64,000 nt of DNA, from positions 342,501 to 406,500 of the forward strand of contig CAUYUJ010000736.1 of NCBI GenBank assembly GCA_963575745.1, given 5' to 3'. The DNA comes from Prorocentrum cordatum. Lineage: Eukaryota > Sar > Dinophyceae > Prorocentrales > Prorocentraceae. The first letter of the stretch is position 1. Each line of letters starts with the position of its first letter. Both the position numbers and the translations under genes were made by a program. Below, piece after piece: positions 1-64,000 of the stretch. The notes beneath the pieces were generated by a model that made no database searches, was not told the DNA's origin, and worked only from the letters and a program-made list of their open reading frames with translations.

Positions 1-705
1 TATCGTTTGTATGCCGAGGGGGCGAAGGCGTGAGGGCCAGGCTGTGTGTAGCCGAGGCAGTTCCCCTGCACTACAGGCAGTCCTCTCTTTCTGACGGTCA
101 CTGACCTCCTTCATTGGGTACGCGCGTGTTGCCTCCTCCTCGACATCATCATCCTCCCCCTCCTCTTAATCATCATCATCCTCCTCACAATATAATTGTC
201 AAGTGCTTGTCCAACTTGAAAATCAGCATGCTTCATTCATAGCCAGTCGATGTTACTACTGCATGTTCGTGTCCAGCGGGCTGCGGTGTGGCTCCTCCAG
301 ACCTCGTCTTTTTCCTCTTTGCTGATGTTGCTGGTGTGCCCCCCCCCCCCCCGCGGTGGAGTGTCGCTCCTCATCTAATGTTAGTCATCCCCCTCCAACC
401 CGCCTCAGACCGGCGCCATGAGCTTCGAGGCGTCAGACCGCGGCAGGTGCACCCTTCGAGGATCGAGGCTCCAGCTTTCTGTGAGTGCTCCAGCATGCTG
501 AGCCTCCAGGAGGCGTCTCGTCGCCACGGATGGATTCCTCCACGAGGGTCTTGCCCAAGCGCAGTTGTAGGAGGACCCGTGTAAAACAAAAACGCACCAA
601 GCACGTTGTAACAAACCATCCCTCCAAGTTCCATTTTCATAGGACCCTGAGTGTATCTGCATTACGGGAAATGCTTCTTTGAAAGAAACTTGTGTGAGAA
701 TCTTC
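1..705. other. No gene recognised
   Basis: This stretch has mixed composition with a C homopolymer near 340-352 and short CTC/ATC-rich patches at 130-190. The short open frames on both strands have no recognisable domain and no supporting context. I see no RNA gene here. Confidence 0.5.
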
Positions 706-905
706 AATCTGCCCAAACAGCATTCTTGGGACTCCAACGCGAGGAATCAACATGATGGTTGCGTCCTGACAATCCGGACTCGGGCCAGAACAGAGTTCTA
801 GGGATTTCAACACCGAGAACACAGGTGATCGTTGCACCTTGACAATCCCAAATCCTGCCAGAGCAACATTCGTGGAAACTCTGCCATACGAACCCCTAAT
901 ACGAG
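706..905. repeat. Degenerate ~65-75 bp tandem repeat, 3 units
   Basis: Three degenerate units begin at about 706, 771 and 844. Each starts with AATC and ends with a TTGC(G/A)(T/C)C(C/T)TGAC-like phrase, which is clear at 758-770 and 833-843. Similarity is visible by eye but weak. No coding function is supported. Confidence 0.4.
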
Positions 906-1175
906 CGTAAGCTTTTAAGACGAGTGCGCGCGGCGCTGAGGCAAGAGCCGCCTCTTGAAAAAGAGCCGCCCCCCATCCCCGAAGCGGCTTCACGATTTCA
1001 AGGCGGCCAGGCGGATGCGCGCGGCGCCACGGCGTGAGCCGTATTGTCGAACGGGCCGCCCTCCAATCTGTGGAGTGCTGCACACGTTTGAAACGAACGT
1101 GCGCGGCGCTGCGGCGGGAGCCGCATCTTGAAAACGACCGCCCTCCATCCTTGAAACGGTTCCCAATGTCAAGTT
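890..1175. repeat. Degenerate ~85-90 bp tandem repeat, 3 units
   Basis: Units start near 924, 1015 and 1099 with the phrase (G/A)TGCGCGCGGCGC. Each continues through GAGCCGNNTCTTGAA to a GCCGCCCTCCATCC-like end. The frame on the minus strand across this array is a by-product of the repeat. Confidence 0.6.
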
Positions 1176-1273
1176 TCAGGAGCATCATTGGTGAGGAAGT
1201 CCCTGACGTAACGCCTTGCCTGCCCTACTGACACGGTTGGGGGTGAGACAGGGAGGAGTTCTTTATCATGACA

Positions 1274-1342
1274 AGGAATGGAGGAGGAGGAGGAGGAGGA
1301 GGAGGAGGAGGAGGAGGAGGAGGAGGAGGAGGAGGAGGAGAA
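1274..1342. repeat. (GGA)n microsatellite
   Basis: About 23 near-perfect GGA trinucleotides. The polyglycine, polyarginine and polyserine frames across it are artefacts. Confidence 0.95.
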
Positions 1343-1769
1343 AGAGTTGGCGGACCTCCTCCTGCTCCTCAGACTCATCCTTCCCTCCCCCTGCCTATGC
1401 CCGTCATAGGTAGTAGGGTGACGGGGGTGCTGCTGATTGTAGCTTTGGGTCTTCTGTCATGCTGTATTTTGAGCGGATGCGCCCGATTCGGTTGGAGGGA
1501 GCGTCAAGAGTCCAGACCCTCTCACGGCCTCTACACCTCCCACACCTTCTGATCATCGTCCTCCACCTTCTGCTCCTCACCATCCTCAACAGATTCCCTC
1601 TAATGATCCTACGCCTCCTCTTCTTCATTCTGCTCCAAACCATGACTATTCAACACGCCTCACGCATCCCACCAACTCGTCCAGCAACACATTCGCAGCT
1701 TTCGTATTGCGTTGTAGCGTGGTGTGGGCCTTGCCTGCTTAGGTCATGTCTGTACCGAGTGAAGGAAGT

Positions 1770-1930
1770 TCAGTAGGAGTAGGAGAAGTAGGAGAGGGAT
1801 TGGGAGGGGACGGAGGAGGAGAAGGACGAGGAGGAGGAGGAGGAGCGGCTCTTATTCGGGATCCCAACGGATCTGATCCATCCTCCTTCTCCTCGTCTTC
1901 CTCCTCCTCCTCCTCCTTCTCCTCCCCAGG
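1770..1930. repeat. Purine-rich GGA tract followed by pyrimidine-rich CTC tract
   Basis: A purine-rich GGA tract (about 1775-1850) is followed by a TCC/CTC tract (about 1880-1928) on the same strand. The two could pair as a long imperfect hairpin. Confidence 0.7.
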
Positions 1931-2105
1931 TGCACCCTGGGAGGCCCGTTCACAGGCCCCCGGCGGCGTAGCAGCGCCTTCAAGAGCAGCCGGACATTGG
2001 ACATGGTCCAGGTATTCAGCGTCACGTGCCTCAGGGAGGTCACCGGGGAGGGCGTCCCCATCTTTCTGTCTCATATGTCATCATAATATTATTCCTCCTT
2101 CCCTG

Positions 2106-2171
2106 TCTCCCCATCCTCATCATCACCATTATTACCAGCACCACCACCAGCATCATCAGCATCTGCATCAG

Positions 2172-2209
<38 letters not shown>

Positions 2210-2351
2210 GCATCAGCATCAGCATCAGCATCAGCATCCGCATCAGCATCAGCATCAGCATCATCAACAACATCATCAGCATCAGCACCATCATCACCAC
2301 CATCATTACAACCATCATCAGCAGCATCAGCATCATCAGCATCATCAGCAG

Positions 2352-2422
<71 letters not shown>

Positions 2423-2430
2423 CCTCCCCC
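2106..2430. repeat. (CAT)n / (CAG)n-interspersed trinucleotide array
   Basis: About 320 bp of CAT/ATC trinucleotides interrupted by CAG and CAC triplets, ending in an uninterrupted CAT run (about 2351-2420). It yields poly-His, poly-Ile, poly-Met and poly-Asp frames on both strands, none credible as protein. Confidence 0.95.
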
Positions 2431-2739
2431 CCGTCCTCTCCCGGGGCACCACTGCTGCTTGACAAGGTGGAGGATCCTGCGCGGATGGGGCTCTGGAGGG
2501 GAGGGGCACGCCATTCCCGGGGGATGCCAGCCCACCTTTGCCGGGGCGGGGCACCGCCCGCTCCGCTCCCGTGCCCCCCCGGTGTCCTGGAGCCCACGCC
2601 TCCGGCCAGGGGGCGCAAGGGAGCCTCGGAGGTCTCGCGGGTCTACACGACCGCACGTGTCCACGAGGAGCCGCAGGCCCTTCCCTCGCGCCCACCCAGG
2701 CCTTCCCGGTCGCATCGTCGGAGCAGCCGGGGAAGGTAT

Positions 2740-2960
2740 CGATCTGGCGGGGAGGAGGAGGGGGGGTAGGGTCGACGAGGGAGAAGGGAGGGAGGGGTGC
2801 GAGGAGGGACGAGGAGGAGACAGGAGAGAGGGGAGAGGGGGGAGGAGAACGAGGAGGAGGAGGAGGAGGAGGAGGAGGTGGAGGAGAGAGGAGGGAGAGG
2901 GGGGAGCAAGAAGAGAGGAGAGGAGGACTGCGGAGGAGCAGCAGCAGGAGCGAGGGAGGG
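2740..2960. repeat. Purine-rich GGA/GAG tract
   Basis: A strand-asymmetric purine tract with (GGA)n at about 2850-2880. It has triplex potential. The Ser/Pro- and Glu/Arg-rich frames across it are compositional. Confidence 0.8.
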
Positions 2961-3125
2961 AGGCGTCGACCCTGGCAGACAGGGAAGTGCCGCAGCCAGT
3001 GGTCGCGACGGTCGAGGGCGCCCTGATTGCGGGCTCCTCCTGCCCTCCAGATCACAATTTGAGAGGCCAGGGTAAGCAGAAGCAGAAGTGGGTGGAACGT
3101 TCACCCCATCGAGAACGGCACCTGC

Positions 3126-3264
3126 ACACTTTTAGCGGAAGCGGCCTCGCGCGCGGCGCCGAGGCGGAGTCAGTGAGAGCACTAAGCGCGGGGGCACGGC
3201 TGGGCCCTCGGGAGTCGCCTCGGATCCTAGAGCACCAACCGCCATGCCGCACACACACACACAC

Positions 3265-3298
<34 letters not shown>

Positions 3299-3335
3299 CG
3301 CACACACACACATAATATAACACAAACACACACAC

Positions 3336-3393
<58 letters not shown>

Positions 3394-3460
3394 ACACAAC
3401 ACACACACACTTTTTGGGCGCCGCGGCCTCGCGCGCTTCGACGAGGCGTAGAGAGTCAAG
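3126..3460. repeat. (CA)n and (TA)n microsatellites between short direct repeats
   Basis: (CA)n runs at about 3248-3335 pass into (TA)n at about 3340-3390 and back into (CA)n. Similar sequence with the phrase GCGGCCTCGCGCGC lies on both sides, at about 3126-3180 and 3406-3460. This suggests the microsatellite expanded inside a duplicated segment. Confidence 0.7.
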
Positions 3461-3984
3461 AGAAGAGAAAGAGCGGCGGGCGGGCGGGGCCACGCCTCCA
3501 GGAGAGAAGGAGAAGGGATCCGCCTGGAGCAGCCATGCCATCCGCAGGCTCGGGCGTGGGCAGCGAGGACGGGAGGGAGGGCGAGAGCGAAAAGCTACGC
3601 GGACAGGCCAGTACGCCAGCACATGCACAGCGAAGAGCCAAGGCAAGACACAGCGGCGCCAGCACACCGGCAGGGAAGAGGCACAAGGCAGGCCAGGATG
3701 CGCAGCGTGAACCGAAAAGGCCGGCACACACGCGCGCGCGCGAGGATCCAGAGGCTATCAAAACAAAAGATGAACGCTCGCCAGACACATAAGGTTGCAG
3801 AAGCCACCAAAATAGCGATAGACGTTCGCCCTCGACGCCATTAAATACGGTGCTGGAAAAGCCAGTGAGTGGCCTACGGCCCCAACAGGGGGTGAGCCAT
3901 GGTGGGATTGGGATTCCCAGGGGAGGAGAAGAAAGGAGGGAGGAGGAGGCAGAATATTGAAAGTGCAAGCTATGTGGTGCAATC
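3461..3984. other. No gene recognised
   Basis: This is unique-looking, purine-biased sequence. Short frames on both strands show no domain. Confidence 0.45.
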
Positions 3985-4560
3985 GACTTTGCAAAAGTTG
4001 AAGTCGTCAACTCCACTGTTCGCGCAATCGTCCCGCCCTCCCACCCGCAACTTGATTTGCACAACCATCATGCGACGCGATCGCGGTGACTACTTGGCAC
4101 TGGCTGGCGCATCCCTATGGGCGCGCTAGCGCGCAAGCTCGCGCGCAGAGCGGTTAGCTGGTTTGGCACAACCGGCGCGGCCGCGATGGCGCTTACCGAT
4201 GGGAACTTCCCAGCGCACCTCAAAAGCCGCGCTGGCGCGCGGGCGCTTCAGTGCGGGTAGATGATTCGGGCGGGCGCTGTACCATGATGACGCCGACAAC
4301 GGCGGCAACGACAATGGTAGTAGCGATGGTGGTGACGAAGACAACGATAGCACGATAGCGACGACAAGGCCAGCGACGGCGCTGATGATGGTGACGACGA
4401 TGACGATGATGGTGTCCATGCGTCGGTGGTAAAGGTGTTCGACTGATGTTCGCGGCAACGGCGGCGATGGGTGATGACGATAACGGCGGCGTTGCGGTGG
4501 CAATGATGAAGCGATGGTGCGGAAGTGCGCGCGCGGAGATTTCAGAAGCCTGACAACCGT
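3985..4560. repeat. GCGC-rich dispersed unit, copy 1 (divergent, partial)
   Basis: The unit starts with the family's opening phrase (TTGAAG...TCAACTCCACTG, CGCGCAATCGTCCC) at about 3998. It carries the CACTGGCTGG(C/T)GCATC, GCGCGCAGAGCGG and GACGATGATGG blocks found in the other copies, and lacks the usual 3' part. It is closest to the copy at 49.3 kb. Confidence 0.7.
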
Positions 4561-4615
4561 GTAATTGAATTGTTTGTCAGCGCGGTTCCCAAACAGTGTG
4601 TTTCTAGCAGCACAT

Positions 4616-4790
4616 GGTCCGCAGTCTATGTGGAGCAATCTACGTGGTGCTATCTACGTGGTGCAATATATGGTGTGCAATATGTGATATGCCATATATA
4701 TATATATATGTGCGTATACCCACACGGCGGTGCGCAATATGTGTGGAACATCATACGTGGTGCCATCTACGTGGTGCACGTCACCTTGCC
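4616..4790. repeat. 15-bp-periodic GTGGTGCAAT array with (TA)n
   Basis: Degenerate repeats of CAATCTACGTGGTG surround a (TA)n patch at about 4694-4710. The array directly precedes dispersed-unit copy 2, as similar arrays precede copies 3 and 5. Confidence 0.7.
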
Positions 4791-5605
4791 GAAGTTGAGG
4801 TTGTCGATTCTATTGCTCGCGCAATCATCCCACCCACCCACCCGCAACTTGCTTTGCAAAACCCACGCGGAGGCGATTGCGATGAGTGCTTGGCATTGGC
4901 TGGTGCATCTCGGCGGCCGCGCATGCTCGCGCGCACAGCGGTCAGCTAGTTTGACGCGACCGACGCGGCCGCGGTGGCGCTGACCCTTGGGCACTTTTCA
5001 GCGGGCACTTTACTGCGGGTCGGTGACTGGGCGGGCACGACGGTAGACACGATGATGGTAGTAGCGATGGTGACGATGAACGACGACGGCAAGGCAAATA
5101 ACGGCGCCGATGCTGATCACGCCGACGACGATGACGGCGTCCGCGCGTCGGCGATGAAGGTTTTGGAAGGGTTTCGACAGGCGCGCGCGGCCGACGCACT
5201 AGAGTAGCCGCATGGTATCATTTGACACCGATCGTGCCCCCCAGCACGCGCGAAAGGCCCGTTTGGCAGAATCCCATGACAATGTTGAAGCACCTATGAC
5301 TTTTTTAAGAAGTCGCAAGAGCGCGACCGCAGGTTTTTTTTATGTTTTTGGACTGATTTCGGTATGCGCGCGTGGCGACGCGCGTGCGCACTTCGTCTCA
5401 TTGTTTGCAAAGGATTATCGCGACGGCACGCGCGCAAACGCTTTCGAACGATTTCGACATGCGCGCGCAAAACAGCGCGCGCATGGTATCATTTGACGGG
5501 AATGACGGGGGGGTCGATACCGGCCTGGTCGGGATCGCATGAATTCATAACTCGTATGGACGATGGGGCTGAATCCTATGTAAATTTCAATACGAAAACG
5601 TGACC
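4790..5605. repeat. GCGC-rich dispersed unit, copy 2
   Basis: This copy runs from the opening phrase CTCGCGCAATCATCCCACCC to the closing AATTTCAATACGAAAACG-like phrase. It includes GATGATGG triplets and several GCGCGCGC runs. It is shortened relative to the 1.2-kb copies and has no credible coding frame. Confidence 0.8.
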
Positions 5606-6164
5606 CGTTCACCCCGTGGGGGGAGATCCTAATTCTCTCTTCTGGAAAGGATAATCTACGTGGCACAAGATATGTGAAGACCGGTCTGAATTCCGTGTCT
5701 CGCAAAAGTGTTGCGCACACAGTTTAGCATAGGTTGGGGAGACGGGTTTGCAGCAACTCTTCCCCACCTCCGCAGCGATTTGCCCCAGAGGCCTCACACA
5801 AGGCCGTGCTAGCAGCACACTGCGCACTGTACACCAGCGTTGAGTCTAGGATAAAAAGTCACCATGTCGTGCAATATCGAGTTGCGTGCGGCAGACCCCG
5901 CCACCGCGCCTGTGCAACAGCGCTGGAAGGAGACCGTGCGCAAGAACAGCGCAATTTCCACGAGTGGTCTGATAAGGACGGGTCATGAACTCGACTTCGG
6001 CTTTCTCCGCGCGGTTGGGAAAAAGTCGAGTTCACACCCCGCGGCATTTCTGCGAGTGGTCGAAACTGGGAACGGTCGTGATCCAGACATCGTCTTCGTC
6101 CGCGCGCTAGAGAGGAGAAGGAGGAGGAGGAGGAGGAGGCGGAGACAATGAGGACGATGAGGAG
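5606..6164. other. Non-coding; short direct and inverted repeats
   Basis: The closing part of dispersed copy 2 is followed by unique sequence. A perfect 12-bp inverted repeat (TGAACTCGACTT at 5986-5997 and AAGTCGAGTTCA at 6023-6034) lies within an ~90-bp direct duplication whose two copies share CGAGTGGTC (about 5960 and 6051). No gene is recognised. Confidence 0.5.
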
Positions 6165-6760
6165 AAAACATGTTGGGGCCCTCTTGGGGCCTCCTGGGGG
6201 CCTCCAGGGAGCCTCCTGGGGGGTCTTTTGGGGGCCCCTTGCGATCTTCCTGGGGTCTCTGGGGGGCCTCTTGGGGACCTTTTGGGCCCGTCTTAGGGAC
6301 GCGATTAGCCCGTCTGACGCCTTCGGAGGCCGTCTTGGGGGCCTCTTTGGGCCGTCTTGGTGCCCTCTTTGGAGCGGTTTAAGGCCGTCTTGGGCCCTCT
6401 CGGGAGCCCCTTGGATGATTCTGGGGTCCTCTTGGGCCGACTCGACGCCCTCTCTTGGGGGCCAATTGCGCTGTCCTGGAGCTATCGTGGAAGACCCTTG
6501 GGCCGTCTTGGGCGGTCGGAAAACCAACTAGGCGAGAACTTCAAAAAACCTTCAAAAGCCTAAGGCAAATAAATGGTTTGGGCCTCCTTGGACTTTCCTG
6601 GAGGGCCTCTTGGAGCCCTCCTGGGCCTTCTTGGAAGCCTTTCAAGCCGTCTTGGAGCTTTCTTCAGAGCCTCTTGGGCAGTCTTGTACCATCTGGAGCC
6701 GTTTTGGTGTCGTCTTGGTAGTCTGAGAAGCCGTCCTTGAGGCCATCTTGGCAGTTTGGA
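6165..6760. repeat. Degenerate CTTGGGGGCC / GCCGTCTTGG array
   Basis: About 600 bp of irregularly repeated 9-20 bp phrases such as CTTGGGGCCTCC and GCCGTCTTGGG. The continuous Gly/Trp/Leu-rich frames on the plus strand come from the repeat. Confidence 0.7.
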
Positions 6761-6918
6761 GGCCCGAAAAACAGCCAGAATGAAATTTCAGAGAAGACGA
6801 TTTTCGAACGAATAGTGGGCGAGGGTGGGGGATCGGCCTTATAAAACATTGAAAAACCTCCGGGACAACAGACGAGCATTCTAACACGCCCATTCCGCGC
6901 AGGCACGGTGACGGATAT

Positions 6919-6998
6919 GTGGTGTAATATATGTGGTGCGCGATCTATGTGGTGCAATCGACGTGCAATCGATGTGGGGCAATCTGCGTGGTGCACTT
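6919..6998. repeat. GTGGTGCAAT array preceding unit 3
   Basis: Five or six degenerate 15-bp phrases (ATGTGGTGCAATC and similar) lie immediately before the unit's opening phrase. Confidence 0.65.
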
Positions 6999-6999
6999 C

Positions 7000-7925
7000 A
7001 CCCTGCCGAACTTGAAATTGTCGACTCCACTGCTCCCGCAATCATCCCACCCACCCACCCGCGACTTGGTGCGCAAAACTCATGCGGAAACGATTGCGAT
7101 GAGTGCTTGGTGTTGGCTGGTGCATTTCTGCGGCCGCGCTAGCCCGCGCATGCTCGCGCACGCAGCGGCCAGCTAGTTTGGCGCGACCGGCGCGAACGCG
7201 GTGGCGCTGACCGCTCGGCACATCTGGGCGGACGCGGTAGCATGGTAACGTCGACAATGGTAGGCACGATGATGATAGTAGCGATGTTGGTGACGATGTT
7301 GACAGCGACGACGTGGCAGCCAGTGACGGCGCCGATGCTGATCACGCCGACGACGATGACGGCGTCTTCGCGTCGGTGATGAAGGTTTTGGAAAGAGTTC
7401 GACATGCGCGCGGCCGACGCGCGAGAGTGGCCCGCATGGTGTTATTTGACACGGGTGATGTCACCCCAGCACGCGCGCAAGGGCGTGCGAACGATTTCGA
7501 CATGCGCGCGCGAAGCCCGTTTGGTAGCATTTTGTGAACATGTGTTTTAAAAAGATGGCTTTCTTGAGGGGTCGCAAAAGCGCGCGCGCAAGCTTCTCTT
7601 GAAAATCCGCGTTGCGATACCTTCTGTGTTTTGTATGTTTTCTTGACACTCGGTTTTGCATTCCTCGCGACACCAACGATTTGTGTGAAGGATTTCGGCA
7701 TGCGCGCGCGACGACGCGCGCGTGTGCACTTCGTTTCATTTTAGGCAAGGGACTCTTGGCAACTTATGATTTGTGATCAACGAGTGCGCGCGCGTGGCGT
7801 TTGTTGCAGACAATCGCGGGGGGGGGCGATACCGGTTCCTCTGGGATAGTAGGAATTCATATTTGGGATGGACGATGGGGCAGAATCTGTTGCAAATTGC
7901 AATACGAAAAGAGGAGGTCATATTC
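7000..7925. repeat. GCGC-rich dispersed unit, copy 3
   Basis: This is a good copy. The opening block (7015-7090), the GCGGCCGCGCTAGCCCGCGC block (7130-7150), the GACGATGATG block (7255-7380) and the closing GGGATGGACGATGGGGCAGAAT...GCAATACG block (7865-7905) are all present in order. It contains several (GC)n runs. Confidence 0.85.
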
Positions 7926-7964
7926 TTGGTGGGTAGAGTCTGTTCTCATTTAAGAAAGGAGAAT

Positions 7965-9205
7965 CTACGTTGTGCAATTCACCTTGCCGAATTTGAAAGC
8001 TGCCGACCCCACTGCTCGCGCAATCGTCCCACCCGCACACCCGCAATTTGGTTTGCAAAACCCATGCGGACGCGATTGCGATGAGTGCGTGGCATTGGCT
8101 GGTGCATCTCTGCGGCCGCGCTAGCCCGCACATGCTCGCGCGCACAGCGGCCAGCTAGTTTGGCGCGACCGACGCGAACGCGGTGGCGCTGACCGCCTGA
8201 CACTTCCCAGCGGGCACTTCAGTGCGAGTCGGTGACTTGGGCGGGCGCGGTAGCATGGCAACGTCGACGACGGCAGACACGATAATGAGAGTAGCGATGG
8301 TGACGATGTTGACAATGACGACGACAAAGCAAATGACGGCGCCGATGCTGGTAACGCCGACGACGGTGACGGCGTCTTCGCGTCGGTGGTGAAGGCTCTG
8401 GAAAAGGTTCGACATGCGCGCGCGGCCGACGCGCGAGAGTGGCCCGTATGGTATCGTTTGGTTATGATATTGCCCCCCCCCCCCCCCCCAGCACGTGGGC
8501 AAGGGTGTTCGCATGATTTCGGCATGTGGCGCGAGAAGCCCGTGTGGCAGAATTCCACGAACCGTGAAAAACTTGCGTTTTTTCTTAGAACTCCACAAGA
8601 GCGCGAGCGCACGTTTTTTTTTTGTTTTAATTGGTGTTGCGAAGCCACGTGTGCTCTATATGCGTGTTGGGCCATTGGTTTTGAAATCGCTGCGATCACG
8701 AAGGTGTATGACGGATTTCGGCATGCGCGCGCGGCGACGCGCGTGTGCGCACGTCGCCTCATTTGTTACACAAAGTTATCGCGACGGTACGCACGAAGCC
8801 CGTGTGGTAGCATGTTTGAAAAATTGTTCAAAACTCATGTATTTAAAGAATTTACAAAAGCGCGCGCGCAAGCTTGTTTCGAAATGCGGTGTTGCGAAAC
8901 CGCGATTGCGTTATACTTGTCTTGGACATTCGATTTGGAAACCATTACGAAACCAAAGGATGTTGAACGATTTCGGCACGCGCGCGCGACACCGCGCGCG
9001 TGCGCACTTCGTTTCATGTTTCGCGAATGGCTTGGGGAAATTGATGATGTTTGATAAACGAGTGCGCGCGCATAGCATATGTTTGCAAAGGGTGGCGCGG
9101 GGGCGGCGGATACCAGCTGGGTTGGGATGGTATAAATTCTTATTTCGGATGGACGATTGGGCAGAACCATATGCAAGCTGCAATACGAAAAGGGGGAAGA
9201 AACCC
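7965..9205. repeat. GCGC-rich dispersed unit, copy 4 (near full length)
   Basis: This is the most complete copy of the family. It has the same block order as copy 3, but the internal ~200-250-bp sub-repeat (TTTCGGCATG...GCGAAACC...TTTTGAAA) occurs at least twice (about 8515-8715 and 8716-8970). It ends with the GGATGGACGATTGGGCAGAA...CAATACG block at 9150-9195. No credible protein is seen in any frame. Confidence 0.85.
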
Positions 9206-9254
9206 GGGAGGTACATTTTTCAGACACAACAACCAACACGGTGCAGCAAGTGTG

Positions 9255-9402
9255 ATGCAATCTATGTGGTGCGCAATCTATGTGGTGCGCAATCGATGTG
9301 CTGCCATCGACATGGTGCAATCGACGTGGTGCAATTTATGTGGTGTAATTCCATATGGGGCAACCGGCGTGCTGCAATCCATGTGGTGCAATCCACAGTG
9401 TT
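9255..9402. repeat. GTGGTGCAAT array preceding unit 5
   Basis: About nine degenerate 15-17 bp phrases of the type CAATCTATGTGGTGCG. Confidence 0.7.
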
Positions 9403-9404
9403 CA

Positions 9405-10160
9405 TTGCGTCTTGAAGCTGTCCTCTCCACTGCTCGTGCAAACATCTCACCCTCCCACCCGCAATTCGGCCGCAAGACCTCTTAAGACCGTGACGGTAGG
9501 TACCAAATTGCGCTTGGCAACAACACCGACGACGAAGACGACAGCGACAGCGACGACGACAACGACGACGACGACGACGACGATGGCGACGAGGACGACA
9601 CCGACGACGACGACGACGACGCCGACGACGACGACGACGACAACGACGATGACGACGCCGACGACGACGACGACGCCGCCGACGACGACGACGACGACGA
9701 CGACGGTGCCAACGACGACAACGACGACGATTACGACGACGACGACGCCGACGACGACGACGACGACGAAGGCAACGACGACGACGACGACGAAAGCGAC
9801 GATGACGACGAGGGAAAAGGGAGGACGACGACGGCGACAACGACGAGGGAGGAGGGAGGACGGCGACGACGCGAACGACGAAGAACGAGGGAGGACGGCG
9901 ACGCCGACGACGACAACGACGAGGGAGGAGGGAACACGACGACGACGACGACGACGACGGCGACGAAATAGGAGGGACGACGACGAAACGCTTACGACGA
10001 CGACGACGACGACGACGATGGAGGAGGAAGGACGACCACGGCGACAACGACGACGGAGACGACGACGACGCCAAAGAGGACGACGACGACGACGACGATG
10101 AGGAAAGACACTGGACGATGACGGCGACGACGACGAGGGAGGAGGGAGGACGGCGACGAA

Positions 10161-10192
<32 letters not shown>

Positions 10193-10815
10193 AAGAGCGC
10201 GCGCGTACGTTTTTGTTGAAAACCCGTGTTGCGAAACCATGTGGGTTTGTAGGTTTTTTGGACACTCGGTTTTGAAGTATTTCCTGAACCGAAATTGAGG
10301 GATTTCGGCATGCGCTCGCGACGACACGCGCGCGTGCACTTCGCCTCATGTTTTGCAGAGGGCTCTCGCGACGGCACGCGCGCAAGGGCGTTCGAACGAT
10401 TTCGACATGCGCGCGCGAAGCCAGTCTGGTAGCACTTTCTGAGAATATTGAGAGAAAATAAAACTCCTTGGTTCCCCTAAGGTTTAGCAAGAGCGCGCGC
10501 GTAAGCTTTTTTAGAACAGTCGTGTTGTGAAACCATGTGCTTTCATATGTTTGTTTGGAAACTCGTTTTTGAACCCCTTCCGGGACCGACGGTTTTCGAA
10601 TGAGTTCGGCATGCGCGCGCGACGACGCGCGCGTGCGCACTTCGCTTTTTTTTTATACGAAGGGATTATTGGTAATTTCTGGTTTTTGATAAACGAGTGC
10701 GCGCGCATAGTTTTTTGCAGAGGGTGGCGGGAAGGGTGTGAATTCATATTCAGGATGGACGATGGGACAGAATCATGTGTAAAATTGCAATACGAAGACG
10801 GGAGTCGTTGAATCC
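9405..10815. repeat. GCGC-rich dispersed unit, copy 5, expanded by an ACG array
   Basis: The opening block at 9415-9480 and the closing block (10690-10805) match the family. The central GACGATGATG block is replaced by about 670 bp of (ACG/GAC)n at about 9520-10195. That expansion generates the very long Arg/Ser/Val/Thr-rich frames on both strands, which are not genes. Confidence 0.8.
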
Positions 10816-10944
10816 GGGGGGGAGGGGGATAACCTTTTTCCCCATATCCTAAGGATTGGGGTTCTTGTTATTACTCTGACGCCTCCCACTCCTCCTCCTC
10901 CTTCTTCCTCCCGCTCGCGCCTCCCTCCCCCCAATGATAATCAC

Positions 10945-11040
10945 CAGATAAGACAAGACAAGATAAGATACTACAAGATAAGATAAGATAGCACAAGATA
11001 TGATAAGAAGAGATTTCAAGATAAGATAAGATAAGTTAAG
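10945..11040. repeat. GATAA/AAGAT pentanucleotide array
   Basis: Degenerate repeats of AAGATAAGAT run between the end of the dispersed unit and the 151-bp satellite. Confidence 0.8.
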
Positions 11041-11058
11041 CTCACACTCACACTCTCT

Positions 11059-12197
11059 CATGATCACAAAACGCTGCCAGGGGCATCATTTGGGAGCCCC
11101 AAGGGGGAGCCACCCTGGCTGATCTCACGAGCCCGTTCGCGCCGATTTTGGTGGGACGTCTCAGCTAGAATTGCCGTTTGGCCCCCCAACATGTATCTCT
11201 TGAGAGCCTCATGGTCACAAAACGCTGCCAGGGGCATCATTTGGGAGCCCCAAGGGGGAGCCACCCTGGCTGATCTCACGAGCCCGTTCGCGCCGATTTT
11301 GGTGGGACGTCTCAGCTAGAATTGCCGTTTGGCGCCCCAACATGTATCTCTTGAGAGCCTCATGGTCACAAAACGCTGCCAGGGGCATCATTTGGGAGCC
11401 CCAAGGGGGAGCCACCCTGGCTGATCTCACGAGCCCGTTCGCGCCGATTTTGGTGGGACGTCTCAGCTAGAATTGCCGTTTGGCGCCCCCAACATGTATC
11501 TCTTGAGAGCCTCATGGTCACAAAACGCTGCCAGGGGCATCATTTGGGAGCCCCAAGGGGGAGCCACCCTGGCTGATCTCACGAGCCCGTTCGCGCCGAT
11601 TTTGGTGGGACGTCTCAGCTAGAATTGCCGTTTGGCCTCCCCAACATGTATCTCTTGAGAGCCTCATGGTCACAAAACGCTGCCAGGGGCATCATTTGGG
11701 AGCCCCAAGGGGGAGCCACCCTGGCTGATCTCACGAGCCCGTTCGCGCCGATTTTGGTGGGACGTCTCAGCTAGAATTGCCGCTGGCGCCCCCAACATGT
11801 ATCTCTTGAGAGCCTCATGGTCACAAAACGCTGCCAGGGGCATCATTTGGGAGCCCCAAGGGGGAGCCACCCTGGCTGATCTCACGAGCCCGTTCGCGCC
11901 GATTTTGGTGGGACGTCTCAGCTAGAATTGCCGTTTGGCGCCCCCAACATGTATCTCTTGAGAGCCTCATGGTCGCAAAACGCTGCCAGGGGCATCATTT
12001 GGGAGCCCCAAGGGGGAGCCACCCTGGCTGATCTCACGAGCCCGTTCGCGCCGATTTTGGTGGGACGCCTCAGCTAGAATTGCCGTTTGGCCTCCCCAAC
12101 ATGTATCTCTTGAGAGCCTCATGGTCACAAAACGCTGCCAGGGGCATCATTTGGGAGCCCCAAGGGGGAGCCACCCTGGCTGATCTCACGAGCCCGT
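11059..12197. repeat. 151-bp satellite, 7.5 copies
   Basis: Near-identical units start at 11059, 11210, 11361, 11513, 11665, 11816, 11968 and 12120 (period 151-152). The last is cut off at about 12197, where (GA)n begins. Differences are confined to a few positions, notably around the TTTGGC(G/C)CCCC run. The 71-aa minus-strand frame repeated in each unit has no family resemblance. Each unit contains GCCGATTTTGGTGGG, but no RNA gene fold that I can name. Confidence 0.95.

Positions 12198-12200
<3 letters not shown>

Positions 12201-12251
<51 letters not shown>
12201..12251. repeat. (GA)n at the 3' border of retroelement A
   Basis: An uninterrupted GA dinucleotide run lies between the satellite and the 3' end of element A. 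It reads as (TC)n in the sense of the element. Confidence 0.95.
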
Positions 12252-12252
<1 letters not shown>

Positions 12253-12616
12253 GGACAAGTAGGCGGACCAGGGTCCGTCCGCGAGGCGCACTGCGGTGCG
12301 ACAACTCGCCAAACACTATTTGCGGCGGTGCAGCCTTGAGATTCGAGGGCGGGCAACAAACCCCCTCCCCCGGCGCAATGCGACAGACGCTACAGACGGC
12401 GGACAGACGGTGAAGATCTCACGTGTCAGACCGCGTGAAGAAGAAGGCCCCAACAAGGAAGGCGACGTGCTGACACGTGGCTAGGCGGCTTGGCAGACCG
12501 CCAGTTGGGCGCTCGGCCGCAAAGCGGCGCGCAGGGACGGGGCACCCCCCGCCCCCACGCCCTGACACCGTGGACGCGGGGCCACGCGTACACACGGGCA
12601 GGCAGAAAGGAGGAGA
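12252..12616 (-). other. 3' UTR of retroelement A
   Basis: Non-coding, and closely matched by 28609-28976 in copy B. Near the 3' terminus are two hairpins. One is nested: GCGAG...CTCGC around GCAC-TGCG-GTGC (12281-12309). The other lies next to it, GCGGAC/GTCCG(T)C at about 12263-12281. They are candidates for recognition by the element's reverse transcriptase, by analogy with other LINEs. Confidence 0.7.
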
Positions 12617-15600
12617 TTAGCGCGGGGCACCAGGCGGAGCGCCGCGGAGCGATGACAGCATAGCTTGGAGGGTGAGTGGCGGCGCAGCACCATCGGGCGA
12701 GGGCGTAAGCAGCTCGGCGAAGGCACGCCCGGCGCGGTGGAGGCGCTGGAGCAGAGGGCTTTGACGGGCTTGAGCAGCGGCAAGGTCGGCGGCGAGAGCA
12801 GCACACCTCTGCTGAAGAGCGGCCATAGACTGGGACAGCTCGGTTTCGCGGTCGGTGAGGGGCGGCTGCTCAGTGCCTGCGGCCGCGGGCCTCGTGGCAG
12901 GGACGAGGTCATCGGTGCGCCTGGCCAGGTGGTGGACCAGCGCAGCGCGGCGCTCCGTGTGCTGGCGGCCGTCGCCCTTCAGAGGCGACTGGAGGGTAAC
13001 ACGCGGTCCCAGGGCTGAAGCCGCTAGGGCCACGCCCCGTGAGGACGGAAGAGCCGCATCCTCGCACCCAGCAACAGTGAAAGCGTGGACGGGGTGCGAC
13101 GGCCTGACTGGCTCGGTGCCCTGCGGGGGGGCTGGAGCCGCCCCCGCGGGCTGGCGCTGGTGGGGGGACGGAGTGGGTGGCACGGTGGGACCAATCATGA
13201 TGCCGTGCGAGGGCTCGGAGGTCGGCCGCGTGGTCGGGTGGCGTCTCGATGGGGCGGCATCGTCGGCAGCGTGGGGTGTCGGCGGGGCGTCGTCTATGCT
13301 GCCACTCAGTCCGAGGGGATCGTACAGGTCGTCGTCGGCGTCTTGACGGTGAGCGACATCATCATGTGGGTGCGATGTCGCCCTCGGTGGCGGAGTCGCG
13401 GTGGGCGTCGAGAGGTTGCCCGACGGGGCAGGGTTGGCGCTGGCTGGGCCGTCGTCCAAGAAGTCCAATCCCCCGCCAAAGCCAAACGGGTCGTCCTCCT
13501 GTTAATCGAGCATCGCCCGTTGGGCCTCGGCCCAGAGCTCATCCGGGTCTTGCGGGATGAATGGTCCAGCCGCGGGTGGTGCCTGGTCCAACAGCAGGGG
13601 GTTCGGTTCCATTTTGCTGAGTTCCGCAGCTGTAAACCCAGCCCTGCGGTGTGGGAGCGGCAGAGTACGGTGTCTGCGCTCGTAGATAGCGACAGCGACC
13701 CCATGAAGCACGGTCGCTTGGCGATGTCGTGTTTTGGCAGCTTCAACAATGTCGTCAGGAAGGTTGTGCGTGCGTGCCGCCGCTGTGGCAAGGGCGTCGG
13801 CCTGACGGTTGAACTCCTCCGCGATGGGCCCGATGAGCCCAAGGTCGATGCCCAGGTCTCCCAGGTGGCTGGCGATTTTTTCGACGCGAAACATGTTGGG
13901 CTTGGCCATAACACATCGGTGGATCTTTTCCCAGAGCTCCGCGTGCGTGCCCTGCGGCGCTGGATGTCCGTCGATGATGCTTTGGAACCCATCGACCACC
14001 GCCTGGTTGTCCACGAAAACGTGCACGGGCCGTTCGGCACATGCCGTAAGGTGGACAATGGCGAGGGTCTCCGCAACCTGGGCGTTCTGCGTTAGGCCGT
14101 GGACGCGTGCACTGTAGTTCATGCGGTGGTCGATGCCGTAGTAGACGCCGTAGCCCGCTCGTGCTAGCAATGGGATGGCTTGGTTGGTGCACGCACCGTC
14201 CGTGGCAGCGTAGACCCATGTCCAACCAGTGTCGTAGTCAAGGTAGGTGGTGTAGGTGTCCTGGGCTGAAGCCGCAGGATCTCCCTCAGGGGGGGGCCGC
14301 GGCATGGGCTGTGGCAGCGGGTCCCTCGCGAGGTCGGCCTGCAGGTCGAGGAGGGCTGGGTCTTCGTCGAAGAGCCCGCAGTGTCTTGTGTGCGGCGGAA
14401 GACGGGCCCACTGGTCGTCACTGATGAGGGTGGTGAGAGGGAGTCTTTCTCGGGCCCAGCACTTGCAGTCGCGGACAGTGTGCTCCTGAGTTTCCTCTTC
14501 CTCGTCGCAGTAGCGGCAGATGGGGCTGGGGTCTGCCGACGTGTTTGATCGGGATCGTCGCTGTTGGGTGTGATCCCCGCCCGACAGGTAGTTCAGGAGG
14601 AGCGCCAGCTGCCAGGCAGTGCATTTGGCTGCTCCTTTAGTTCGGGCGAGCCACGTGCTGGCGAAGAGGTCAAGGCCCTGTCTGACAGAGGCTAGGTAGC
14701 CAAGGTCGTGTCGCCGTGGCTTGATCCTCCGCAGAAATGCCCTGCGTTGTGAGGCCCGCAGCATGTGCAGGGAGGCGTTTTGGGGTAAATTCAGCCAGCT
14801 GATCTGGCAGCCCCAGTCGTCGTACATGATGCCAAATGTGGGCCAGGTCCATCGGAGCTGCTGGAGCGACTGGACGAGTCGTCCGACGGGTCCTCCACCA
14901 AACAGGGTCTGGACGTGGTGTTGGAGGTCTCTGGCGAGCCCGCAGAGTGTAACGTCGCGGTTAACCTGTCGCCGCAGGCACAGGAATGCTTCACGCTGCG
15001 TGATGGCGTCGATCTCCAGGGCGTGTCCTGGGACGCACACGGCCATGAGAGTCCAGAACTCGACCCACTTGTTCCCCTTGGGGCGGATAGCCGCCTTGAG
15101 GGCGTGGTTGTAGGCAGTTTTGGCTGGGCCTGATGGTGCTTGAATGTCGGTGCCCGTGGTGCAGACGCTGGCAGCCAGGGAACGGGCGTGCCGCGCCTTG
15201 ATAAGCATCGGCGATGGGAGCTTGCCAATGCGCGGCAGGCGGATAGTCGCCCTCCGTACACGGGCGTCTGCGGTGGCCGTGAGGTTAAGCGCGGCTGGAG
15301 CCGGCGCTGCCTCTGCGTTGATGTAACTCCCGACGAGCTTGAAGGAATCGACCACACGTAGGGGGCGATCCGCCAGTGTGAGCTGGGTAACGGCGGCGTG
15401 AAGCTCGTCGGTGAGCGCCCACCCTGCCACTTTACCAGGGTGAATGCGTTGACCTGAGAATCGATCAAACTTGGCGGTTTCGTCGAGAGATTTCTGCAGC
15501 TCAGAAGCGGCGTGGGTAGTGGAGTTGCTGTCGTCAACAAAGGTAGTGCTGAGTGATCGAGGAACGTATCGGTGCTGCCTCTTTGTCCACACGCACATGA

Positions 15601-18600
15601 GCAGCTTGATGTCGTCCAGGGACCACGAGCTTCCCTGGAGGTGACCGTTAGTCCTGGCCAGGTCCTTAGAGTACGCTCCGTTCATGCGGATGTAGCGTTT
15701 GTGGTGTCTGTAGAAATTTCGGCGGACAGTAACGATGTCTTGAGGGCACCCCGCGTGCAGCGCAAGGTTAAGACAGATGTCCGTGATGAGGTAGTCGAAG
15801 CACTTCTGTCGGTCAAGGGCAGCTCCAGCTAAGGGGAGGAGTAAAGCCCTGGCGTGTTCGATGCGCAGGGCGAGAGAGGTGCTGACATCCCCAATGGTGG
15901 CTTTGGGAACAGCGCCGAAGCTCGTGGCATGGGTCCATCCTTGCCGCCAGGTCGTGAGGCTACGGTAGGCTGGCGCTTCCCACGCGTACATCCATACGGA
16001 AAGAACCGAGAGAAGTCGTTGGTCCGTCGGGAGTTCCCCTCGGCCTTTTCGGAGGCACGGGTTTGGCACGTGCAGGAGGGGCTCGGGGATGGTGCCAGTG
16101 CGTTGCATAGCACGTAAGACGCTGGCGAAGAGGCGAAGGATGTCGTCGGGTAACTCCTTAGCCTCCTTAGTTGTCCAGCCGTCGAGTCCCCCCGCGCGGC
16201 GCGGTGAACGGGTGCGAATGAAGTGGATGAGTTGGTCGTCGGTGAGGTGGAAAGGGGCTGCTGGTGATGGCGTAGGCAGCTCTTGTCGGTACTCGTCGTA
16301 GAAGTCCGCCCACGTCGGCATAGCTTCGGCGTCATGGCCCGCGCGAGCGCGGTACCTGCCCAAGATGGGCTCCCAGGTGTCGACCATGAGCTTAAGCATG
16401 TCTTTGGTGTTGGCAACAATGGCGTTGGCGGGGAGGGCGTCAGGAACCTGGGCAGGTGGTGAGTCACGAGTGTGGCCTTCGTCGTTGTCCGTGTCGAGCG
16501 AACTACCGTCGCTGGGGCTGAAGCCGCCGGCGTCGGTGTCGGCATCACTATCGTCCGTGCTAGCTTGGTCAGGGTTGAAGGCGGTGGTGTCGCAGTGGAG
16601 CTGTGCATCGTCGGGAGTGGTAGGCGTGCGGAGATACGCCGTGGGCGAGCAGTCGGCAGCCCGTGCGTATATGGCCGCCTTTCGCCCGCTTGGCTCGCGG
16701 ACACCCTCAGCCCAGATCTTGATGCGTTCAGCTTTGGCTCGGTTTGCACGTCGCGCCAGCTCTGAGTCAAGGTTTTGGATCAGACGGTCCAGGTGCTCTC
16801 CGCGTGGTGCTGGCACGTCGGGGGTCCAGGCCTCGGGAAAGGCCAGGAGGGCCGTGGGGCGCAGCTTGTGGCAGAGAAGGCGGGCCGCGGTCCACGTGCA
16901 GTCGATGCGCTGCGCCAGGTACGGCGGGATAGCACGGCAGTCGATATGATGGTGCTGTCCGATGAAGCGAAGCTCGCAAAGTTGCCGATGGAGCTTGCGA
17001 AGGCGGTTCATGTGAATCGTGGAAGCTCCGTAGGTGGGAAAGGCGCGGGGGACGGCGGGTCGCTCCTCGAACGTGGGTGTGAGCCCGTGCATGGTAGGGG
17101 CCTTCTTTTTTGGGTGGTCTGGCGGTGGAGGCGGCAGGTCGCGCAGCCGTGTGAGATGGCACTCATGGCTGGCCTCGTTTGCCAGGGCGAACATGCGTTC
17201 CACATCGTCACGTGTGTCAGCCTGCTCCATGCGGTCATGGTATCGCCCAGCGATGAGGGCCCCTAATGCCTGAAGTTCGTGGTCCTCATGAGCTCCGTCG
17301 TTAGGAGGGTAAGGCGTGGGGGCCAGAAGGCGTGGGGCCGTATGGTCGAGGCGGCTAAGGTCGAGTGTGACCTGCAGGCCAACATGGGACTTCGCTGGCA
17401 AGTCACGCAGATAGCAGAAGTCGGTGACAAGGGATCGCGCAGCTTGGTTGGCGATGATATAATCGATGCGCGAAGTGCGGGGGCACTTGGTGACGCGGTC
17501 CCAGTCAGGGATATTGCCATATGTGTGCATGGTGTGGTCTGGTGTGCCTTCAGCGACGTTAAACCATCCGTGCTGCATCATGTGCAGCAGATGTGGATTG
17601 TCGTCGATGTTCGTGTTGGCGTCCATGCAAATGAAATACGGGGCTGAGCCGACCCTCGCGGCGGCGCAATCAGCAAGCCGAAACAAATCGGTGCTGTCCC
17701 CTCCAGCGACCCCGTAGAGGCTCGCAATGTAGATCCCAGCGGGCCCGTGGTTGTTTCGTCGCCGCCTGCGGCGGTGCTGGGTGCAGAGCGGGAGGAAGGC
17801 CTCGTGCCATCGTTTCTTGGCCTTGAGGGTGGCGATACAGGACGCAGTGTCGTCGACGGTGGAGTCGACGATGGCGTCCTTAGAGAGGATGGCGACCCCC
17901 CCCGAGGCGCCGGTGTTGCCCTCGACCGTGTGGTCCGTGCCACCGTGAGCAGCTTTGCGCTGGGCTCGCGCCAGATCCAGGTCAGGTCCCAGACTGGCCT
18001 GATATCCTCCGTGGTGTGGATTGGCGGCGTTGGTAGCGATGGCTTGCCTGGTAGGCTTGGCATGTCGGGTCTCCTGCAGTGCTATGACTGCGGCGTTGTG
18101 GTCGACACCTAGAGCGGTGATGGTTGGCCAGTTCGCTGGGAGACTCGTGATGTTGAGGCTGACGAGGTGGATGGAGCGACCTGGCCCGTCTCCGTCGGTG
18201 GAGCTGGGGTTAGCACGCCCCGCACGGTGGAGGGCAGCCTGGCCCTCGCCCAGGTAGAAGGCTTGGCCACAGTAGGAGCTCATGGCGTCGCGGCCGATTG
18301 GCTTGGACGGGGCTGAAGCCGCCGTCAGGCCAGAAGTATAGGCAAGGCATGGTCGACGCTGCGCCGGGGGGGGTTCATAAACATCGGCAAAACTGCCTCG
18401 AAAAATCCTCCTCACTCCTGTACCGTGGGGGACGGGGGGAGGAGAGGTGAGACGGCAGCAGAGGGAGAGGGAGGCGACTCCTCGATCCGCCCTGCCGAGA
18501 ACAAGAACAAAAGCAAACCAGCGGCGGCAGCTCGGCGCGGCAGCGGCGCAGCGCGCGCGCACATACTGCGCACGCGACACCGCTGGTCCGTCCTGCGGCG

Positions 18601-21600
18601 GCGCGCCCGCCCCGTCAGTACCGTGATGAGCAGCATCAGCTGGAACAGCTTGTTCATGCGGTGGACCCTGTGGCTGCGGCGGAGGACGCTCAGCCAGCGC
18701 TTCAGCCACCAGCCGAACGTGGCGAGCGGCGCGGTCGGTGGCCTGGCGCTGAGCCTCATCCATGCCCGCTGCCGTGAGGCACGCGTTGCGGACAGGGCTG
18801 ACTCCACGCGGGGCCGCCGCTGCCGCGGGAGCGGCTGAGGTGGCGGGGGCGCTGCCATGGCTCCGAGGAGACAGCGGTGAGCCACCACCGAAGCCCGCCG
18901 CGAGGTCCTTGACGCGGCACTTGTTCTTGAAGGGGTCGAAGGTCGGCGCCTCGTCGATGGGGACGACAACGCGGGTGGGCGGTGGCAACTCCTGGTCCGT
19001 GGACGGCGTCGGCTCGAGGTCGACCTGGCCAGGTTCGATGGCGCTGGCACCGAAACGTGGCACCACCTCGGGGGCTTGGCCATCAGCCTGAGTCTCGCGG
19101 GGCGGCGAGCTCGTGGAGCTCCCAGGGGCCTTGCGCGAGCTGTGGCGGCTGCAGGACCGGCTGCGCGGGACGCGCCCGCCCGTGTGGCGGTCACGTGGCG
19201 AGGTCGCCTGGGCGTTAGCGCGCGCAGAGTCCGCCCTGCTCGGGGAGCGGATCGGCGCTGCGCAGGGTGTTGGGCTGGGCTGGCGGGAGCCGCCTGTGCC
19301 GCCCGCCGCCGAGGCTGCAGCCTGGTCAGGGTCGACGGCGTCAGGCCGGGGGCTGACGTGGTGGGCACTACCCTCGCTGTGCCGCGGGGAGGCGCTGTGG
19401 TGCGCCTGGATGTGCGTGAGGACGAGCGGGACGAGCGGCTGCCGCTCGCGCTCAGGGGGGGCAGGTTTTGCCTGGGCAGGGCGCAGCGCTGCGGCCACGT
19501 TTGGCGGGGGCGTGTGTTGGCGCGGTTGCCAGGCACGCACGTTCGCCTCGCGCCATCCTTCAGGGCGCCCTGTCCTGCCACGGCTTGGTGCAGCCCCCTG
19601 GGCTGAAGCCGCAGGGGTTACCACTGCGGGCTGGTTGCTGGCGGTGCTGTCATGGCGGCCTGGGTAATGGCCCCAGGCACGCGTGGACCCTGGCACGGGC
19701 GAGGTGGCCCGTGGGGGAGCCTGCACGAGTGCACGCGGGTAGCCGATGACCGCTGGGTGCACCCTGGCGTGGGGGGCGTGGCCATAGCTGGAGGCGGCTG
19801 CTCCTGCCGCCGCGGGCCTGGCGCCAATGGGGCCACGGTGATAGGCGGCGCCCCCGCCGTACACCGCGCTGTCGCCTGTCGGGACGCGCGCGGGAGAGCG
19901 GTTGCGTGGCGTGCTCGGCTGACCTGCGTCGCGTTGGTCGCGCTGCTGGGTGCGCTGCTGGTGCTGTTGGTAGCGCTGCTGGTCGGCTCTCGAGAGCGGG
20001 CGGGTGTCGGGGAGGATGGGGGCACGTCGGGCCGCCGCCAGCCCTGATAGACGTGCTCGAAGGCATGGTCTGGGTAGGTCTCCCCGACGGGTGAGTAGCG
20101 CCGCACATGCTCCACGTAGTCAATGTTCTGCGGCTCGGGGAGCACCGTGATGTTCACCGCTCGCTGGTGCGCTGGTCCATAGAGACAGAAGCTACCACGG
20201 TTGCTGCGGTCGTGGTTCAGCTCGGCTTCGGTCGTGGCACGGCTCACCATGGCGTCGCAGAGGCGCATGTCGTAGTCGAGAGCTTGAGGCCCAGGGCCGC
20301 CCTCGGCATCCCAGTACAGTACCACATCTCGCCAGCGGGTGCGGGTAGTGTGGATGCGCTCGGCGATAGACTCGCAGACGGTCCTGACTGTGACACGATC
20401 CCTATGCATGTTGGTGATGGCTAGGGAGTAAGGTCGGCGGACCGTTTTGTTGAAGATGAAGTCCTCCTTGAGGGCCTGGTGAGGGCCGAAGAGCACGTAG
20501 CCTTCCCTCCACAGCGGTTGGTCGGGAGACGGGTCTTCAGGCATCCCCGTTCCTGTGAACCCAGGTGGCCGCCTCGTGCCGTCGGGCAATCCCTGCTTGA
20601 GGACGCGACGCGGCCTCGGTGGTAGATACCATTGACCCTGGTAACCTGCTTGGCCTGGTTGTGGAGGCTCCCCCCCGGGGCCTGAAGGCGCTCGGGGGGG
20701 TTCCTTGAGGTCGTGCTGGGCTGGCGCGTTGCCGTATTGGCGGGCGAGGATGTGCGGAGGCATCCCTGTGGCACGGACGTCGAACAGGCTGTGCGGACGA
20801 GGCGGATGAGGGCATCTGCTGGAGAGGCAGCATGTGTCGGAGTCCCTGTTGTCGGTGCTGTACGCACACGTCCAGCTGTTGCAAGAGTAGTCCGTGGACC
20901 AGTCCATAAGTGCACGTAGTCCGCTGAGGGAGCAGTCTGGGCACGTTGGTTGGCCCGAGGTGCCGAGCTGCGTGTTGCGGCGGGCAGCACAGTACTGACA
21001 GCATTGGAATCGGCACTGTAGGCAAGTCCAGCGTCCTGGTAGGGGCGGGAGCGCTTGCTCGTCGGTGACTGCGTCGTCTGGGTGGGGTCGGGGTCGATCC
21101 CACAAGGGCCAGACGTCGGCGAACCAGGACTGGCCTGTAGTGCGAACCACCTCAGCGGGGAGGCGAGCGTCGTCAGCATGGCGCTCGATCCACTGGGGCC
21201 CCAGGTCCGCTGGGATCATGACCGTGCGCCAAGTGTCGTCCGCCTTGACGTGGACTTGGGTCGGTGCCCAGAGCCTGGTAGTGGTATCGCCATGGTCGTG
21301 GTGGAGGATGACCCAGCCGTCGCGACCCGCAACCGCAGGGTCGATAACGCGGTGGCCCACGACGGTCGTCCCCCACGGTAAGTAGGCGCCGTCGTGGTGC
21401 TCGCCCGGGTCAAGCCAGACCTCGATGCCAGGGGCGTTGACACGGGCCCGCACATCGCGGACGTGGAAGGCGAGGACGTGGTAGGCGGTCGGCTCCTCTT
21501 CCGTCTCGATGTGCTCCCACGTCTCGATGTCGCTGTTGTCCGAGGTGGAGTTTCCGCCGCTCTGCCGTGACGAACGCGAGGCGGATCGCCGTGGGCGGGC

Positions 21601-24600
21601 ATGGCCTCGGGCGAGGGCGGCGGCCGCGCTGATGAGGGACGGCGTACGGCGGTCGTCGGCTCCCGATGTCGTCGATGAGCGGTCTGGACTGTGTCCCAGG
21701 GCGGCACCTGACTGATAGGTGTGCGATGGGCCAGACGCGGCCCCAGGGCTGGAGCCGCTGGGGCGCGGCGCTCGTGCGTCGGACTGCCCCCGCACGGGGA
21801 CGGCCTGCAAGCCAGTGTACACCAGGTCGATCAGTGGCTGCGGGTCCAGCTGGAGCTTGCGAAGCGAGACGCGCGGACGGGGCTGGTTGGGGTCGGCCCT
21901 GGTGGCTGCTTCGGTGTCGTAGTGCTGTTTAGCCCATGCTCGCGCTGCCTCTGGCGAGTATAGTGCCTGCGGCGGTGGCCACGCTGCCGCGATGTCCAGC
22001 CGGCGCCAGGTGTTAGCTTCCTGGTCGCGGGCTTCAGCCGCCTCGCGGAGGTCTGGGTGGTCGTAGCCGGCAATGTGGAGGGCGTGCGCACAGTCGCCCA
22101 TGCCATAGGCTTGTGGTAGGGCACGGCACCTGGAGGCAGCTTCCGTGGGGGCACACCAGTCCATGCGGATGAGGAGGCCCAGGACCCGTGGGTAGATGAG
22201 GCGCGCTCCGTGAGCCTCCCCTTTCACGAAGTTGTGCCAGTTCTCACCGCGCGGCGGTTTGGTAGCCTCGCACATCCAGAGCGCGATGGGTCCCCACGCG
22301 AGGGTGTCGTCTTCGAGGCTGCAGGGCGGGTGAGGCGGCACTGCGTACCACGCGGCCAGCGACGGGTGCACACTCACATACGTGCGGCCAACATTTGTGG
22401 CGGTTCGACCCTTCGCTTCACGGCGGGGGCCCGGCAGGAGGTGACCTCCGTTGAAAGCGAGACGAGCCGCAAGGTCGCCGCGGGTCCCGTGCCAGAAGAC
22501 CGTGGGCGTGTCAGTGGTGGGTTGACGGAGGTCCCACGTGAGATAGGGGAAGATCGTCTCGCCTGAGTTCCCGCCCGAGTCTTCCAGCACCCAAGTGAGT
22601 CGGTTCGGGGGCCTCTGCATGATGTCAGTCCACGGCGCCAACGCTTGGAGCGTTGGATCATGGGTGAATCGAGGATGGTCGTGGAGTCGCAGGGCGTCTT
22701 TGATGTCCTCTGTAGTCACGCCACTGTTACCAAGCGCGAAGCCGTTCTGGTACAGGGAGGTGAGGATGCTCGTCGGCGGCACGGGGACCGCTGGGTCGCG
22801 CTGGATGGTGTTGCGTAAGTTGCGCGTCGGTGGCCTGAGGGCTGGGTGGGGCGTACCAGGGCCTGGAGGCGCCTGGGGCCTGGCGGGTGATGCGTAGCGT
22901 GCTCGCCGTCGTGGTGGTTGGGTGTCCATGTCGGAAGAGGAACCACGAGCATCTGCATGTCGGAAGATGGACCACGGGCTGTCGAGGGTGCGCTCACGTG
23001 TTTCCCTTGCCTCGGCGTCGCTGGCCTGAGCTGTGGCGTCTTCGTGAGTCGGCGGGTTACCATAAGCCGCGCCGCTTATGGGGCCGTCTCGCGGGGACGG
23101 GCTGGTCGACCGTGGTGTGACAGACGAGGCTCGCGATACCGCGGCAGTGACTTCGACAATGGCGGCGGTGGTGGCGGTGGTGACATCGGCGACTGCGGCG
23201 GCAACTGCAGCAGCATAGTGTTCCTGTAGCAGCGGGTGTCGAAGAGAGTGCACGTGCTGGCTCTCGGGTTCGTCGGGATGCGTGCGCGGCATTGTGTGTG
23301 TGGCCTCATCGCGCGGCCTCCTGCTCGGTTGGCAACAGCGGAGGCACCACTGGGCCGTGGGTGAGTCCAGGGCGCGCGCACAGATGCGGGCTCCTACGTG
23401 TCCGACGGCTCCTTGAGCGAGAAGTTTGGCGCCGACCAGGAGAAGACCGCAAACCACTCCGCCTGTGGCAATAGCTCCGAGTTTGCCGCTGGCCCATTTC
23501 AGGGCACCCCCGAGGCCAGACCCGACTGCGCTGGCTCCGCCCGAGACGATGTCTCTGAGTTTGGCACTGGTCCACTTGAGAATACCCCACAAGGCGGGCG
23601 TGGCGTTGTATGCCGTTGTGCGTCGGGGCGTAGTGGACACGGATGGGCCTGGTGCCGCAGCTTCACGTCGTCGTCGCTGCCGGTAGCTGGGGTCTCGGCT
23701 CGGTGTCGGCAAGTACCCGTCGATCTGGTCCTTGTACGGCATGGCTACCACGATGGCATACGTGGCCACGAAGAGGCAGATGAGACAGCCGCAGCGTCGG
23801 GAGGCCGCTGCGCTGTGCGGGGCCTCGTAGGAGCCGCTGGCGTCAGGGCTCGCGTCCTCGATGGGGTCGTTGTCGATGCCAGCCTGCCAGTGGTCGACGG
23901 CGCTGGAGTTGGAGTCAGTCGCGTTAGCACGGCAGACCAGGGTGCGGGGCATGGTTCTGCCACCTGAGGTCTGAAGACGCCCAGATCCAGCCAATGCTGC
24001 AGCGGGGCTGAAGCCGCCACTGCGCGGGCTGGTTAGAGCTGGCGGTGCAGTGGGATGGCTTGTCTCGTCGGCGGCAGTGGCGCCTTCGGCGTCGCTGAGC
24101 TGTGCGCTGGGGTCGGCCTGGGCCGAGTTGTTGGGCGGACTGCTGTGCGACAGGGGGCGCCCTGTGTAGGGTTCGCTGTCACGGTCGCGCTGGGCCGTGT
24201 CACCTGGCGGTGTCGTGCCGTCGCGATCCTGGGTTTCCATGTCGTGGATGGAGTCGTTCTGGCTATCTTCCGACACATGGAACGAGTCCAGGGATATGTT
24301 GCTGATATCGCTGGCCGCGATGTGCTGGAGCAGAAGCGGTTCGGCGTCGGCCGCGGGCTGGTCACACGTGGCGTGCTGGGCGAGGGGGCCAGCTGGCGGT
24401 GGTAGGTTTAGCGGTTCCATCGGTGCCGCGGCGAGCTCCGCCTCGACAAGCGGCTGCATGTCTGGCGGGTGGTGCAGGATCGCATCCGCGAGATACGCCA
24501 TGGCGTCTTGGTCGGGTGGAGGGAGGCCTCTTGGCAGCAGGGCGTGGGCCCGTGAGAGGAATGGCGGCAGTGGTGCCGCGAAAGCCTCAGGCCCGACGAG

Positions 24601-25596
24601 CTGGGCACGAGCGCCCTGGTATTCCAGAAGGAGGCCAAAGTAGCGGGTGGGGTACTCGTGGCTGCCCTGGATACGAGTGAGGTTGCGGTTGGTGCGCTGT
24701 CTGTCGGGGCCCGATCTGTACCAGATATTTTCGCACATGTCGAACGCGGTGCGCTGGCGCAGGGCGTCGTTTTTCTCCTCGGAATCCTCTTGGAAAAAGT
24801 GGTCGTACTGTGGCAGATGGAGCGTCGCCAGGATGTGCGGGACGCAGTCCTCGAGCCATGCCCAGAACACGTCCTGATGGTCCTCACCTGGTGCCCACGC
24901 CGCGGCGCACGGTATGAGCCGTGCTCGGATCATCATCAGGTGCCAGAAAGCGGGGCCCTCATCGGGTTCGCCCCTGGCGCACAGAGGGGTAGCGGGACCC
25001 GTGGGGCTAAAGCGGGGCACGACAGCGGGGCTGAAGCCGCCACTGCGTGCCTGGGCCTTGCCAGCGGCCCCGTCGAGGGTGTGCTGCACGACGGTCGAGG
25101 ACAAGCTGAGGACGGACTGCGATGCCTGTGTCGTGGTTGACGAGGGCGTGCTCGTAGGAGACATGCTGGTACTCGCCGTAGCCGTCGTAGTAGCCGTCGG
25201 AGTCCCAGGGGGGCAGCGCGTGGGGCGGGGCCCCTGGTGCTGCTCAAGCCAGGCGCTCGCGATGGCGCCCAGCGGCCCGGTGCCGCACGGACCCGCGGCG
25301 GCGGTGCTGTTCACGATCGGGTCCAAAATGGCGCAGTGATCGTATTTGTAGATGCTGTCATCGTAAAGGTAGAAGAGCGTCCCACGTTCAGCGTGTCGCA
25401 GGAAAACCTCTCCTCCGTGCTGAGGCGCACCGCCTGAAGACGGGTGTGCTCCAGCTAGCGAGGGGAGGGCCAGGCTGCAGGCAAGGCGCCACATGATGGC
25501 GAGGCCTGGCGGGCGGCGCGAGCGATGAGCCGAAAGCTGCATGTCAGCACACGTCCTCAAATACCCCTGAATGCTCATGTACATTGCTACAATCAC
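12617..25596 (-). pseudogene. Retroelement A ORF2 polyprotein, disrupted by frameshift and stop
   Basis: Three fragments together match the 4,332-codon ORF2 of copy B. Fragment 1 (25596-19618; first ATG a few codons in) covers the N-terminal extension. It shifts frame near 20020, where copy B has GGATGGTGGGCAC and this copy is one base shorter. Fragment 2 (effectively about 20020-13502) holds endonuclease, reverse transcriptase (motif FVDD), the CCHC knuckle and RNase H. It stops where GAA in copy B is TAA here. Fragment 3 (13468-12617, same frame) is the coiled-coil tail. The endonuclease motif M-D-A-N is intact. Relative to copy B, this copy has one rather than two copies of a ~57-codon C-terminal repeat and extra codons near 18660-18740. 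Confidence 0.9.
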
Positions 25597-25755
25597 GCCC
25601 CCTGCAAGACTACGGGTGTCCCTACACCAGATAGCTTGCGCGTGCTGCTGCCAAAACAGACATGAGGTGACAAGAAAGAGATACGACGCGAAGAGGGGAG
25701 AGATGCCTCTGAAGGCGCTTCCTCGGAGGGCTGAGGCGGGCTCTCTGAGGCACCT

Positions 25756-28335
25756 TCAATAGGGTTCCTGGGTGGCCCGACCCTTGTCCTTGCCTTTGTC
25801 GGCCCCTGGGGGCCCCGTCCCTGGGGTGACCTGGCCTGGCTGGTCGATCCAACTGCAGGCAGCCACGGGTTCGGCGGCCGCTGCAGCTTCCTCCTTCTTA
25901 GTTTCCAGAGTGGCCACTTGTGGCAGGTGGATGGTGCCTCCCGTGAGGTGCCCGAGGAGGGTCTGGATGTCGCCGCGCAGTGCAGCGGCGTCGGCGGTTG
26001 CCGTCTGTTGCTGGGTGACGACGGTGGCAAGCCCCCGTTCCAGCCCTGAAACGTGCTCCGTGAGTGTGGCCTGGGAGGAGAGAACGCCTGCAAGCTGCAC
26101 CTGCATATTATCCACCGTGTTGGCTAGCAGCTCGTGCTGCTGTTCCATGTGCTGGATGCGGGTCGTGGCAGCATCGGGCGGTTTAGAGGCCGATGCGAAG
26201 CGCTCGCCGAAGGTGTTGAGTTCGTGGGAGGCCACGCTGTATTCATCACCTGATGAGAGGATCTCGACGTCGTCGACGTCGCCTGGTACTTCGGCGGCTG
26301 TGGCAGCGTCGCCTTCGGTGTGGCCCCCACCTTCTGCCGCCGCTGTGCCAAGCCAGGAGTCATGGCCACCTGGTCCTGGGGCGGCCATCGGTTCAGCGGC
26401 TCCGTCCGTGCCGTGCGGGGGTGCAGAGGAGCTGCGGCCTGGGGCGCAGGGTGACCTTGCGTGCGGCGTGGCGTCACGTTTCCCGCTGGAGGAGCGGTGG
26501 CGCTTGGCTGAAGGCTCCTCCTTGGGGATCAGGAGCGGTGCGACGCCCTTGCCTTTGGGCGTGGCAGTCATGAGGTCGTGGAGGTAGGGGCTCTGGGCCG
26601 CTTTGGTGAGGAGTGTGCCGGTGGCGGGGCTAAAGCCGCCACCACCGGCTGGCGGCGTCACAGGCTCTGTGATGGTGGTAGGCGTGACGATGGTAACGTT
26701 GTCCCGCTTCGGCACCACCTCAGCCAGCGGGGCCTCGGTGATGCTCCACGGGATGGGGCACCCCGCGACCTGCACCGTATAGGTGAGTGGGGGCCGATGA
26801 GCGCGCACTAAGGCAAACTGGGCCGCAGTGGCTGGGTCCCAGGCGGTGTGGTAGACCTCACAGTCCCATTTAACGGACGGGCCCGTGAGAGTCTTGGCGA
26901 GCTGGGTCAGCGTGGCGTGACGTGCCGCAATGCCAGTGATGCGGTAGCGCGTCTTGGCGAGGGTAGCCTCGCAGCCACGGATGCTGACAGCAGCGGCCTT
27001 GGCGACGTCGGACCCCCGTGGAACACGGATCCCCAGTAGGCCTGACTTGCCGTGCCTGACGACTCCCAGGGCCTTGAACTCCACCGACTTCTGGAACGCG
27101 TCTGCCATCGTGATGGGCTGGTCCTCAGGGAACCAAACGGTCTGATACTTGTCGGCGGTGGGCTCGTCTGCACCTACGTTGCTGAGGTCGTAGGTGGCAC
27201 CGAGTTGCCCTGATCCCGCCAGGACCTTGTCGACCGCTTGTAGACTGACGCCGAAGGTGGCAGCCAGGGACCTCTTTCCGACGCCCGATCCAAACCTGCC
27301 TAGGCTTTTGCAGGGTTCGAGGATGGTGACGGCTTTAAAGTTGCCGTGGAAGAGGGCCTTGAAGGTGTCCTGAAGCTGACTATCGAGCTCCTGGCGGCGA
27401 GCGTCTTTCTTGGACTCCCTGTGCTTTTGGTTTTGGCGCGCCTTGTCCTGTGGAGCGGAGTCCCCTCGAAAAGGGCCCTTGGCGCGTGGACCACCGTTCA
27501 CGGGGGCACCTCCCGAGAACTGGTCCTCGAAGGCCTGGTGCATGGAGGGGACTGCGGCAATGGCCTCGGTCTCGTGTATGGTCGCCCGAATCCAGCAGAC
27601 GTGGTCGGCAGGGTCGATGGTGGCGACGGCTACCTTTTCCGTGCAGGCGACCTCCTTGGTGCCCAGCTGGTACACGGTCACGGGGACGTGCGTGTGGACC
27701 ACTTTGGGCGCCTTGGGGTGACGCTTCAGGACGGGGACGGCGAGCTCGGTACCGACGTAGTTGTCGTTTTTCGGGCCCATGACAGCAATCGCGAGCTGAC
27801 CCGTGGCTCGCTTGCCTTGCTCGAGGTGGTGTTGCAGCAGCCGTTCACCGCTCTCGTAGTCGTGGAGGCTGATGCTGGGCTTGTACGTCTTGCCGTCGTC
27901 AGGTGATGTGGGTTCGGCAAGGACAGGGACCTTCCAAAAGGCAGGGTCCAAGGCGATGAATTGGGTGTCCGCAGCCTGAAGACGTGCGGAACCCGCTGGT
28001 GGGTGTGATGTGTCACCGCCAATGCGCTTAGGCTTGCTGCGCTGGTGATGATCGAGCGTGTAGCTAATCTGGTTGGCGGCGCACATGCGGATCAGGGCGC
28101 TGCCAAGCTTCTTCGTGTTGGACTTGTGCATGTCGTACGTTGCCTGGAGCTCGTCCGCGTTCAGTTCGGCAAGCCCGTTGTATGCGGCCGTGGGGCGGTC
28201 AGACCCCGCTTGCTTGAACGCTGCGATGCAGTCCTGCTTGCGTTGAAGGAGAGACCCTTCAGCAGCAGGGCGCGTGGGACGGGAGCTCGGAGGCTGCTTA
28301 GAAGAGCGCCGGCGCTCTGGCTTCTTGGGGGCCAT
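25756..28335 (-). CDS. Retroelement A ORF1 protein
   Basis: About 859 residues, 95% or more alike by eye to ORF1 of copy B. I start it at ATG 28335 (MAPKKPERR); the in-frame GTG upstream is not needed. The N terminus is basic. The middle contains no domain I recognise and no CCHC knuckle. The C-terminal quarter is a predicted coiled coil (heptads around HMEQQHELLANTVDNMQVQL, about 26050-26160 on the plus strand), as in nucleic-acid-binding ORF1 proteins of LINEs. One GGFSP-type hairpin site lies at 26628-26637. The stop codon lies 159 nt before the ORF2 frame, so ORF2 is probably translated by reinitiation or from another RNA. Confidence 0.8.
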   Translation of the reverse strand: MAPKKPERRRSSKQPPSSRPTRPAAEGSLLQRKQDCIAAFKQAGSDRPTAAYNGLAELNADELQATYDMHKSNTKKLGSALIRMCAANQISYTLDHHQRSKPKRIGGDTSHPPAGSARLQAADTQFIALDPAFWKVPVLAEPTSPDDGKTYKPSISLHDYESGERLLQHHLEQGKRATGQLAIAVMGPKNDNYVGTELAVPVLKRHPKAPKVVHTHVPVTVYQLGTKEVACTEKVAVATIDPADHVCWIRATIHETEAIAAVPSMHQAFEDQFSGGAPVNGGPRAKGPFRGDSAPQDKARQNQKHRESKKDARRQELDSQLQDTFKALFHGNFKAVTILEPCKSLGRFGSGVGKRSLAATFGVSLQAVDKVLAGSGQLGATYDLSNVGADEPTADKYQTVWFPEDQPITMADAFQKSVEFKALGVVRHGKSGLLGIRVPRGSDVAKAAAVSIRGCEATLAKTRYRITGIAARHATLTQLAKTLTGPSVKWDCEVYHTAWDPATAAQFALVRAHRPPLTYTVQVAGCPIPWSITEAPLAEVVPKRDNVTIVTPTTITEPVTPPAGGGGFSPATGTLLTKAAQSPYLHDLMTATPKGKGVAPLLIPKEEPSAKRHRSSSGKRDATPHARSPCAPGRSSSAPPHGTDGAAEPMAAPGPGGHDSWLGTAAAEGGGHTEGDAATAAEVPGDVDDVEILSSGDEYSVASHELNTFGERFASASKPPDAATTRIQHMEQQHELLANTVDNMQVQLAGVLSSQATLTEHVSGLERGLATVVTQQQTATADAAALRGDIQTLLGHLTGGTIHLPQVATLETKKEEAAAAAEPVAACSWIDQPGQVTPGTGPPGADKGKDKGRATQEPY

Positions 28336-28487
28336 TGCTGCGGGCACTCTGGTGTGGAGAGGTGACGCGAATCAGTAGGGTCCTGCTGGGACCCCTCCGG
28401 TCTCGCGAGGCCTGGGAGTCTGACTCCGAGGCGGGGCGCTTCGCGTCGCGGCTGCGGTCTGAGTGCAGGGCACTCTCGAGCCGAGAC

Positions 28488-28490
<3 letters not shown>

Positions 28491-28576
<86 letters not shown>

Positions 28577-28608
28577 CAAGAGAGAGAGAGAGCAAGAGAG
28601 AGAGAGAG
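28491..28608. repeat. (GA)n separating retroelements A and B
   Basis: About 118 bp of GA dinucleotides with a few AAG/CAAG interruptions lie between the 5' end of A and the 3' end of B. It is the only sequence separating the two elements. Confidence 0.95.
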
Positions 28609-28976
28609 CGGACAAGTAGGCGGACCAGGGTCCGTCCGCGAGGCGCACTGCGGTGCGACAACTCGCAAAACACTATTTGCGGCGGTGCAGCCTTTAGATA
28701 CGAGGGCGGGCAACAAAAAACCCCTCCCCCGGCGCAGTGCGACAGACGCTACAGACGGCGGACAGACGATGATGATCTCACCTGTCAGACCGCGTAAAGA
28801 AAGAGGCCCCAACAAGAAAGGCGACGTGCTGACACGTGGCTAGGCGGCTTGGCAGACCGCCAGTTGGGCGCTTGGCCGCTAAGCGGCGCGCAGTGACGGG
28901 GCACCCCCCGCCCCCACGCCCTGACACCGTGGACGCGGAGCCACGCGTACACACGGGCAGGCAGAAAGGGGGGAGA
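28609..28976 (-). other. 3' UTR of retroelement B
   Basis: Non-coding and nearly identical to the 3' UTR of copy A. It includes the nested terminal hairpin GCGAG/CTCGC at 28638-28666. Confidence 0.7.
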
Positions 28977-31900
28977 TTAGCGCGGGGCACCAGGTGGAGC
29001 GCCGCGGAACGATGACAGCATAGCTTGGATGGTGAGTGACGGCACGGCACCATCGGGCGAGGGCGTGAGCAGCTCGGCGAAGGCTCGCCCGGCGCTGTGG
29101 AGGCGCTGGAGTAGAGGGCCTTGGCGAGCTTGGGCGGCGGCGAGGTCCGCGGCGAGAGCAACGCACCTCTGCTGGAGAGCAGCCATAGCCTGGGACAGCT
29201 CGGTTTCGCGGTCGGTGAGGGGTGGCTGCTCAGTGCCAGCGGCCGAGGGCCTCGAGACAGAGGCGAGGTCCTCGGTACGCCTGTCCAGATGGTGGACTAG
29301 CGTAGTGCGGCACCCTGTACGCTGTCGTCCGTCACCCTTGAAAGGTGACTGGAGGGGAACACGCGACCCCAGGGCTGGAGCCGCTAGGGCCACGCCCCGA
29401 GAGGTCGGGAGAGCCGCATCCTCTCGCTCAGCAACGATGGAAGCGTGGACGGGGCGCGAGGGCCTGTCTGGTTCAGTGCCCTGCGGGGGGGCTGAAGCCG
29501 CCCCCGCGGGCTGCCGCCGGTGGGGGGGCGGAGTGGTTTGCGCGGTGGGACCAATCATGATGCCGTGCAAGGGCTCTGAGGTCGGTCGCGTAGAAGGGTG
29601 GCGTCTCGGTAGGGCGGCATGGTCGGCAGCGTGGGGTGTCGGCGGTGCGTCGTCTATGCCACTCAGTCCGCGGGGGTCACCCAGGTCGTCGTCGGCGTCT
29701 TGGCGGTGGCCGATATCATCGTATGGGGGCGATGTCGCTCTCGGGGACGGAGTCGCGGTAGGCATCGAGAGGTTGCCCGACGGGGCAGGGTTTTCGCTGA
29801 CTGGTCCGTCGTCCAAAGCGTCCGATCCCCCACCGAAGCTGAACAGGTCGTCCTCCTGTTCGTCAGCGTCTTGAAGGTGAGCGGCGTTGTCATGTGGGTG
29901 CGATGCCGCTCTCAGTGGCGGAGTCGAGGGCGACGTGCGGGTGCCCGACGGGGCAAGGTTGGCGCTGGCTGGCCCGTCGCCTAGGAAGTCAAGGCCCCCG
30001 CCAAAGCCGAACGGGTCGTCCTCCTGTTCGTCGAATATCGCCCGTTGGGCCTCGGCCCAGAGCTCGTCCGGGTTCTGTGGGATGTCTGGTCCAGCCGCGG
30101 GTGGTGCCTGGTCAGACAGCAGGGGGTTTGGTTCCATTTTGTTGAGTTCCGCAGCTGTAAACCCAGCCCTGCGGTGTGGGAGGGGGAGTGTGCGGTGTCT
30201 ACGCTCGTAGATGGCGACAGCGACTCCATGAAGCACGGTCGCTTGGCGATGTCGTGTTTTGGCAGCTTCGACAATGTCGTCTGGAAGGTTATGAGTACGT
30301 GCCGCCGTTGTGGCGAGGGCGTCAGCCTGACGATTGAACTCCTCCGCGATGGGCCCGATGAGCCCGAGGTCGATGCCCATGTCTCCCAGGTGGCTTGCGA
30401 TTTTCTCGACGCGGAACATGTTGGGCTTGGCCATGACGCATCGGTGGATCTTTTCCCAGAGCTCCACGTGCGTGCCCTGCGGTGGTGAGTGTCCGTCGAT
30501 GATACTTTGGAACCCATCGACCACCGCCTGGTTGTCCACGAAAACGTGTACGGGCCGTTCAGCACATGCCGTGAGGTGGACAATGGCGAGGGTCTCCGCA
30601 AGCTGTGCGTTCTGCGTAATGCCGTGAACACGTGCACTGTAGTTCATGCGGTGGTCGATGCCGTAGTAGACGCCGTAGCCCGCTCGTGCTAGCAATGGGA
30701 TGGCTTGGTTGGTGCATGCACCGTCCGTGGCAGCGTAGACCCATGTCCAACCAGTGTCGTGGTCAAGGTAGGTGGTGTAGGAGTCCTGGGCTGAAGCCGC
30801 AGGATCTCCCTCAGGTGGGGGCCGCGGTATGGGCTGAGGTAGCGGGTCCCTCGCGAGGTCGGCCTGCAGGTCGAGGAGGGCTGGGTCTTCATCGAAGAGC
30901 CCGCAGTGTCTTGTGTGCGGCGGAAGACGGGCCCACTGCTCGTCACTGATGAGGGTGGTGAGAGGGAGTCTTTCTCGGGCCCAGCACTTGCAGTCGCGGA
31001 CAGTGTGCTCCTGAGTTTCCTCTTCCTCGTCGCAGTATCGGCAGATGGGGCTGGGGTCAGCAGACGTGTTTGATCGGGATCGTCGCTGTTGGGTGTGGTC
31101 CCCGCCCGACAGGTAGTTCAGGAGGAGCGCCAGCTGCCAGGCATTGCATTTGGCTGCTCCTTTCGTTCGGGCGAGCCACGTGCTGGCGAAGAGGTCGAGG
31201 CCCTGTCTGACAGAGGCAAGGTATCCAAGGTCGTGACGCCGTGGCTTGATCCTCCTCAGAAAGGCTCTGCGTTGTGAGGCCCGCAGCATGTGAAGGAAGG
31301 CGTTTTGGGGTAAGTTCAGCCAACTGATCTGGCAGCCCCAGTCGTCGTACATGATGCCAAATGTGGGCCAGGTCCAACGGAGCTGCTGGAGCGTCTGGAC
31401 AAGTCGTCCGACAGGTCCTCCCCCAAACAGGGTCTGAACGTGGTGTTGGAGATCCCTGACGAGACCGCAGAGTGTAGCGTCGCGATTAACCTGTCGCCGC
31501 AGACACAGGAAAACTTCACGCTGCGTGATGGCGTCAATCTCCAGGGCGTGTCCTGGGACGCACACGGCCATGAGAGTCCAAAACTCGACCCACTTGTTTC
31601 CCTTGGGGCGGATAGCCGCCTTAAGGGCATGGTTGTAGGCAGTTTTGACGGGGCCTGATGGGGCTTGAATGTCGGTGCCCGTGGTACAGACGCTGGCAGC
31701 AAGGGAACGGGCGTGCCGCGCCTTAATAAGCATCGGCGATGGGAGCTTGCCAATGCGCGGCAGGCGACTAGTCGCCCTCCGAACACGGGCGTCAGCGGTG
31801 GCCGTGAGGTTAAGCGCGGCTGGAGCCGGCGCTGCCTCGGCGTTGATGTAACTCCCGACGAGCTTGAAGGAGTCGACCACGCGTAAGGGCCGTTCCGCCA

Positions 31901-34900
31901 GAGTGAGCTGGGTAACGGCGGCGTGAAGCTCGTCGGTGAGCGCCCACCCCGCCACTTTGCCAGGGTGAATGCGTTGACCTGAAAATCGATCAAACTTGGC
32001 GGTTTCATCAAGAGATTTCTGCAACTCAGGCGCGGTGTGAGTAGTGGAGTTGCTGTCGTCAACAAAGGTAGTGCTGAGTGATCGCGGAACGTATCGATGC
32101 TGTCTCTTGGTCCACACACACATGAGCAGCTTAATGTCGTCCAGGGACCAAGAGCTTCCCTGGAGGTGACCGTTGGTCCTGGCCAATTCCTTAGAGTACG
32201 CTCCGTTCATGCGGATGTAGCGTTTGTGGCGACTGTAGAAGTTTCTGCGGACAGTAACGATGTCTTGGGGGCACCCCGCGTGAAGCGCAAGGTTAAGGCA
32301 GATGTCCGTGATGAGGTAGTCGAAACACTTCTGTCGGTCAAGGGCAGCCCCAGCTAAGGGAAGGAGTAAGGCCCTGGCGTGTTCGATGCGCAGGGCAAGA
32401 GAGGTGCTGACGTCCCCAATGGTAGCTTTGGGGACAGCGCCAAAGCTCGTGGCGTGGGTCCATCCTTTCCGCCAGTCCGTGAGGCTGCGGTAAGCTGGCG
32501 CTTCCCACGCATACATCCAAACGGAAAGCACCGAGAGAAGTCGTTGGTCCGTTGGGAGTTCGCCTCGGCCTTTTCGGAGGCACGGGTTTGGCACATGAAG
32601 GAGGGGTTCTGGGATGGTGCCAGTGCGTTGCATAGCGCGTAAGACGCTGGCGAAGAGGCGAAGGATGTCGTCGGGTAACTCCTTAGCCTCCTTAGTAGTC
32701 CAGCCGTCCAGTCCCCCCGCACGGCGCGGTGAACGGGTGCGAATAAAGTGGATGAGTTGGTCGTCGGTGAGGTGGAAAGGGGTAGCTGGTGATGGCGTAG
32801 GCAGCTCTTGTCGGTACTCGTCGTAGAAGTCAGCCCACGTCGGCATGGCTTCGGCGTCATGTCCTGCACGGGCGCGGTACCTGCCCAAGATGGGCTCCCA
32901 GGTGTCGACCATGAGCTTAAGCATGTCTTTGGTATTAGCAACAATGGCGTTGGCAGGGAGAATGTCGGGGACTTGTGCAGGTGGTGGTTCACAAGTGTGG
33001 TCTTCGTCGTTGTCCGTGTCGGGCGAACTACCGTCGCTGGGGCTGAAGCCGCCAGCTTCGGTGTCAGCGTCGCTATCGTCCGTGCTAGCTTTGTCAGGTT
33101 TGAAGGCGTTGGTGTCGCAGTGGAGTTGCGTATCGTCAGGTGTGGTAGGCGTGCGGAGATACGCCGTGGGCGAGCTGTCAGCAGCCCGTGCGTATATGGC
33201 CGCCTTTCGCCCGCTTGGCTCGCGGACGCCCTCAGCCCATATCTTGATGCGTTCAGCTTTGGCACGGTTCGCACGTCGCGCCAGCTCTAAGTCGAGGTGT
33301 TGGATCAAAACGTCAAGGTGCTCTCCGTGAGGTGCTGGCTCGTCGGGGGTCCAGGCCTCGGGGAAGTCAAGGAGAACCGTGGGGCGCAGCTTGTGACATA
33401 GGAGGCGGGCCGCGGTCCACGTGCAGTCGATGCGCTGCGCTAGGTACGGCGGGATGGCACGGCAATCTAAATGATGGTGCTGTCCGATGAAGCGAAGCTC
33501 ACAGAGTTGCCGATGGAGCTTGCGCAGTCGGTTCATGTGTATCGTGGAAGCTCCGTAGGTGGGGAAGGCGCGGGGGACAACTGGTCGCTCCTCGAACATG
33601 GGCGTGAGCCCGTGCATGGTGGGGGGCTTCTTTTTTGGGTGGTCGGGCGGTGGAGGTGGCAGGTCGCGCAGACGGGTGAGATGGTACTCATGACTGGCCT
33701 CGTTAGCCAGGGCGAACATGCGTTCCACGTCGTCGCGTGTGTCGGCCTGCTCCATGCGGTCCTGATATCGCCCAGCGATGAGGGTCCCTAATGCCTGCAG
33801 TTCGTGACCCTCGTGAGCTCCATCGTTGGGAGGGTAGGGCGTGGGGGCGAGAAGGCGTCGGGCCGTATGGTCGAGGCGACTGAGGTCAAGCGTGACCTGC
33901 AGGCCAACATGGGACTTCGCTGGCAAGTCGCGCAGATAGCAGAAGTCGGTGACAAGGGATCGCGCCGCTTGGTTGGCAATGATATAATCGATGCGCGAAG
34001 TGCGGGGGCACTTGGTGACGCGGTCCCAGTCAGGGATATTGCCATATGTGTGCATGTTGTGGTCTGGTGTGCCCTCAGCGACGTTAAACCATCCGCGCTG
34101 CATCACGTGCAGCAGGTGTGGATTGTCGTCGATGTTCGTGTTGGCGCCCATGCAGATGAAATACGGGGCTGAGCCGACCCTAGCGGCGGCGCAGTCAGCG
34201 AGCCGAAAAAGATCTGTGCTGTCTCCTCCAGCAATCCCGTAGAGGCTCGCTATGTAGATCCCAGCGGGCCCGTGGTTGTTTCGTCGCCGCCTGCGGCGGT
34301 GCTGAGTGCAGAGCGGGAGAAAGGCCTCGTGCCATCTTTTCTTGGCCTTGAGGGCGACGATACAGGGCGCAGTGTCGTCGACAGTGGAGTCGACAATGGC
34401 ATCCTTAGAGAGGATGGCGACCCCTCCCGAGGCGCCAGTGTTGCCCACGACGGTGTGGTCTGTGCCGCCGTGGGCAGCTCTGCGCTGGGCTCGCGCCAGA
34501 TCCAGGTCAGGTCCAAGACTGGCGTGGTATCCCCCGTGGTGTGGATTGGCGGCGCTGGTAGCGATGGCTTGTCTGGTCGGCTTGGCATGTCGGGTCTCCT
34601 GCAGTGCTATGACTGCGGCGTTGTGGTCGACACCAAGAGCGGTGATGGTTGGCCAGTTCGCTGAGAGACTGGTGATGTTTAGGCTGACGAGGTGTATGGA
34701 GCGACCTGGCCCGTCTCCATCGGTGGAGCTGGGGTTTGCACGCCCCGCACGGTGTAGGTCAGCCTGACCCTCGCCCAGGTAGAAGGCTTGGCCACAGTAG
34801 GAGCTCATGGCGTTCCTATGGATTAGCTTGACCGGGGCTGAAGCCGCCGTCAGGCCAGAAGTATAGGCGAGACATGGTCGGCACTGCGCCAGGGGGGGTT

Positions 34901-37900
34901 CATAAACGTCAGTAAAACTGTCTCGAAAAATCCTCCTCACTCCTGTACCATAGGGGACGAGGGGAGGAGAGGTGAGACGGCAGCAGAGGGAGAGGGAGGC
35001 GACTCCTCGATCCGTCCTGCCGAACACAAAAGCAAAAGCGAACCGGCGGCGGCGGCTAGGCGCGGCAGCGGCACAACGCACGCGCATATACTGCGCACGC
35101 GACACCGCTGGTCCGTCCTGCGGTGGCGCGCCCGCCCCGTCAGTATCTTGATGAGCAGCATCTGGTGGAACAGCTCGAGCAGCGCGGTCGGTGGCCTGGC
35201 GCTGGGCCTCGTCCATGCCCGCTGCCGTGAGGCCCGCGTTGCGGACAGGGCTGATTCCCCGCGGGGCCGCCGCTGCCGCGGCAGCGGCTGAGGTGGCGGG
35301 GGCTCCGCCCCGACTCTGAGGTGAGAGCGGTGAGCCACCGCCGAAACCCGCCGCAAGGTCCTTGACACGGTACTTGTTCTTGAACGGGTCGAAGGTCGGC
35401 GCCTCGTCGATGGGGACGATCACGCGGGTGGGCAGCGGCGGCTCGTGGTCCGTGGACGGCGTCGGCTCGAGGTCGACCTGGCCAGGTTCGATGACGCTGG
35501 CACCGAAGCGTGGCACCACTTCGGGGGCTCGGCCATCAGCCTGAGTCTCGCGAGGCGGCGAGCTCGTGGAGCTCCCTGGGGCCTTGCGTGAGCTGTGGCG
35601 GCTGCAGGACCTGCTGCGCGGGACGCGCCCGCCCGTGTGGCGGTCGCGTGGCGAGGTCGCCTGGGCATTAGCGCGCTCGGAATCCGCCCTGCTCGGGGAT
35701 CGGATCGGCGCCGCGCAGGGTGATGGGCTGGGCTGGCGGGAGGCGCTTGTGCCGCCCTCCGCCGTGGCTGTGGCCTGGTCAGGGTCGACAGCGTCGGGGC
35801 GGGGGCTGACGTGGTGGGCGCTTCCCTCGCTGTGCCGCGGGGAGGCGCTGTGATGCGCCTGGATGTACGTGAGGACGAGCGGGACAAGCGGCTGCCTCTC
35901 CCGCTCAGGTGGGGCAGGTTTTGCCTGGGCAGGGCGCAGCGCTGCAGCCACGTTTGGCGGGGGCGTGTGCTGGCGCGGTTGCCAAGCACGCACGTTCGCA
36001 TCACGCCATCCTTCAGGGCGCCCTGTCCTGCCACGGTTTGTTGCAGCCCCCTGGGCTGAAGCCGCAGGGGTTATCACTGCGGGCTGGTTGCTGGAGGTGC
36101 CATCATGTCGGCCTGAGTAATGGCCCCAGGCGCGCGTGGACCCTGGCACGGGCGAGGTGGCCCGTGGGAGGGCCTGCACGAGTGCACGCGGGTAGCCGAT
36201 GACCGCTGGGTGTACCCTGGCGTGGGGGGCGTGGCCGTAGCTGGAGGCGGCTGCTCCAGCCGCCGCGGGCCTGGCGCCTATGGGGCCACGGTAATAGGCG
36301 GCAACCCCGCCGTAGGCCGTGCTGCCGCCTGTCGGGACTCGCGCGGGAGAGCGGTAGCGTGGCGTGCTCGGCTGTCCTGCGTCGCGTTGGTCGCGCTGCT
36401 GAATGCGCTGCTGGTGCTGTTGATATCGCTGCTGGTCGGCTCTCGAGAGGGGGCGGGTGTCGGGGAGGATGGTGGGCACGTCGGGCCGCTGCCAGCCCCG
36501 ATAGACGTGCTCGAAGGCGTGGTCTGGGTAGGTCTCCCCTACGGGTGAGTATCGCCGCACATGCTCCATGTAGTCGATGTTCTGCGGCTCGGAGATCGCC
36601 GTGATGTTTACAGCTCGCTGGTGCGCTGGTCCATAGAGGCAGAAACTACCACGGTTGCTGCGGTCGTGGTTTAGCTCGGCTTCGGTCGTGGCACGGCTCA
36701 CCATGGCGTCGCAGAGTCGCATGTCGTAGTCGAGAGCTTGAGGCCCAGGACCACCCTCGGCGTCCCAGTACAGTACCACATCTCGCCAGCGGGTGCGGGT
36801 AGTGTGGATGCGCTCGGCGATCGACTCGCAGACGGTCCTGACCGTGACACGGTCCCTGTACATGTTGGTGATGGCTAGGGAGTAGGGTCGGCGGACCGTC
36901 TTGTTGAAGGTGAATTCCTCCTTGAGGGCCTGGTGGGGGCCGAAGAGCACGTAGCCTTCCCTCCAAAGAGGTTGGTCGGGGAACGGTTCTTCGGGCATCC
37001 CCGTTCCTGTGAACCCAGGTGGCCGCCTCGTGCCGTCAGGCAGTCCCTGCCTGGGGACGCGCCGCGGCCTCGGTGGGAAGTACCATTGACCCTGGTAACC
37101 TGCTTGGCCTGGTTGTGGAGGTTCCCCCCCGGGGCCTGAAGGCGCTCGGGGGGGTTCCTTGAGGTCGTGGTGGGCTGGCGCGTTGCCGAATTGGCGGGCA
37201 AGGATGTGCGGCGGCATCCCTGTGGCACGGACGTCGAGCAGGCTGTGTGGACTGGGGGGATGGGGGCACCTGCTGGACAGGCAGCATGTGTCGGAGTCCC
37301 TGTTGTCGGTGCTGTATGCACACGTCCAACTGTTGCACGAGTAGTCCGTGGACCAGTCCATGAGTGTACGCAGTCCGCTGCGGGCGCAGTCTGGGCACGT
37401 TGGTTGGCCCGAGGTGCCGAGCTGCGTGTTGCGGCGAGCCGCACAGTACTGACAGCATTGGAATCGACACTGTAGGCAAGACCAGCGTCCTGGTAGAGGC
37501 GGGAGCGCATGCTCGTTTGTGCCTGGGTCGTCTGGGTGGGGTCGAGGGCGATCCCACAAGGGCCAGACGTCAGCAAACCAGGATTGGCCTGTAGTGCGGA
37601 CAACCTCGGCGGGGAGGCGAGCGTCCTCGGCATGGCACTCGATCCACTGGGGCCCCATGTCCGCTGGTACCATGACCGTGCGCCAGGTGTCGTCCGCTTT
37701 GACGTGGACTTGGGTCGGTGCCCAGAGCTTAGTAGTGGTGTCGCCGTGGTCGTGGTGGAGGATGACCCAGCCGTCCCGCCCCGCCACCGCAGGGTTAATG
37801 ACGCGATGGCCCATGACTGTCGTCCCCCACGGTAAGTAGGCGCCGTCGTGGTGATCACCAGGGTCAAGCCAGACCTCGATGCCAGGGGCATTGACACGGG

Positions 37901-40900
37901 CCCGCACATCACGGACGTGGTAGGCGAGGACGTGGTAGGCAGTCGGCTCCTCTTCCGTCTCAATGTGCTCCCACGTCTCGATGCCACTGTTGTCTGAGGT
38001 GGAGTTTCCGCCACTCTGTCGTGACGAACGAGAGGCGGATCGCCGTGGGCGGGCGTGGCCTCGGGCGAGGGCGGCGGCCGCGCTGATGAGGGAAGGCGTA
38101 CGGCGTTCGTCGGCTCCTGATGACGTCGATGAGCGGTCTGGACTGTGCGCCAGGGCTGTGCCTGACTTGTGAGTGCGCGGTGGGCCAGACGCGGCCCCAG
38201 GGCTGGAGCCGCTGGGGCGCGACTCGCGTGCGTCAGGATGCCCCCGCACGGGGACGGCTTGCAAGCCAGTGTACACCAGGTCGATGAGTGGTTTCGGGTC
38301 CAGCTGGAGCTTGCGAAGCGAGACGCGTGGGCGGGGCTGGTTAGGGTCGTCCCTGGTGGCTGCTTCAGTGTCGTAGTGCTGTTTGGCCCATACTCGCGCT
38401 GCCTCTGGCGAGTATAGTGCCTGCGGCGGTGGCCACGCTGCCGCGATGACTGGTCTGCGCCTGGTGCTAGCTTCCTGGTCGTGAGCTTCAGCCGCCTCAC
38501 GGAGATCTGGATGATCGTAGCCAGCGATGTGAAGGGCGTGCGCACAGTCGCCCATGCCATAGGCGTGTGGTAGGGCACGGCACCTGGAAGCAGCTTCTGT
38601 GGGGGCGCACCAGTCCATGCGGATGAGGAGGCTCAGGACCCGAGGGTAAATGAGACGCGCTCCGTGGGCCTCCCCTTTCACGACGTTGTGCCTGTTTTCC
38701 CCGCGCGGTGGTTGGGTGGCCTCGCACATCCAGAGTGCGATGGGTCCCCACGCGAGGGTGTCGTCTTCGAGACTGTAGGGCGGGTGGGGCGGCATTGCGT
38801 ACCACGCGGCCAGCGAAGGGTGCACGCTCACGTACGTGCGGCCAACGTTGGTGCCAGTTCGACCCTTCGCTTCACGGCGGGGACCTGGCAAGAGGTGCCC
38901 TCCGCTGGCAGCAAGACGGGCCGCAAGGTCGCCGCGGGTCCCATGCCAGAAGACAGTGGGCGCGTCGGTGGTGGGTTGGCGGAGGTCCCACGTGAGGTAG
39001 GGGAAGATTGTCTCGCCTGAGTTCCCGCCCGAGTCTTCCAGCACCCAAGTGAGGCGGTTTGGGGGCCTCTGCATGATGTCAGTCCACGGCCCCAGCGCTT
39101 GGAGTGTTAGATCATGGGTAAATCGAGGATGGTCGTGGAGTCGCAGAGCGTCTTTGATGTCCTCTGTAGACACACCACTGTTACCAAGCGCAAAGCCGTT
39201 TTGGTACAGGGCGTTGAGGATGCTCTTCGGCGGCACGGGGACCGCTGGGTCGCGCTGGATAGTGTTGCGTAAGTTGCGTGTCGGTGGCTTGAGGGCTGTG
39301 TAAGGCATACCAGGGCCTGAAGGCGCCTGGGGCCTGGCGGGTGATGCATAGCGCGCTCGCCGTCGTGGTGGTTGGGTGTCCGCGTCGGGAGAGGAACCAC
39401 GAGCATCAGCATGTCGGAAGATGGACCACGGGCTATCGTGGGTGCGCTCACGTGTTTCCCTTGCCTCGGTGTCGCTGCCGTGTGCTGTGGCATCCTCGTT
39501 AGTCGGTAGGTTACCGTATGCCGCGCCGCTTTTGGAGCCGTCTCGCGGGGACGGGCTGGTCGATCTTGGTGTGACAGACGAGGCTCGCGATACGGCGGCA
39601 GTGACTTCGACGATGGCGGCGGTGGTGGCGGTGGTGACATCGGCGACTGCGGCGGCAACTGCTGCGGCGTAGTGTTCCTGCAGCAGCGGATGTCGGAGTG
39701 AGTGCACGTGCTGGTCGTCGTGTTCGTCGGCAAGCGTGCACGGCATTGTGTATGTGGCCTCATCGCGCGGCCTCCTGCTCGGTTGGCAACAGCGGAGGCA
39801 CCACTGGGCTGTGGATGAGTCCAGGGCCCGCGCACAGATGCGGGCTCCTACGTGTCCGACGGCTCCTTGAGCAAGAAGTTTGGCGCCGACGAGTAGAAGA
39901 CCGCACACGACTCCACCCGTGGCAATAGCCCCGAGTTTGCCGCTGGCCCATTTCAGGACACCCCCGAGGCCGACCCCGACTGCGCTGGCTCCGCCCGAGA
40001 CGCTATCTCTGAGTTTGACGCTGGTCCATTTGAGAGTGGCCCACAATGCGGACGTGACGTTGTATGTCGTTGTGCGTCGGGATGTGGTGGGCACAGATGG
40101 GCCTGGTGCCGCCGCTTCACGTCGTCGTCGTTGTCGGTAGCTGGGGTCTCGGCTCGGTGTCGGCAAGTACCCATCGATCTGGTCCTTGTACGGCATTGCT
40201 ATCACGATGGCGTACGTGGCCACAAAGAGGCAGATGAGGCAGCCACAGTGTCGTGATGCCGCTGCGCTGTGCTGGGGCTCGTGGGAACCGCTGGCATCTG
40301 GGTACTCATCATCGATGGGGTCGTTGTCGATGTCGGCCTGCCAGTGGTCGATGACACTGGGGTTGGAGTCAGTCACGTTAACACGGTATACAGAGGTGCG
40401 GGGCGTAGTGCTGCCACCTGCGGTCTGGGGATGTCCAGGTCCAGCCAGTGCTGCAGCGGGGCTGAAGCCGCCACTGCGCGGGCTGGCATGAGCTGGCGAT
40501 GCAGTGGTATGGCTTGTCGCGTCGGCGGCAGTGGCGCCTTCAGCGTCGTTGAGCTGTGCGCAGGGGTCGGCCTGGGCCGAGTTGTTGGGCGGACTGCTGT
40601 GCGACGAGGTGTGCCCTAGGTGGGGTTCACTGTCGCGGTCACGCTGGGCCGTGTCGCCTGGTGGTGTCGTGCCGTCGCGATCCTGGGTTTCCATGTCGTC
40701 CTGGCTATCGTCCACGTGGACCGAGCCCAGGGATATGTTGCTGATATCGTCCGACGCGTGGAACGAGTCCAGGGGTGTGTCGCTGATGTCGCTGGCCGCG
40801 ATGTGCTGGAGCAGCCATGATACGGGGTCGTCTGCGGCCTGATCACCCGTGGCGTGCTGGGCGAGGCCAGCTGGCGGTGGTGGGTTAAGCGGTTCCATCG

Positions 40901-41975
40901 GTGCCGCGGCGAGCTCCGCCTCGACAAGCGGCTGCATGTCTGTCGGGTGGTGCAGGATCGCATCAGCGAGGTACGCCAGGGCGTCTTGGTCGGGTGGGGG
41001 AAGGCCTCTTGGTAGTAAGGCGTGGGCCCGTGAGAGGTATGGCGGCAATGGTGCCGTGAAAGCCTCAGGGCCGACGAGCTGGGCACGAGCGCCCTGGTAT
41101 TCCAGAAGGAGGCCAAAGTAGCGAGTGGGGTACTCGCGGCTGCCCTGGATACGAGTGAGGTTGCGGTTGGTGCGCTGTCTGTCGGGGCCTGCTCTGTGCC
41201 AGATGTCCTCGCACATGTCGAACGCGGTGCGCTGGCGCAGGGCGTCGGTTGTGTCCTCAGGGTCCTCCTGGAAGAGGTGATCGTACTGTGGCAGATGAAG
41301 CGTCGCCAGGATGTACGGGACGCAGTCCTCGAGCCATGCCCAGAACACGTCCTGGTGGTCCTCACCTGGTGCCCACGCCGCAGCGCACGGTATGAGCCGG
41401 GCGCGGATCATCATCAGGTGCCAGAAAGCGGGGTCCTCCTCGGGTTCGCCCCTAGCGCACAGGGGGGTGGTGAGACCCGTGGGGCTATAGCGGGGCACGA
41501 CAGCGGGGCTGAAGCCGCCACTGCGTGCCTGGCCTATATCAACGTCCCCGTCAAGGATCTGCTGCACCACGGTCGAGGCCACGCTGGGGGTGGATTTCGA
41601 TGCATGTGTCGTAGTTGACAAGGGCGTGCATGCGCTCACGATGGCGCCCAGCGGTCCGTTGCCGCACGGACCCGCGGCTGCGGTGCTGTTCACGATCGGG
41701 TCCAAAATGGTGCAGTGATCGTACTTGTAGATGCTGTCATCGTAAAGGTAGAAAAGAGTCCCACGTTCAGCATGTCGCAGGAAAACCTCACCTCCATGCT
41801 GGGGCGCACCGCCTGAAGACGGGTGTGCTCCAGCGAGCGAGGGGAGGGCCAGGCTGCAGGCAAGGCGCCACATGATGGCGAGGCCTGGCGGGCGGCGCGA
41901 GCGATGAGCCAAAAGCTGCATGTCAGCACGCATCCTCAGATACCCCTGCATGCTCATGTACATTGCAACAATCAC
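28977..41975 (-). CDS. Retroelement B ORF2 giant polyprotein (EN-RT-RNase H)
   Basis: 4,332 codons; the frame opens with GTG and the first ATG is 41963 (residue 5). Approximate residues: signal-like MWRLACSLALPSLAGA 35-50; membrane segment CLICLFVATYAIVIAM ~575-595; second hydrophobic stretch ~680-705; PARP-like FWHGTR...YVSVHPSLAAWYA ~1005-1060; Cys-rich blocks ~1495-1575; Gln/Arg-rich ~1840-1860. Then APE-type endonuclease ~2420-2700 (LNITSL, ALQETR, SRIDYI); reverse transcriptase ~3060-3430 (motif A LDRQKCFD, motif B LQGSS, motif C FVDD ~3305); CCHC knuckle CRYC...H...C ~3640-3663; RNase H ~3740-3892 (ATDGA, AET, VDN, ADALA); coiled coil ~4250-4305. In the endonuclease, the motif expected to be (G/M)DxN reads MGAN (Gly 2610, codon 34146-34148). 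RT-family assignment is secure; the extension is not recognised as a whole. Confidence 0.9.
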   Translation of the reverse strand: MIVAMYMSMQGYLRMRADMQLLAHRSRRPPGLAIMWRLACSLALPSLAGAHPSSGGAPQHGGEVFLRHAERGTLFYLYDDSIYKYDHCTILDPIVNSTAAAGPCGNGPLGAIVSACTPLSTTTHASKSTPSVASTVVQQILDGDVDIGQARSGGFSPAVVPRYSPTGLTTPLCARGEPEEDPAFWHLMMIRARLIPCAAAWAPGEDHQDVFWAWLEDCVPYILATLHLPQYDHLFQEDPEDTTDALRQRTAFDMCEDIWHRAGPDRQRTNRNLTRIQGSREYPTRYFGLLLEYQGARAQLVGPEAFTAPLPPYLSRAHALLPRGLPPPDQDALAYLADAILHHPTDMQPLVEAELAAAPMEPLNPPPPAGLAQHATGDQAADDPVSWLLQHIAASDISDTPLDSFHASDDISNISLGSVHVDDSQDDMETQDRDGTTPPGDTAQRDRDSEPHLGHTSSHSSPPNNSAQADPCAQLNDAEGATAADATSHTTASPAHASPRSGGFSPAAALAGPGHPQTAGGSTTPRTSVYRVNVTDSNPSVIDHWQADIDNDPIDDEYPDASGSHEPQHSAAASRHCGCLICLFVATYAIVIAMPYKDQIDGYLPTPSRDPSYRQRRRREAAAPGPSVPTTSRRTTTYNVTSALWATLKWTSVKLRDSVSGGASAVGVGLGGVLKWASGKLGAIATGGVVCGLLLVGAKLLAQGAVGHVGARICARALDSSTAQWCLRCCQPSRRPRDEATYTMPCTLADEHDDQHVHSLRHPLLQEHYAAAVAAAVADVTTATTAAIVEVTAAVSRASSVTPRSTSPSPRDGSKSGAAYGNLPTNEDATAHGSDTEARETRERTHDSPWSIFRHADARGSSPDADTQPPRRRARYASPARPQAPSGPGMPYTALKPPTRNLRNTIQRDPAVPVPPKSILNALYQNGFALGNSGVSTEDIKDALRLHDHPRFTHDLTLQALGPWTDIMQRPPNRLTWVLEDSGGNSGETIFPYLTWDLRQPTTDAPTVFWHGTRGDLAARLAASGGHLLPGPRREAKGRTGTNVGRTYVSVHPSLAAWYAMPPHPPYSLEDDTLAWGPIALWMCEATQPPRGENRHNVVKGEAHGARLIYPRVLSLLIRMDWCAPTEAASRCRALPHAYGMGDCAHALHIAGYDHPDLREAAEAHDQEASTRRRPVIAAAWPPPQALYSPEAARVWAKQHYDTEAATRDDPNQPRPRVSLRKLQLDPKPLIDLVYTGLQAVPVRGHPDARESRPSGSSPGAASGPPRTHKSGTALAHSPDRSSTSSGADERRTPSLISAAAALARGHARPRRSASRSSRQSGGNSTSDNSGIETWEHIETEEEPTAYHVLAYHVRDVRARVNAPGIEVWLDPGDHHDGAYLPWGTTVMGHRVINPAVAGRDGWVILHHDHGDTTTKLWAPTQVHVKADDTWRTVMVPADMGPQWIECHAEDARLPAEVVRTTGQSWFADVWPLWDRPRPHPDDPGTNEHALPPLPGRWSCLQCRFQCCQYCAARRNTQLGTSGQPTCPDCARSGLRTLMDWSTDYSCNSWTCAYSTDNRDSDTCCLSSRCPHPPSPHSLLDVRATGMPPHILARQFGNAPAHHDLKEPPRAPSGPGGEPPQPGQAGYQGQWYFPPRPRRVPRQGLPDGTRRPPGFTGTGMPEEPFPDQPLWREGYVLFGPHQALKEEFTFNKTVRRPYSLAITNMYRDRVTVRTVCESIAERIHTTRTRWRDVVLYWDAEGGPGPQALDYDMRLCDAMVSRATTEAELNHDRSNRGSFCLYGPAHQRAVNITAISEPQNIDYMEHVRRYSPVGETYPDHAFEHVYRGWQRPDVPTILPDTRPLSRADQQRYQQHQQRIQQRDQRDAGQPSTPRYRSPARVPTGGSTAYGGVAAYYRGPIGARPAAAGAAASSYGHAPHARVHPAVIGYPRALVQALPRATSPVPGSTRAWGHYSGRHDGTSSNQPAVITPAASAQGAATNRGRTGRPEGWRDANVRAWQPRQHTPPPNVAAALRPAQAKPAPPERERQPLVPLVLTYIQAHHSASPRHSEGSAHHVSPRPDAVDPDQATATAEGGTSASRQPSPSPCAAPIRSPSRADSERANAQATSPRDRHTGGRVPRSRSCSRHSSRKAPGSSTSSPPRETQADGRAPEVVPRFGASVIEPGQVDLEPTPSTDHEPPLPTRVIVPIDEAPTFDPFKNKYRVKDLAAGFGGGSPLSPQSRGGAPATSAAAAAAAAPRGISPVRNAGLTAAGMDEAQRQATDRAARAVPPDAAHQDTDGAGAPPQDGPAVSRAQYMRVRCAAAAPSRRRRFAFAFVFGRTDRGVASLSLCCRLTSPPLVPYGTGVRRIFRDSFTDVYEPPLAQCRPCLAYTSGLTAASAPVKLIHRNAMSSYCGQAFYLGEGQADLHRAGRANPSSTDGDGPGRSIHLVSLNITSLSANWPTITALGVDHNAAVIALQETRHAKPTRQAIATSAANPHHGGYHASLGPDLDLARAQRRAAHGGTDHTVVGNTGASGGVAILSKDAIVDSTVDDTAPCIVALKAKKRWHEAFLPLCTQHRRRRRRNNHGPAGIYIASLYGIAGGDSTDLFRLADCAAARVGSAPYFICMGANTNIDDNPHLLHVMQRGWFNVAEGTPDHNMHTYGNIPDWDRVTKCPRTSRIDYIIANQAARSLVTDFCYLRDLPAKSHVGLQVTLDLSRLDHTARRLLAPTPYPPNDGAHEGHELQALGTLIAGRYQDRMEQADTRDDVERMFALANEASHEYHLTRLRDLPPPPPDHPKKKPPTMHGLTPMFEERPVVPRAFPTYGASTIHMNRLRKLHRQLCELRFIGQHHHLDCRAIPPYLAQRIDCTWTAARLLCHKLRPTVLLDFPEAWTPDEPAPHGEHLDVLIQHLDLELARRANRAKAERIKIWAEGVREPSGRKAAIYARAADSSPTAYLRTPTTPDDTQLHCDTNAFKPDKASTDDSDADTEAGGFSPSDGSSPDTDNDEDHTCEPPPAQVPDILPANAIVANTKDMLKLMVDTWEPILGRYRARAGHDAEAMPTWADFYDEYRQELPTPSPATPFHLTDDQLIHFIRTRSPRRAGGLDGWTTKEAKELPDDILRLFASVLRAMQRTGTIPEPLLHVPNPCLRKGRGELPTDQRLLSVLSVWMYAWEAPAYRSLTDWRKGWTHATSFGAVPKATIGDVSTSLALRIEHARALLLPLAGAALDRQKCFDYLITDICLNLALHAGCPQDIVTVRRNFYSRHKRYIRMNGAYSKELARTNGHLQGSSWSLDDIKLLMCVWTKRQHRYVPRSLSTTFVDDSNSTTHTAPELQKSLDETAKFDRFSGQRIHPGKVAGWALTDELHAAVTQLTLAERPLRVVDSFKLVGSYINAEAAPAPAALNLTATADARVRRATSRLPRIGKLPSPMLIKARHARSLAASVCTTGTDIQAPSGPVKTAYNHALKAAIRPKGNKWVEFWTLMAVCVPGHALEIDAITQREVFLCLRRQVNRDATLCGLVRDLQHHVQTLFGGGPVGRLVQTLQQLRWTWPTFGIMYDDWGCQISWLNLPQNAFLHMLRASQRRAFLRRIKPRRHDLGYLASVRQGLDLFASTWLARTKGAAKCNAWQLALLLNYLSGGDHTQQRRSRSNTSADPSPICRYCDEEEETQEHTVRDCKCWARERLPLTTLISDEQWARLPPHTRHCGLFDEDPALLDLQADLARDPLPQPIPRPPPEGDPAASAQDSYTTYLDHDTGWTWVYAATDGACTNQAIPLLARAGYGVYYGIDHRMNYSARVHGITQNAQLAETLAIVHLTACAERPVHVFVDNQAVVDGFQSIIDGHSPPQGTHVELWEKIHRCVMAKPNMFRVEKIASHLGDMGIDLGLIGPIAEEFNRQADALATTAARTHNLPDDIVEAAKTRHRQATVLHGVAVAIYERRHRTLPLPHRRAGFTAAELNKMEPNPLLSDQAPPAAGPDIPQNPDELWAEAQRAIFDEQEDDPFGFGGGLDFLGDGPASANLAPSGTRTSPSTPPLRAASHPHDNAAHLQDADEQEDDLFSFGGGSDALDDGPVSENPAPSGNLSMPTATPSPRATSPPYDDIGHRQDADDDLGDPRGLSGIDDAPPTPHAADHAALPRRHPSTRPTSEPLHGIMIGPTAQTTPPPHRRQPAGAASAPPQGTEPDRPSRPVHASIVAEREDAALPTSRGVALAAPALGSRVPLQSPFKGDGRQRTGCRTTLVHHLDRRTEDLASVSRPSAAGTEQPPLTDRETELSQAMAALQQRCVALAADLAAAQARQGPLLQRLHSAGRAFAELLTPSPDGAVPSLTIQAMLSSFRGAPPGAPR
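33870..34710 (-). other. APE-type endonuclease domain of ORF2 B (catalytic Asp lost)
   Basis: Recognisable motifs in order are LNITSL (Asn), ALQETRH (Glu), GGVAIL, IYIASLYG, FICMGANTNID, and SRIDYI. In LINE endonucleases of this fold the Asp of the D-x-N motif is essential. Here it is Gly, while copy A has Asp at the same site. The usual terminal SDH motif reads KSH in both copies, so that is a family trait and not damage. Confidence 0.8.
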
Positions 41976-42134
41976 GCCCCCTGCAAGATGACGGGTGTCC
42001 CTACACCAGATAGCTTGCGCGTGCTGCTGCCAAAACTGACATGATATGACAAGAAAGAGATACGACGCGAAGAGAGAAGAGATGCCTCTGAAGGCGCTTC
42101 CTCGGAGGGCTGAGGCAGGCTCTCTGAGGCACCT

Positions 42135-44705
42135 TCAATAGGGTTCCTGGGTGACCCGACCCTTGTCTTTGCCTTTGTCAGCCCCTGGGGGCCCCGTCCC
42201 TGGGGTGACCTGGCCTGGCTGGTCGATCCACCCGCAGACAACCACGGGATCGGCAACTGATGCAGCTTCCTCCTTCTTAGTTTCGAGAGTGGCCACCTGT
42301 GGCAGGTGGATGGTGCCCCCCGTGAGGTGCCCGAGGAGGGCCTGGATGTCGCCACGCAGTGCAGCGGCTTCGGCGGTTGCCGTCTGTTGCTGGGTGACGA
42401 CGGTGGCAAGCCCCCGTTCCAAACCTGAGACGTGCTCCGTGAGTGTGGCCTGGGAGGAGAGAACGCCCGCAAGCTGAACCTGCATGTTATCCACCGTGTT
42501 GGCAAGCAGCTCGTGCTGTTGTTCCATGTGTTGGATGCGGGTCGTGGCGGCATCTGGCAGTTTAGGGGCCGATGCGAAGCGTTCGCCGAAGGTGTTGAGT
42601 TCGTGGGAAGCCACGCTGTATTCATCACCTGATGAGAGGATCTCGACGTCGTCAGCGTCGCCTGGTACTTCGGCGGCTGTGGCAGCGTCCCCTTCGGTGT
42701 GGCCCCCATCTTCAGCCGCCACCGTGCCAAGCTGCGGGTCATGACCACCTGATCCTTGGACGGCCGTCTGCTCGGCAGCTCCGTCCGTGCCGTGCGGGGG
42801 TGCAGAGGAGCTGCGGCCTGGGGCGCCGTGTGATCTTGCGTGCGGCGTGGCGTCGCGTTTCCCACTGGAGGATCGGTGGCGCTTGGCTAAAGGCTCCTCC
42901 TTGGGGATCAGGAGCGGTGCGACGCCCTTGCCTTTGGGCGTGGCAGTCATGAGGTCGTGGAGGTAAGGGCTCTGGGCCGCTTTGGTGAGGAGTGTGCCAG
43001 TGGCGGGGCTGAAGCCGCCACCACGGGCTGGCGGCGTCACAGGCTCTGTGATAGTGGTAGGCGTGACGATGGTAACGTTGTCCCTCTTCGGCACCACCTC
43101 AGCCAGCGGGGCCTCGGTGATGCTCCACGGGATGGGGCACCCTGCGACCTGTACCGTATATGTGAGTGGGGGACGATGGGCGCGCACTAAGGCAAACTGA
43201 GCCGAAGTGGCTGGGTCCCAGGCGGTGTGGTAGACCTCACAGTCCCATTTAACGGACGGGCCCGTGAGAGTCTTGGCGAGCTGGGTCAGCGTGGCGTGGC
43301 GTGCCGCAATGCCAGTGATGCGGTAGCGCGTCTTGGCGAGGGTGGCTTCGCAGCCGCGGATGCTGACGGCAGCAGCCTTGGCGGCGTCTGACCCTCGTGA
43401 AACACGGATCCCCAATAAGCCTGACTTGCCGTGCCTGACGACTCCCAGGGCCTTGAAATCCACCGACTTCTGGAACGCATCTGCCATCGTGATGGGCTGG
43501 TCCTCAGGGAACCACACGGTCTGGTACTTGTCTGCAGTGGGCTCGTCTGCACCTACGTTGCTGAGGTCGTAGGTGGCGCCGAGTTGCCCTGAACCCGCCA
43601 AGACCTTGTCGACCGCTTGAAGACTGACGCCGAAGGTGGCAGCCAGGGACCTCTTTCCGACGCCCGATCCAAACCTGCCTAGGCTTTTGCAGGGTTCGAG
43701 GATGGTGACGGCTTTAAAGTTGCCGTGGAAGAGGGCCTTGAAGGTGTCCTGGAGCTGACTATCGAGCTCCTGGCGGCGAGCGTCTTTCTTGGACTCCCTG
43801 TGCTTTTGGTTTTGGCGCGCCTTGTCCTGTGGAGCGGAGTCCCCTCGGAAAGGACCCTTGGCGCGTGGACCACCGTTCACGGGGGCACCTCCCGAGAACT
43901 GGTCCTCGAAGGCCTGATGCATGGAGGGGACTGCGGCGATGGCCTCGGTTTCATGTATGGTCGCCCGAATCCAGCATACGTGGTCGGCAGGGTCGATGGT
44001 GGCGACGGCTACTTTTTCCGTGCAGGCGACTTCCTTGGTGCCCAGCTGGTACACGGTCACGGGGACGTGCGTGTGGACCACTTTGGGCGCCTTGGGGTGA
44101 CGCTTCAGCACGGGGACGGCGAGCTCGGTACCGACGTAGTTATCGTTTTTTGGGCCCATGACAGCAATCGCAAGCTGACCCGTGGTACGCTTACCCTGCT
44201 CGAGGTGGTGTTGCAGCAGCCGTTCACCGCTCTCGTAGTCGTGGAGGCTGATACTGGGCTTGTACGTCTTGCCGTCGTCAAGTGATGTGGGTTCGGCGAG
44301 GACTGGGACCTTCCAAAAGGCCGGGTCCAAGGCAATGAATTGGGTGTCCGCAGCCTGAAGACGTGCGGACCCAGCTGGTGGGTGTGATGTGTCACCGCCA
44401 ATGCGCTTAGGCTTGCTGCGCTGGTGGTGATCCAGCGTGTAGCTGATCTGGTTGGCGGCGCACATGCGGATCAAGGCACTGCCGAGCTTCTTCGTGTTGG
44501 TCTTGTGCATGTCGTACGTGGCCTGAAGCTCATCCGCGTTCAGCTCGGCAAGCCCGTTGTATGCGGCCGTGGGGCGGTCAGACCCCGCTTGCTTGAAAGC
44601 TGCGATGCAGTCCTGCTTGCGTTGGAGGAGAGACCCTTCAGCAGCAGGACGTGAGCTCGGAGGCTGCTTGGAAGAGCGACGGCGCTCCGGCTTACTGGGG
44701 GCCAT
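42135..44705 (-). CDS. Retroelement B ORF1 protein
   Basis: 856 residues from ATG 44705 (MAPSKPERRRSS). The N terminus is basic. The central ~600 residues are well conserved with copy A but match no family I can name. A Ser/Thr/Pro-rich, acidic stretch runs around residues 590-710, and a predicted coiled coil at about residues 720-800 (ATTRIQHMEQQHELLANTVD onward) probably drives oligomerisation. The protein has no CCHC knuckle or RRM that I can see. A small GGFSP-encoding hairpin lies at 43007-43016. It probably binds element RNA, by analogy with other LINE ORF1 proteins. Confidence 0.8.
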   Translation of the reverse strand: MAPSKPERRRSSKQPPSSRPAAEGSLLQRKQDCIAAFKQAGSDRPTAAYNGLAELNADELQATYDMHKTNTKKLGSALIRMCAANQISYTLDHHQRSKPKRIGGDTSHPPAGSARLQAADTQFIALDPAFWKVPVLAEPTSLDDGKTYKPSISLHDYESGERLLQHHLEQGKRTTGQLAIAVMGPKNDNYVGTELAVPVLKRHPKAPKVVHTHVPVTVYQLGTKEVACTEKVAVATIDPADHVCWIRATIHETEAIAAVPSMHQAFEDQFSGGAPVNGGPRAKGPFRGDSAPQDKARQNQKHRESKKDARRQELDSQLQDTFKALFHGNFKAVTILEPCKSLGRFGSGVGKRSLAATFGVSLQAVDKVLAGSGQLGATYDLSNVGADEPTADKYQTVWFPEDQPITMADAFQKSVDFKALGVVRHGKSGLLGIRVSRGSDAAKAAAVSIRGCEATLAKTRYRITGIAARHATLTQLAKTLTGPSVKWDCEVYHTAWDPATSAQFALVRAHRPPLTYTVQVAGCPIPWSITEAPLAEVVPKRDNVTIVTPTTITEPVTPPARGGGFSPATGTLLTKAAQSPYLHDLMTATPKGKGVAPLLIPKEEPLAKRHRSSSGKRDATPHARSHGAPGRSSSAPPHGTDGAAEQTAVQGSGGHDPQLGTVAAEDGGHTEGDAATAAEVPGDADDVEILSSGDEYSVASHELNTFGERFASAPKLPDAATTRIQHMEQQHELLANTVDNMQVQLAGVLSSQATLTEHVSGLERGLATVVTQQQTATAEAAALRGDIQALLGHLTGGTIHLPQVATLETKKEEAASVADPVVVCGWIDQPGQVTPGTGPPGADKGKDKGRVTQEPY

Positions 44706-44860
44706 TGCTGCGGGCGCTCTGGTGGGGAGAGGTGACGCGAATCAGTAGGGTCCTGCTGGGACCCCTCCGGTCTCGCGAGGCCTGGGAGTCTGGCTCCGAG
44801 GCGGGGCGCTTCGCGTCGCGGCTGCGGTCTGAGTGCAGGGCACTCTCGAGCCGAGACTAG
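44706..44860 (-). other. 5' UTR of retroelement B
   Basis: About 155 bp between the (GA)n field and the ORF1 ATG, nearly identical to 28336-28490 in copy A. Any internal promoter should lie here or inside the flanking tract. I see no recognisable promoter motif. Confidence 0.55.
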
Positions 44861-45783
<923 letters not shown>

Positions 45784-45914
45784 CTCAGTCACACTTAAAT
45801 CCAGATTCGTCCTCACCGAGTCCCACCACCAAGGGGGCGCCAGCAAGGAGATGCAAATATGGGGATCCCCACGCAGTGAATAATTTAAAAGCTTTTTAAG
45901 CAGTATGAATCTCT
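45784..45914. other. Unique spacer
   Basis: Short unique sequence between the GA field and dispersed-unit copy 6. No feature is recognised. Confidence 0.5.
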
Positions 45915-46207
45915 CTTCGCAGTGAGTTGTCCACTCCACTGCTCGCGCAAACATCCCAGCCAACCACCCGCAACTTGGATTGCAAACCTCATGCGGCGGC
46001 GATTGCGATGAGTGCTTGGCGCTGGCTGGTGCATCTCTGCGGCCGCGCTAGTCCGCGCATACTTGCACGCGCAGCGGCCAGCTAGTGTGGCGCGACCAAC
46101 GCGAAAAAGGTTGCGCTGACCGCTCGGCACATTCCAGCGGGCACTTCAGTGCGAGTCGGCGACTTTGGCGGGCGCGGTATCATGGCAACGGCGACAACGG
46201 TAGACAC

Positions 46208-46239
<32 letters not shown>

Positions 46240-47210
46240 CGATGATGCTAGTAGCGATGCTGGCGACGATGCTGACAGCGACGACGGGGCAGCCAGCGAC
46301 GGCGCCGATGCCGATTTCGCCGACGACGATGACGGCGTCTTCGCGTCGGTGATGAAGGTTTTGCAAAAAAAAAAAAAAAAAAAAAAATGCGCGCGCGGCA
46401 GACGCGAGAGAGTGGCCCGCATGGTATTATTTGACACGGATCGTGCCACCCCAGCACGCGCGCAAGGGCGTTCGAACGATTTCGACATGCGCGCGCGAAG
46501 CCAGTTTGGTAGCACGTTGTGCACATGTTGAAAACACATGGTTCTCTTAAGAAGTCACCAGAGGGCGCGCGCACGCTTTTTTTTGTTTTGAAAATCCGTG
46601 TTGCGAAACTTCGTGGTGTTGTGTGCTTTTTGGACACTCGATTTTGAAACCCCTCCGACACATAAGGTTTCTGCAGGATTTCGGCATGCGCGTGCGACGA
46701 CGCGCGCGCGTGCATCTCGTTTCACTTTGTGCAGAGGATTCTCGCGACGGCACGACGCGCGCAAGGGCGTTCGAACGATGTCGACATGCGCGCGCGCGAA
46801 ACCCGTTTGGTAGCACTTTCTGAAATATTGAAAAACCGATGTTTTTCTTAAGAATTCGCAAGAGCGCGCGCGCATGGGTATCTAGAATATCAGCGTTGCG
46901 AAACCTTGTATTCTATATTGTTGGGACACTCGATTTTGAAATCCCCCCGAAACCAAAGGTTTTTGAAGGATTCTGGCATGCGCGCGAGACGACGCGCGCG
47001 CGCACTTCGTCAATTTTTGTTGCAAGGGAGTCTTGAAATCTTATGATTTGTGATGAACGAGTGCGCGCGCATAATATGTTCGGCAGAAGGCGGCGGGGAG
47101 GGGGGTACCGGTATGGCTGGGATAATGCGAACTCGAAGCTTGAATGGAAGACGCGGCAGAACCATACGCAAATTGCAATACGACAAAGTGAAGAGTTAAC
47201 CCCGGGGTGG
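45915..47210. repeat. GCGC-rich dispersed unit, copy 6
   Basis: Same block order as copies 3 and 4 at 7-9 kb. It has a (GAT)n expansion at about 46207-46240 and an A22 run at about 46366-46387. It closes with GCAATACGACAAAG...TTAACCCCGGGG (about 47175-47205). Confidence 0.85.
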
Positions 47211-47244
47211 AAGGTGGTAGAACCTATCTTCTTTCAAGAAAAGA

Positions 47245-48168
47245 GAACTCATCTGCCGAACTTGAAGTTGTCAACTCCACTGCTCGCGCAGTCACCCCAC
47301 CCACCCTCCCGCAATTTGGCTTGCAAAACCCATGCGGGAGCGATTGCGATGAGTGCTGGGCGTTGGCTGGTGCATCTCTGCGGCCGCGCTAGCCCGCGCA
47401 TGCTCGCGCGCGCAGCGGCCAGCTAGTTTGGCGCGACCGACGCGAACGCGGTGGCGCTGACCGCTCGGCACATCCCAGCGGACACTTCAGTGCGAGTCGG
47501 CGACTTTGGCGGGCGCGGTATCATGGCAACGTCGACAACGGTAGACACGACGATGATAGTAGCGATCTTGGCGACGATGCTGACAGCGACGACAAGGCAG
47601 CAAGTGACGGCGCCGATGCTGACCACGCCGGCGACGATGACGGCGTCTTCGCGTCGGTGATGAAGGTTTTGCAAGAAATTCGAAATGCGCGCGCGGCAGA
47701 CGCGCGAGAGTGGCTCGCATGGTATTATTTCACACGGATCGTGCCACCCCAGCACGCGCGCAATGGCGTTCGAACGATTTGGACATGCGCGCGCCAAGCC
47801 CGTTCGGTAGCATTTTATGTAAGTGTTCAAAAACTTGCAAGAGCGCGCGCGCACGTTTTTTTTTTGAAAATCCGTGTTGCGAAACGATGTGTGTGTTTTA
47901 GAATTTTTGTTGGACACTCGATTTTGAGATCCTTCCGGAACCTAAGGTTGTTGTAGGGTTCCAGCATGCGTGCGCGACGAAGCGCGCGAGTGCACTTCGT
48001 TTCATTTTGTGCAAAGGATTTGCGCGACGGAACGCGCGCCAGGGTGTTCGAACGATTTCTATTTGCGCGCGCGAAGCCCGTTTGGTAGTATGTTCCGAAA
48101 ATGTTGAAGAAATTGCGGTTTCGCAGGAGCGCGCGCGCACATGTTTTTCATATGTTGCGAAACCCTGT

Positions 48169-48202
<34 letters not shown>

Positions 48203-48460
48203 ACACTCGATTTCGAAATCCTTCCGAGAATCGAAGATTGTTGAAGGATTTCGGCATGCGCGCGCGACGACGCGCGCGCGCGCACTTCGTCATCTGTTTT
48301 GCAACGGATGTTTGGACATGTTTGACTGTTGATAAAGAGTGCGCGCGCATTGTGTTTTTTGCAAAGGATGGCGGGGGGGGGCGATACCGGCTTTGCTGGG
48401 ATAGTACGAATTCACTGGCAGGATGGACATTGGGTCAGAATCATATGTGTTTTGCATCGG
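47245..48460. repeat. GCGC-rich dispersed unit, copy 7
   Basis: It opens with CCGAACTTGAAGTTGTCAAC at about 47255 and follows the family order. It includes two or three internal sub-repeats and a (TA)n run at about 48174-48200, and ends near the GGATGGACATTGGGTCAGAAT block. Confidence 0.85.
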
Positions 48461-48524
48461 TTCCCAGTGAGTCTTCAAGTCAGGGGGGGGGAATTTATTT
48501 TTCTTCAAAAAGTCCAGAGAATCT

Positions 48525-48735
48525 AGGCGGCGACGGGGCGGCGACGAGGCGGCGACGAGGCGGCGACGGGAATCGACGGCGGCAACACAGCCACCAGACC
48601 GGCAGACAGGCCCAGACGACGGGCGGCGACGAGGCGGCGACGGCGGCAACACAGCCGCCAGACCGGCAGACAGGCCCAGACGACGGGCGGCGACGAGGCG
48701 GCGACGGGGCAGCGAAAGCGGCAACATAGCCGCCA
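48525..48735. repeat. GGCGGCGACGAGG array within a ~75-bp tandem repeat
   Basis: Short GGCGGCGAC phrases are embedded in two to three ~75-bp units, each containing CAGACCGGCAGACAGGCCCA. No gene is recognised. Confidence 0.75.
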
Positions 48736-49300
48736 GATTTACAGACAGGCCCAGCTCATTAAAGGAGACGTAAGAACCCTTAAGCACAATCACTGCCTTG
48801 GGATAAACATGTGGTGTGCCATATATGTTTGAAGAGATCGTTCTTGAAATGCTTCGAAATCCAAAGATACTAGAGCGATGTCGAGACGCGCGCGTGGCGG
48901 CGCGCGCGTGTGGCCCGCATGGTAGTATTTGACACGGATTCGAGCATTGGGCACATGCTGGATCAACGCGGATGCACCGCATGGTGAGACTGGGCGAGGT
49001 TGTTACAGCCACATGGTATCCTCATGATTTCAGCGAGTGCGCGTTGCAATGTTTGTGATGGAAAACCCCAGGATTGTTGTTATGTTTGGATGTTGGAATG
49101 TTTGCAAAAGTGTTGCGTTTCGCATTATTTCGACACGTGCGCGCGCATCTGCACCGTTTGCAATTTGTTGCAAAGGACCATTGAACAATAGATTAAGCGA
49201 TACACGGGTGTGCGCACATTGTATTGTTTGATAGGAATGAGGGGGATAACCCCGGGGTGGTAGAGTTGATTTATTAATTTTTTGAAAACTGAATCCACGC
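48736..49300. other. Degraded fragments of the dispersed unit
   Basis: Scattered phrases of the family appear (GAAATGCTTCGAAATCCAAAG, CGCGCGTGGCGGCGCGCGCG, GGATAACCCCGGGG at about 49243) without the complete order. No gene is recognised. Confidence 0.5.
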
Positions 49301-49314
49301 GTGCATTAACGAAT

Positions 49315-50475
49315 GGTCATAAATTGGTTGTCAACCCCACTGCTCTCGCAACCATCCCACCCTCCCACCCGCAATTTGTTTTGCACAACCCATGCGGCCG
49401 CGATTGCGGTGACTCCTTGGCATTGGATGGGGCACCCCTGCTGCTGCGCTGCCGCGCGCAAGCTCACGCGCAGAGCAGCCAGCTGGTTCAGCACAACCGA
49501 TGTGGCCGCAATGGCACTCACCGGCTACGGCTCCTCAGCGCATCTCAAAGGCCGCGTTGGCGCGCTTGCACCAAAATCTGTGTCGGTGATTCGGGCGGGC
49601 GCGGTATCATGATGACGTCGGCAAGGACTGCAACGATAACGGTAGTAGCGACGGTGGTGGCGATGGTGACGATGGCGATGACAAGGCCATTCACGGCGCC
49701 GATGCTGGTGACGACGATGGCGATGATGGTGTTCATGTGTCGGTGATGAAGGTGCTTGATTGATGATGGTGGCGATTGTCGATGACGATCACTGCAGTGA
49801 TGCGGCGGCGTCGATGAGGGTGATGGTGAGGAACTCGCGCACGCGGATATGCAAGAAACCTAGCGAACTATTCGTTGGAAATCATAATGTTGCTAGATAT
49901 GGCTTGATGAATCCCACGCATTGCTATAAGAGCCGGATGGTATGTTTTATGTATATATACACACATATTAATACGTGTATAGAGAGTTCTAGCCTAAAGC
50001 TTTTCGCACGCCAACGGTTTGGGAAGGATTCCGACACGCGCCGCGACTCGCATGCTCTTGTTGATACGGGTACGTGTTTCGGGCGGAGGCTGGATCAATG
50101 CGGATGCACCGCATGGTGAGATCATGATGCGGGTTCTGGACGAAATCGTTAAAATAGCACGGTTCTCCCATGAGTTCATCGATTGGGCGCGGGCAGAAAA
50201 TTTGCAAAATGCTGCATTTAACAAGCGAAGGGTGCTTAATGCTTTTATGTTGGCCCGCTTGCAAAACAATTGCGTTTGATATGATTTTGACTGTTGCGCG
50301 CGCGCGTGTGGACTTTGTGAGATTTCTGCTGCCAGGGAGTATCGGGCATGGTTTTTTGAGATGGACGAAAGTGCGCGCACAGTATTGTTTGACTGGGATG
50401 AGGCGGGGCGATACCTGGCCTGCCTGGGACGGTATGAGTTCATATGGAACACGAATGTTGCGGCAGAACTAATTT
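49315..50475. repeat. GCGC-rich dispersed unit, copy 8 (divergent)
   Basis: The opening block (ACTGCTCTCGCAACCATCCC), the GATGATGG block and the closing ACGGTATGAGTTCATATGG block are present but diverged. Its early blocks resemble copy 1 at 4 kb more than copies 3-7, suggesting two subfamilies. Confidence 0.75.
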
Positions 50476-50479
50476 GAAG

Positions 50480-50735
50480 GGGCCCCAGGACACACAAATA
50501 AATACACACAAATAAAAAGATTCCCCATATTTTCCCATATTTTCTGGGTTTTTGTCTTCCCCCCCATTTCCCATATTTTCCAATAGTTTCTAGGAAATCG
50601 ACGATTAATTGTGTCTGTGTGTTTTTTCCCCTCCTGATAGTTGTAGTTTGAACAATGCTTGGGGGTACCGATGCCCCAGGGGGAGGGAGGATGGTAGATG
50701 ATATTGTTCTTTTGGAAGGCGAATCAAGGCCAGCC
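50480..50735. other. AT-rich spacer with CCCATATTTT repeats
   Basis: Several CCCATATTTT phrases occur at about 50523-50582 in an AT-rich island unlike its surroundings. No gene is recognised. Confidence 0.5.
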
Positions 50736-50739
50736 AGGG

Positions 50740-50935
50740 CATGAGGCGCCCACGGGGGGGGGCACCGAACGAAAACCCAGGGAACCCAACCGCCACACAT
50801 GACGCCCACGAGGCGCCCACGGGTGGACAGCGGGCGAAAGCCCGGGGAACCCAGCCAGCGCACGAGGCGCCCACGGGCTGACACCGGGCAGACACCCAGC
50901 GAGCCCACCCAGCGACCCAGCGACGCGAGCAAGGA
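50740..50935. repeat. ~61-bp tandem repeat, 3 units
   Basis: Each unit carries GAGGCGCCCACGGG followed by a GGCGAAAGCCCGGGGAACCCA-like phrase. Units lie at about 50743, 50809 and 50869. Confidence 0.75.
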
Positions 50936-51041
50936 CCCTCCTGTGCAAGCAGGCACTGCGTGGAGAAACGGCTGCGCCAAGGCCCTCCCGCTTCCATTTT
51001 AGCTCCAGGCCTCGCGTGCGGAGCACAGCGTTCGCTTTTGA

Positions 51042-51218
51042 TGGGCCTGTTTTCCACCACCACCACCATAGGTTGGAGGGGGAGGGCGTCCTCCTCCCCC
51101 TCCTCCTCCTCCTCGTCCTCCTCCTTCTCCTCCTCCTCCTCCTCCTTTTCGTCCTCCTCCTCGTTCTACCTCCTTCCTCCCTCCAACTTATGGTGGTGGT
51201 GGTGGAAAACAGGCCGAT
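51042..51218. repeat. 37-bp near-perfect inverted repeat upstream of the cellulase
   Basis: The left arm at 51044-51080 (GGCCTGTTTTCCACCACC...) and the right arm at 51179-51215 are reverse complements with one mismatch by eye. They are separated by about 98 bp of CTC/CTT-rich sequence. It lies about 50-225 bp before the cellulase ATG. It may be a MITE-like insertion or a 5'-UTR/promoter hairpin. Confidence 0.85.
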
Positions 51219-51267
51219 CAGCTTTCTTTCCCCCCCGGCGGTGCGAGAGAGACCCCCTTCCTCCGCC

Positions 51268-53261
51268 ATGGGGCGCTGGCTGCGGGCGGGCGGCGCCGCG
51301 GCGCTGCTGAGCGGGGCGGGCGCGCAGCTCCCGGGCAGCGTGTCGCAGGAGAACCATCCCCCCCTGCAGATGTACGACTGCACGAGCTCGGAGAAGAAAA
51401 GCCAGCCTAGACATGAACTCTCGCACCGCCCCGCGGACTTCTGGGATAGGAGTTGGCCTCCCTTCGCGGCGCCTCCGGCGGCGCCGCTGGCGCGTTCTTC
51501 GCGCCGCCAGGGAGGGGGGGGGGCTGCGCCGATCCAAGAGATCCGTGCGGACTTTCAAAAGTTTATGTTAATGCCGTTGTTTCTTCTCCTGCGAGCGCGG
51601 GCTGCTGCAAGGACAACGCGATGATCACGGTGGACGCGAACTGGCGCTGGCTGCACGGCGTGGGCGGGTACGACAATTGCTACGCGGGCGGCTGGGTGAA
51701 GTCGCACTGCCCCAACCCCGGCGTCTGCGCGCAGAAGTGCGTCCTCGAGGGCTTGGACCCAGCAACCTATCAGAAAAATTATGGCATCACGACCAATGGA
51801 AACGCTGTCAGATTGCAATTCCTCGCGAAGAACGACTACGGTCTCAACGTTGGTTCCCGCGTGTACGCAATGCAGGGGAACGCGTACAAGATGTTTTTTC
51901 TCAAGAACCGGGAGTTCACTTTCGATGTTGACCTAGCTACGTTGGGATGTGGCATCAACGGGGCTTTATATTTCGTCGAGATGCAAGAAAAGGGTGACCT
52001 TGGTGTTGGGCAGAACAAGGCCGGCGCACACTATGGCACAGGTTATTGCGATGCCCAGTGTTTCTTGGACGGCAAGTTCATAGGAGGAACCGCCAACGTG
52101 CCCATGGGGAGCATCGGATATTGTTGCACGGAGGTGGACATTTGGGAGGCGAACATGCGTTCAACCGCGTTCTCGATGCACACTTGCGCGGACCCTGGTG
52201 CCGTAAAGTGCTCTGGCCTGGAGTGCGGACCCGGACAGCACGGGGATGCGACGCGCTCGCAGGGGAAGTGCGACAGGGACGGCTGCGACTGGAACGACTG
52301 GCGGCTCGGGAACAAAGCTTTCTTCGGGCCCGGTGCGGGCTTCCAGATCGACACCACCAAAGCCATGACGATCACTACGCAGTTCTTGACCAGCGACGGG
52401 ACCGACGAAGGCGACCTTGTCGAGATCAGACGTTCGTACAAGCAGGATGGCAAGACGATCGAGATGCCTTCCCCCAGTCTGGTCGACGAGTCGGCGTCCT
52501 CCATGACCGACGACTTCTGCAAGGCGCAGAAGACGGCGTTCGGGGACCCTGCGGATTTCCAGGACAGAGGCGGCATGAAAGCTCTCGGCGATGCCCTGGA
52601 CCGCGGCATGGTTCTCGTCATGAGCATCTGGGACGACACCTCGGTGTACATGGACTGGCTGGACAGCACTTACCCGAAAGGCAGCACCAACGTGGGAGCC
52701 GAGCGAGGCAATTGTACGCCAGGTGTCTCTACGCCGGAGAACGTGCGCAAGAGCAACCCGCACGCCTACGTCACGTATAGCAACATCAGGGTCGGAAAGA
52801 TCGGCACCACAAAGGAAGCGGTTGGCGACGTGTGCGCTCGGGCCCCGATCAACGTGTACAAGCCTAGCGCGGCGACGCTCTCCGCCCCTACCCAGTACAG
52901 CGGCCCTCCCACAACGCCCGTTCCGTCGACCCAGCCAAGTGCGTCCACGACGGCGGCTGGTGCACTCACGACGGAAGAGCCCGTGGGAGACCTGTTCGCC
53001 TCGGTTGCCCGCTCGATCGACTGCTCTGCCCCTGACTGCTCCGAGCCCACGCGGCTCTACTCCAAGCTTGACGCCGGGGCCGCCGCTCTCGACCGCGCCG
53101 CAGCTCTCGGAGGGCTGTCCACGACCGTGCTCTGTGCGGCCGTGGCCAGCGCGCTTCTGGCCGTGGTCGGGGCGCGGTGGTACCGAGCGCCGCCCTCGCC
53201 CGGCACCGCTCGCCTGATCGCCGCGGATCCTTCGTCCGGCGATGCCAGCGACAGCCCTTGA
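51268..53261 (+). CDS. GH7 family cellulase, membrane-anchored, two exons
   Basis: Glycoside hydrolase family 7 (cellobiohydrolase/endoglucanase) acting on beta-1,4-glucan. Exon 1 (51268-51392) starts at ATG in CCGCCATGG and encodes a signal peptide (LRAGGAAALLSGAGA) and the mature start QLPGSVSQENHPPLQ...CTSS. Exon 2 (51596-53261) continues AGCC...ITVDANWRW. The joined product is about 596 residues. Catalytic motif EVDIWEA is complete (Glu 52131, Asp 52137, Glu 52146); FDVDLATLGCGINGALYFV and MVLVMSIWDD are classic GH7 blocks. A Thr/Pro/Ser linker (~52860-52985) leads not to a cellulose-binding module but to a C-terminal membrane helix (LSTTVLCAAVASALLAVVGA, 53113-53175) and a short tail. 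In dinoflagellates GH7 cellulases act on the cellulosic wall during growth and division. The 51453 frame start is a TTG and not the real start. Splice boundaries are inferred. Confidence 0.9.
51393..51595 (+). other. Predicted GA...AG intron carrying an introner-like element
   Basis: 203 bp, starting GA and ending in a pyrimidine tract and CTGCGAG; its length (2 mod 3) reconciles the two coding frames. Inside, ACATGAACTCTCGC (from about 51412) and the reverse complement of the sequence ending GTTTATGTTAATG (about 51573) are similar over about 34 bp, i.e. terminal inverted repeats. An alternative junction (51391-51611) would remove AGCCK. I prefer 51595 because the acceptor resembles that of the intron at 62923-63103 and keeps the expected N-terminal Cys. 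Confidence 0.7.
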
Positions 53262-53289
53262 GATCGCACGAGGAGGGCAGGGGGAGGGT

Positions 53290-53450
53290 GGTGGATAGAC
53301 GGGGAGAGAGCGGCAGGGAGACAGAGAGAGAGAGAGGAGAGAGACTCCTCCTCCTCCTCCTCCTCCTCCTCCTCCTCCTCCTCCTCCTCCTCCTCCTCCT
53401 CCTCCTCCTCCTCCTCCTCCTCCTCCTCCACAGAGCGATACGGAGAGTCT
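53290..53450. repeat. GA tract then (CTC)n
   Basis: Imperfect (GA)n at about 53295-53345 followed by about 85 bp of uninterrupted CTC. Frames across it are artefacts. Confidence 0.95.
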
Positions 53451-53454
53451 CCGT

Positions 53455-53625
53455 TTGCGTCCACCACGGCAGCAGCAGCAGCAGCAGCAGCAGCAGATCT
53501 CGGCCAGTAGAGGCCCCCGGTAACGCTACGGCGGAGTCGAGCTCGGTGCCGTGAGCACTGCGTGGGCACCGAGCTTCCCCGGAACGACCTGGACCGAAAA
53601 GGCGGCAGAATTGAAGCTCAGGATG
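53455..53625. repeat. Dispersed repeat R2, copy 1
   Basis: The series GCGTCCACCACGGCAGCAGC, GATCTCGGCCAGTAGA, GCACCGAGCTTCCCC and CCTGGACCGAAAAGGCGGCAGAA is matched in the same order at 61230-61375. Both copies lie near GA-rich tracts. Its nature (SINE, solo terminus or other) is unknown. Confidence 0.75.
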
Positions 53626-54504
53626 AGCCGGAAGAGAGAGGATGTGCACCCCCTGGAGGTCTGGGTCAGGGAGCGACCGTCACACCAGGATGGGGAGACC
53701 TTCTGACAGGGAGCATCGTCGGCAGATCCTGGCTCGCTGTTCTCACACGGGCTTCCACGGCCCTTCGATGGCAGGAGAGGGTATAGAGGGGGAGGATTAA
53801 GGTCAAGCAAAGGAGGCGGAGGTGGAAGGGTCCAGAACGTGGGACACTCCGAAAGTAGCATCTCAGCATGGCCGGGCTCGTACCCCGATGACACGCAGAA
53901 CCGTCAGAAACACGGAGCTTGTCCTGCGCCGAGGTCTCTCGGGCGCAGCTGGGCGGGGTAGCAGTGTGAGCGCACAGCTATCCTGCAACCCTTGAAACCG
54001 AAGCTTCCACGAGACGTGCGAGCGCAGGCCTGGCTATGATCTGCCCCCGGCCGCCTGCGGCCGTGAGCGGCAGCCTGGAACGCGTTCGCGATCTCCTGGG
54101 CAAAGCCAGCCCCACGGGCCGCGGGTCCAGTTCAGAGTGAGGTTCCTCCTCCTCCTCCTCCTCCTCCTCCTCCTCCTCCTCCTCAGCAGGGGTCTTGAAG
54201 AAGGAACCCTTTTCGTCGGGCAGGGGCTCGGCGTTCCTTGATGGTTTTACAGTTCGCCCTTGGGTTTTCCCTGGGGCTGCCATGGGAAATCGAGGTTTAT
54301 CTCATGAGGAAAAGGGGCCTCGTTCCTCATTTAGGGTTCCTTGGGTCAACGCCCCGACTGCACGCTCTCACGAATTGGACCACCAGCCAAGTACCTACGG
54401 GAAGTAGAGGCCAGACAACACAAGCAGAAAGAAAACCGAGCACGAACGCCACTGGCGCATGTAAAGAAGGGTCCAATTCAGCCACACTGAGCCTGCAATG
54501 GCCG
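53626..54504. other. No gene recognised; (CTC)n at 54138-54184
   Basis: Short frames without domain. A pure CTC run at 54138-54184 interrupts otherwise unique sequence. Confidence 0.45.
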
Positions 54505-54665
54505 AAACTGCTGGGTCACCCGCGGGGGCGCGAAGACAATTGCGCTTCGCGCGTCGCGGCTTGGGCCAAAGCGGTCACATTTCTCCAGAGGGGGGCCCGA
54601 AGGCGCGAGGGCGCGAAGGTAATCGCGCGTCGCGCGTCGCGGGGGCGTGATGTGCAAACCTGTGT
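54505..54665. repeat. Dispersed repeat R3, copy 1
   Basis: CACCCGCGGGGGCGCGAAGA, CGCTTCGCG, CCAAAGCGGT, TTCTCCAG and GGCGCGAAGGTAATCGCGC recur in the same order at 63490-63625. It contains many short GCGCGAAG/CTTCGCGC palindromic phrases. Confidence 0.75.
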
Positions 54666-55660
54666 GACTCAGAAGCTCCAGGTCTGATCATCGAGGGACG
54701 CACGCTCCTCCCTCGAAGAGGACCAGAAGGACGTCCTGTGGGAGTGAGATATTGTATACCTCTAGGCGCCAGACGGAACTGTCGACCGAGTCAGGCCGAA
54801 ATGAAATGTTGCGGTCAGATCTAGGGGCCCTCCTCCTCCTAGATCTGGCCGATTTCGACCAGATCTAGGGGCCTGGAGGGGGCCCAAAGCACTCGCCCCG
54901 TCTCGCCCCCTGCGAGCAGAGCCGCCGTCGAGAACGCGTTCCCGCGCGCCTCCGTTTTGGCCAGGCCTACAACTGCGCAGTACTCGATCGCCTCCTCGAG
55001 AACGGGTTTAGGGGGCCCTCGGCTCGGCCGATCCTGGGCCAATTCATTATGGGCCCGACTCTGGGCTGAGCATGGACTCGATCGGCCTGGACAGCGGTAC
55101 TGGATCGCGCCCGATTCTGGGCCTAGCGTTGGCTCGATCGGACTGCCTGCCTGGTGGTTGGAGCCTCCTGCCCCTGCAGGACAGCGAGGCTATAGGACTG
55201 CATGGGGTGGCCGAGGCCCAGGTGTCTGCAGGGAGCGTAAGCCCTGCAAACTCTCGAGGGGAGGCTCGTTGACTGCGGCGCCTTCCCAGCTCTGGCGCCA
55301 CCCGCGTCGCAGGGTGGCACGGTTTTGTCTACCCTGGGGAGTGTGCTAAATGGGAGCGGACCCGGAAGCAAGCTGATTCGGATGACGGGCTCACGAGTGA
55401 CCGAGTTCGGGTTTCGCCGGAAAGCGAGGAGCCAGGTTGCGTGGCTCGCATCTTCGGAGCCATCGGAACCTTCCGCGAGAAGGATGGCCGCCGACCCCCA
55501 CGGCATGCGGTTGGGGATCATATTGTTCGTTCTCCCACTTCTCTCCCTTGGTTGGGTAGCACTGCTCGCGCAATCTCCCACCCACTCTCTCCCCCCTCCC
55601 CTTGCCTCCTGCAGCCTTGCCTCCCTTGCTCGTACCTTCCCTACTGGTGGGATGCCAGCT
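54666..55660. other. No gene recognised; short palindromic repeats
   Basis: AGATCTGG...CCAGATCT and CAGATCTAGGGGCC phrases recur at about 54819-54875. Similar GATTCTGGGC/GACTCTGGGC phrases occur at about 55055-55125. A phrase at about 55560 (CACTGCTCGCGCAATCTCCC) resembles the opening of the GCGC-rich unit. No domain is recognisable in any frame. Confidence 0.45.
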
Positions 55661-55664
55661 GCGC

Positions 55665-56250
55665 AACTGTCGCCACTTTCGTAGCTCGTGAGAGGTCCAG
55701 CGGAATGGGGTGTCACGCAGATCCCACCGAGACCTCGTGGCTTCCTTGGCGGCTGCGAAGTGAGCGATTGTCGCCACTTTCGTGGATCCAGCCTAGACCT
55801 CGGGCTACGCGGTGCGCACTTGTCGCCACTTTCGTGTTCGTGGGCTTCTGGGAGGTCCAGCAGAGTGGGGAGCCACGCAGATCCCGCCGAGACCTCGCGG
55901 TTCCTTGGGTGGTTGCGAAGTTCGCGATTGTCGCCGGTTTCGTGGGCTTTTCGGAGGGCTTTTCGGAAGCACGGCGGAGCGGGGTGACCGCGCAGACCCA
56001 GCCGAGACCTCGCGGCTCCTTGGGTGGTTACGATGTGCGCACTTGTCGCCGCTTTCGTGGGCTTCTGGGAGGTCCAGTGGAGCGGGGTGTCACGCAGATC
56101 CGGCCGAGACCTCGCGGCTTCCTTGGCGGCTGCCAAGTGCGCGATTGTCGCCGCTTTCGTAGGCTTTTCGGAGGCACGGCGGAGCGGGGTGACCACGCAG
56201 ACCCTGCCGAGACCTTGCAGCTCCCTGCGCACAGAGGGGTGTTCCTACGC
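55665..56250. repeat. ~100-115 bp tandem repeat with alternating unit types
   Basis: TTGTCGCC(A/G)CTTTCGT-like starts occur at about 55668, 55770, 55822 (short spacing), 55930, 56045 and 56147. Units with CTTCTGGGAGGTCCAG...GTCACGCAGATCC alternate with units with CTTTTCGGAGGCACGG...GACCACGCAGACC, giving a ~215-bp higher-order period. The long frames on both strands are repeat translations. Confidence 0.8.
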
Positions 56251-57119
56251 ATGGTGAGTCCTTCAACATGTTCGTTCGTCTTGAGCGGTCTTGGGCGTAG
56301 TCGCCACATGCATAGAAAGGGTTGGGTACGTCGCAGGGTACTCATTCTTGCTCGGGCCGACGAGCTATTGGAGCCGACCGATCTCTGGCCGCCTCGTTCG
56401 GTTCTCAGGGTCCGGGGCATCTGCGAAAGGGGTCGGACTCGCCTCACAAGTTGGGTCCTCCATCTGCCTGAGGGGGAGATCGGTTCAGCCTACGAGCCTG
56501 GCCGATGTGTCGCCGAACGACGGCTTCACGGCCTGGGCGGGGTCGTCGCCGTGCCTCCGCAGCTGCAGCTCCTCGGCCCCGTCCTCCTCGTGCTCTGCAG
56601 AAGCCTGGCACTCCGTGCCCACCTGGGCCAGCGCCTCACGGAGGCGCCAGACCTCCAGTCTCTCTGTGGCGCCAGGGCGAGAGCGGCGAGAGTGGCGAGG
56701 GGAGCCACGCCCCCGAGCCCCCACGGCCCGACTCGCGACCGCGAGCCTCACGGCACCCACGAGCGTCCCGAAAATTGCGGGAGTCACAGCCACGGTCTTG
56801 ATCGCCCCGACGATTTGGATTGAGGCGGCGATCACGGCCCTTGTCACGGCCACTATGGTCATCACAGCGTTTGGGGGTCGCCGATCGGAGCCGCATCTGT
56901 ACCAGGGCGGTCGGCGGCCATCAGCGCCCACGGTGTTCGTTGGGAGGTAGGCAGAAAGCAACCGCCTCACAATCACTCGAGCTTTCCGGATGGCCACTGA
57001 CCAGAGGAACGCATGGATTCAGGCCACGATGAGATTTCTGGTACCCTATCACGAGCAGTTCCAAGGAGAGTTCCAGAACCCAGGACAGGGTGACCACGAT
57101 GGATAAGCTTAGATATTGC
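56251..57119. other. Possible coding fragment on the minus strand, otherwise unassigned
   Basis: A 170-codon minus frame at 56485-56997 contains two hydrophobic stretches and a Glu/Ala-rich helical stretch (ATERLEVWRLREALAQVGTE). It could be an exon of an unrecognised gene, but no family or splice context supports it. Confidence 0.2.
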
Positions 57120-58000
57120 GATAGCTTTATGGCCAGCGCCGCCGACCCTGAAGGGGGATGACGAAGACGACGACGGCGCGACGGCAACGACGCTTGCGAG
57201 CCCTCGTGGGAGCCTTTGTGGGCTCTTGCTGACCTCGGGAACCCCCCGAGACCCCCCAGACCGCCCCTCGCGATCCCCCGCGGCAAGGGGCGCCCCTTTT
57301 CTGCTGTTTTTCAGCCGAGGGCGGCCCAGGCTCGACGCTTAAGGCAGCCCAGTGTTTTGGCTTCCTTGCGCTCATGGAGTCTGGTTGCGCCAATGCTGTT
57401 AATCCTGTCAACCCCACTTCGGCAAAGGGCCTTCCCTTCAACTCGATTGGTGCTGCCCCTCTTGCGGCTCCGTGGGACTCTCGTGGGCCGTCTTGGTCGA
57501 AGATGGGGGGGTCACGACCCCCGGGTACCCCCCTGCGGACCCCCCCCGGGAGCTCCCCTCGGTATCGCTCGGACGTGTGCACTTGTTCTCGGCGGGGATT
57601 TGTCAGGAGCATCCTGAATCATCCTGCGAAAGAACCGCGCACGAAACCGAAAAAAGAACACAGGGAATGGACGTCCGAGCGATGGCCAGGCCCCCGGGAC
57701 CCCTCTCTTGACACCTTCCCCCCTCCCCCCCCCGGGATCCCCCTCGGACCCTTTTCGCGACCCCCCCGGGGCCCCCCCCTCCCCCCGGCGACCCCTCCGA
57801 GACCTCCGATCAGAGGGAAGAGGCCGACCGTGGCGGGCAGGCCAAGAGGTTCTAGACCTTGGCGAGCCAAGCCGCGCACGGAGAAGCCAAGACATCTAAC
57901 CATCGAGTGGGCCGTCCGGGCCGGGGTGGGGAAATGCTTCCAGAGAAAAATGCGTTTTCGGTGAAAATGCCTGTTGTCGATGAGCTCATGTTTGGTTTCA
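57120..58000. other. No gene recognised; C-run-rich
   Basis: Pyrimidine-biased sequence with several CCCCCC runs (about 57535-57790) on the plus strand. Pro/Arg-rich frames are compositional. Confidence 0.45.
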
Positions 58001-61000
58001 GTGAGCTCATTGCCGCCATCCCGATGCGTGCACGCCGTCGCAGACGATTGAGGCGTGGCATTCGGATACTCACTTGTAGGAGCCAGCAGCGGTTCTCACT
58101 CGTAGTGGTCGGGCAGCACGTGTCCCCCAAGGACCACAATTCCAAGTCAAGCCAGGTATACGGAGCCTCTGAGTTGCTCAAGCCGGACGCGGAGAAGAGT
58201 TTGATTCGATACATTTGAGTGAGGAATTCATGTACGCATTCCTTGCGGTAGACGTTGCCAGCCCGATAAGACGTTGTTTGCGTAACCCCGGTCATGAATA
58301 TCAGTCGTGCTTGACGACCCAGACACTTGCAAGCCAGACTCGCGGAAACGTTTTGTTCGGGCAGAAGCGCGAAGTTCGAACCACGCCAGTAAAATCGGTA
58401 AGGCGCACTGGAAATTACGCCCCCAGTTGGTAAACCTTGTAATACATTTACCACCCGGACAATCGCAACTAGGGAACGACAGTAGCATGCGAACAATGTA
58501 GATGCAGCACCAGTCATTGACATGTTAAAACAATGAGGTGGTGCATCTAACTCAAAAGCCTTTTTTTCTGAGTTCCCTTTCCACGTTTCACCACTGCTGG
58601 ATCAGAACCGTGCCGTCCTTCGATCTCCGCCGAGACCTCCTTCCAAGCTCGACGGTTCCAGGTAGCATCGCACCGCTCGTACGATTGGTCGGCGTCAGCC
58701 ACCACGATAGACAGGCACGACCGAGGGCAAGAGACATTTCTAGGTGGCCCAGGTCTGAGACGATGATGTTGATCTCATTCGCCGCATTCTTCATGCAAAA
58801 GGCTTCACGGAATATGTCACTGTTGTTGAGGAGATGTCGAGTGGCCCATCCAATGTAACGAGACAACACCTCGTGACGTCGGGAGGAAAGCATCAGCTTT
58901 TGATTATAGGGAACCCATGCGGTGGGGCAGTCTGAATCGAAGCTCAGGGTGTCCTCTAGTGGTATATTAGCCATGAGGGTATACTGCGAAAAAGTTTGGG
59001 AATACTTCCAGATTGTTGCACCGTCTAACTAGACAGTATTGAAGCTGCCATTCATCACGTAGCCCCGCCGTCTGACGGAGCTATCGGGAGACACCCGCCC
59101 CATCTATTCTACAGATGGTGTTTGGTTGCTTGCCCTCTGCCATACCTATGTTGCTGACTGCCCTATCAGATGCTTCCGGCCTGGGAGTGGAAAAGGCAGG
59201 TGGGCGACAGGGCCAGAGGGAGTTCTACCGTCAAACCTCTTTCTGGGATCGCCTGGCCCACACCGAACGATAGAAACGAACAGTTTTTGCTTCTGAAGGG
59301 GACGTTGGGGACAAGCCAGGTGGGCAGCCCCCGTGAGCATGGCATATGTTGTAGGTGGGGAGGGGCGGGGCTTCACAGGCATCGACTCCGCAACGGATGG
59401 TGGCAACGATTCTGAGCAACAGGATGCGAAGAAGTGGTTCGCAGAGAAATTGTATTTCCAAACCATGCGGGCATGTTGGGTAAGTTTCGGCGCATGTTTG
59501 TGGCAATTCTTTGATGGCTCTTATTTCATGTGGCTCGTCATGGCTCAGATCGAGCATCGAACAGCCTACTGAAGGCTCCTCCCCCAAACACCGAACGGGG
59601 TGTTCAACAACGGTCTGCGCGCAGACTGGGGGCAGCCATGCAATGACGAGGGAAGCTTCAATTAATGGCAGCCAATTCTGCTCTCGTCAAATGGCTGCAG
59701 CTTGGCCACGGCACCAAAAAGCCCGCCAGGCACGCAATAAGGAGACCGAGACGGTCTGGAGCTAAGATCCACAACGGCTTGCCCATCGAAGTAACATGAA
59801 AGCGTTGTTTGTCTTGCAGGGTGCACGATGCCGAGAACAGGACTGGTTTCATTCGGTCCTGGGGAATCCCGGACATTGCTGGGGTAACGGACAGCCAGAG
59901 AGGTGGGGATATGCGCCAGGGGGGAGGGGGGCGGGGGGGGTCCTCGCCTTGAAGGGGGGTCTCATGTAGACGTGTTCCGCCGAGGAGGGCTGTCCAAGGT
60001 GCCGAGCCCACGGCGCAGGTCCACGTGTTCTGACCCCGTTTCATGAGCAAGGCTCGCCACGGAGAACATGTTTCGGTAGCAAGCGCTTCGACCTTGAAGT
60101 TGTCGGAGAAGGGCCCCCGTTGCGACTTACTGTGCTAGCTATACGTGGGTATACCGACTGGCCTAACTCTGGGATGAAGTAGCGCTCCAACATGCTCCTG
60201 GCCACGACCTCGAGCATTTAGGAGAGCAGCTGGACGAAGACCAATTGTTTCCTCTACTGACTGAGAAGTACAGGACCCAACGACGCACAACATTGTCTTG
60301 AGAGGAGGCATGTCCCCACCCAAGACAAGAGCGGCGTCTGCACTATTACTGCCTCCAATCAAACTCGTCGCGGCGCCACTCAGGAGGGAACATCATGAAC
60401 GCACGGCGAGCCCAACGTGTTGGGAAGGAATGGGCCAGTTCATTCTTGAGTCGACTAGGCTCAGATATTCAGATAGCCACCCTGATGGAAGTCCACGGAA
60501 CTGCCCCACAGAAGATCAGAAATCGAGAAGGTCGATTCCCAACGAATTCGCACAGGATCGGTAGTGACGTTGATAGATATGCACGCGCATGCCGATGGTC
60601 CCGTTTTTTTCCCACAGTCTTCACCGATTCAACCTCAGGAGAGGTCCGAACTGTTGTCGAGGACCGAGGTGAGCAAGGACTGCGATTTTCCCATGGCCAC
60701 GGGTTGGTCGATCGAGACGGGTATCATGGATCGTTGGACCTCCATCTGTCCAAGCAGGACGGGCAAATTTCAATAGAGTCCAGCTGCACTTCCATATGAC
60801 TTCGTGCTGTCGTCCTCGGATTTTGCCGAGCGCTCTATCATCTCCCGAAACGACAAGCCAACCATCATCCAGTGTTGAGACTGCTTGAAGCGGGATTGCT
60901 CTTCCAGATGGAACTTCTTCCAGGAGCCAGAGGACGGGGCCCACGATCGTGCACGCTGGGTGAAAAGTATGAACTCATTGTGCTAGCCGTGCCTCTGACC

Positions 61001-61220
61001 GGTGAGAGACAAAGGTTAGGTGATCCGCAGCGTCATTGCTTGATCGCACATTGATACGAATAACAGTGGCATGGGTCACGATTGGAAGAACGAGAAGGAA
61101 AAATGAGAAAAGTAAGGTTCATTCATGACTCGATAGACGTGCACTCGAAGAACGCGCATCTAAACATCGACATCCCCGTTGCCGTCTGAAAGGAAGTCTG
61201 ATTGAGCCCGGGTTGAGAGA
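58001..61220. other. Unassigned ~3.2 kb with lower GC
   Basis: The composition is more balanced than its surroundings and repeats are few. The minus frame 58588-58974 (128 codons, RYIGWATRHLLNNSDIFREA) and the plus frame 59333-59572 (DGGNDSEQQDAKKWFAEKLY) have protein-like composition, but I cannot place them in a family. They may be exons of an unrecognised gene or chance frames. Confidence 0.3.
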
Positions 61221-61224
61221 GAGT

Positions 61225-61395
61225 CCTTGCTTGCGTCCACCACGGCAGCAGCAGGAGATCGCGGCCAACAGAAGTCCCTAGTGACGTTAGGGAGGAATCG
61301 AATTCGATGCTGTAAGCTATCCTTTGGCACCGAGCTCCCCTGAAACGTCCTGGACCGAACGGCCGCAGAAGCTCAACAGCAGCAGTTGTAACAAA
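61225..61395. repeat. Dispersed repeat R2, copy 2
   Basis: Matches 53455-53625 block for block (GCGTCCACCACGGCAGCAGC, GGCACCGAGCTCCCC, CCTGGACCGAACGGCCGCAGAA). It is followed by (GA)n, (TA)n and (GA)n at 61399-61484. Confidence 0.75.
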
Positions 61396-61667
61396 ACTCA
61401 GAGAGAGAGAGAGACATATATATATATATATAGAAACAATAAATATAATGAGCGAGAGAGAGAGAGAGAGAGAGAGCAAGGGCGCAGCAGCGGGGCACGT
61501 CCAGGAAGCATGTCGTGGCCGCTGGCCTTCTCAGCGGGAGCACTCTCGAGCTTTATTGTCCAAGCCGTTGATTGCGCGTGCCGAGATGGCCGCAACTGAC
61601 CATCGGATTCGCGCTGTTCATTCCCCAATTAGGCTTGGCTAGGGGGTTCTTCATTGGTTAAAAGGTT

Positions 61668-61830
61668 GGTACCTCCTATTGTTACGTTGCCCGTTGCTCG
61701 GAGGTTCCTCGGGTTCCTCGTGTTACTCGGGTTCCCGCTCCCGGTGCCTCCTATTATCACGTTGCCCGTTTCCCGGAGGTTCTTCGGGTTTGCCGGGTTC
61801 CTCGGGTTCCCCGCCCCCAGCCCAGTTGCC
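61668..61830. repeat. 75-bp tandem repeat, 2 units
   Basis: GGT(A/G)CCTCCTATT(G/A)T starts at 61668 and 61743. Each unit runs through GTTGCCCGTT...CGGAGGTTC(C/T)TCGGGTT. Confidence 0.8.
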
Positions 61831-61899
61831 CGTTGCCCCACATATGCACACACATACATATAGACACGCATGCATACAGAAAGACAGACATACAAACAA

Positions 61900-62240
61900 T
61901 ATATGCAGTACAACGTAATGCGATACGATACGATGCAATGCAATACAATGCAATATAATACAATACAGCACAATACAACACAACACATCACAACACAATG
62001 CAGCACAATACAATACAGTACAGCACAGCACAACACAATACAACACACTACAATACAACACAACACAATGCAATACAATACAATGCAATACGCGTACATA
62101 ACACACATACACATGCATACATACATGCATGCATGCATACATACACACATAGAGACATACATACATAAACATCCATACATGCATACATGCACCCAGACAC
62201 ACTGACAGACGTACATATATACAGGCATACATATATACAT
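61900..62240. repeat. CAATA/CAACA and ACATACATGC microsatellites
   Basis: Degenerate pentanucleotide ATGCAATACA-type repeats (about 61905-62095) are followed by tetranucleotide ACAT/GCAT repeats (about 62098-62240). Confidence 0.9.
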
Positions 62241-62819
62241 AAGCTACTTCGGCACTCCAAGCTCATTATGAATTTCAGTTGCGCGGGCGCGCCAATTTCA
62301 TTTTGCCGAGTTCGTTCCGGGTTCATTTTCACAAGGAAATCCTCTAATTGGGATCGCGATGGGTCTATTTTGAAGCCTCCTTTGCCGTTCAACGCGCTTT
62401 GCACCGACAGGGTGTTCGGGCGCAGGCTAGCATGACACATATTTCTCGTAGGTGTGGCTCTGCTGTGACTCACACAAAGTTGGTGATTCAGGCACGGGCA
62501 CCCGTAGTGGGTTCATGGCATCAAATTTTTCACACGGCGCGAGGACTGCTCTCGGAGGTAGCGTGCTTCACATTCCGCGAACTTCACGTTTTCACGCATT
62601 TGTTGCCAATTAAACAGCCCGCAATGGTGTGGCTGTAGGTAGGTCGGGATGTTGCTGGAGATTAGGGCGATGAGACTTGCACGCCAGCCCGAAGAACAAA
62701 AGATGCGCTAATGTGCGCAATTGCAGAGTGGCTGTGCCAGGACATGTTGCACAGAATAGGGTGGCATGGCAGAAGGTAAGTAGAAAGGACGGACGGACAA
62801 TGAAGGCAAGGAGGACGAG

Positions 62820-63157
62820 GGAGGTCGCCGTCTTGCAGCAGTGCGACCAGGAGTTCGTCGAGCTGCTCATGGAGTGCGTGGAGACGAAGATGTTCAACGC
62901 GGGCTGCGACATTATCCCAGAAGACTGCACAACAGCATGATCATGAATTTTCGGGAGTCCGTGTGGCTTTCTCGACTCGCGCGGAGCGCGCCCAGGGAGG
63001 CGCCAGGGGGCGCCGCCAAGAAGCGGGGGGAGGTCAGGAGATTCGCGCGGGCCTCCAGAAGTTTATGCTCGTGCGTTCTGGGGGGCCTTCTGTCCTCCGC
63101 GAGGGAGGCCCCAGCACCAGCGTCTACTTCCTCATCCTCGGGGGTTGCCAGATGGCG
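62820..63157 (+). CDS. Partial gene: cyclic-nucleotide-binding domain, two exons
   Basis: Exon A (about 62820-62922) encodes EVAVLQQCDQEFVELLMECV then ETKMFNAGCDIIPE. This matches the first strands of a cyclic-nucleotide-binding domain (CDxxFV..L...L....F..GD.II.EG). Exon B (63104 to about 63157) continues GGPSTSVYFLILGGCQMA, the expected G-x-x-x-S-(M/V)-YF-(I/L) strand. Joining 62922 to 63104 restores IIPE-GGPSTSVYFL without a gap. The domain occurs in PKG/PKA regulatory parts and ion channels; which applies here cannot be told. The 5' boundary is uncertain (an AAG-GTAAG donor-like phrase lies at about 62774-62780) and the downstream exons are not identified. Confidence 0.5.
62923..63103 (+). 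other. Predicted GA...AG intron carrying an introner-like element
   Basis: 181 bp, starting GACTGC and ending CCTCCGCGAG before G. The sequence from about 62937 (CATGATCATGAATTTTCGGG) and the reverse complement of the stretch ending at about 63070 (AGAAGTTTATGCTCGTG) form terminal inverted repeats. The right end closely matches that of the cellulase intron (AGATCCGTGCGGACTTTCAA there, AGATTCGCGCGGGCCTCCAG here, both followed by AAGTTTATG or GAAGTTTATG). Confidence 0.55.
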
Positions 63158-63489
63158 GGCCTGGCCCCAGGGTGGTTTCGGCCTGGGCCGCCCCCGGGAA
63201 GCACGGGCGGCCCCCAGGGAGGGCGCCCCAGCACGAGAGTCCCAGGGAGCCCCGCGGGCCGCGGAGGGGCGCGAGGTGCTCGGACACCTCTGGCCAGGCC
63301 CCCTCCCCGCCTGGAACCTCGACCCGCGATCCTCGCCTTCGGAAGTCAACCATCCCCCTCTGACGTCTCCGGGGGGCCCGTTCTGACCAGGTCGTCGAGG
63401 GGAACCCAGCCATGGCGAGGGGAGCGCCCCATGGGGAGCCCCAAAAAGGCAGAACACGTCCGAAATGTTCGAACTTTTGACCTGGATCC
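63158..63489. other. Unassigned, GC-rich
   Basis: Probably intronic sequence of the cyclic-nucleotide-binding gene. CCCAGGGAG and GGCCCC phrases recur, but no further exon can be assigned. Confidence 0.35.
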
Positions 63490-63625
63490 TCTAGATCACC
63501 CGCGGGGGCGCGAAGAGAATCGCGCCCCGCGCTTCGCGGTCTGAACCAGAGCGGTTGCCCTTCTCCAGGCGGGTGGCGCGATGGCGCGAAGATCATCGCG
63601 CATCACGGGGCACGATGCGCGAAGA
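63490..63625. repeat. Dispersed repeat R3, copy 2
   Basis: Matches 54505-54665 in order (CACCCGCGGGGGCGCGAAGA, GCTTCGCGGT, CAGAGCGGTTG, TTCTCCAG, GGCGCGAAGATCATCGCGC). Confidence 0.75.
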
Positions 63626-64000
63626 TAGGTGACGTAGAACCCTTGGCACCCGCCGATGTGATGTGTTCAATTTGCGGCCCCAGAGGTCTCGACCACTTCC
63701 CTGGGCGTGTTTCTTCGCCCAAAACAATGCTCGAGGGTCCTGGGGATAGAGCGCCCAAGAGACCAGCATCGAAGAGAAACGCTTGGGCTGAAACAAAATA
63801 GATCTTGGCAAAGGATCCTACCAAATGCAAGTGTGACTGCCGAAAGGCAGTTGGGACGAAAGAAGCCGGAGCTCCCTGTGGGGCCAGGGGTGCGCCGAAC
63901 TGTGCGGAAGGACGCATGCGAACTCTGCCACAAGAGCCTTCGGTGGAGCTCCCTTGGGGGCCGCGAAAAGTGTGAGCGGTCTGCCGAAATGGGCGGTGGG
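63626..64000. other. No gene recognised
   Basis: Unique-looking sequence up to the window edge. Short minus-strand frames lack any domain. Confidence 0.4.

Follow-up and report, generated by a model that had tools for sequence, protein, structure and literature searches.

Conserved sense-strand hairpins along a dinoflagellate LINE and a second element family: candidate protein-recognition sites in retroelement RNA

The retroelements at the locus

The window, that is the whole analysed stretch of 64,000 nucleotides from contig CAUYUJ010000736.1 of Prorocentrum cordatum, contains two LINE copies, A and B, which lie head-to-tail. Their limits were defined from the alignment of A with B and from the boundary sequences, and their ORFs from reading frames, supplemented by a family search for ORF1 of A and a domain search for ORF2 of A. 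The 3' end was delimited by sequence comparison with a second family, N, which is described below.

12251..28488, minus strand, LINE copy A, about 16.2 kb, flanked by (AG)n tracts
28609..44858, minus strand, LINE copy B, about 16.2 kb, flanked by (AG)n tracts
25756..28347, minus strand, ORF0 of A, 863 aa
19618..25596, minus strand, ORF1 of A, 1992 aa, no family above cut-off
13502..19864, minus strand, ORF2 of A, APE endonuclease with weak RT and RNase H matches
42135..44705, minus strand, ORF0 of B
28977..41975, minus strand, ORF1 and ORF2 of B, a single 4332 aa frame that is split in A
12251..12612, minus strand, LINE 3' end, common to the N family

In the domain search, the Exo_endo_phos match in ORF2 lay above the cut-off and that to RVT_1 below it (E 0.22); the region of the weak RVT_1 match is homologous to other RT proteins, among which P0008 has a precomputed RT domain. 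Self-comparison revealed that the ends of the LINE share AG tracts alone, with no long terminal repeats, and the 3' end is multicopy, the 40 places scored among 1809 candidates being 98-100% identical. The combination of APE and RT in one ORF, the lack of LTRs and the many copies places A and B among the APE-type non-LTR retrotransposons. ORF0 is the frame with the fewest A-versus-B changes among the three and may encode an RNA-binding partner; its predicted fold (mean pLDDT 33.2) was too poor for a structure search. Family searches recognised no coat protein among the element proteins, no DNA relatives of the elements were found in viral and prokaryote collections, and the full 21 letters of the spliced leader had no match within 4 mismatches. 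The carriers of the hairpins described here are genomic retroelements and not ssRNA virus genomes.

Form and distribution of the hairpins

Each element carries 15 hairpins, giving a total of 30 in A and B, and every one lies on the sense strand. They have a common form in which a variable arm, mostly of 5-9 bp, is followed by a bulged C, a G-N-C triplet, a U-Y-Y-A loop, a G-N'-C triplet and the matching arm. The sites, each of which was also scored with a covariance model, are as follows.

27965..27993, minus strand, hairpin A1, core 27974, U-G core pair
26619..26647, minus strand, hairpin A2, core 26628
25423..25451, minus strand, hairpin A3, core 25432, U-G core pair
25020..25048, minus strand, hairpin A4, core 25029
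23997..24025, minus strand, hairpin A5, core 24006
22852..22880, minus strand, hairpin A6, core 22861, C-G core pair
21738..21766, minus strand, hairpin A7, core 21747
20671..20699, minus strand, hairpin A8, core 20680, C-G core pair
19592..19620, minus strand, hairpin A9, core 19601
18302..18330, minus strand, hairpin A10, core 18311
16507..16535, minus strand, hairpin A11, core 16516
15284..15312, minus strand, hairpin A12, core 15293
14255..14283, minus strand, hairpin A13, core 14264
13121..13149, minus strand, hairpin A14, core 13130
13004..13032, minus strand, hairpin A15, core 13013
44344..44372, minus strand, hairpin B1, core 44353, U-G core pair
42998..43026, minus strand, hairpin B2, core 43007
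41802..41830, minus strand, hairpin B3, core 41811, U-G core pair
41498..41526, minus strand, hairpin B4, core 41507
40451..40479, minus strand, hairpin B5, core 40460
39306..39334, minus strand, hairpin B6, core 39315, C-G core pair
38192..38220, minus strand, hairpin B7, core 38201
37125..37153, minus strand, hairpin B8, core 37134, C-G core pair
36045..36073, minus strand, hairpin B9, core 36054
34827..34855, minus strand, hairpin B10, core 34836, arms partly broken
33032..33060, minus strand, hairpin B11, core 33041
31809..31837, minus strand, hairpin B12, core 31818
30780..30808, minus strand, hairpin B13, core 30789
29481..29509, minus strand, hairpin B14, core 29490
29364..29392, minus strand, hairpin B15, core 29373

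The original prediction, made by a model from the sequence, listed 11 plus-strand sites per element. All 22 of these cores are present, the first in A at 13013 and not 13014, and each is directly followed by G as claimed, but the real number is 15 per element. Four sites per element (A/B: 27974/44353, 25432/41811, 22861/39315 and 20680/37134) had been overlooked because their core is GCCTYYAGGC or GTCTTCAGGC; here the middle core pair is swapped to C-G or U·G and, therefore, it is structure that has been kept, not sequence. An additional opposite-orientation site at 22030/38485 proved to be noise, given that 22030 lacks pairing arms and differs in the loop, and B has no exact core at this place.

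The arms were predicted to pair with each other and to differ between sites. Pairing does occur at every site, but it is imperfect, Watson-Crick pairs accounting for between 3 and 7 of the nearest 8 positions, and the arms are mostly variable except that 24006 and 25029 share 13 of 14 arm bases and 21747 and 13013 share 12 of 14. A permutation test of arm sharing gave P 0.10 for the 24006/25029 pair alone and 0.03 for both pairs; this sharing is the one feature suggestive of hairpin copying within the LINE.

When the covariance model, which was trained on the same 30 sites, was used for scoring, as had been recommended, all 30 reached 30.3-40.8 bits and the next best among 72 listed matches reached 16.2. 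A further site in A, at 23969 (CGTCTTCAGAC), fits the consensus and is present in two other copies (L016 and L019), but it is not kept in B and was excluded from the 15-site set. No convincing extra shared motif was found near the hairpin sites, and Rfam yielded 0 matches in the window at the gathering score and, hence, no known RNA family.

Chance, reading frame and spacing

The motif with arms occurs 14 times in the ORFs of A, site 23969 included, and 15 times in those of B, compared with at most 2 and 3, respectively, in any of 1000 synonymous-codon shuffles per element, a control that had accompanied the original prediction. Antisense to the ORFs the consensus with arms was found 0 times, and in the rest of the window it was also found 0 times, in accordance with the claim that such hairpins are absent outside both elements. 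For the bare pattern GSCTRRAGSCG, 26 instances were observed and 1.2 expected.

Repeated peptide motifs such as GGFSP could in principle generate an array of this kind by coincidence; the GGFSP or GSSP frame is used at 5 of the 15 B sites, and GGFSP is kept at site 16516 in the relatives P0003 and P0004. However, other frames yield unrelated peptides (AASAQ, RLQ, APAPA, PSSGG), the bulged C occupies each of the three codon positions at one site or another, as anticipated from the different frames, and synonymous shuffles produce no hairpin array. A peptide repeat is thereby refuted as the cause, and we attach virtually no weight to it.

The sites are regularly spaced, with 11 of 14 intervals at 1000-1350 nt in A and likewise in B. 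Uniform placements were never as regular (0 of 100000), also when any 1.35-fold interval was accepted (0 of 20000).

Pairing and covariation

The RNA structure is backed by covariation between sites. Among the 30 sites 83.0% of cells are paired, compared with 56.8% in shuffles, and the covariation score is 0.606, whereas shuffling gave 0.152 and sliding no more than 0.207; with a set of 136 matches the score was 0.614 versus 0.156. Two other measures do not stand out for the 30 sites, namely pairs changed on both sides (10, compared with a shuffled value of 8.6 and equalled by 95 of 500 shuffles) and further pair types (25 versus 22.2, equalled by 79 of 500), and with the 136 matches 257 and 8 of 500 shuffles, respectively, were as high. 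None of the three inner-arm changes between A and B restores a pair within its own site as drawn, and in-step changes within one site involve mainly outer arm pairs, in other copies. The inner arms contain 3 (A) and 2 (B) A-C mismatches versus 4 (A) and 5 (B) G-U pairs.

On folding in a 211-nt context, mean core pairing was 0.86 (A) and 0.83 (B) for the sense strand and 0.66 and 0.50, respectively, for the antisense strand. Local folding was poor at two of the 30 sites, A 24006 (0.02) and B 44353 (0.01), and site 25432 folded alone did not form the drawn structure. The same hairpin could also arise in single-stranded DNA, either cDNA or a displaced strand, where it might, for instance, cause pausing or priming while the second strand is made, and the sites do span the whole element. 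We judge such a role highly improbable because the U-G core pairs that A and B each have at two sites and the better folding of the sense RNA favour the sense strand, although both observations are still compatible with sense-strand DNA.

Conservation and the question of mobility

Between A and B, 0 of 135 core and bulge positions and 3 of 150 inner arm positions have changed, together with 4 of 30 loop YY positions, each Y to Y, whereas 133 of 1280 flank positions differ. At third codon positions, 12-16% are changed outside the hairpins and 2 of 91 inside. Comparison with 11 further LINE copies from the same genome, some of them partial, yielded 4 of 1044 changes in the core (0.4%) versus 596 of 10341 in the flanks (5.8%), with 0 of 130 in the bulge, 2 of 262 in the loop YY, 5 of 1305 in the inner arms and 16 of 522 in the outer arm pairs; 126 of 131 site-copies were intact. 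Clearly, the hairpin sites are under strong purifying selection.

Palindromic coding insertions offer a parallel for one possibility raised originally, a mini-hairpin that copies itself and inverts the flanking sequence on insertion. The variable, self-complementary arms and the two pairs of sites with arms in common would accord with this, as would a single isolated hairpin with arms (L035), which has 7 arm pairs including two G-U and no LINE, N or AG tract within 3 kb. At site 14264, moreover, the relatives' proteins are shorter, by 4 residues in P0009 and by 5 in P0010 and P0011, and single hairpins may therefore come or go by small indels. This indel, seen at the protein level only, was the sole hint of an empty site among relatives, the great majority of site-copies being filled. 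Furthermore, orientation is identical at all 30 sites, the core pair changes in concert and has not descended as an invariant sequence, the hairpins have changed far less than their flanks among copies, and statistical support for arm sharing is weak. Isolated cores elsewhere in the genome, 19 of which were chosen, not at random, from 100 listed places, have a core-adjacent paired run of at most 3 in 18 cases, and this lack of arms counts against a free mobile hairpin. Taken together, these results leave the mobile hairpin with very little credibility.

A second family carrying the hairpins

N is a separate multicopy family with a body unlike that of the LINE, and the 40 places scored among 228 candidates are 97-100% identical over a 901-nt part. 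The search for a LINE protein in N gave no match better than E 2.5. N has the (AG)n setting of the LINE and shares with it the last ~360 nt of the 3' end (89% over 415 aligned nucleotides, including the AG tract). Five hairpins are present in one N copy and five each, within 3.4 kb, in three other copies, all of them sense, and some have a bulged A instead of C. In aligned N copies, 0 of 126 hairpin positions have changed versus 294 of 6489 elsewhere. The regular spacing of the LINE is not kept in N, and recombination may be the origin of two N hairpins that are similar to LINE site 29490. The occurrence of the LINE 3' end and hairpins in an element without detectable LINE protein suggests an RNA signal that acts in cis and that the LINE machinery uses in trans, and N probably depends on the LINE.

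Proposed function

Covariation, sense placement, selection across copies and reuse in N give good support to the earlier suggestion of structural elements in the RNA of the element. We propose, with a probability of about 0.6, that the hairpins are dispersed cis-acting protein-recognition sites in the sense RNA, serving RNP assembly or RNA selection; protein binding, the identity of the binder and the RNP assembly or packaging step are what we infer from this pattern. The candidate reader would be a protein, most likely LINE-encoded, recognising the bulged base (C, sometimes A), the short G-N-C/G-N'-C stem and the U-Y-Y-A loop, with the outer stem sequence being of little importance to it. Occurring about once per kilobase along an RNA of 16 kb, the sites could mark this RNA as the element's own and may nucleate an RNP or particle ahead of target-primed reverse transcription. 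N would then act as a non-autonomous passenger that imitates the two tags, using the 3' end in priming and the hairpins to gain access to the RNP.

Conservation alone cannot distinguish packaging from export, stability or translation. As recognition sites the hairpins could instead serve another step, perhaps via a host protein: export of the RNA from the nucleus, its stability, its escape from silencing, or its translation as a very long mRNA. The structure and selection evidence would fit this equally, and evenly spaced sites on a long RNA would be just as suitable for export or protection. We nevertheless consider such a role less likely, because a general host function accounts for the combination of LINE 3' end and hairpins in N less well than does selection by the LINE machinery, and because arms are absent at 18 of 19 isolated cores.

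A more far-reaching version of protein recognition for RNP assembly, which we offer tentatively, is that the LINE both selects and packages its own RNA, perhaps in a particle, via evenly spaced hairpins resembling coat-protein operators, that N is a satellite living off the LINE with the same hairpins, and that an MS2-like code of loop and bulge has arisen independently.

Comparison with known systems

In the iron-responsive element a bulged C lies 5' of a short upper stem and the lower stem is variable. The LINE hairpins share the bulged C, short upper stem and variable lower stem but differ in upper stem length and loop, and Rfam found no match in the window. Self-complementary sequences within reading frames are known from the Rickettsia palindromic elements. 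They also occur among the mitochondrial palindromes of Nematomorpha, although these repeats are long and perfect and code for conserved portions of proteins and, as far as the cited description extends, no common bulge-and-loop core is described for them (PMC6649704).

In known LINE RNAs, a bulged stem-loop is likewise a proposed or demonstrated recognition site for a LINE protein, and has also been proposed for the non-autonomous Alu; however, it lies chiefly in the 3'UTR, whereas here 15 of one kind occur throughout the coding frames. A hairpin array in a LINE was not found in the portions of the literature covered by our search.

Like the packaging signals of MS2 and STNV, the hairpins form a series of stem-loops on a single RNA, with a recognition motif in common and stems that vary. 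The MS2 motif combines a loop of (x)xYA with an A bulged on the 5' side (PMC6281560); the hairpins described here have a UYYA loop and a 5' bulge that is C or, as seen in some of those of N, A. The MS2 type thus resembles our array in its many stem-loops with a common loop and bulge motif; the array differs in residing in a retrotransposon with no recognised coat protein, and in its 3-pair upper stem, near-invariant motif and LINE spacing of ~1.1 kb. In STNV, the 1239-nt genome has stem-loops numbering up to about 30, for which an AXXA loop is preferred (PMC3593212); these are also numerous and share a preferred loop, but are far denser, with a bulge-free stated motif and a known capsid protein. 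The LINE RNA seems to bear an explicit, repeated address tag that is common to a second element and, if this is correct, the packaging-signal idea would extend from viruses to non-LTR retroelements, with a possible new orthogonal RNA-protein pair.

Hairpins in the Two LINE Copies

Two LINE copies, A and B, occupy the minus strand of the window in head-to-tail arrangement. Each spans about 16.2 kb and is bounded by (AG)n tracts, and the two are 92% identical over 16,225 aligned bases. They encode ORF0 and ORF1/ORF2, with an APE endonuclease and weak matches to RT and RNase H in the ORF1/ORF2 frame, and a distant relative of their proteins occurs in Symbiodinium (24% identity, E 1.2e-9). Together with a GC content of 61% for the window and its GH7 cellulase-like ORF, this is in keeping with a dinoflagellate, and probably with Prorocentrum cordatum, listed at 59.7% GC (PMC11453091).

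Features of the LINE copies in the window
12251-28488, minus strand: LINE copy A
13502-25596, minus strand: ORF1/ORF2 of A, in two frames
28609-44858, minus strand: LINE copy B
28977-41975, minus strand: ORF1+ORF2 of B, a single frame of 4332 aa
12201-12250, 28489-28608 and 44859-45779: (AG)n tracts

All 22 plus-strand cores claimed in the original prediction are present, but its site number was too low, since four further sites per element were found by allowing core mismatches; these have the core G-(C or U)-C-U-Y-Y-A-G-G-C and arms that pair. Read in the element sense, the hairpin consists of an arm, a bulged C, GGC, the loop UYYA, GCC and the matching arm. C10, G11, C13, U14, A17, G18 and C20 are invariant in 30/30 aligned sites and positions 15 and 16 are pyrimidines, while the middle core pair, among the 15 sites per element, is G-C in 11, C-G in two and U·G in two. 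The site at 22030, predicted to lie in the opposite orientation, has a GA loop and lacks arms, and is discounted.

A covariance model, trained on these same 30 sites, recovered all of them at 30.3-40.8 bits, with the next best match in the window at 16.2 bits or less (both strands, filters off, 72 matches listed to E 10). A sixteenth hairpin in A, at 23969-23979, 37 nt from site 24006, has a U-A middle pair and also occurs in two other LINE copies (L016 and L019); it is absent from B and is possibly a site in the course of gain or loss.

Chance Controls and Structure

With the wider consensus, 14 sites fell within the ORFs of A (including site 23969, missing from B) and 15 in those of B, compared with at most two and three, respectively, among 1000 synonymous-codon shuffles per element. 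A first control, limited to the originally predicted core plus bulge, gave 9 (A) and 11 (B) against at most two in 300 such shuffles. Antisense to the ORFs there were no consensus sites, nor, as originally claimed, were there any in the window outside the elements. The bare pattern occurs 26 times in the window, with 1.2 expected from dinucleotide shuffling.

Paired cells amounted to 83.0% over the 30 sites (24 distinct), against 56.8% in shuffles, and the covariation score, arising mainly from differences between distinct sites, was 0.606, compared with 0.152 when shuffled and 0.088-0.207 when the partner was slid. It was 0.614 (against 0.156) over the 136 model matches up to E 1 from 20 loci, four of these matches belonging to a second family, N. 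Two other measures were unremarkable: pairs changed on both sides numbered 10, against 8.6 in shuffles (95/500 as high), and there were 25 pair types, against 22.2 (79/500 as high). Seven of eight hairpins tested in isolation folded as drawn, the exception being 25432. Within a 211-nt context, mean core pairing was 0.86 (A) and 0.83 (B) for the sense strand and 0.66 and 0.50 for the antisense, with two sense sites below 0.05. All 15 A sites had folding energies in the bottom 5.1% of the range given by 4000 stretches sampled at random from the elements.

Selection on the Sites

Between A and B, 0/135 positions of the core (excluding YY) and bulge had changed, and 3/150 in the inner five-pair arms, compared with 133/1280 in flanks around 16 sites; counting the dropped site 23969 adds core changes and leaves the rate far below that of the flanks. 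Changes in the loop YY (4/30) were each pyrimidine to pyrimidine. Third codon positions differed by 12-16% outside the hairpins and at 2/91 inside. Among eleven extra LINE copies aligned from the assembly, several of them partial, changes affected 4/1044 core, 0/130 bulge, 2/262 loop YY, 5/1305 inner arm and 16/522 outer arm pair positions, against 596/10341 in the flanks. Intact hairpins were found at 126 of the 131 site-copies covered; of the other five, four had a single change and one a gap. Some outer arm pairs, including those of 44353 and 41507, changed in step between copies.

At site 16516, GGFSP is retained amid changed neighbours in two related proteins, P0003 and P0004 (78 and 77% identical in alignment), and is GGVSP in P0007, while the more distant P0005 and P0006 lack it. 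At site 14264, P0009 is shorter by four residues and P0010 and P0011 by five. From these differences the set of sites may therefore turn over between families. P0007 shares 95% identity with the ORF2 of this LINE, yet is labelled as a protein from a MAG of Myxococcales, which is therefore probably contaminated with eukaryotic sequence.

Layout along the RNA

Successive spacings in A are 1346, 1196, 403, 1023, 1145, 1114, 1067, 1079, 1290, 1795, 1223, 1029, 1134 and 117 nt. In each element 11/14 fall within 1000-1350 nt, matched by 0/100,000 uniform placements; this interval was picked after the data had been seen, and a fairer test allowing any 1.35-fold interval gave 0/20,000. The coefficient of variation of the spacing yielded P 0.00008. 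All 15 B sites lie inside reading frames and, consistent with the varied frames originally described, the bulged C falls at the first codon position in one site, the second in nine and the third in five.

Genomic Setting and Isolated Cores

In A, where ORF1 and ORF2 form two frames, the length differs from that of B by 1 nt near 20020 and by 168 nt near 13436. A weak match to a YbeY endoribonuclease motif at ORF1 residues 1172-1201 (19618-25596, minus strand) is below cut-off (E 0.14 Pfam, 0.036 NCBIfam) and perhaps due to chance. AG tracts also adjoin further copies (L001, L003/L021, L019 and L020), and insertion into AG/CT microsatellites is probable. A 152-bp tandem repeat (11057-12197; 7.5 copies, 98% alike) directly adjoins the 3' end of copy A, and a GH7 cellobiohydrolase-like gene occupies one open frame at 51453-53261 (Pfam E 3.9e-151).

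Across the assembly (4.13 Gb in 21,875 contigs), exact matches to the core GGCTGAAGCCG number 15,054, whereas its reversed control gives 7,418. Clusters of core hits fetched, a subset of a list of 100, proved to be LINE copies and one N copy. The possibility, originally raised, that the hairpin is a free, self-copying element is not supported: 18/19 isolated-looking hits fetched had a paired run of three bases or fewer beside the core, and roughly 16 kb flanking the copies contain no hairpins. At locus L035 (core at L035:1364; contig C48, near 617.86 kb) seven pairs, including two G·U, adjoin the core (24.1 bits), and LINE, N and AG tract are all absent from its 3 kb; this hairpin may be due to chance, belong to a host gene or represent a third family.

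A Second Family with the Same Hairpins

On contig C2, N has a LINE copy to either side and is bounded by AG tracts; this N copy carries five hairpins, all sense.

The N copy and its hairpins
G000:C2:~406.7-413.5 kb (L021 from 209; L003 1-5560): N copy
L021:1200-1228, sense: hairpin, 29.4 bits
L003:1344, sense: hairpin, 35.4 bits
L003:1458, sense: hairpin, 31.5 bits
L003:3536, sense: hairpin, 36.4 bits
L003:4567, sense: hairpin with a bulged A, 20.1 bits

N resembles the LINE in its final ~360 nt, which align with the LINE 3' end (89% over an alignment of 415 nt that includes the AG tract). The remainder yields no match to a LINE protein with an E-value under 2.5, its frames being long, of low complexity, rich in alanine, proline and threonine, and internally repeated. 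Since it lacks the LINE proteins, we infer that N is non-autonomous. Two of the five hairpins resemble LINE site 29490, arms included, and may derive from it; the others have arms of their own. Spacing of the hairpins in N is irregular. N is multicopy: over a stretch of 901 nt, the 40 places scored, of 228 candidates, show 97-100% identity. In three partial copies, each of 3.4 kb, there are five hairpins apiece, all sense, with a bulged A or C and arms including GGGTGC/GCACCC and GAGTGC/GCACTC. Among N copies, 0/126 aligned hairpin positions had changed, against 294/6489 elsewhere.

Putative Role and Related Systems

The conserved loop, bulge and closing pairs, the free outer stem, and the recurrence along a single RNA, always with the same orientation and across every frame, favour the other reading originally offered, that of structural elements in the RNA. 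Such a pattern is the one to be expected of a protein recognition site. Because N, with a different body, shares the 3' end and the hairpins, the signal is suggested to act in cis and to be recognised in trans by LINE-supplied machinery. The hairpins would most likely serve RNP assembly or packaging; they may instead serve export or stability.

A search of full-text literature, with most subscription journals outside its scope, yielded no hairpin array in a LINE, and those described are chiefly 3' ones (PMC5135761). The MS2 packaging motif, described as an (x)xYA loop with a 5' bulged A (PMC6281560), is strikingly similar to the UYYA loop and bulged C or A found here, a likeness in working and not in membership.
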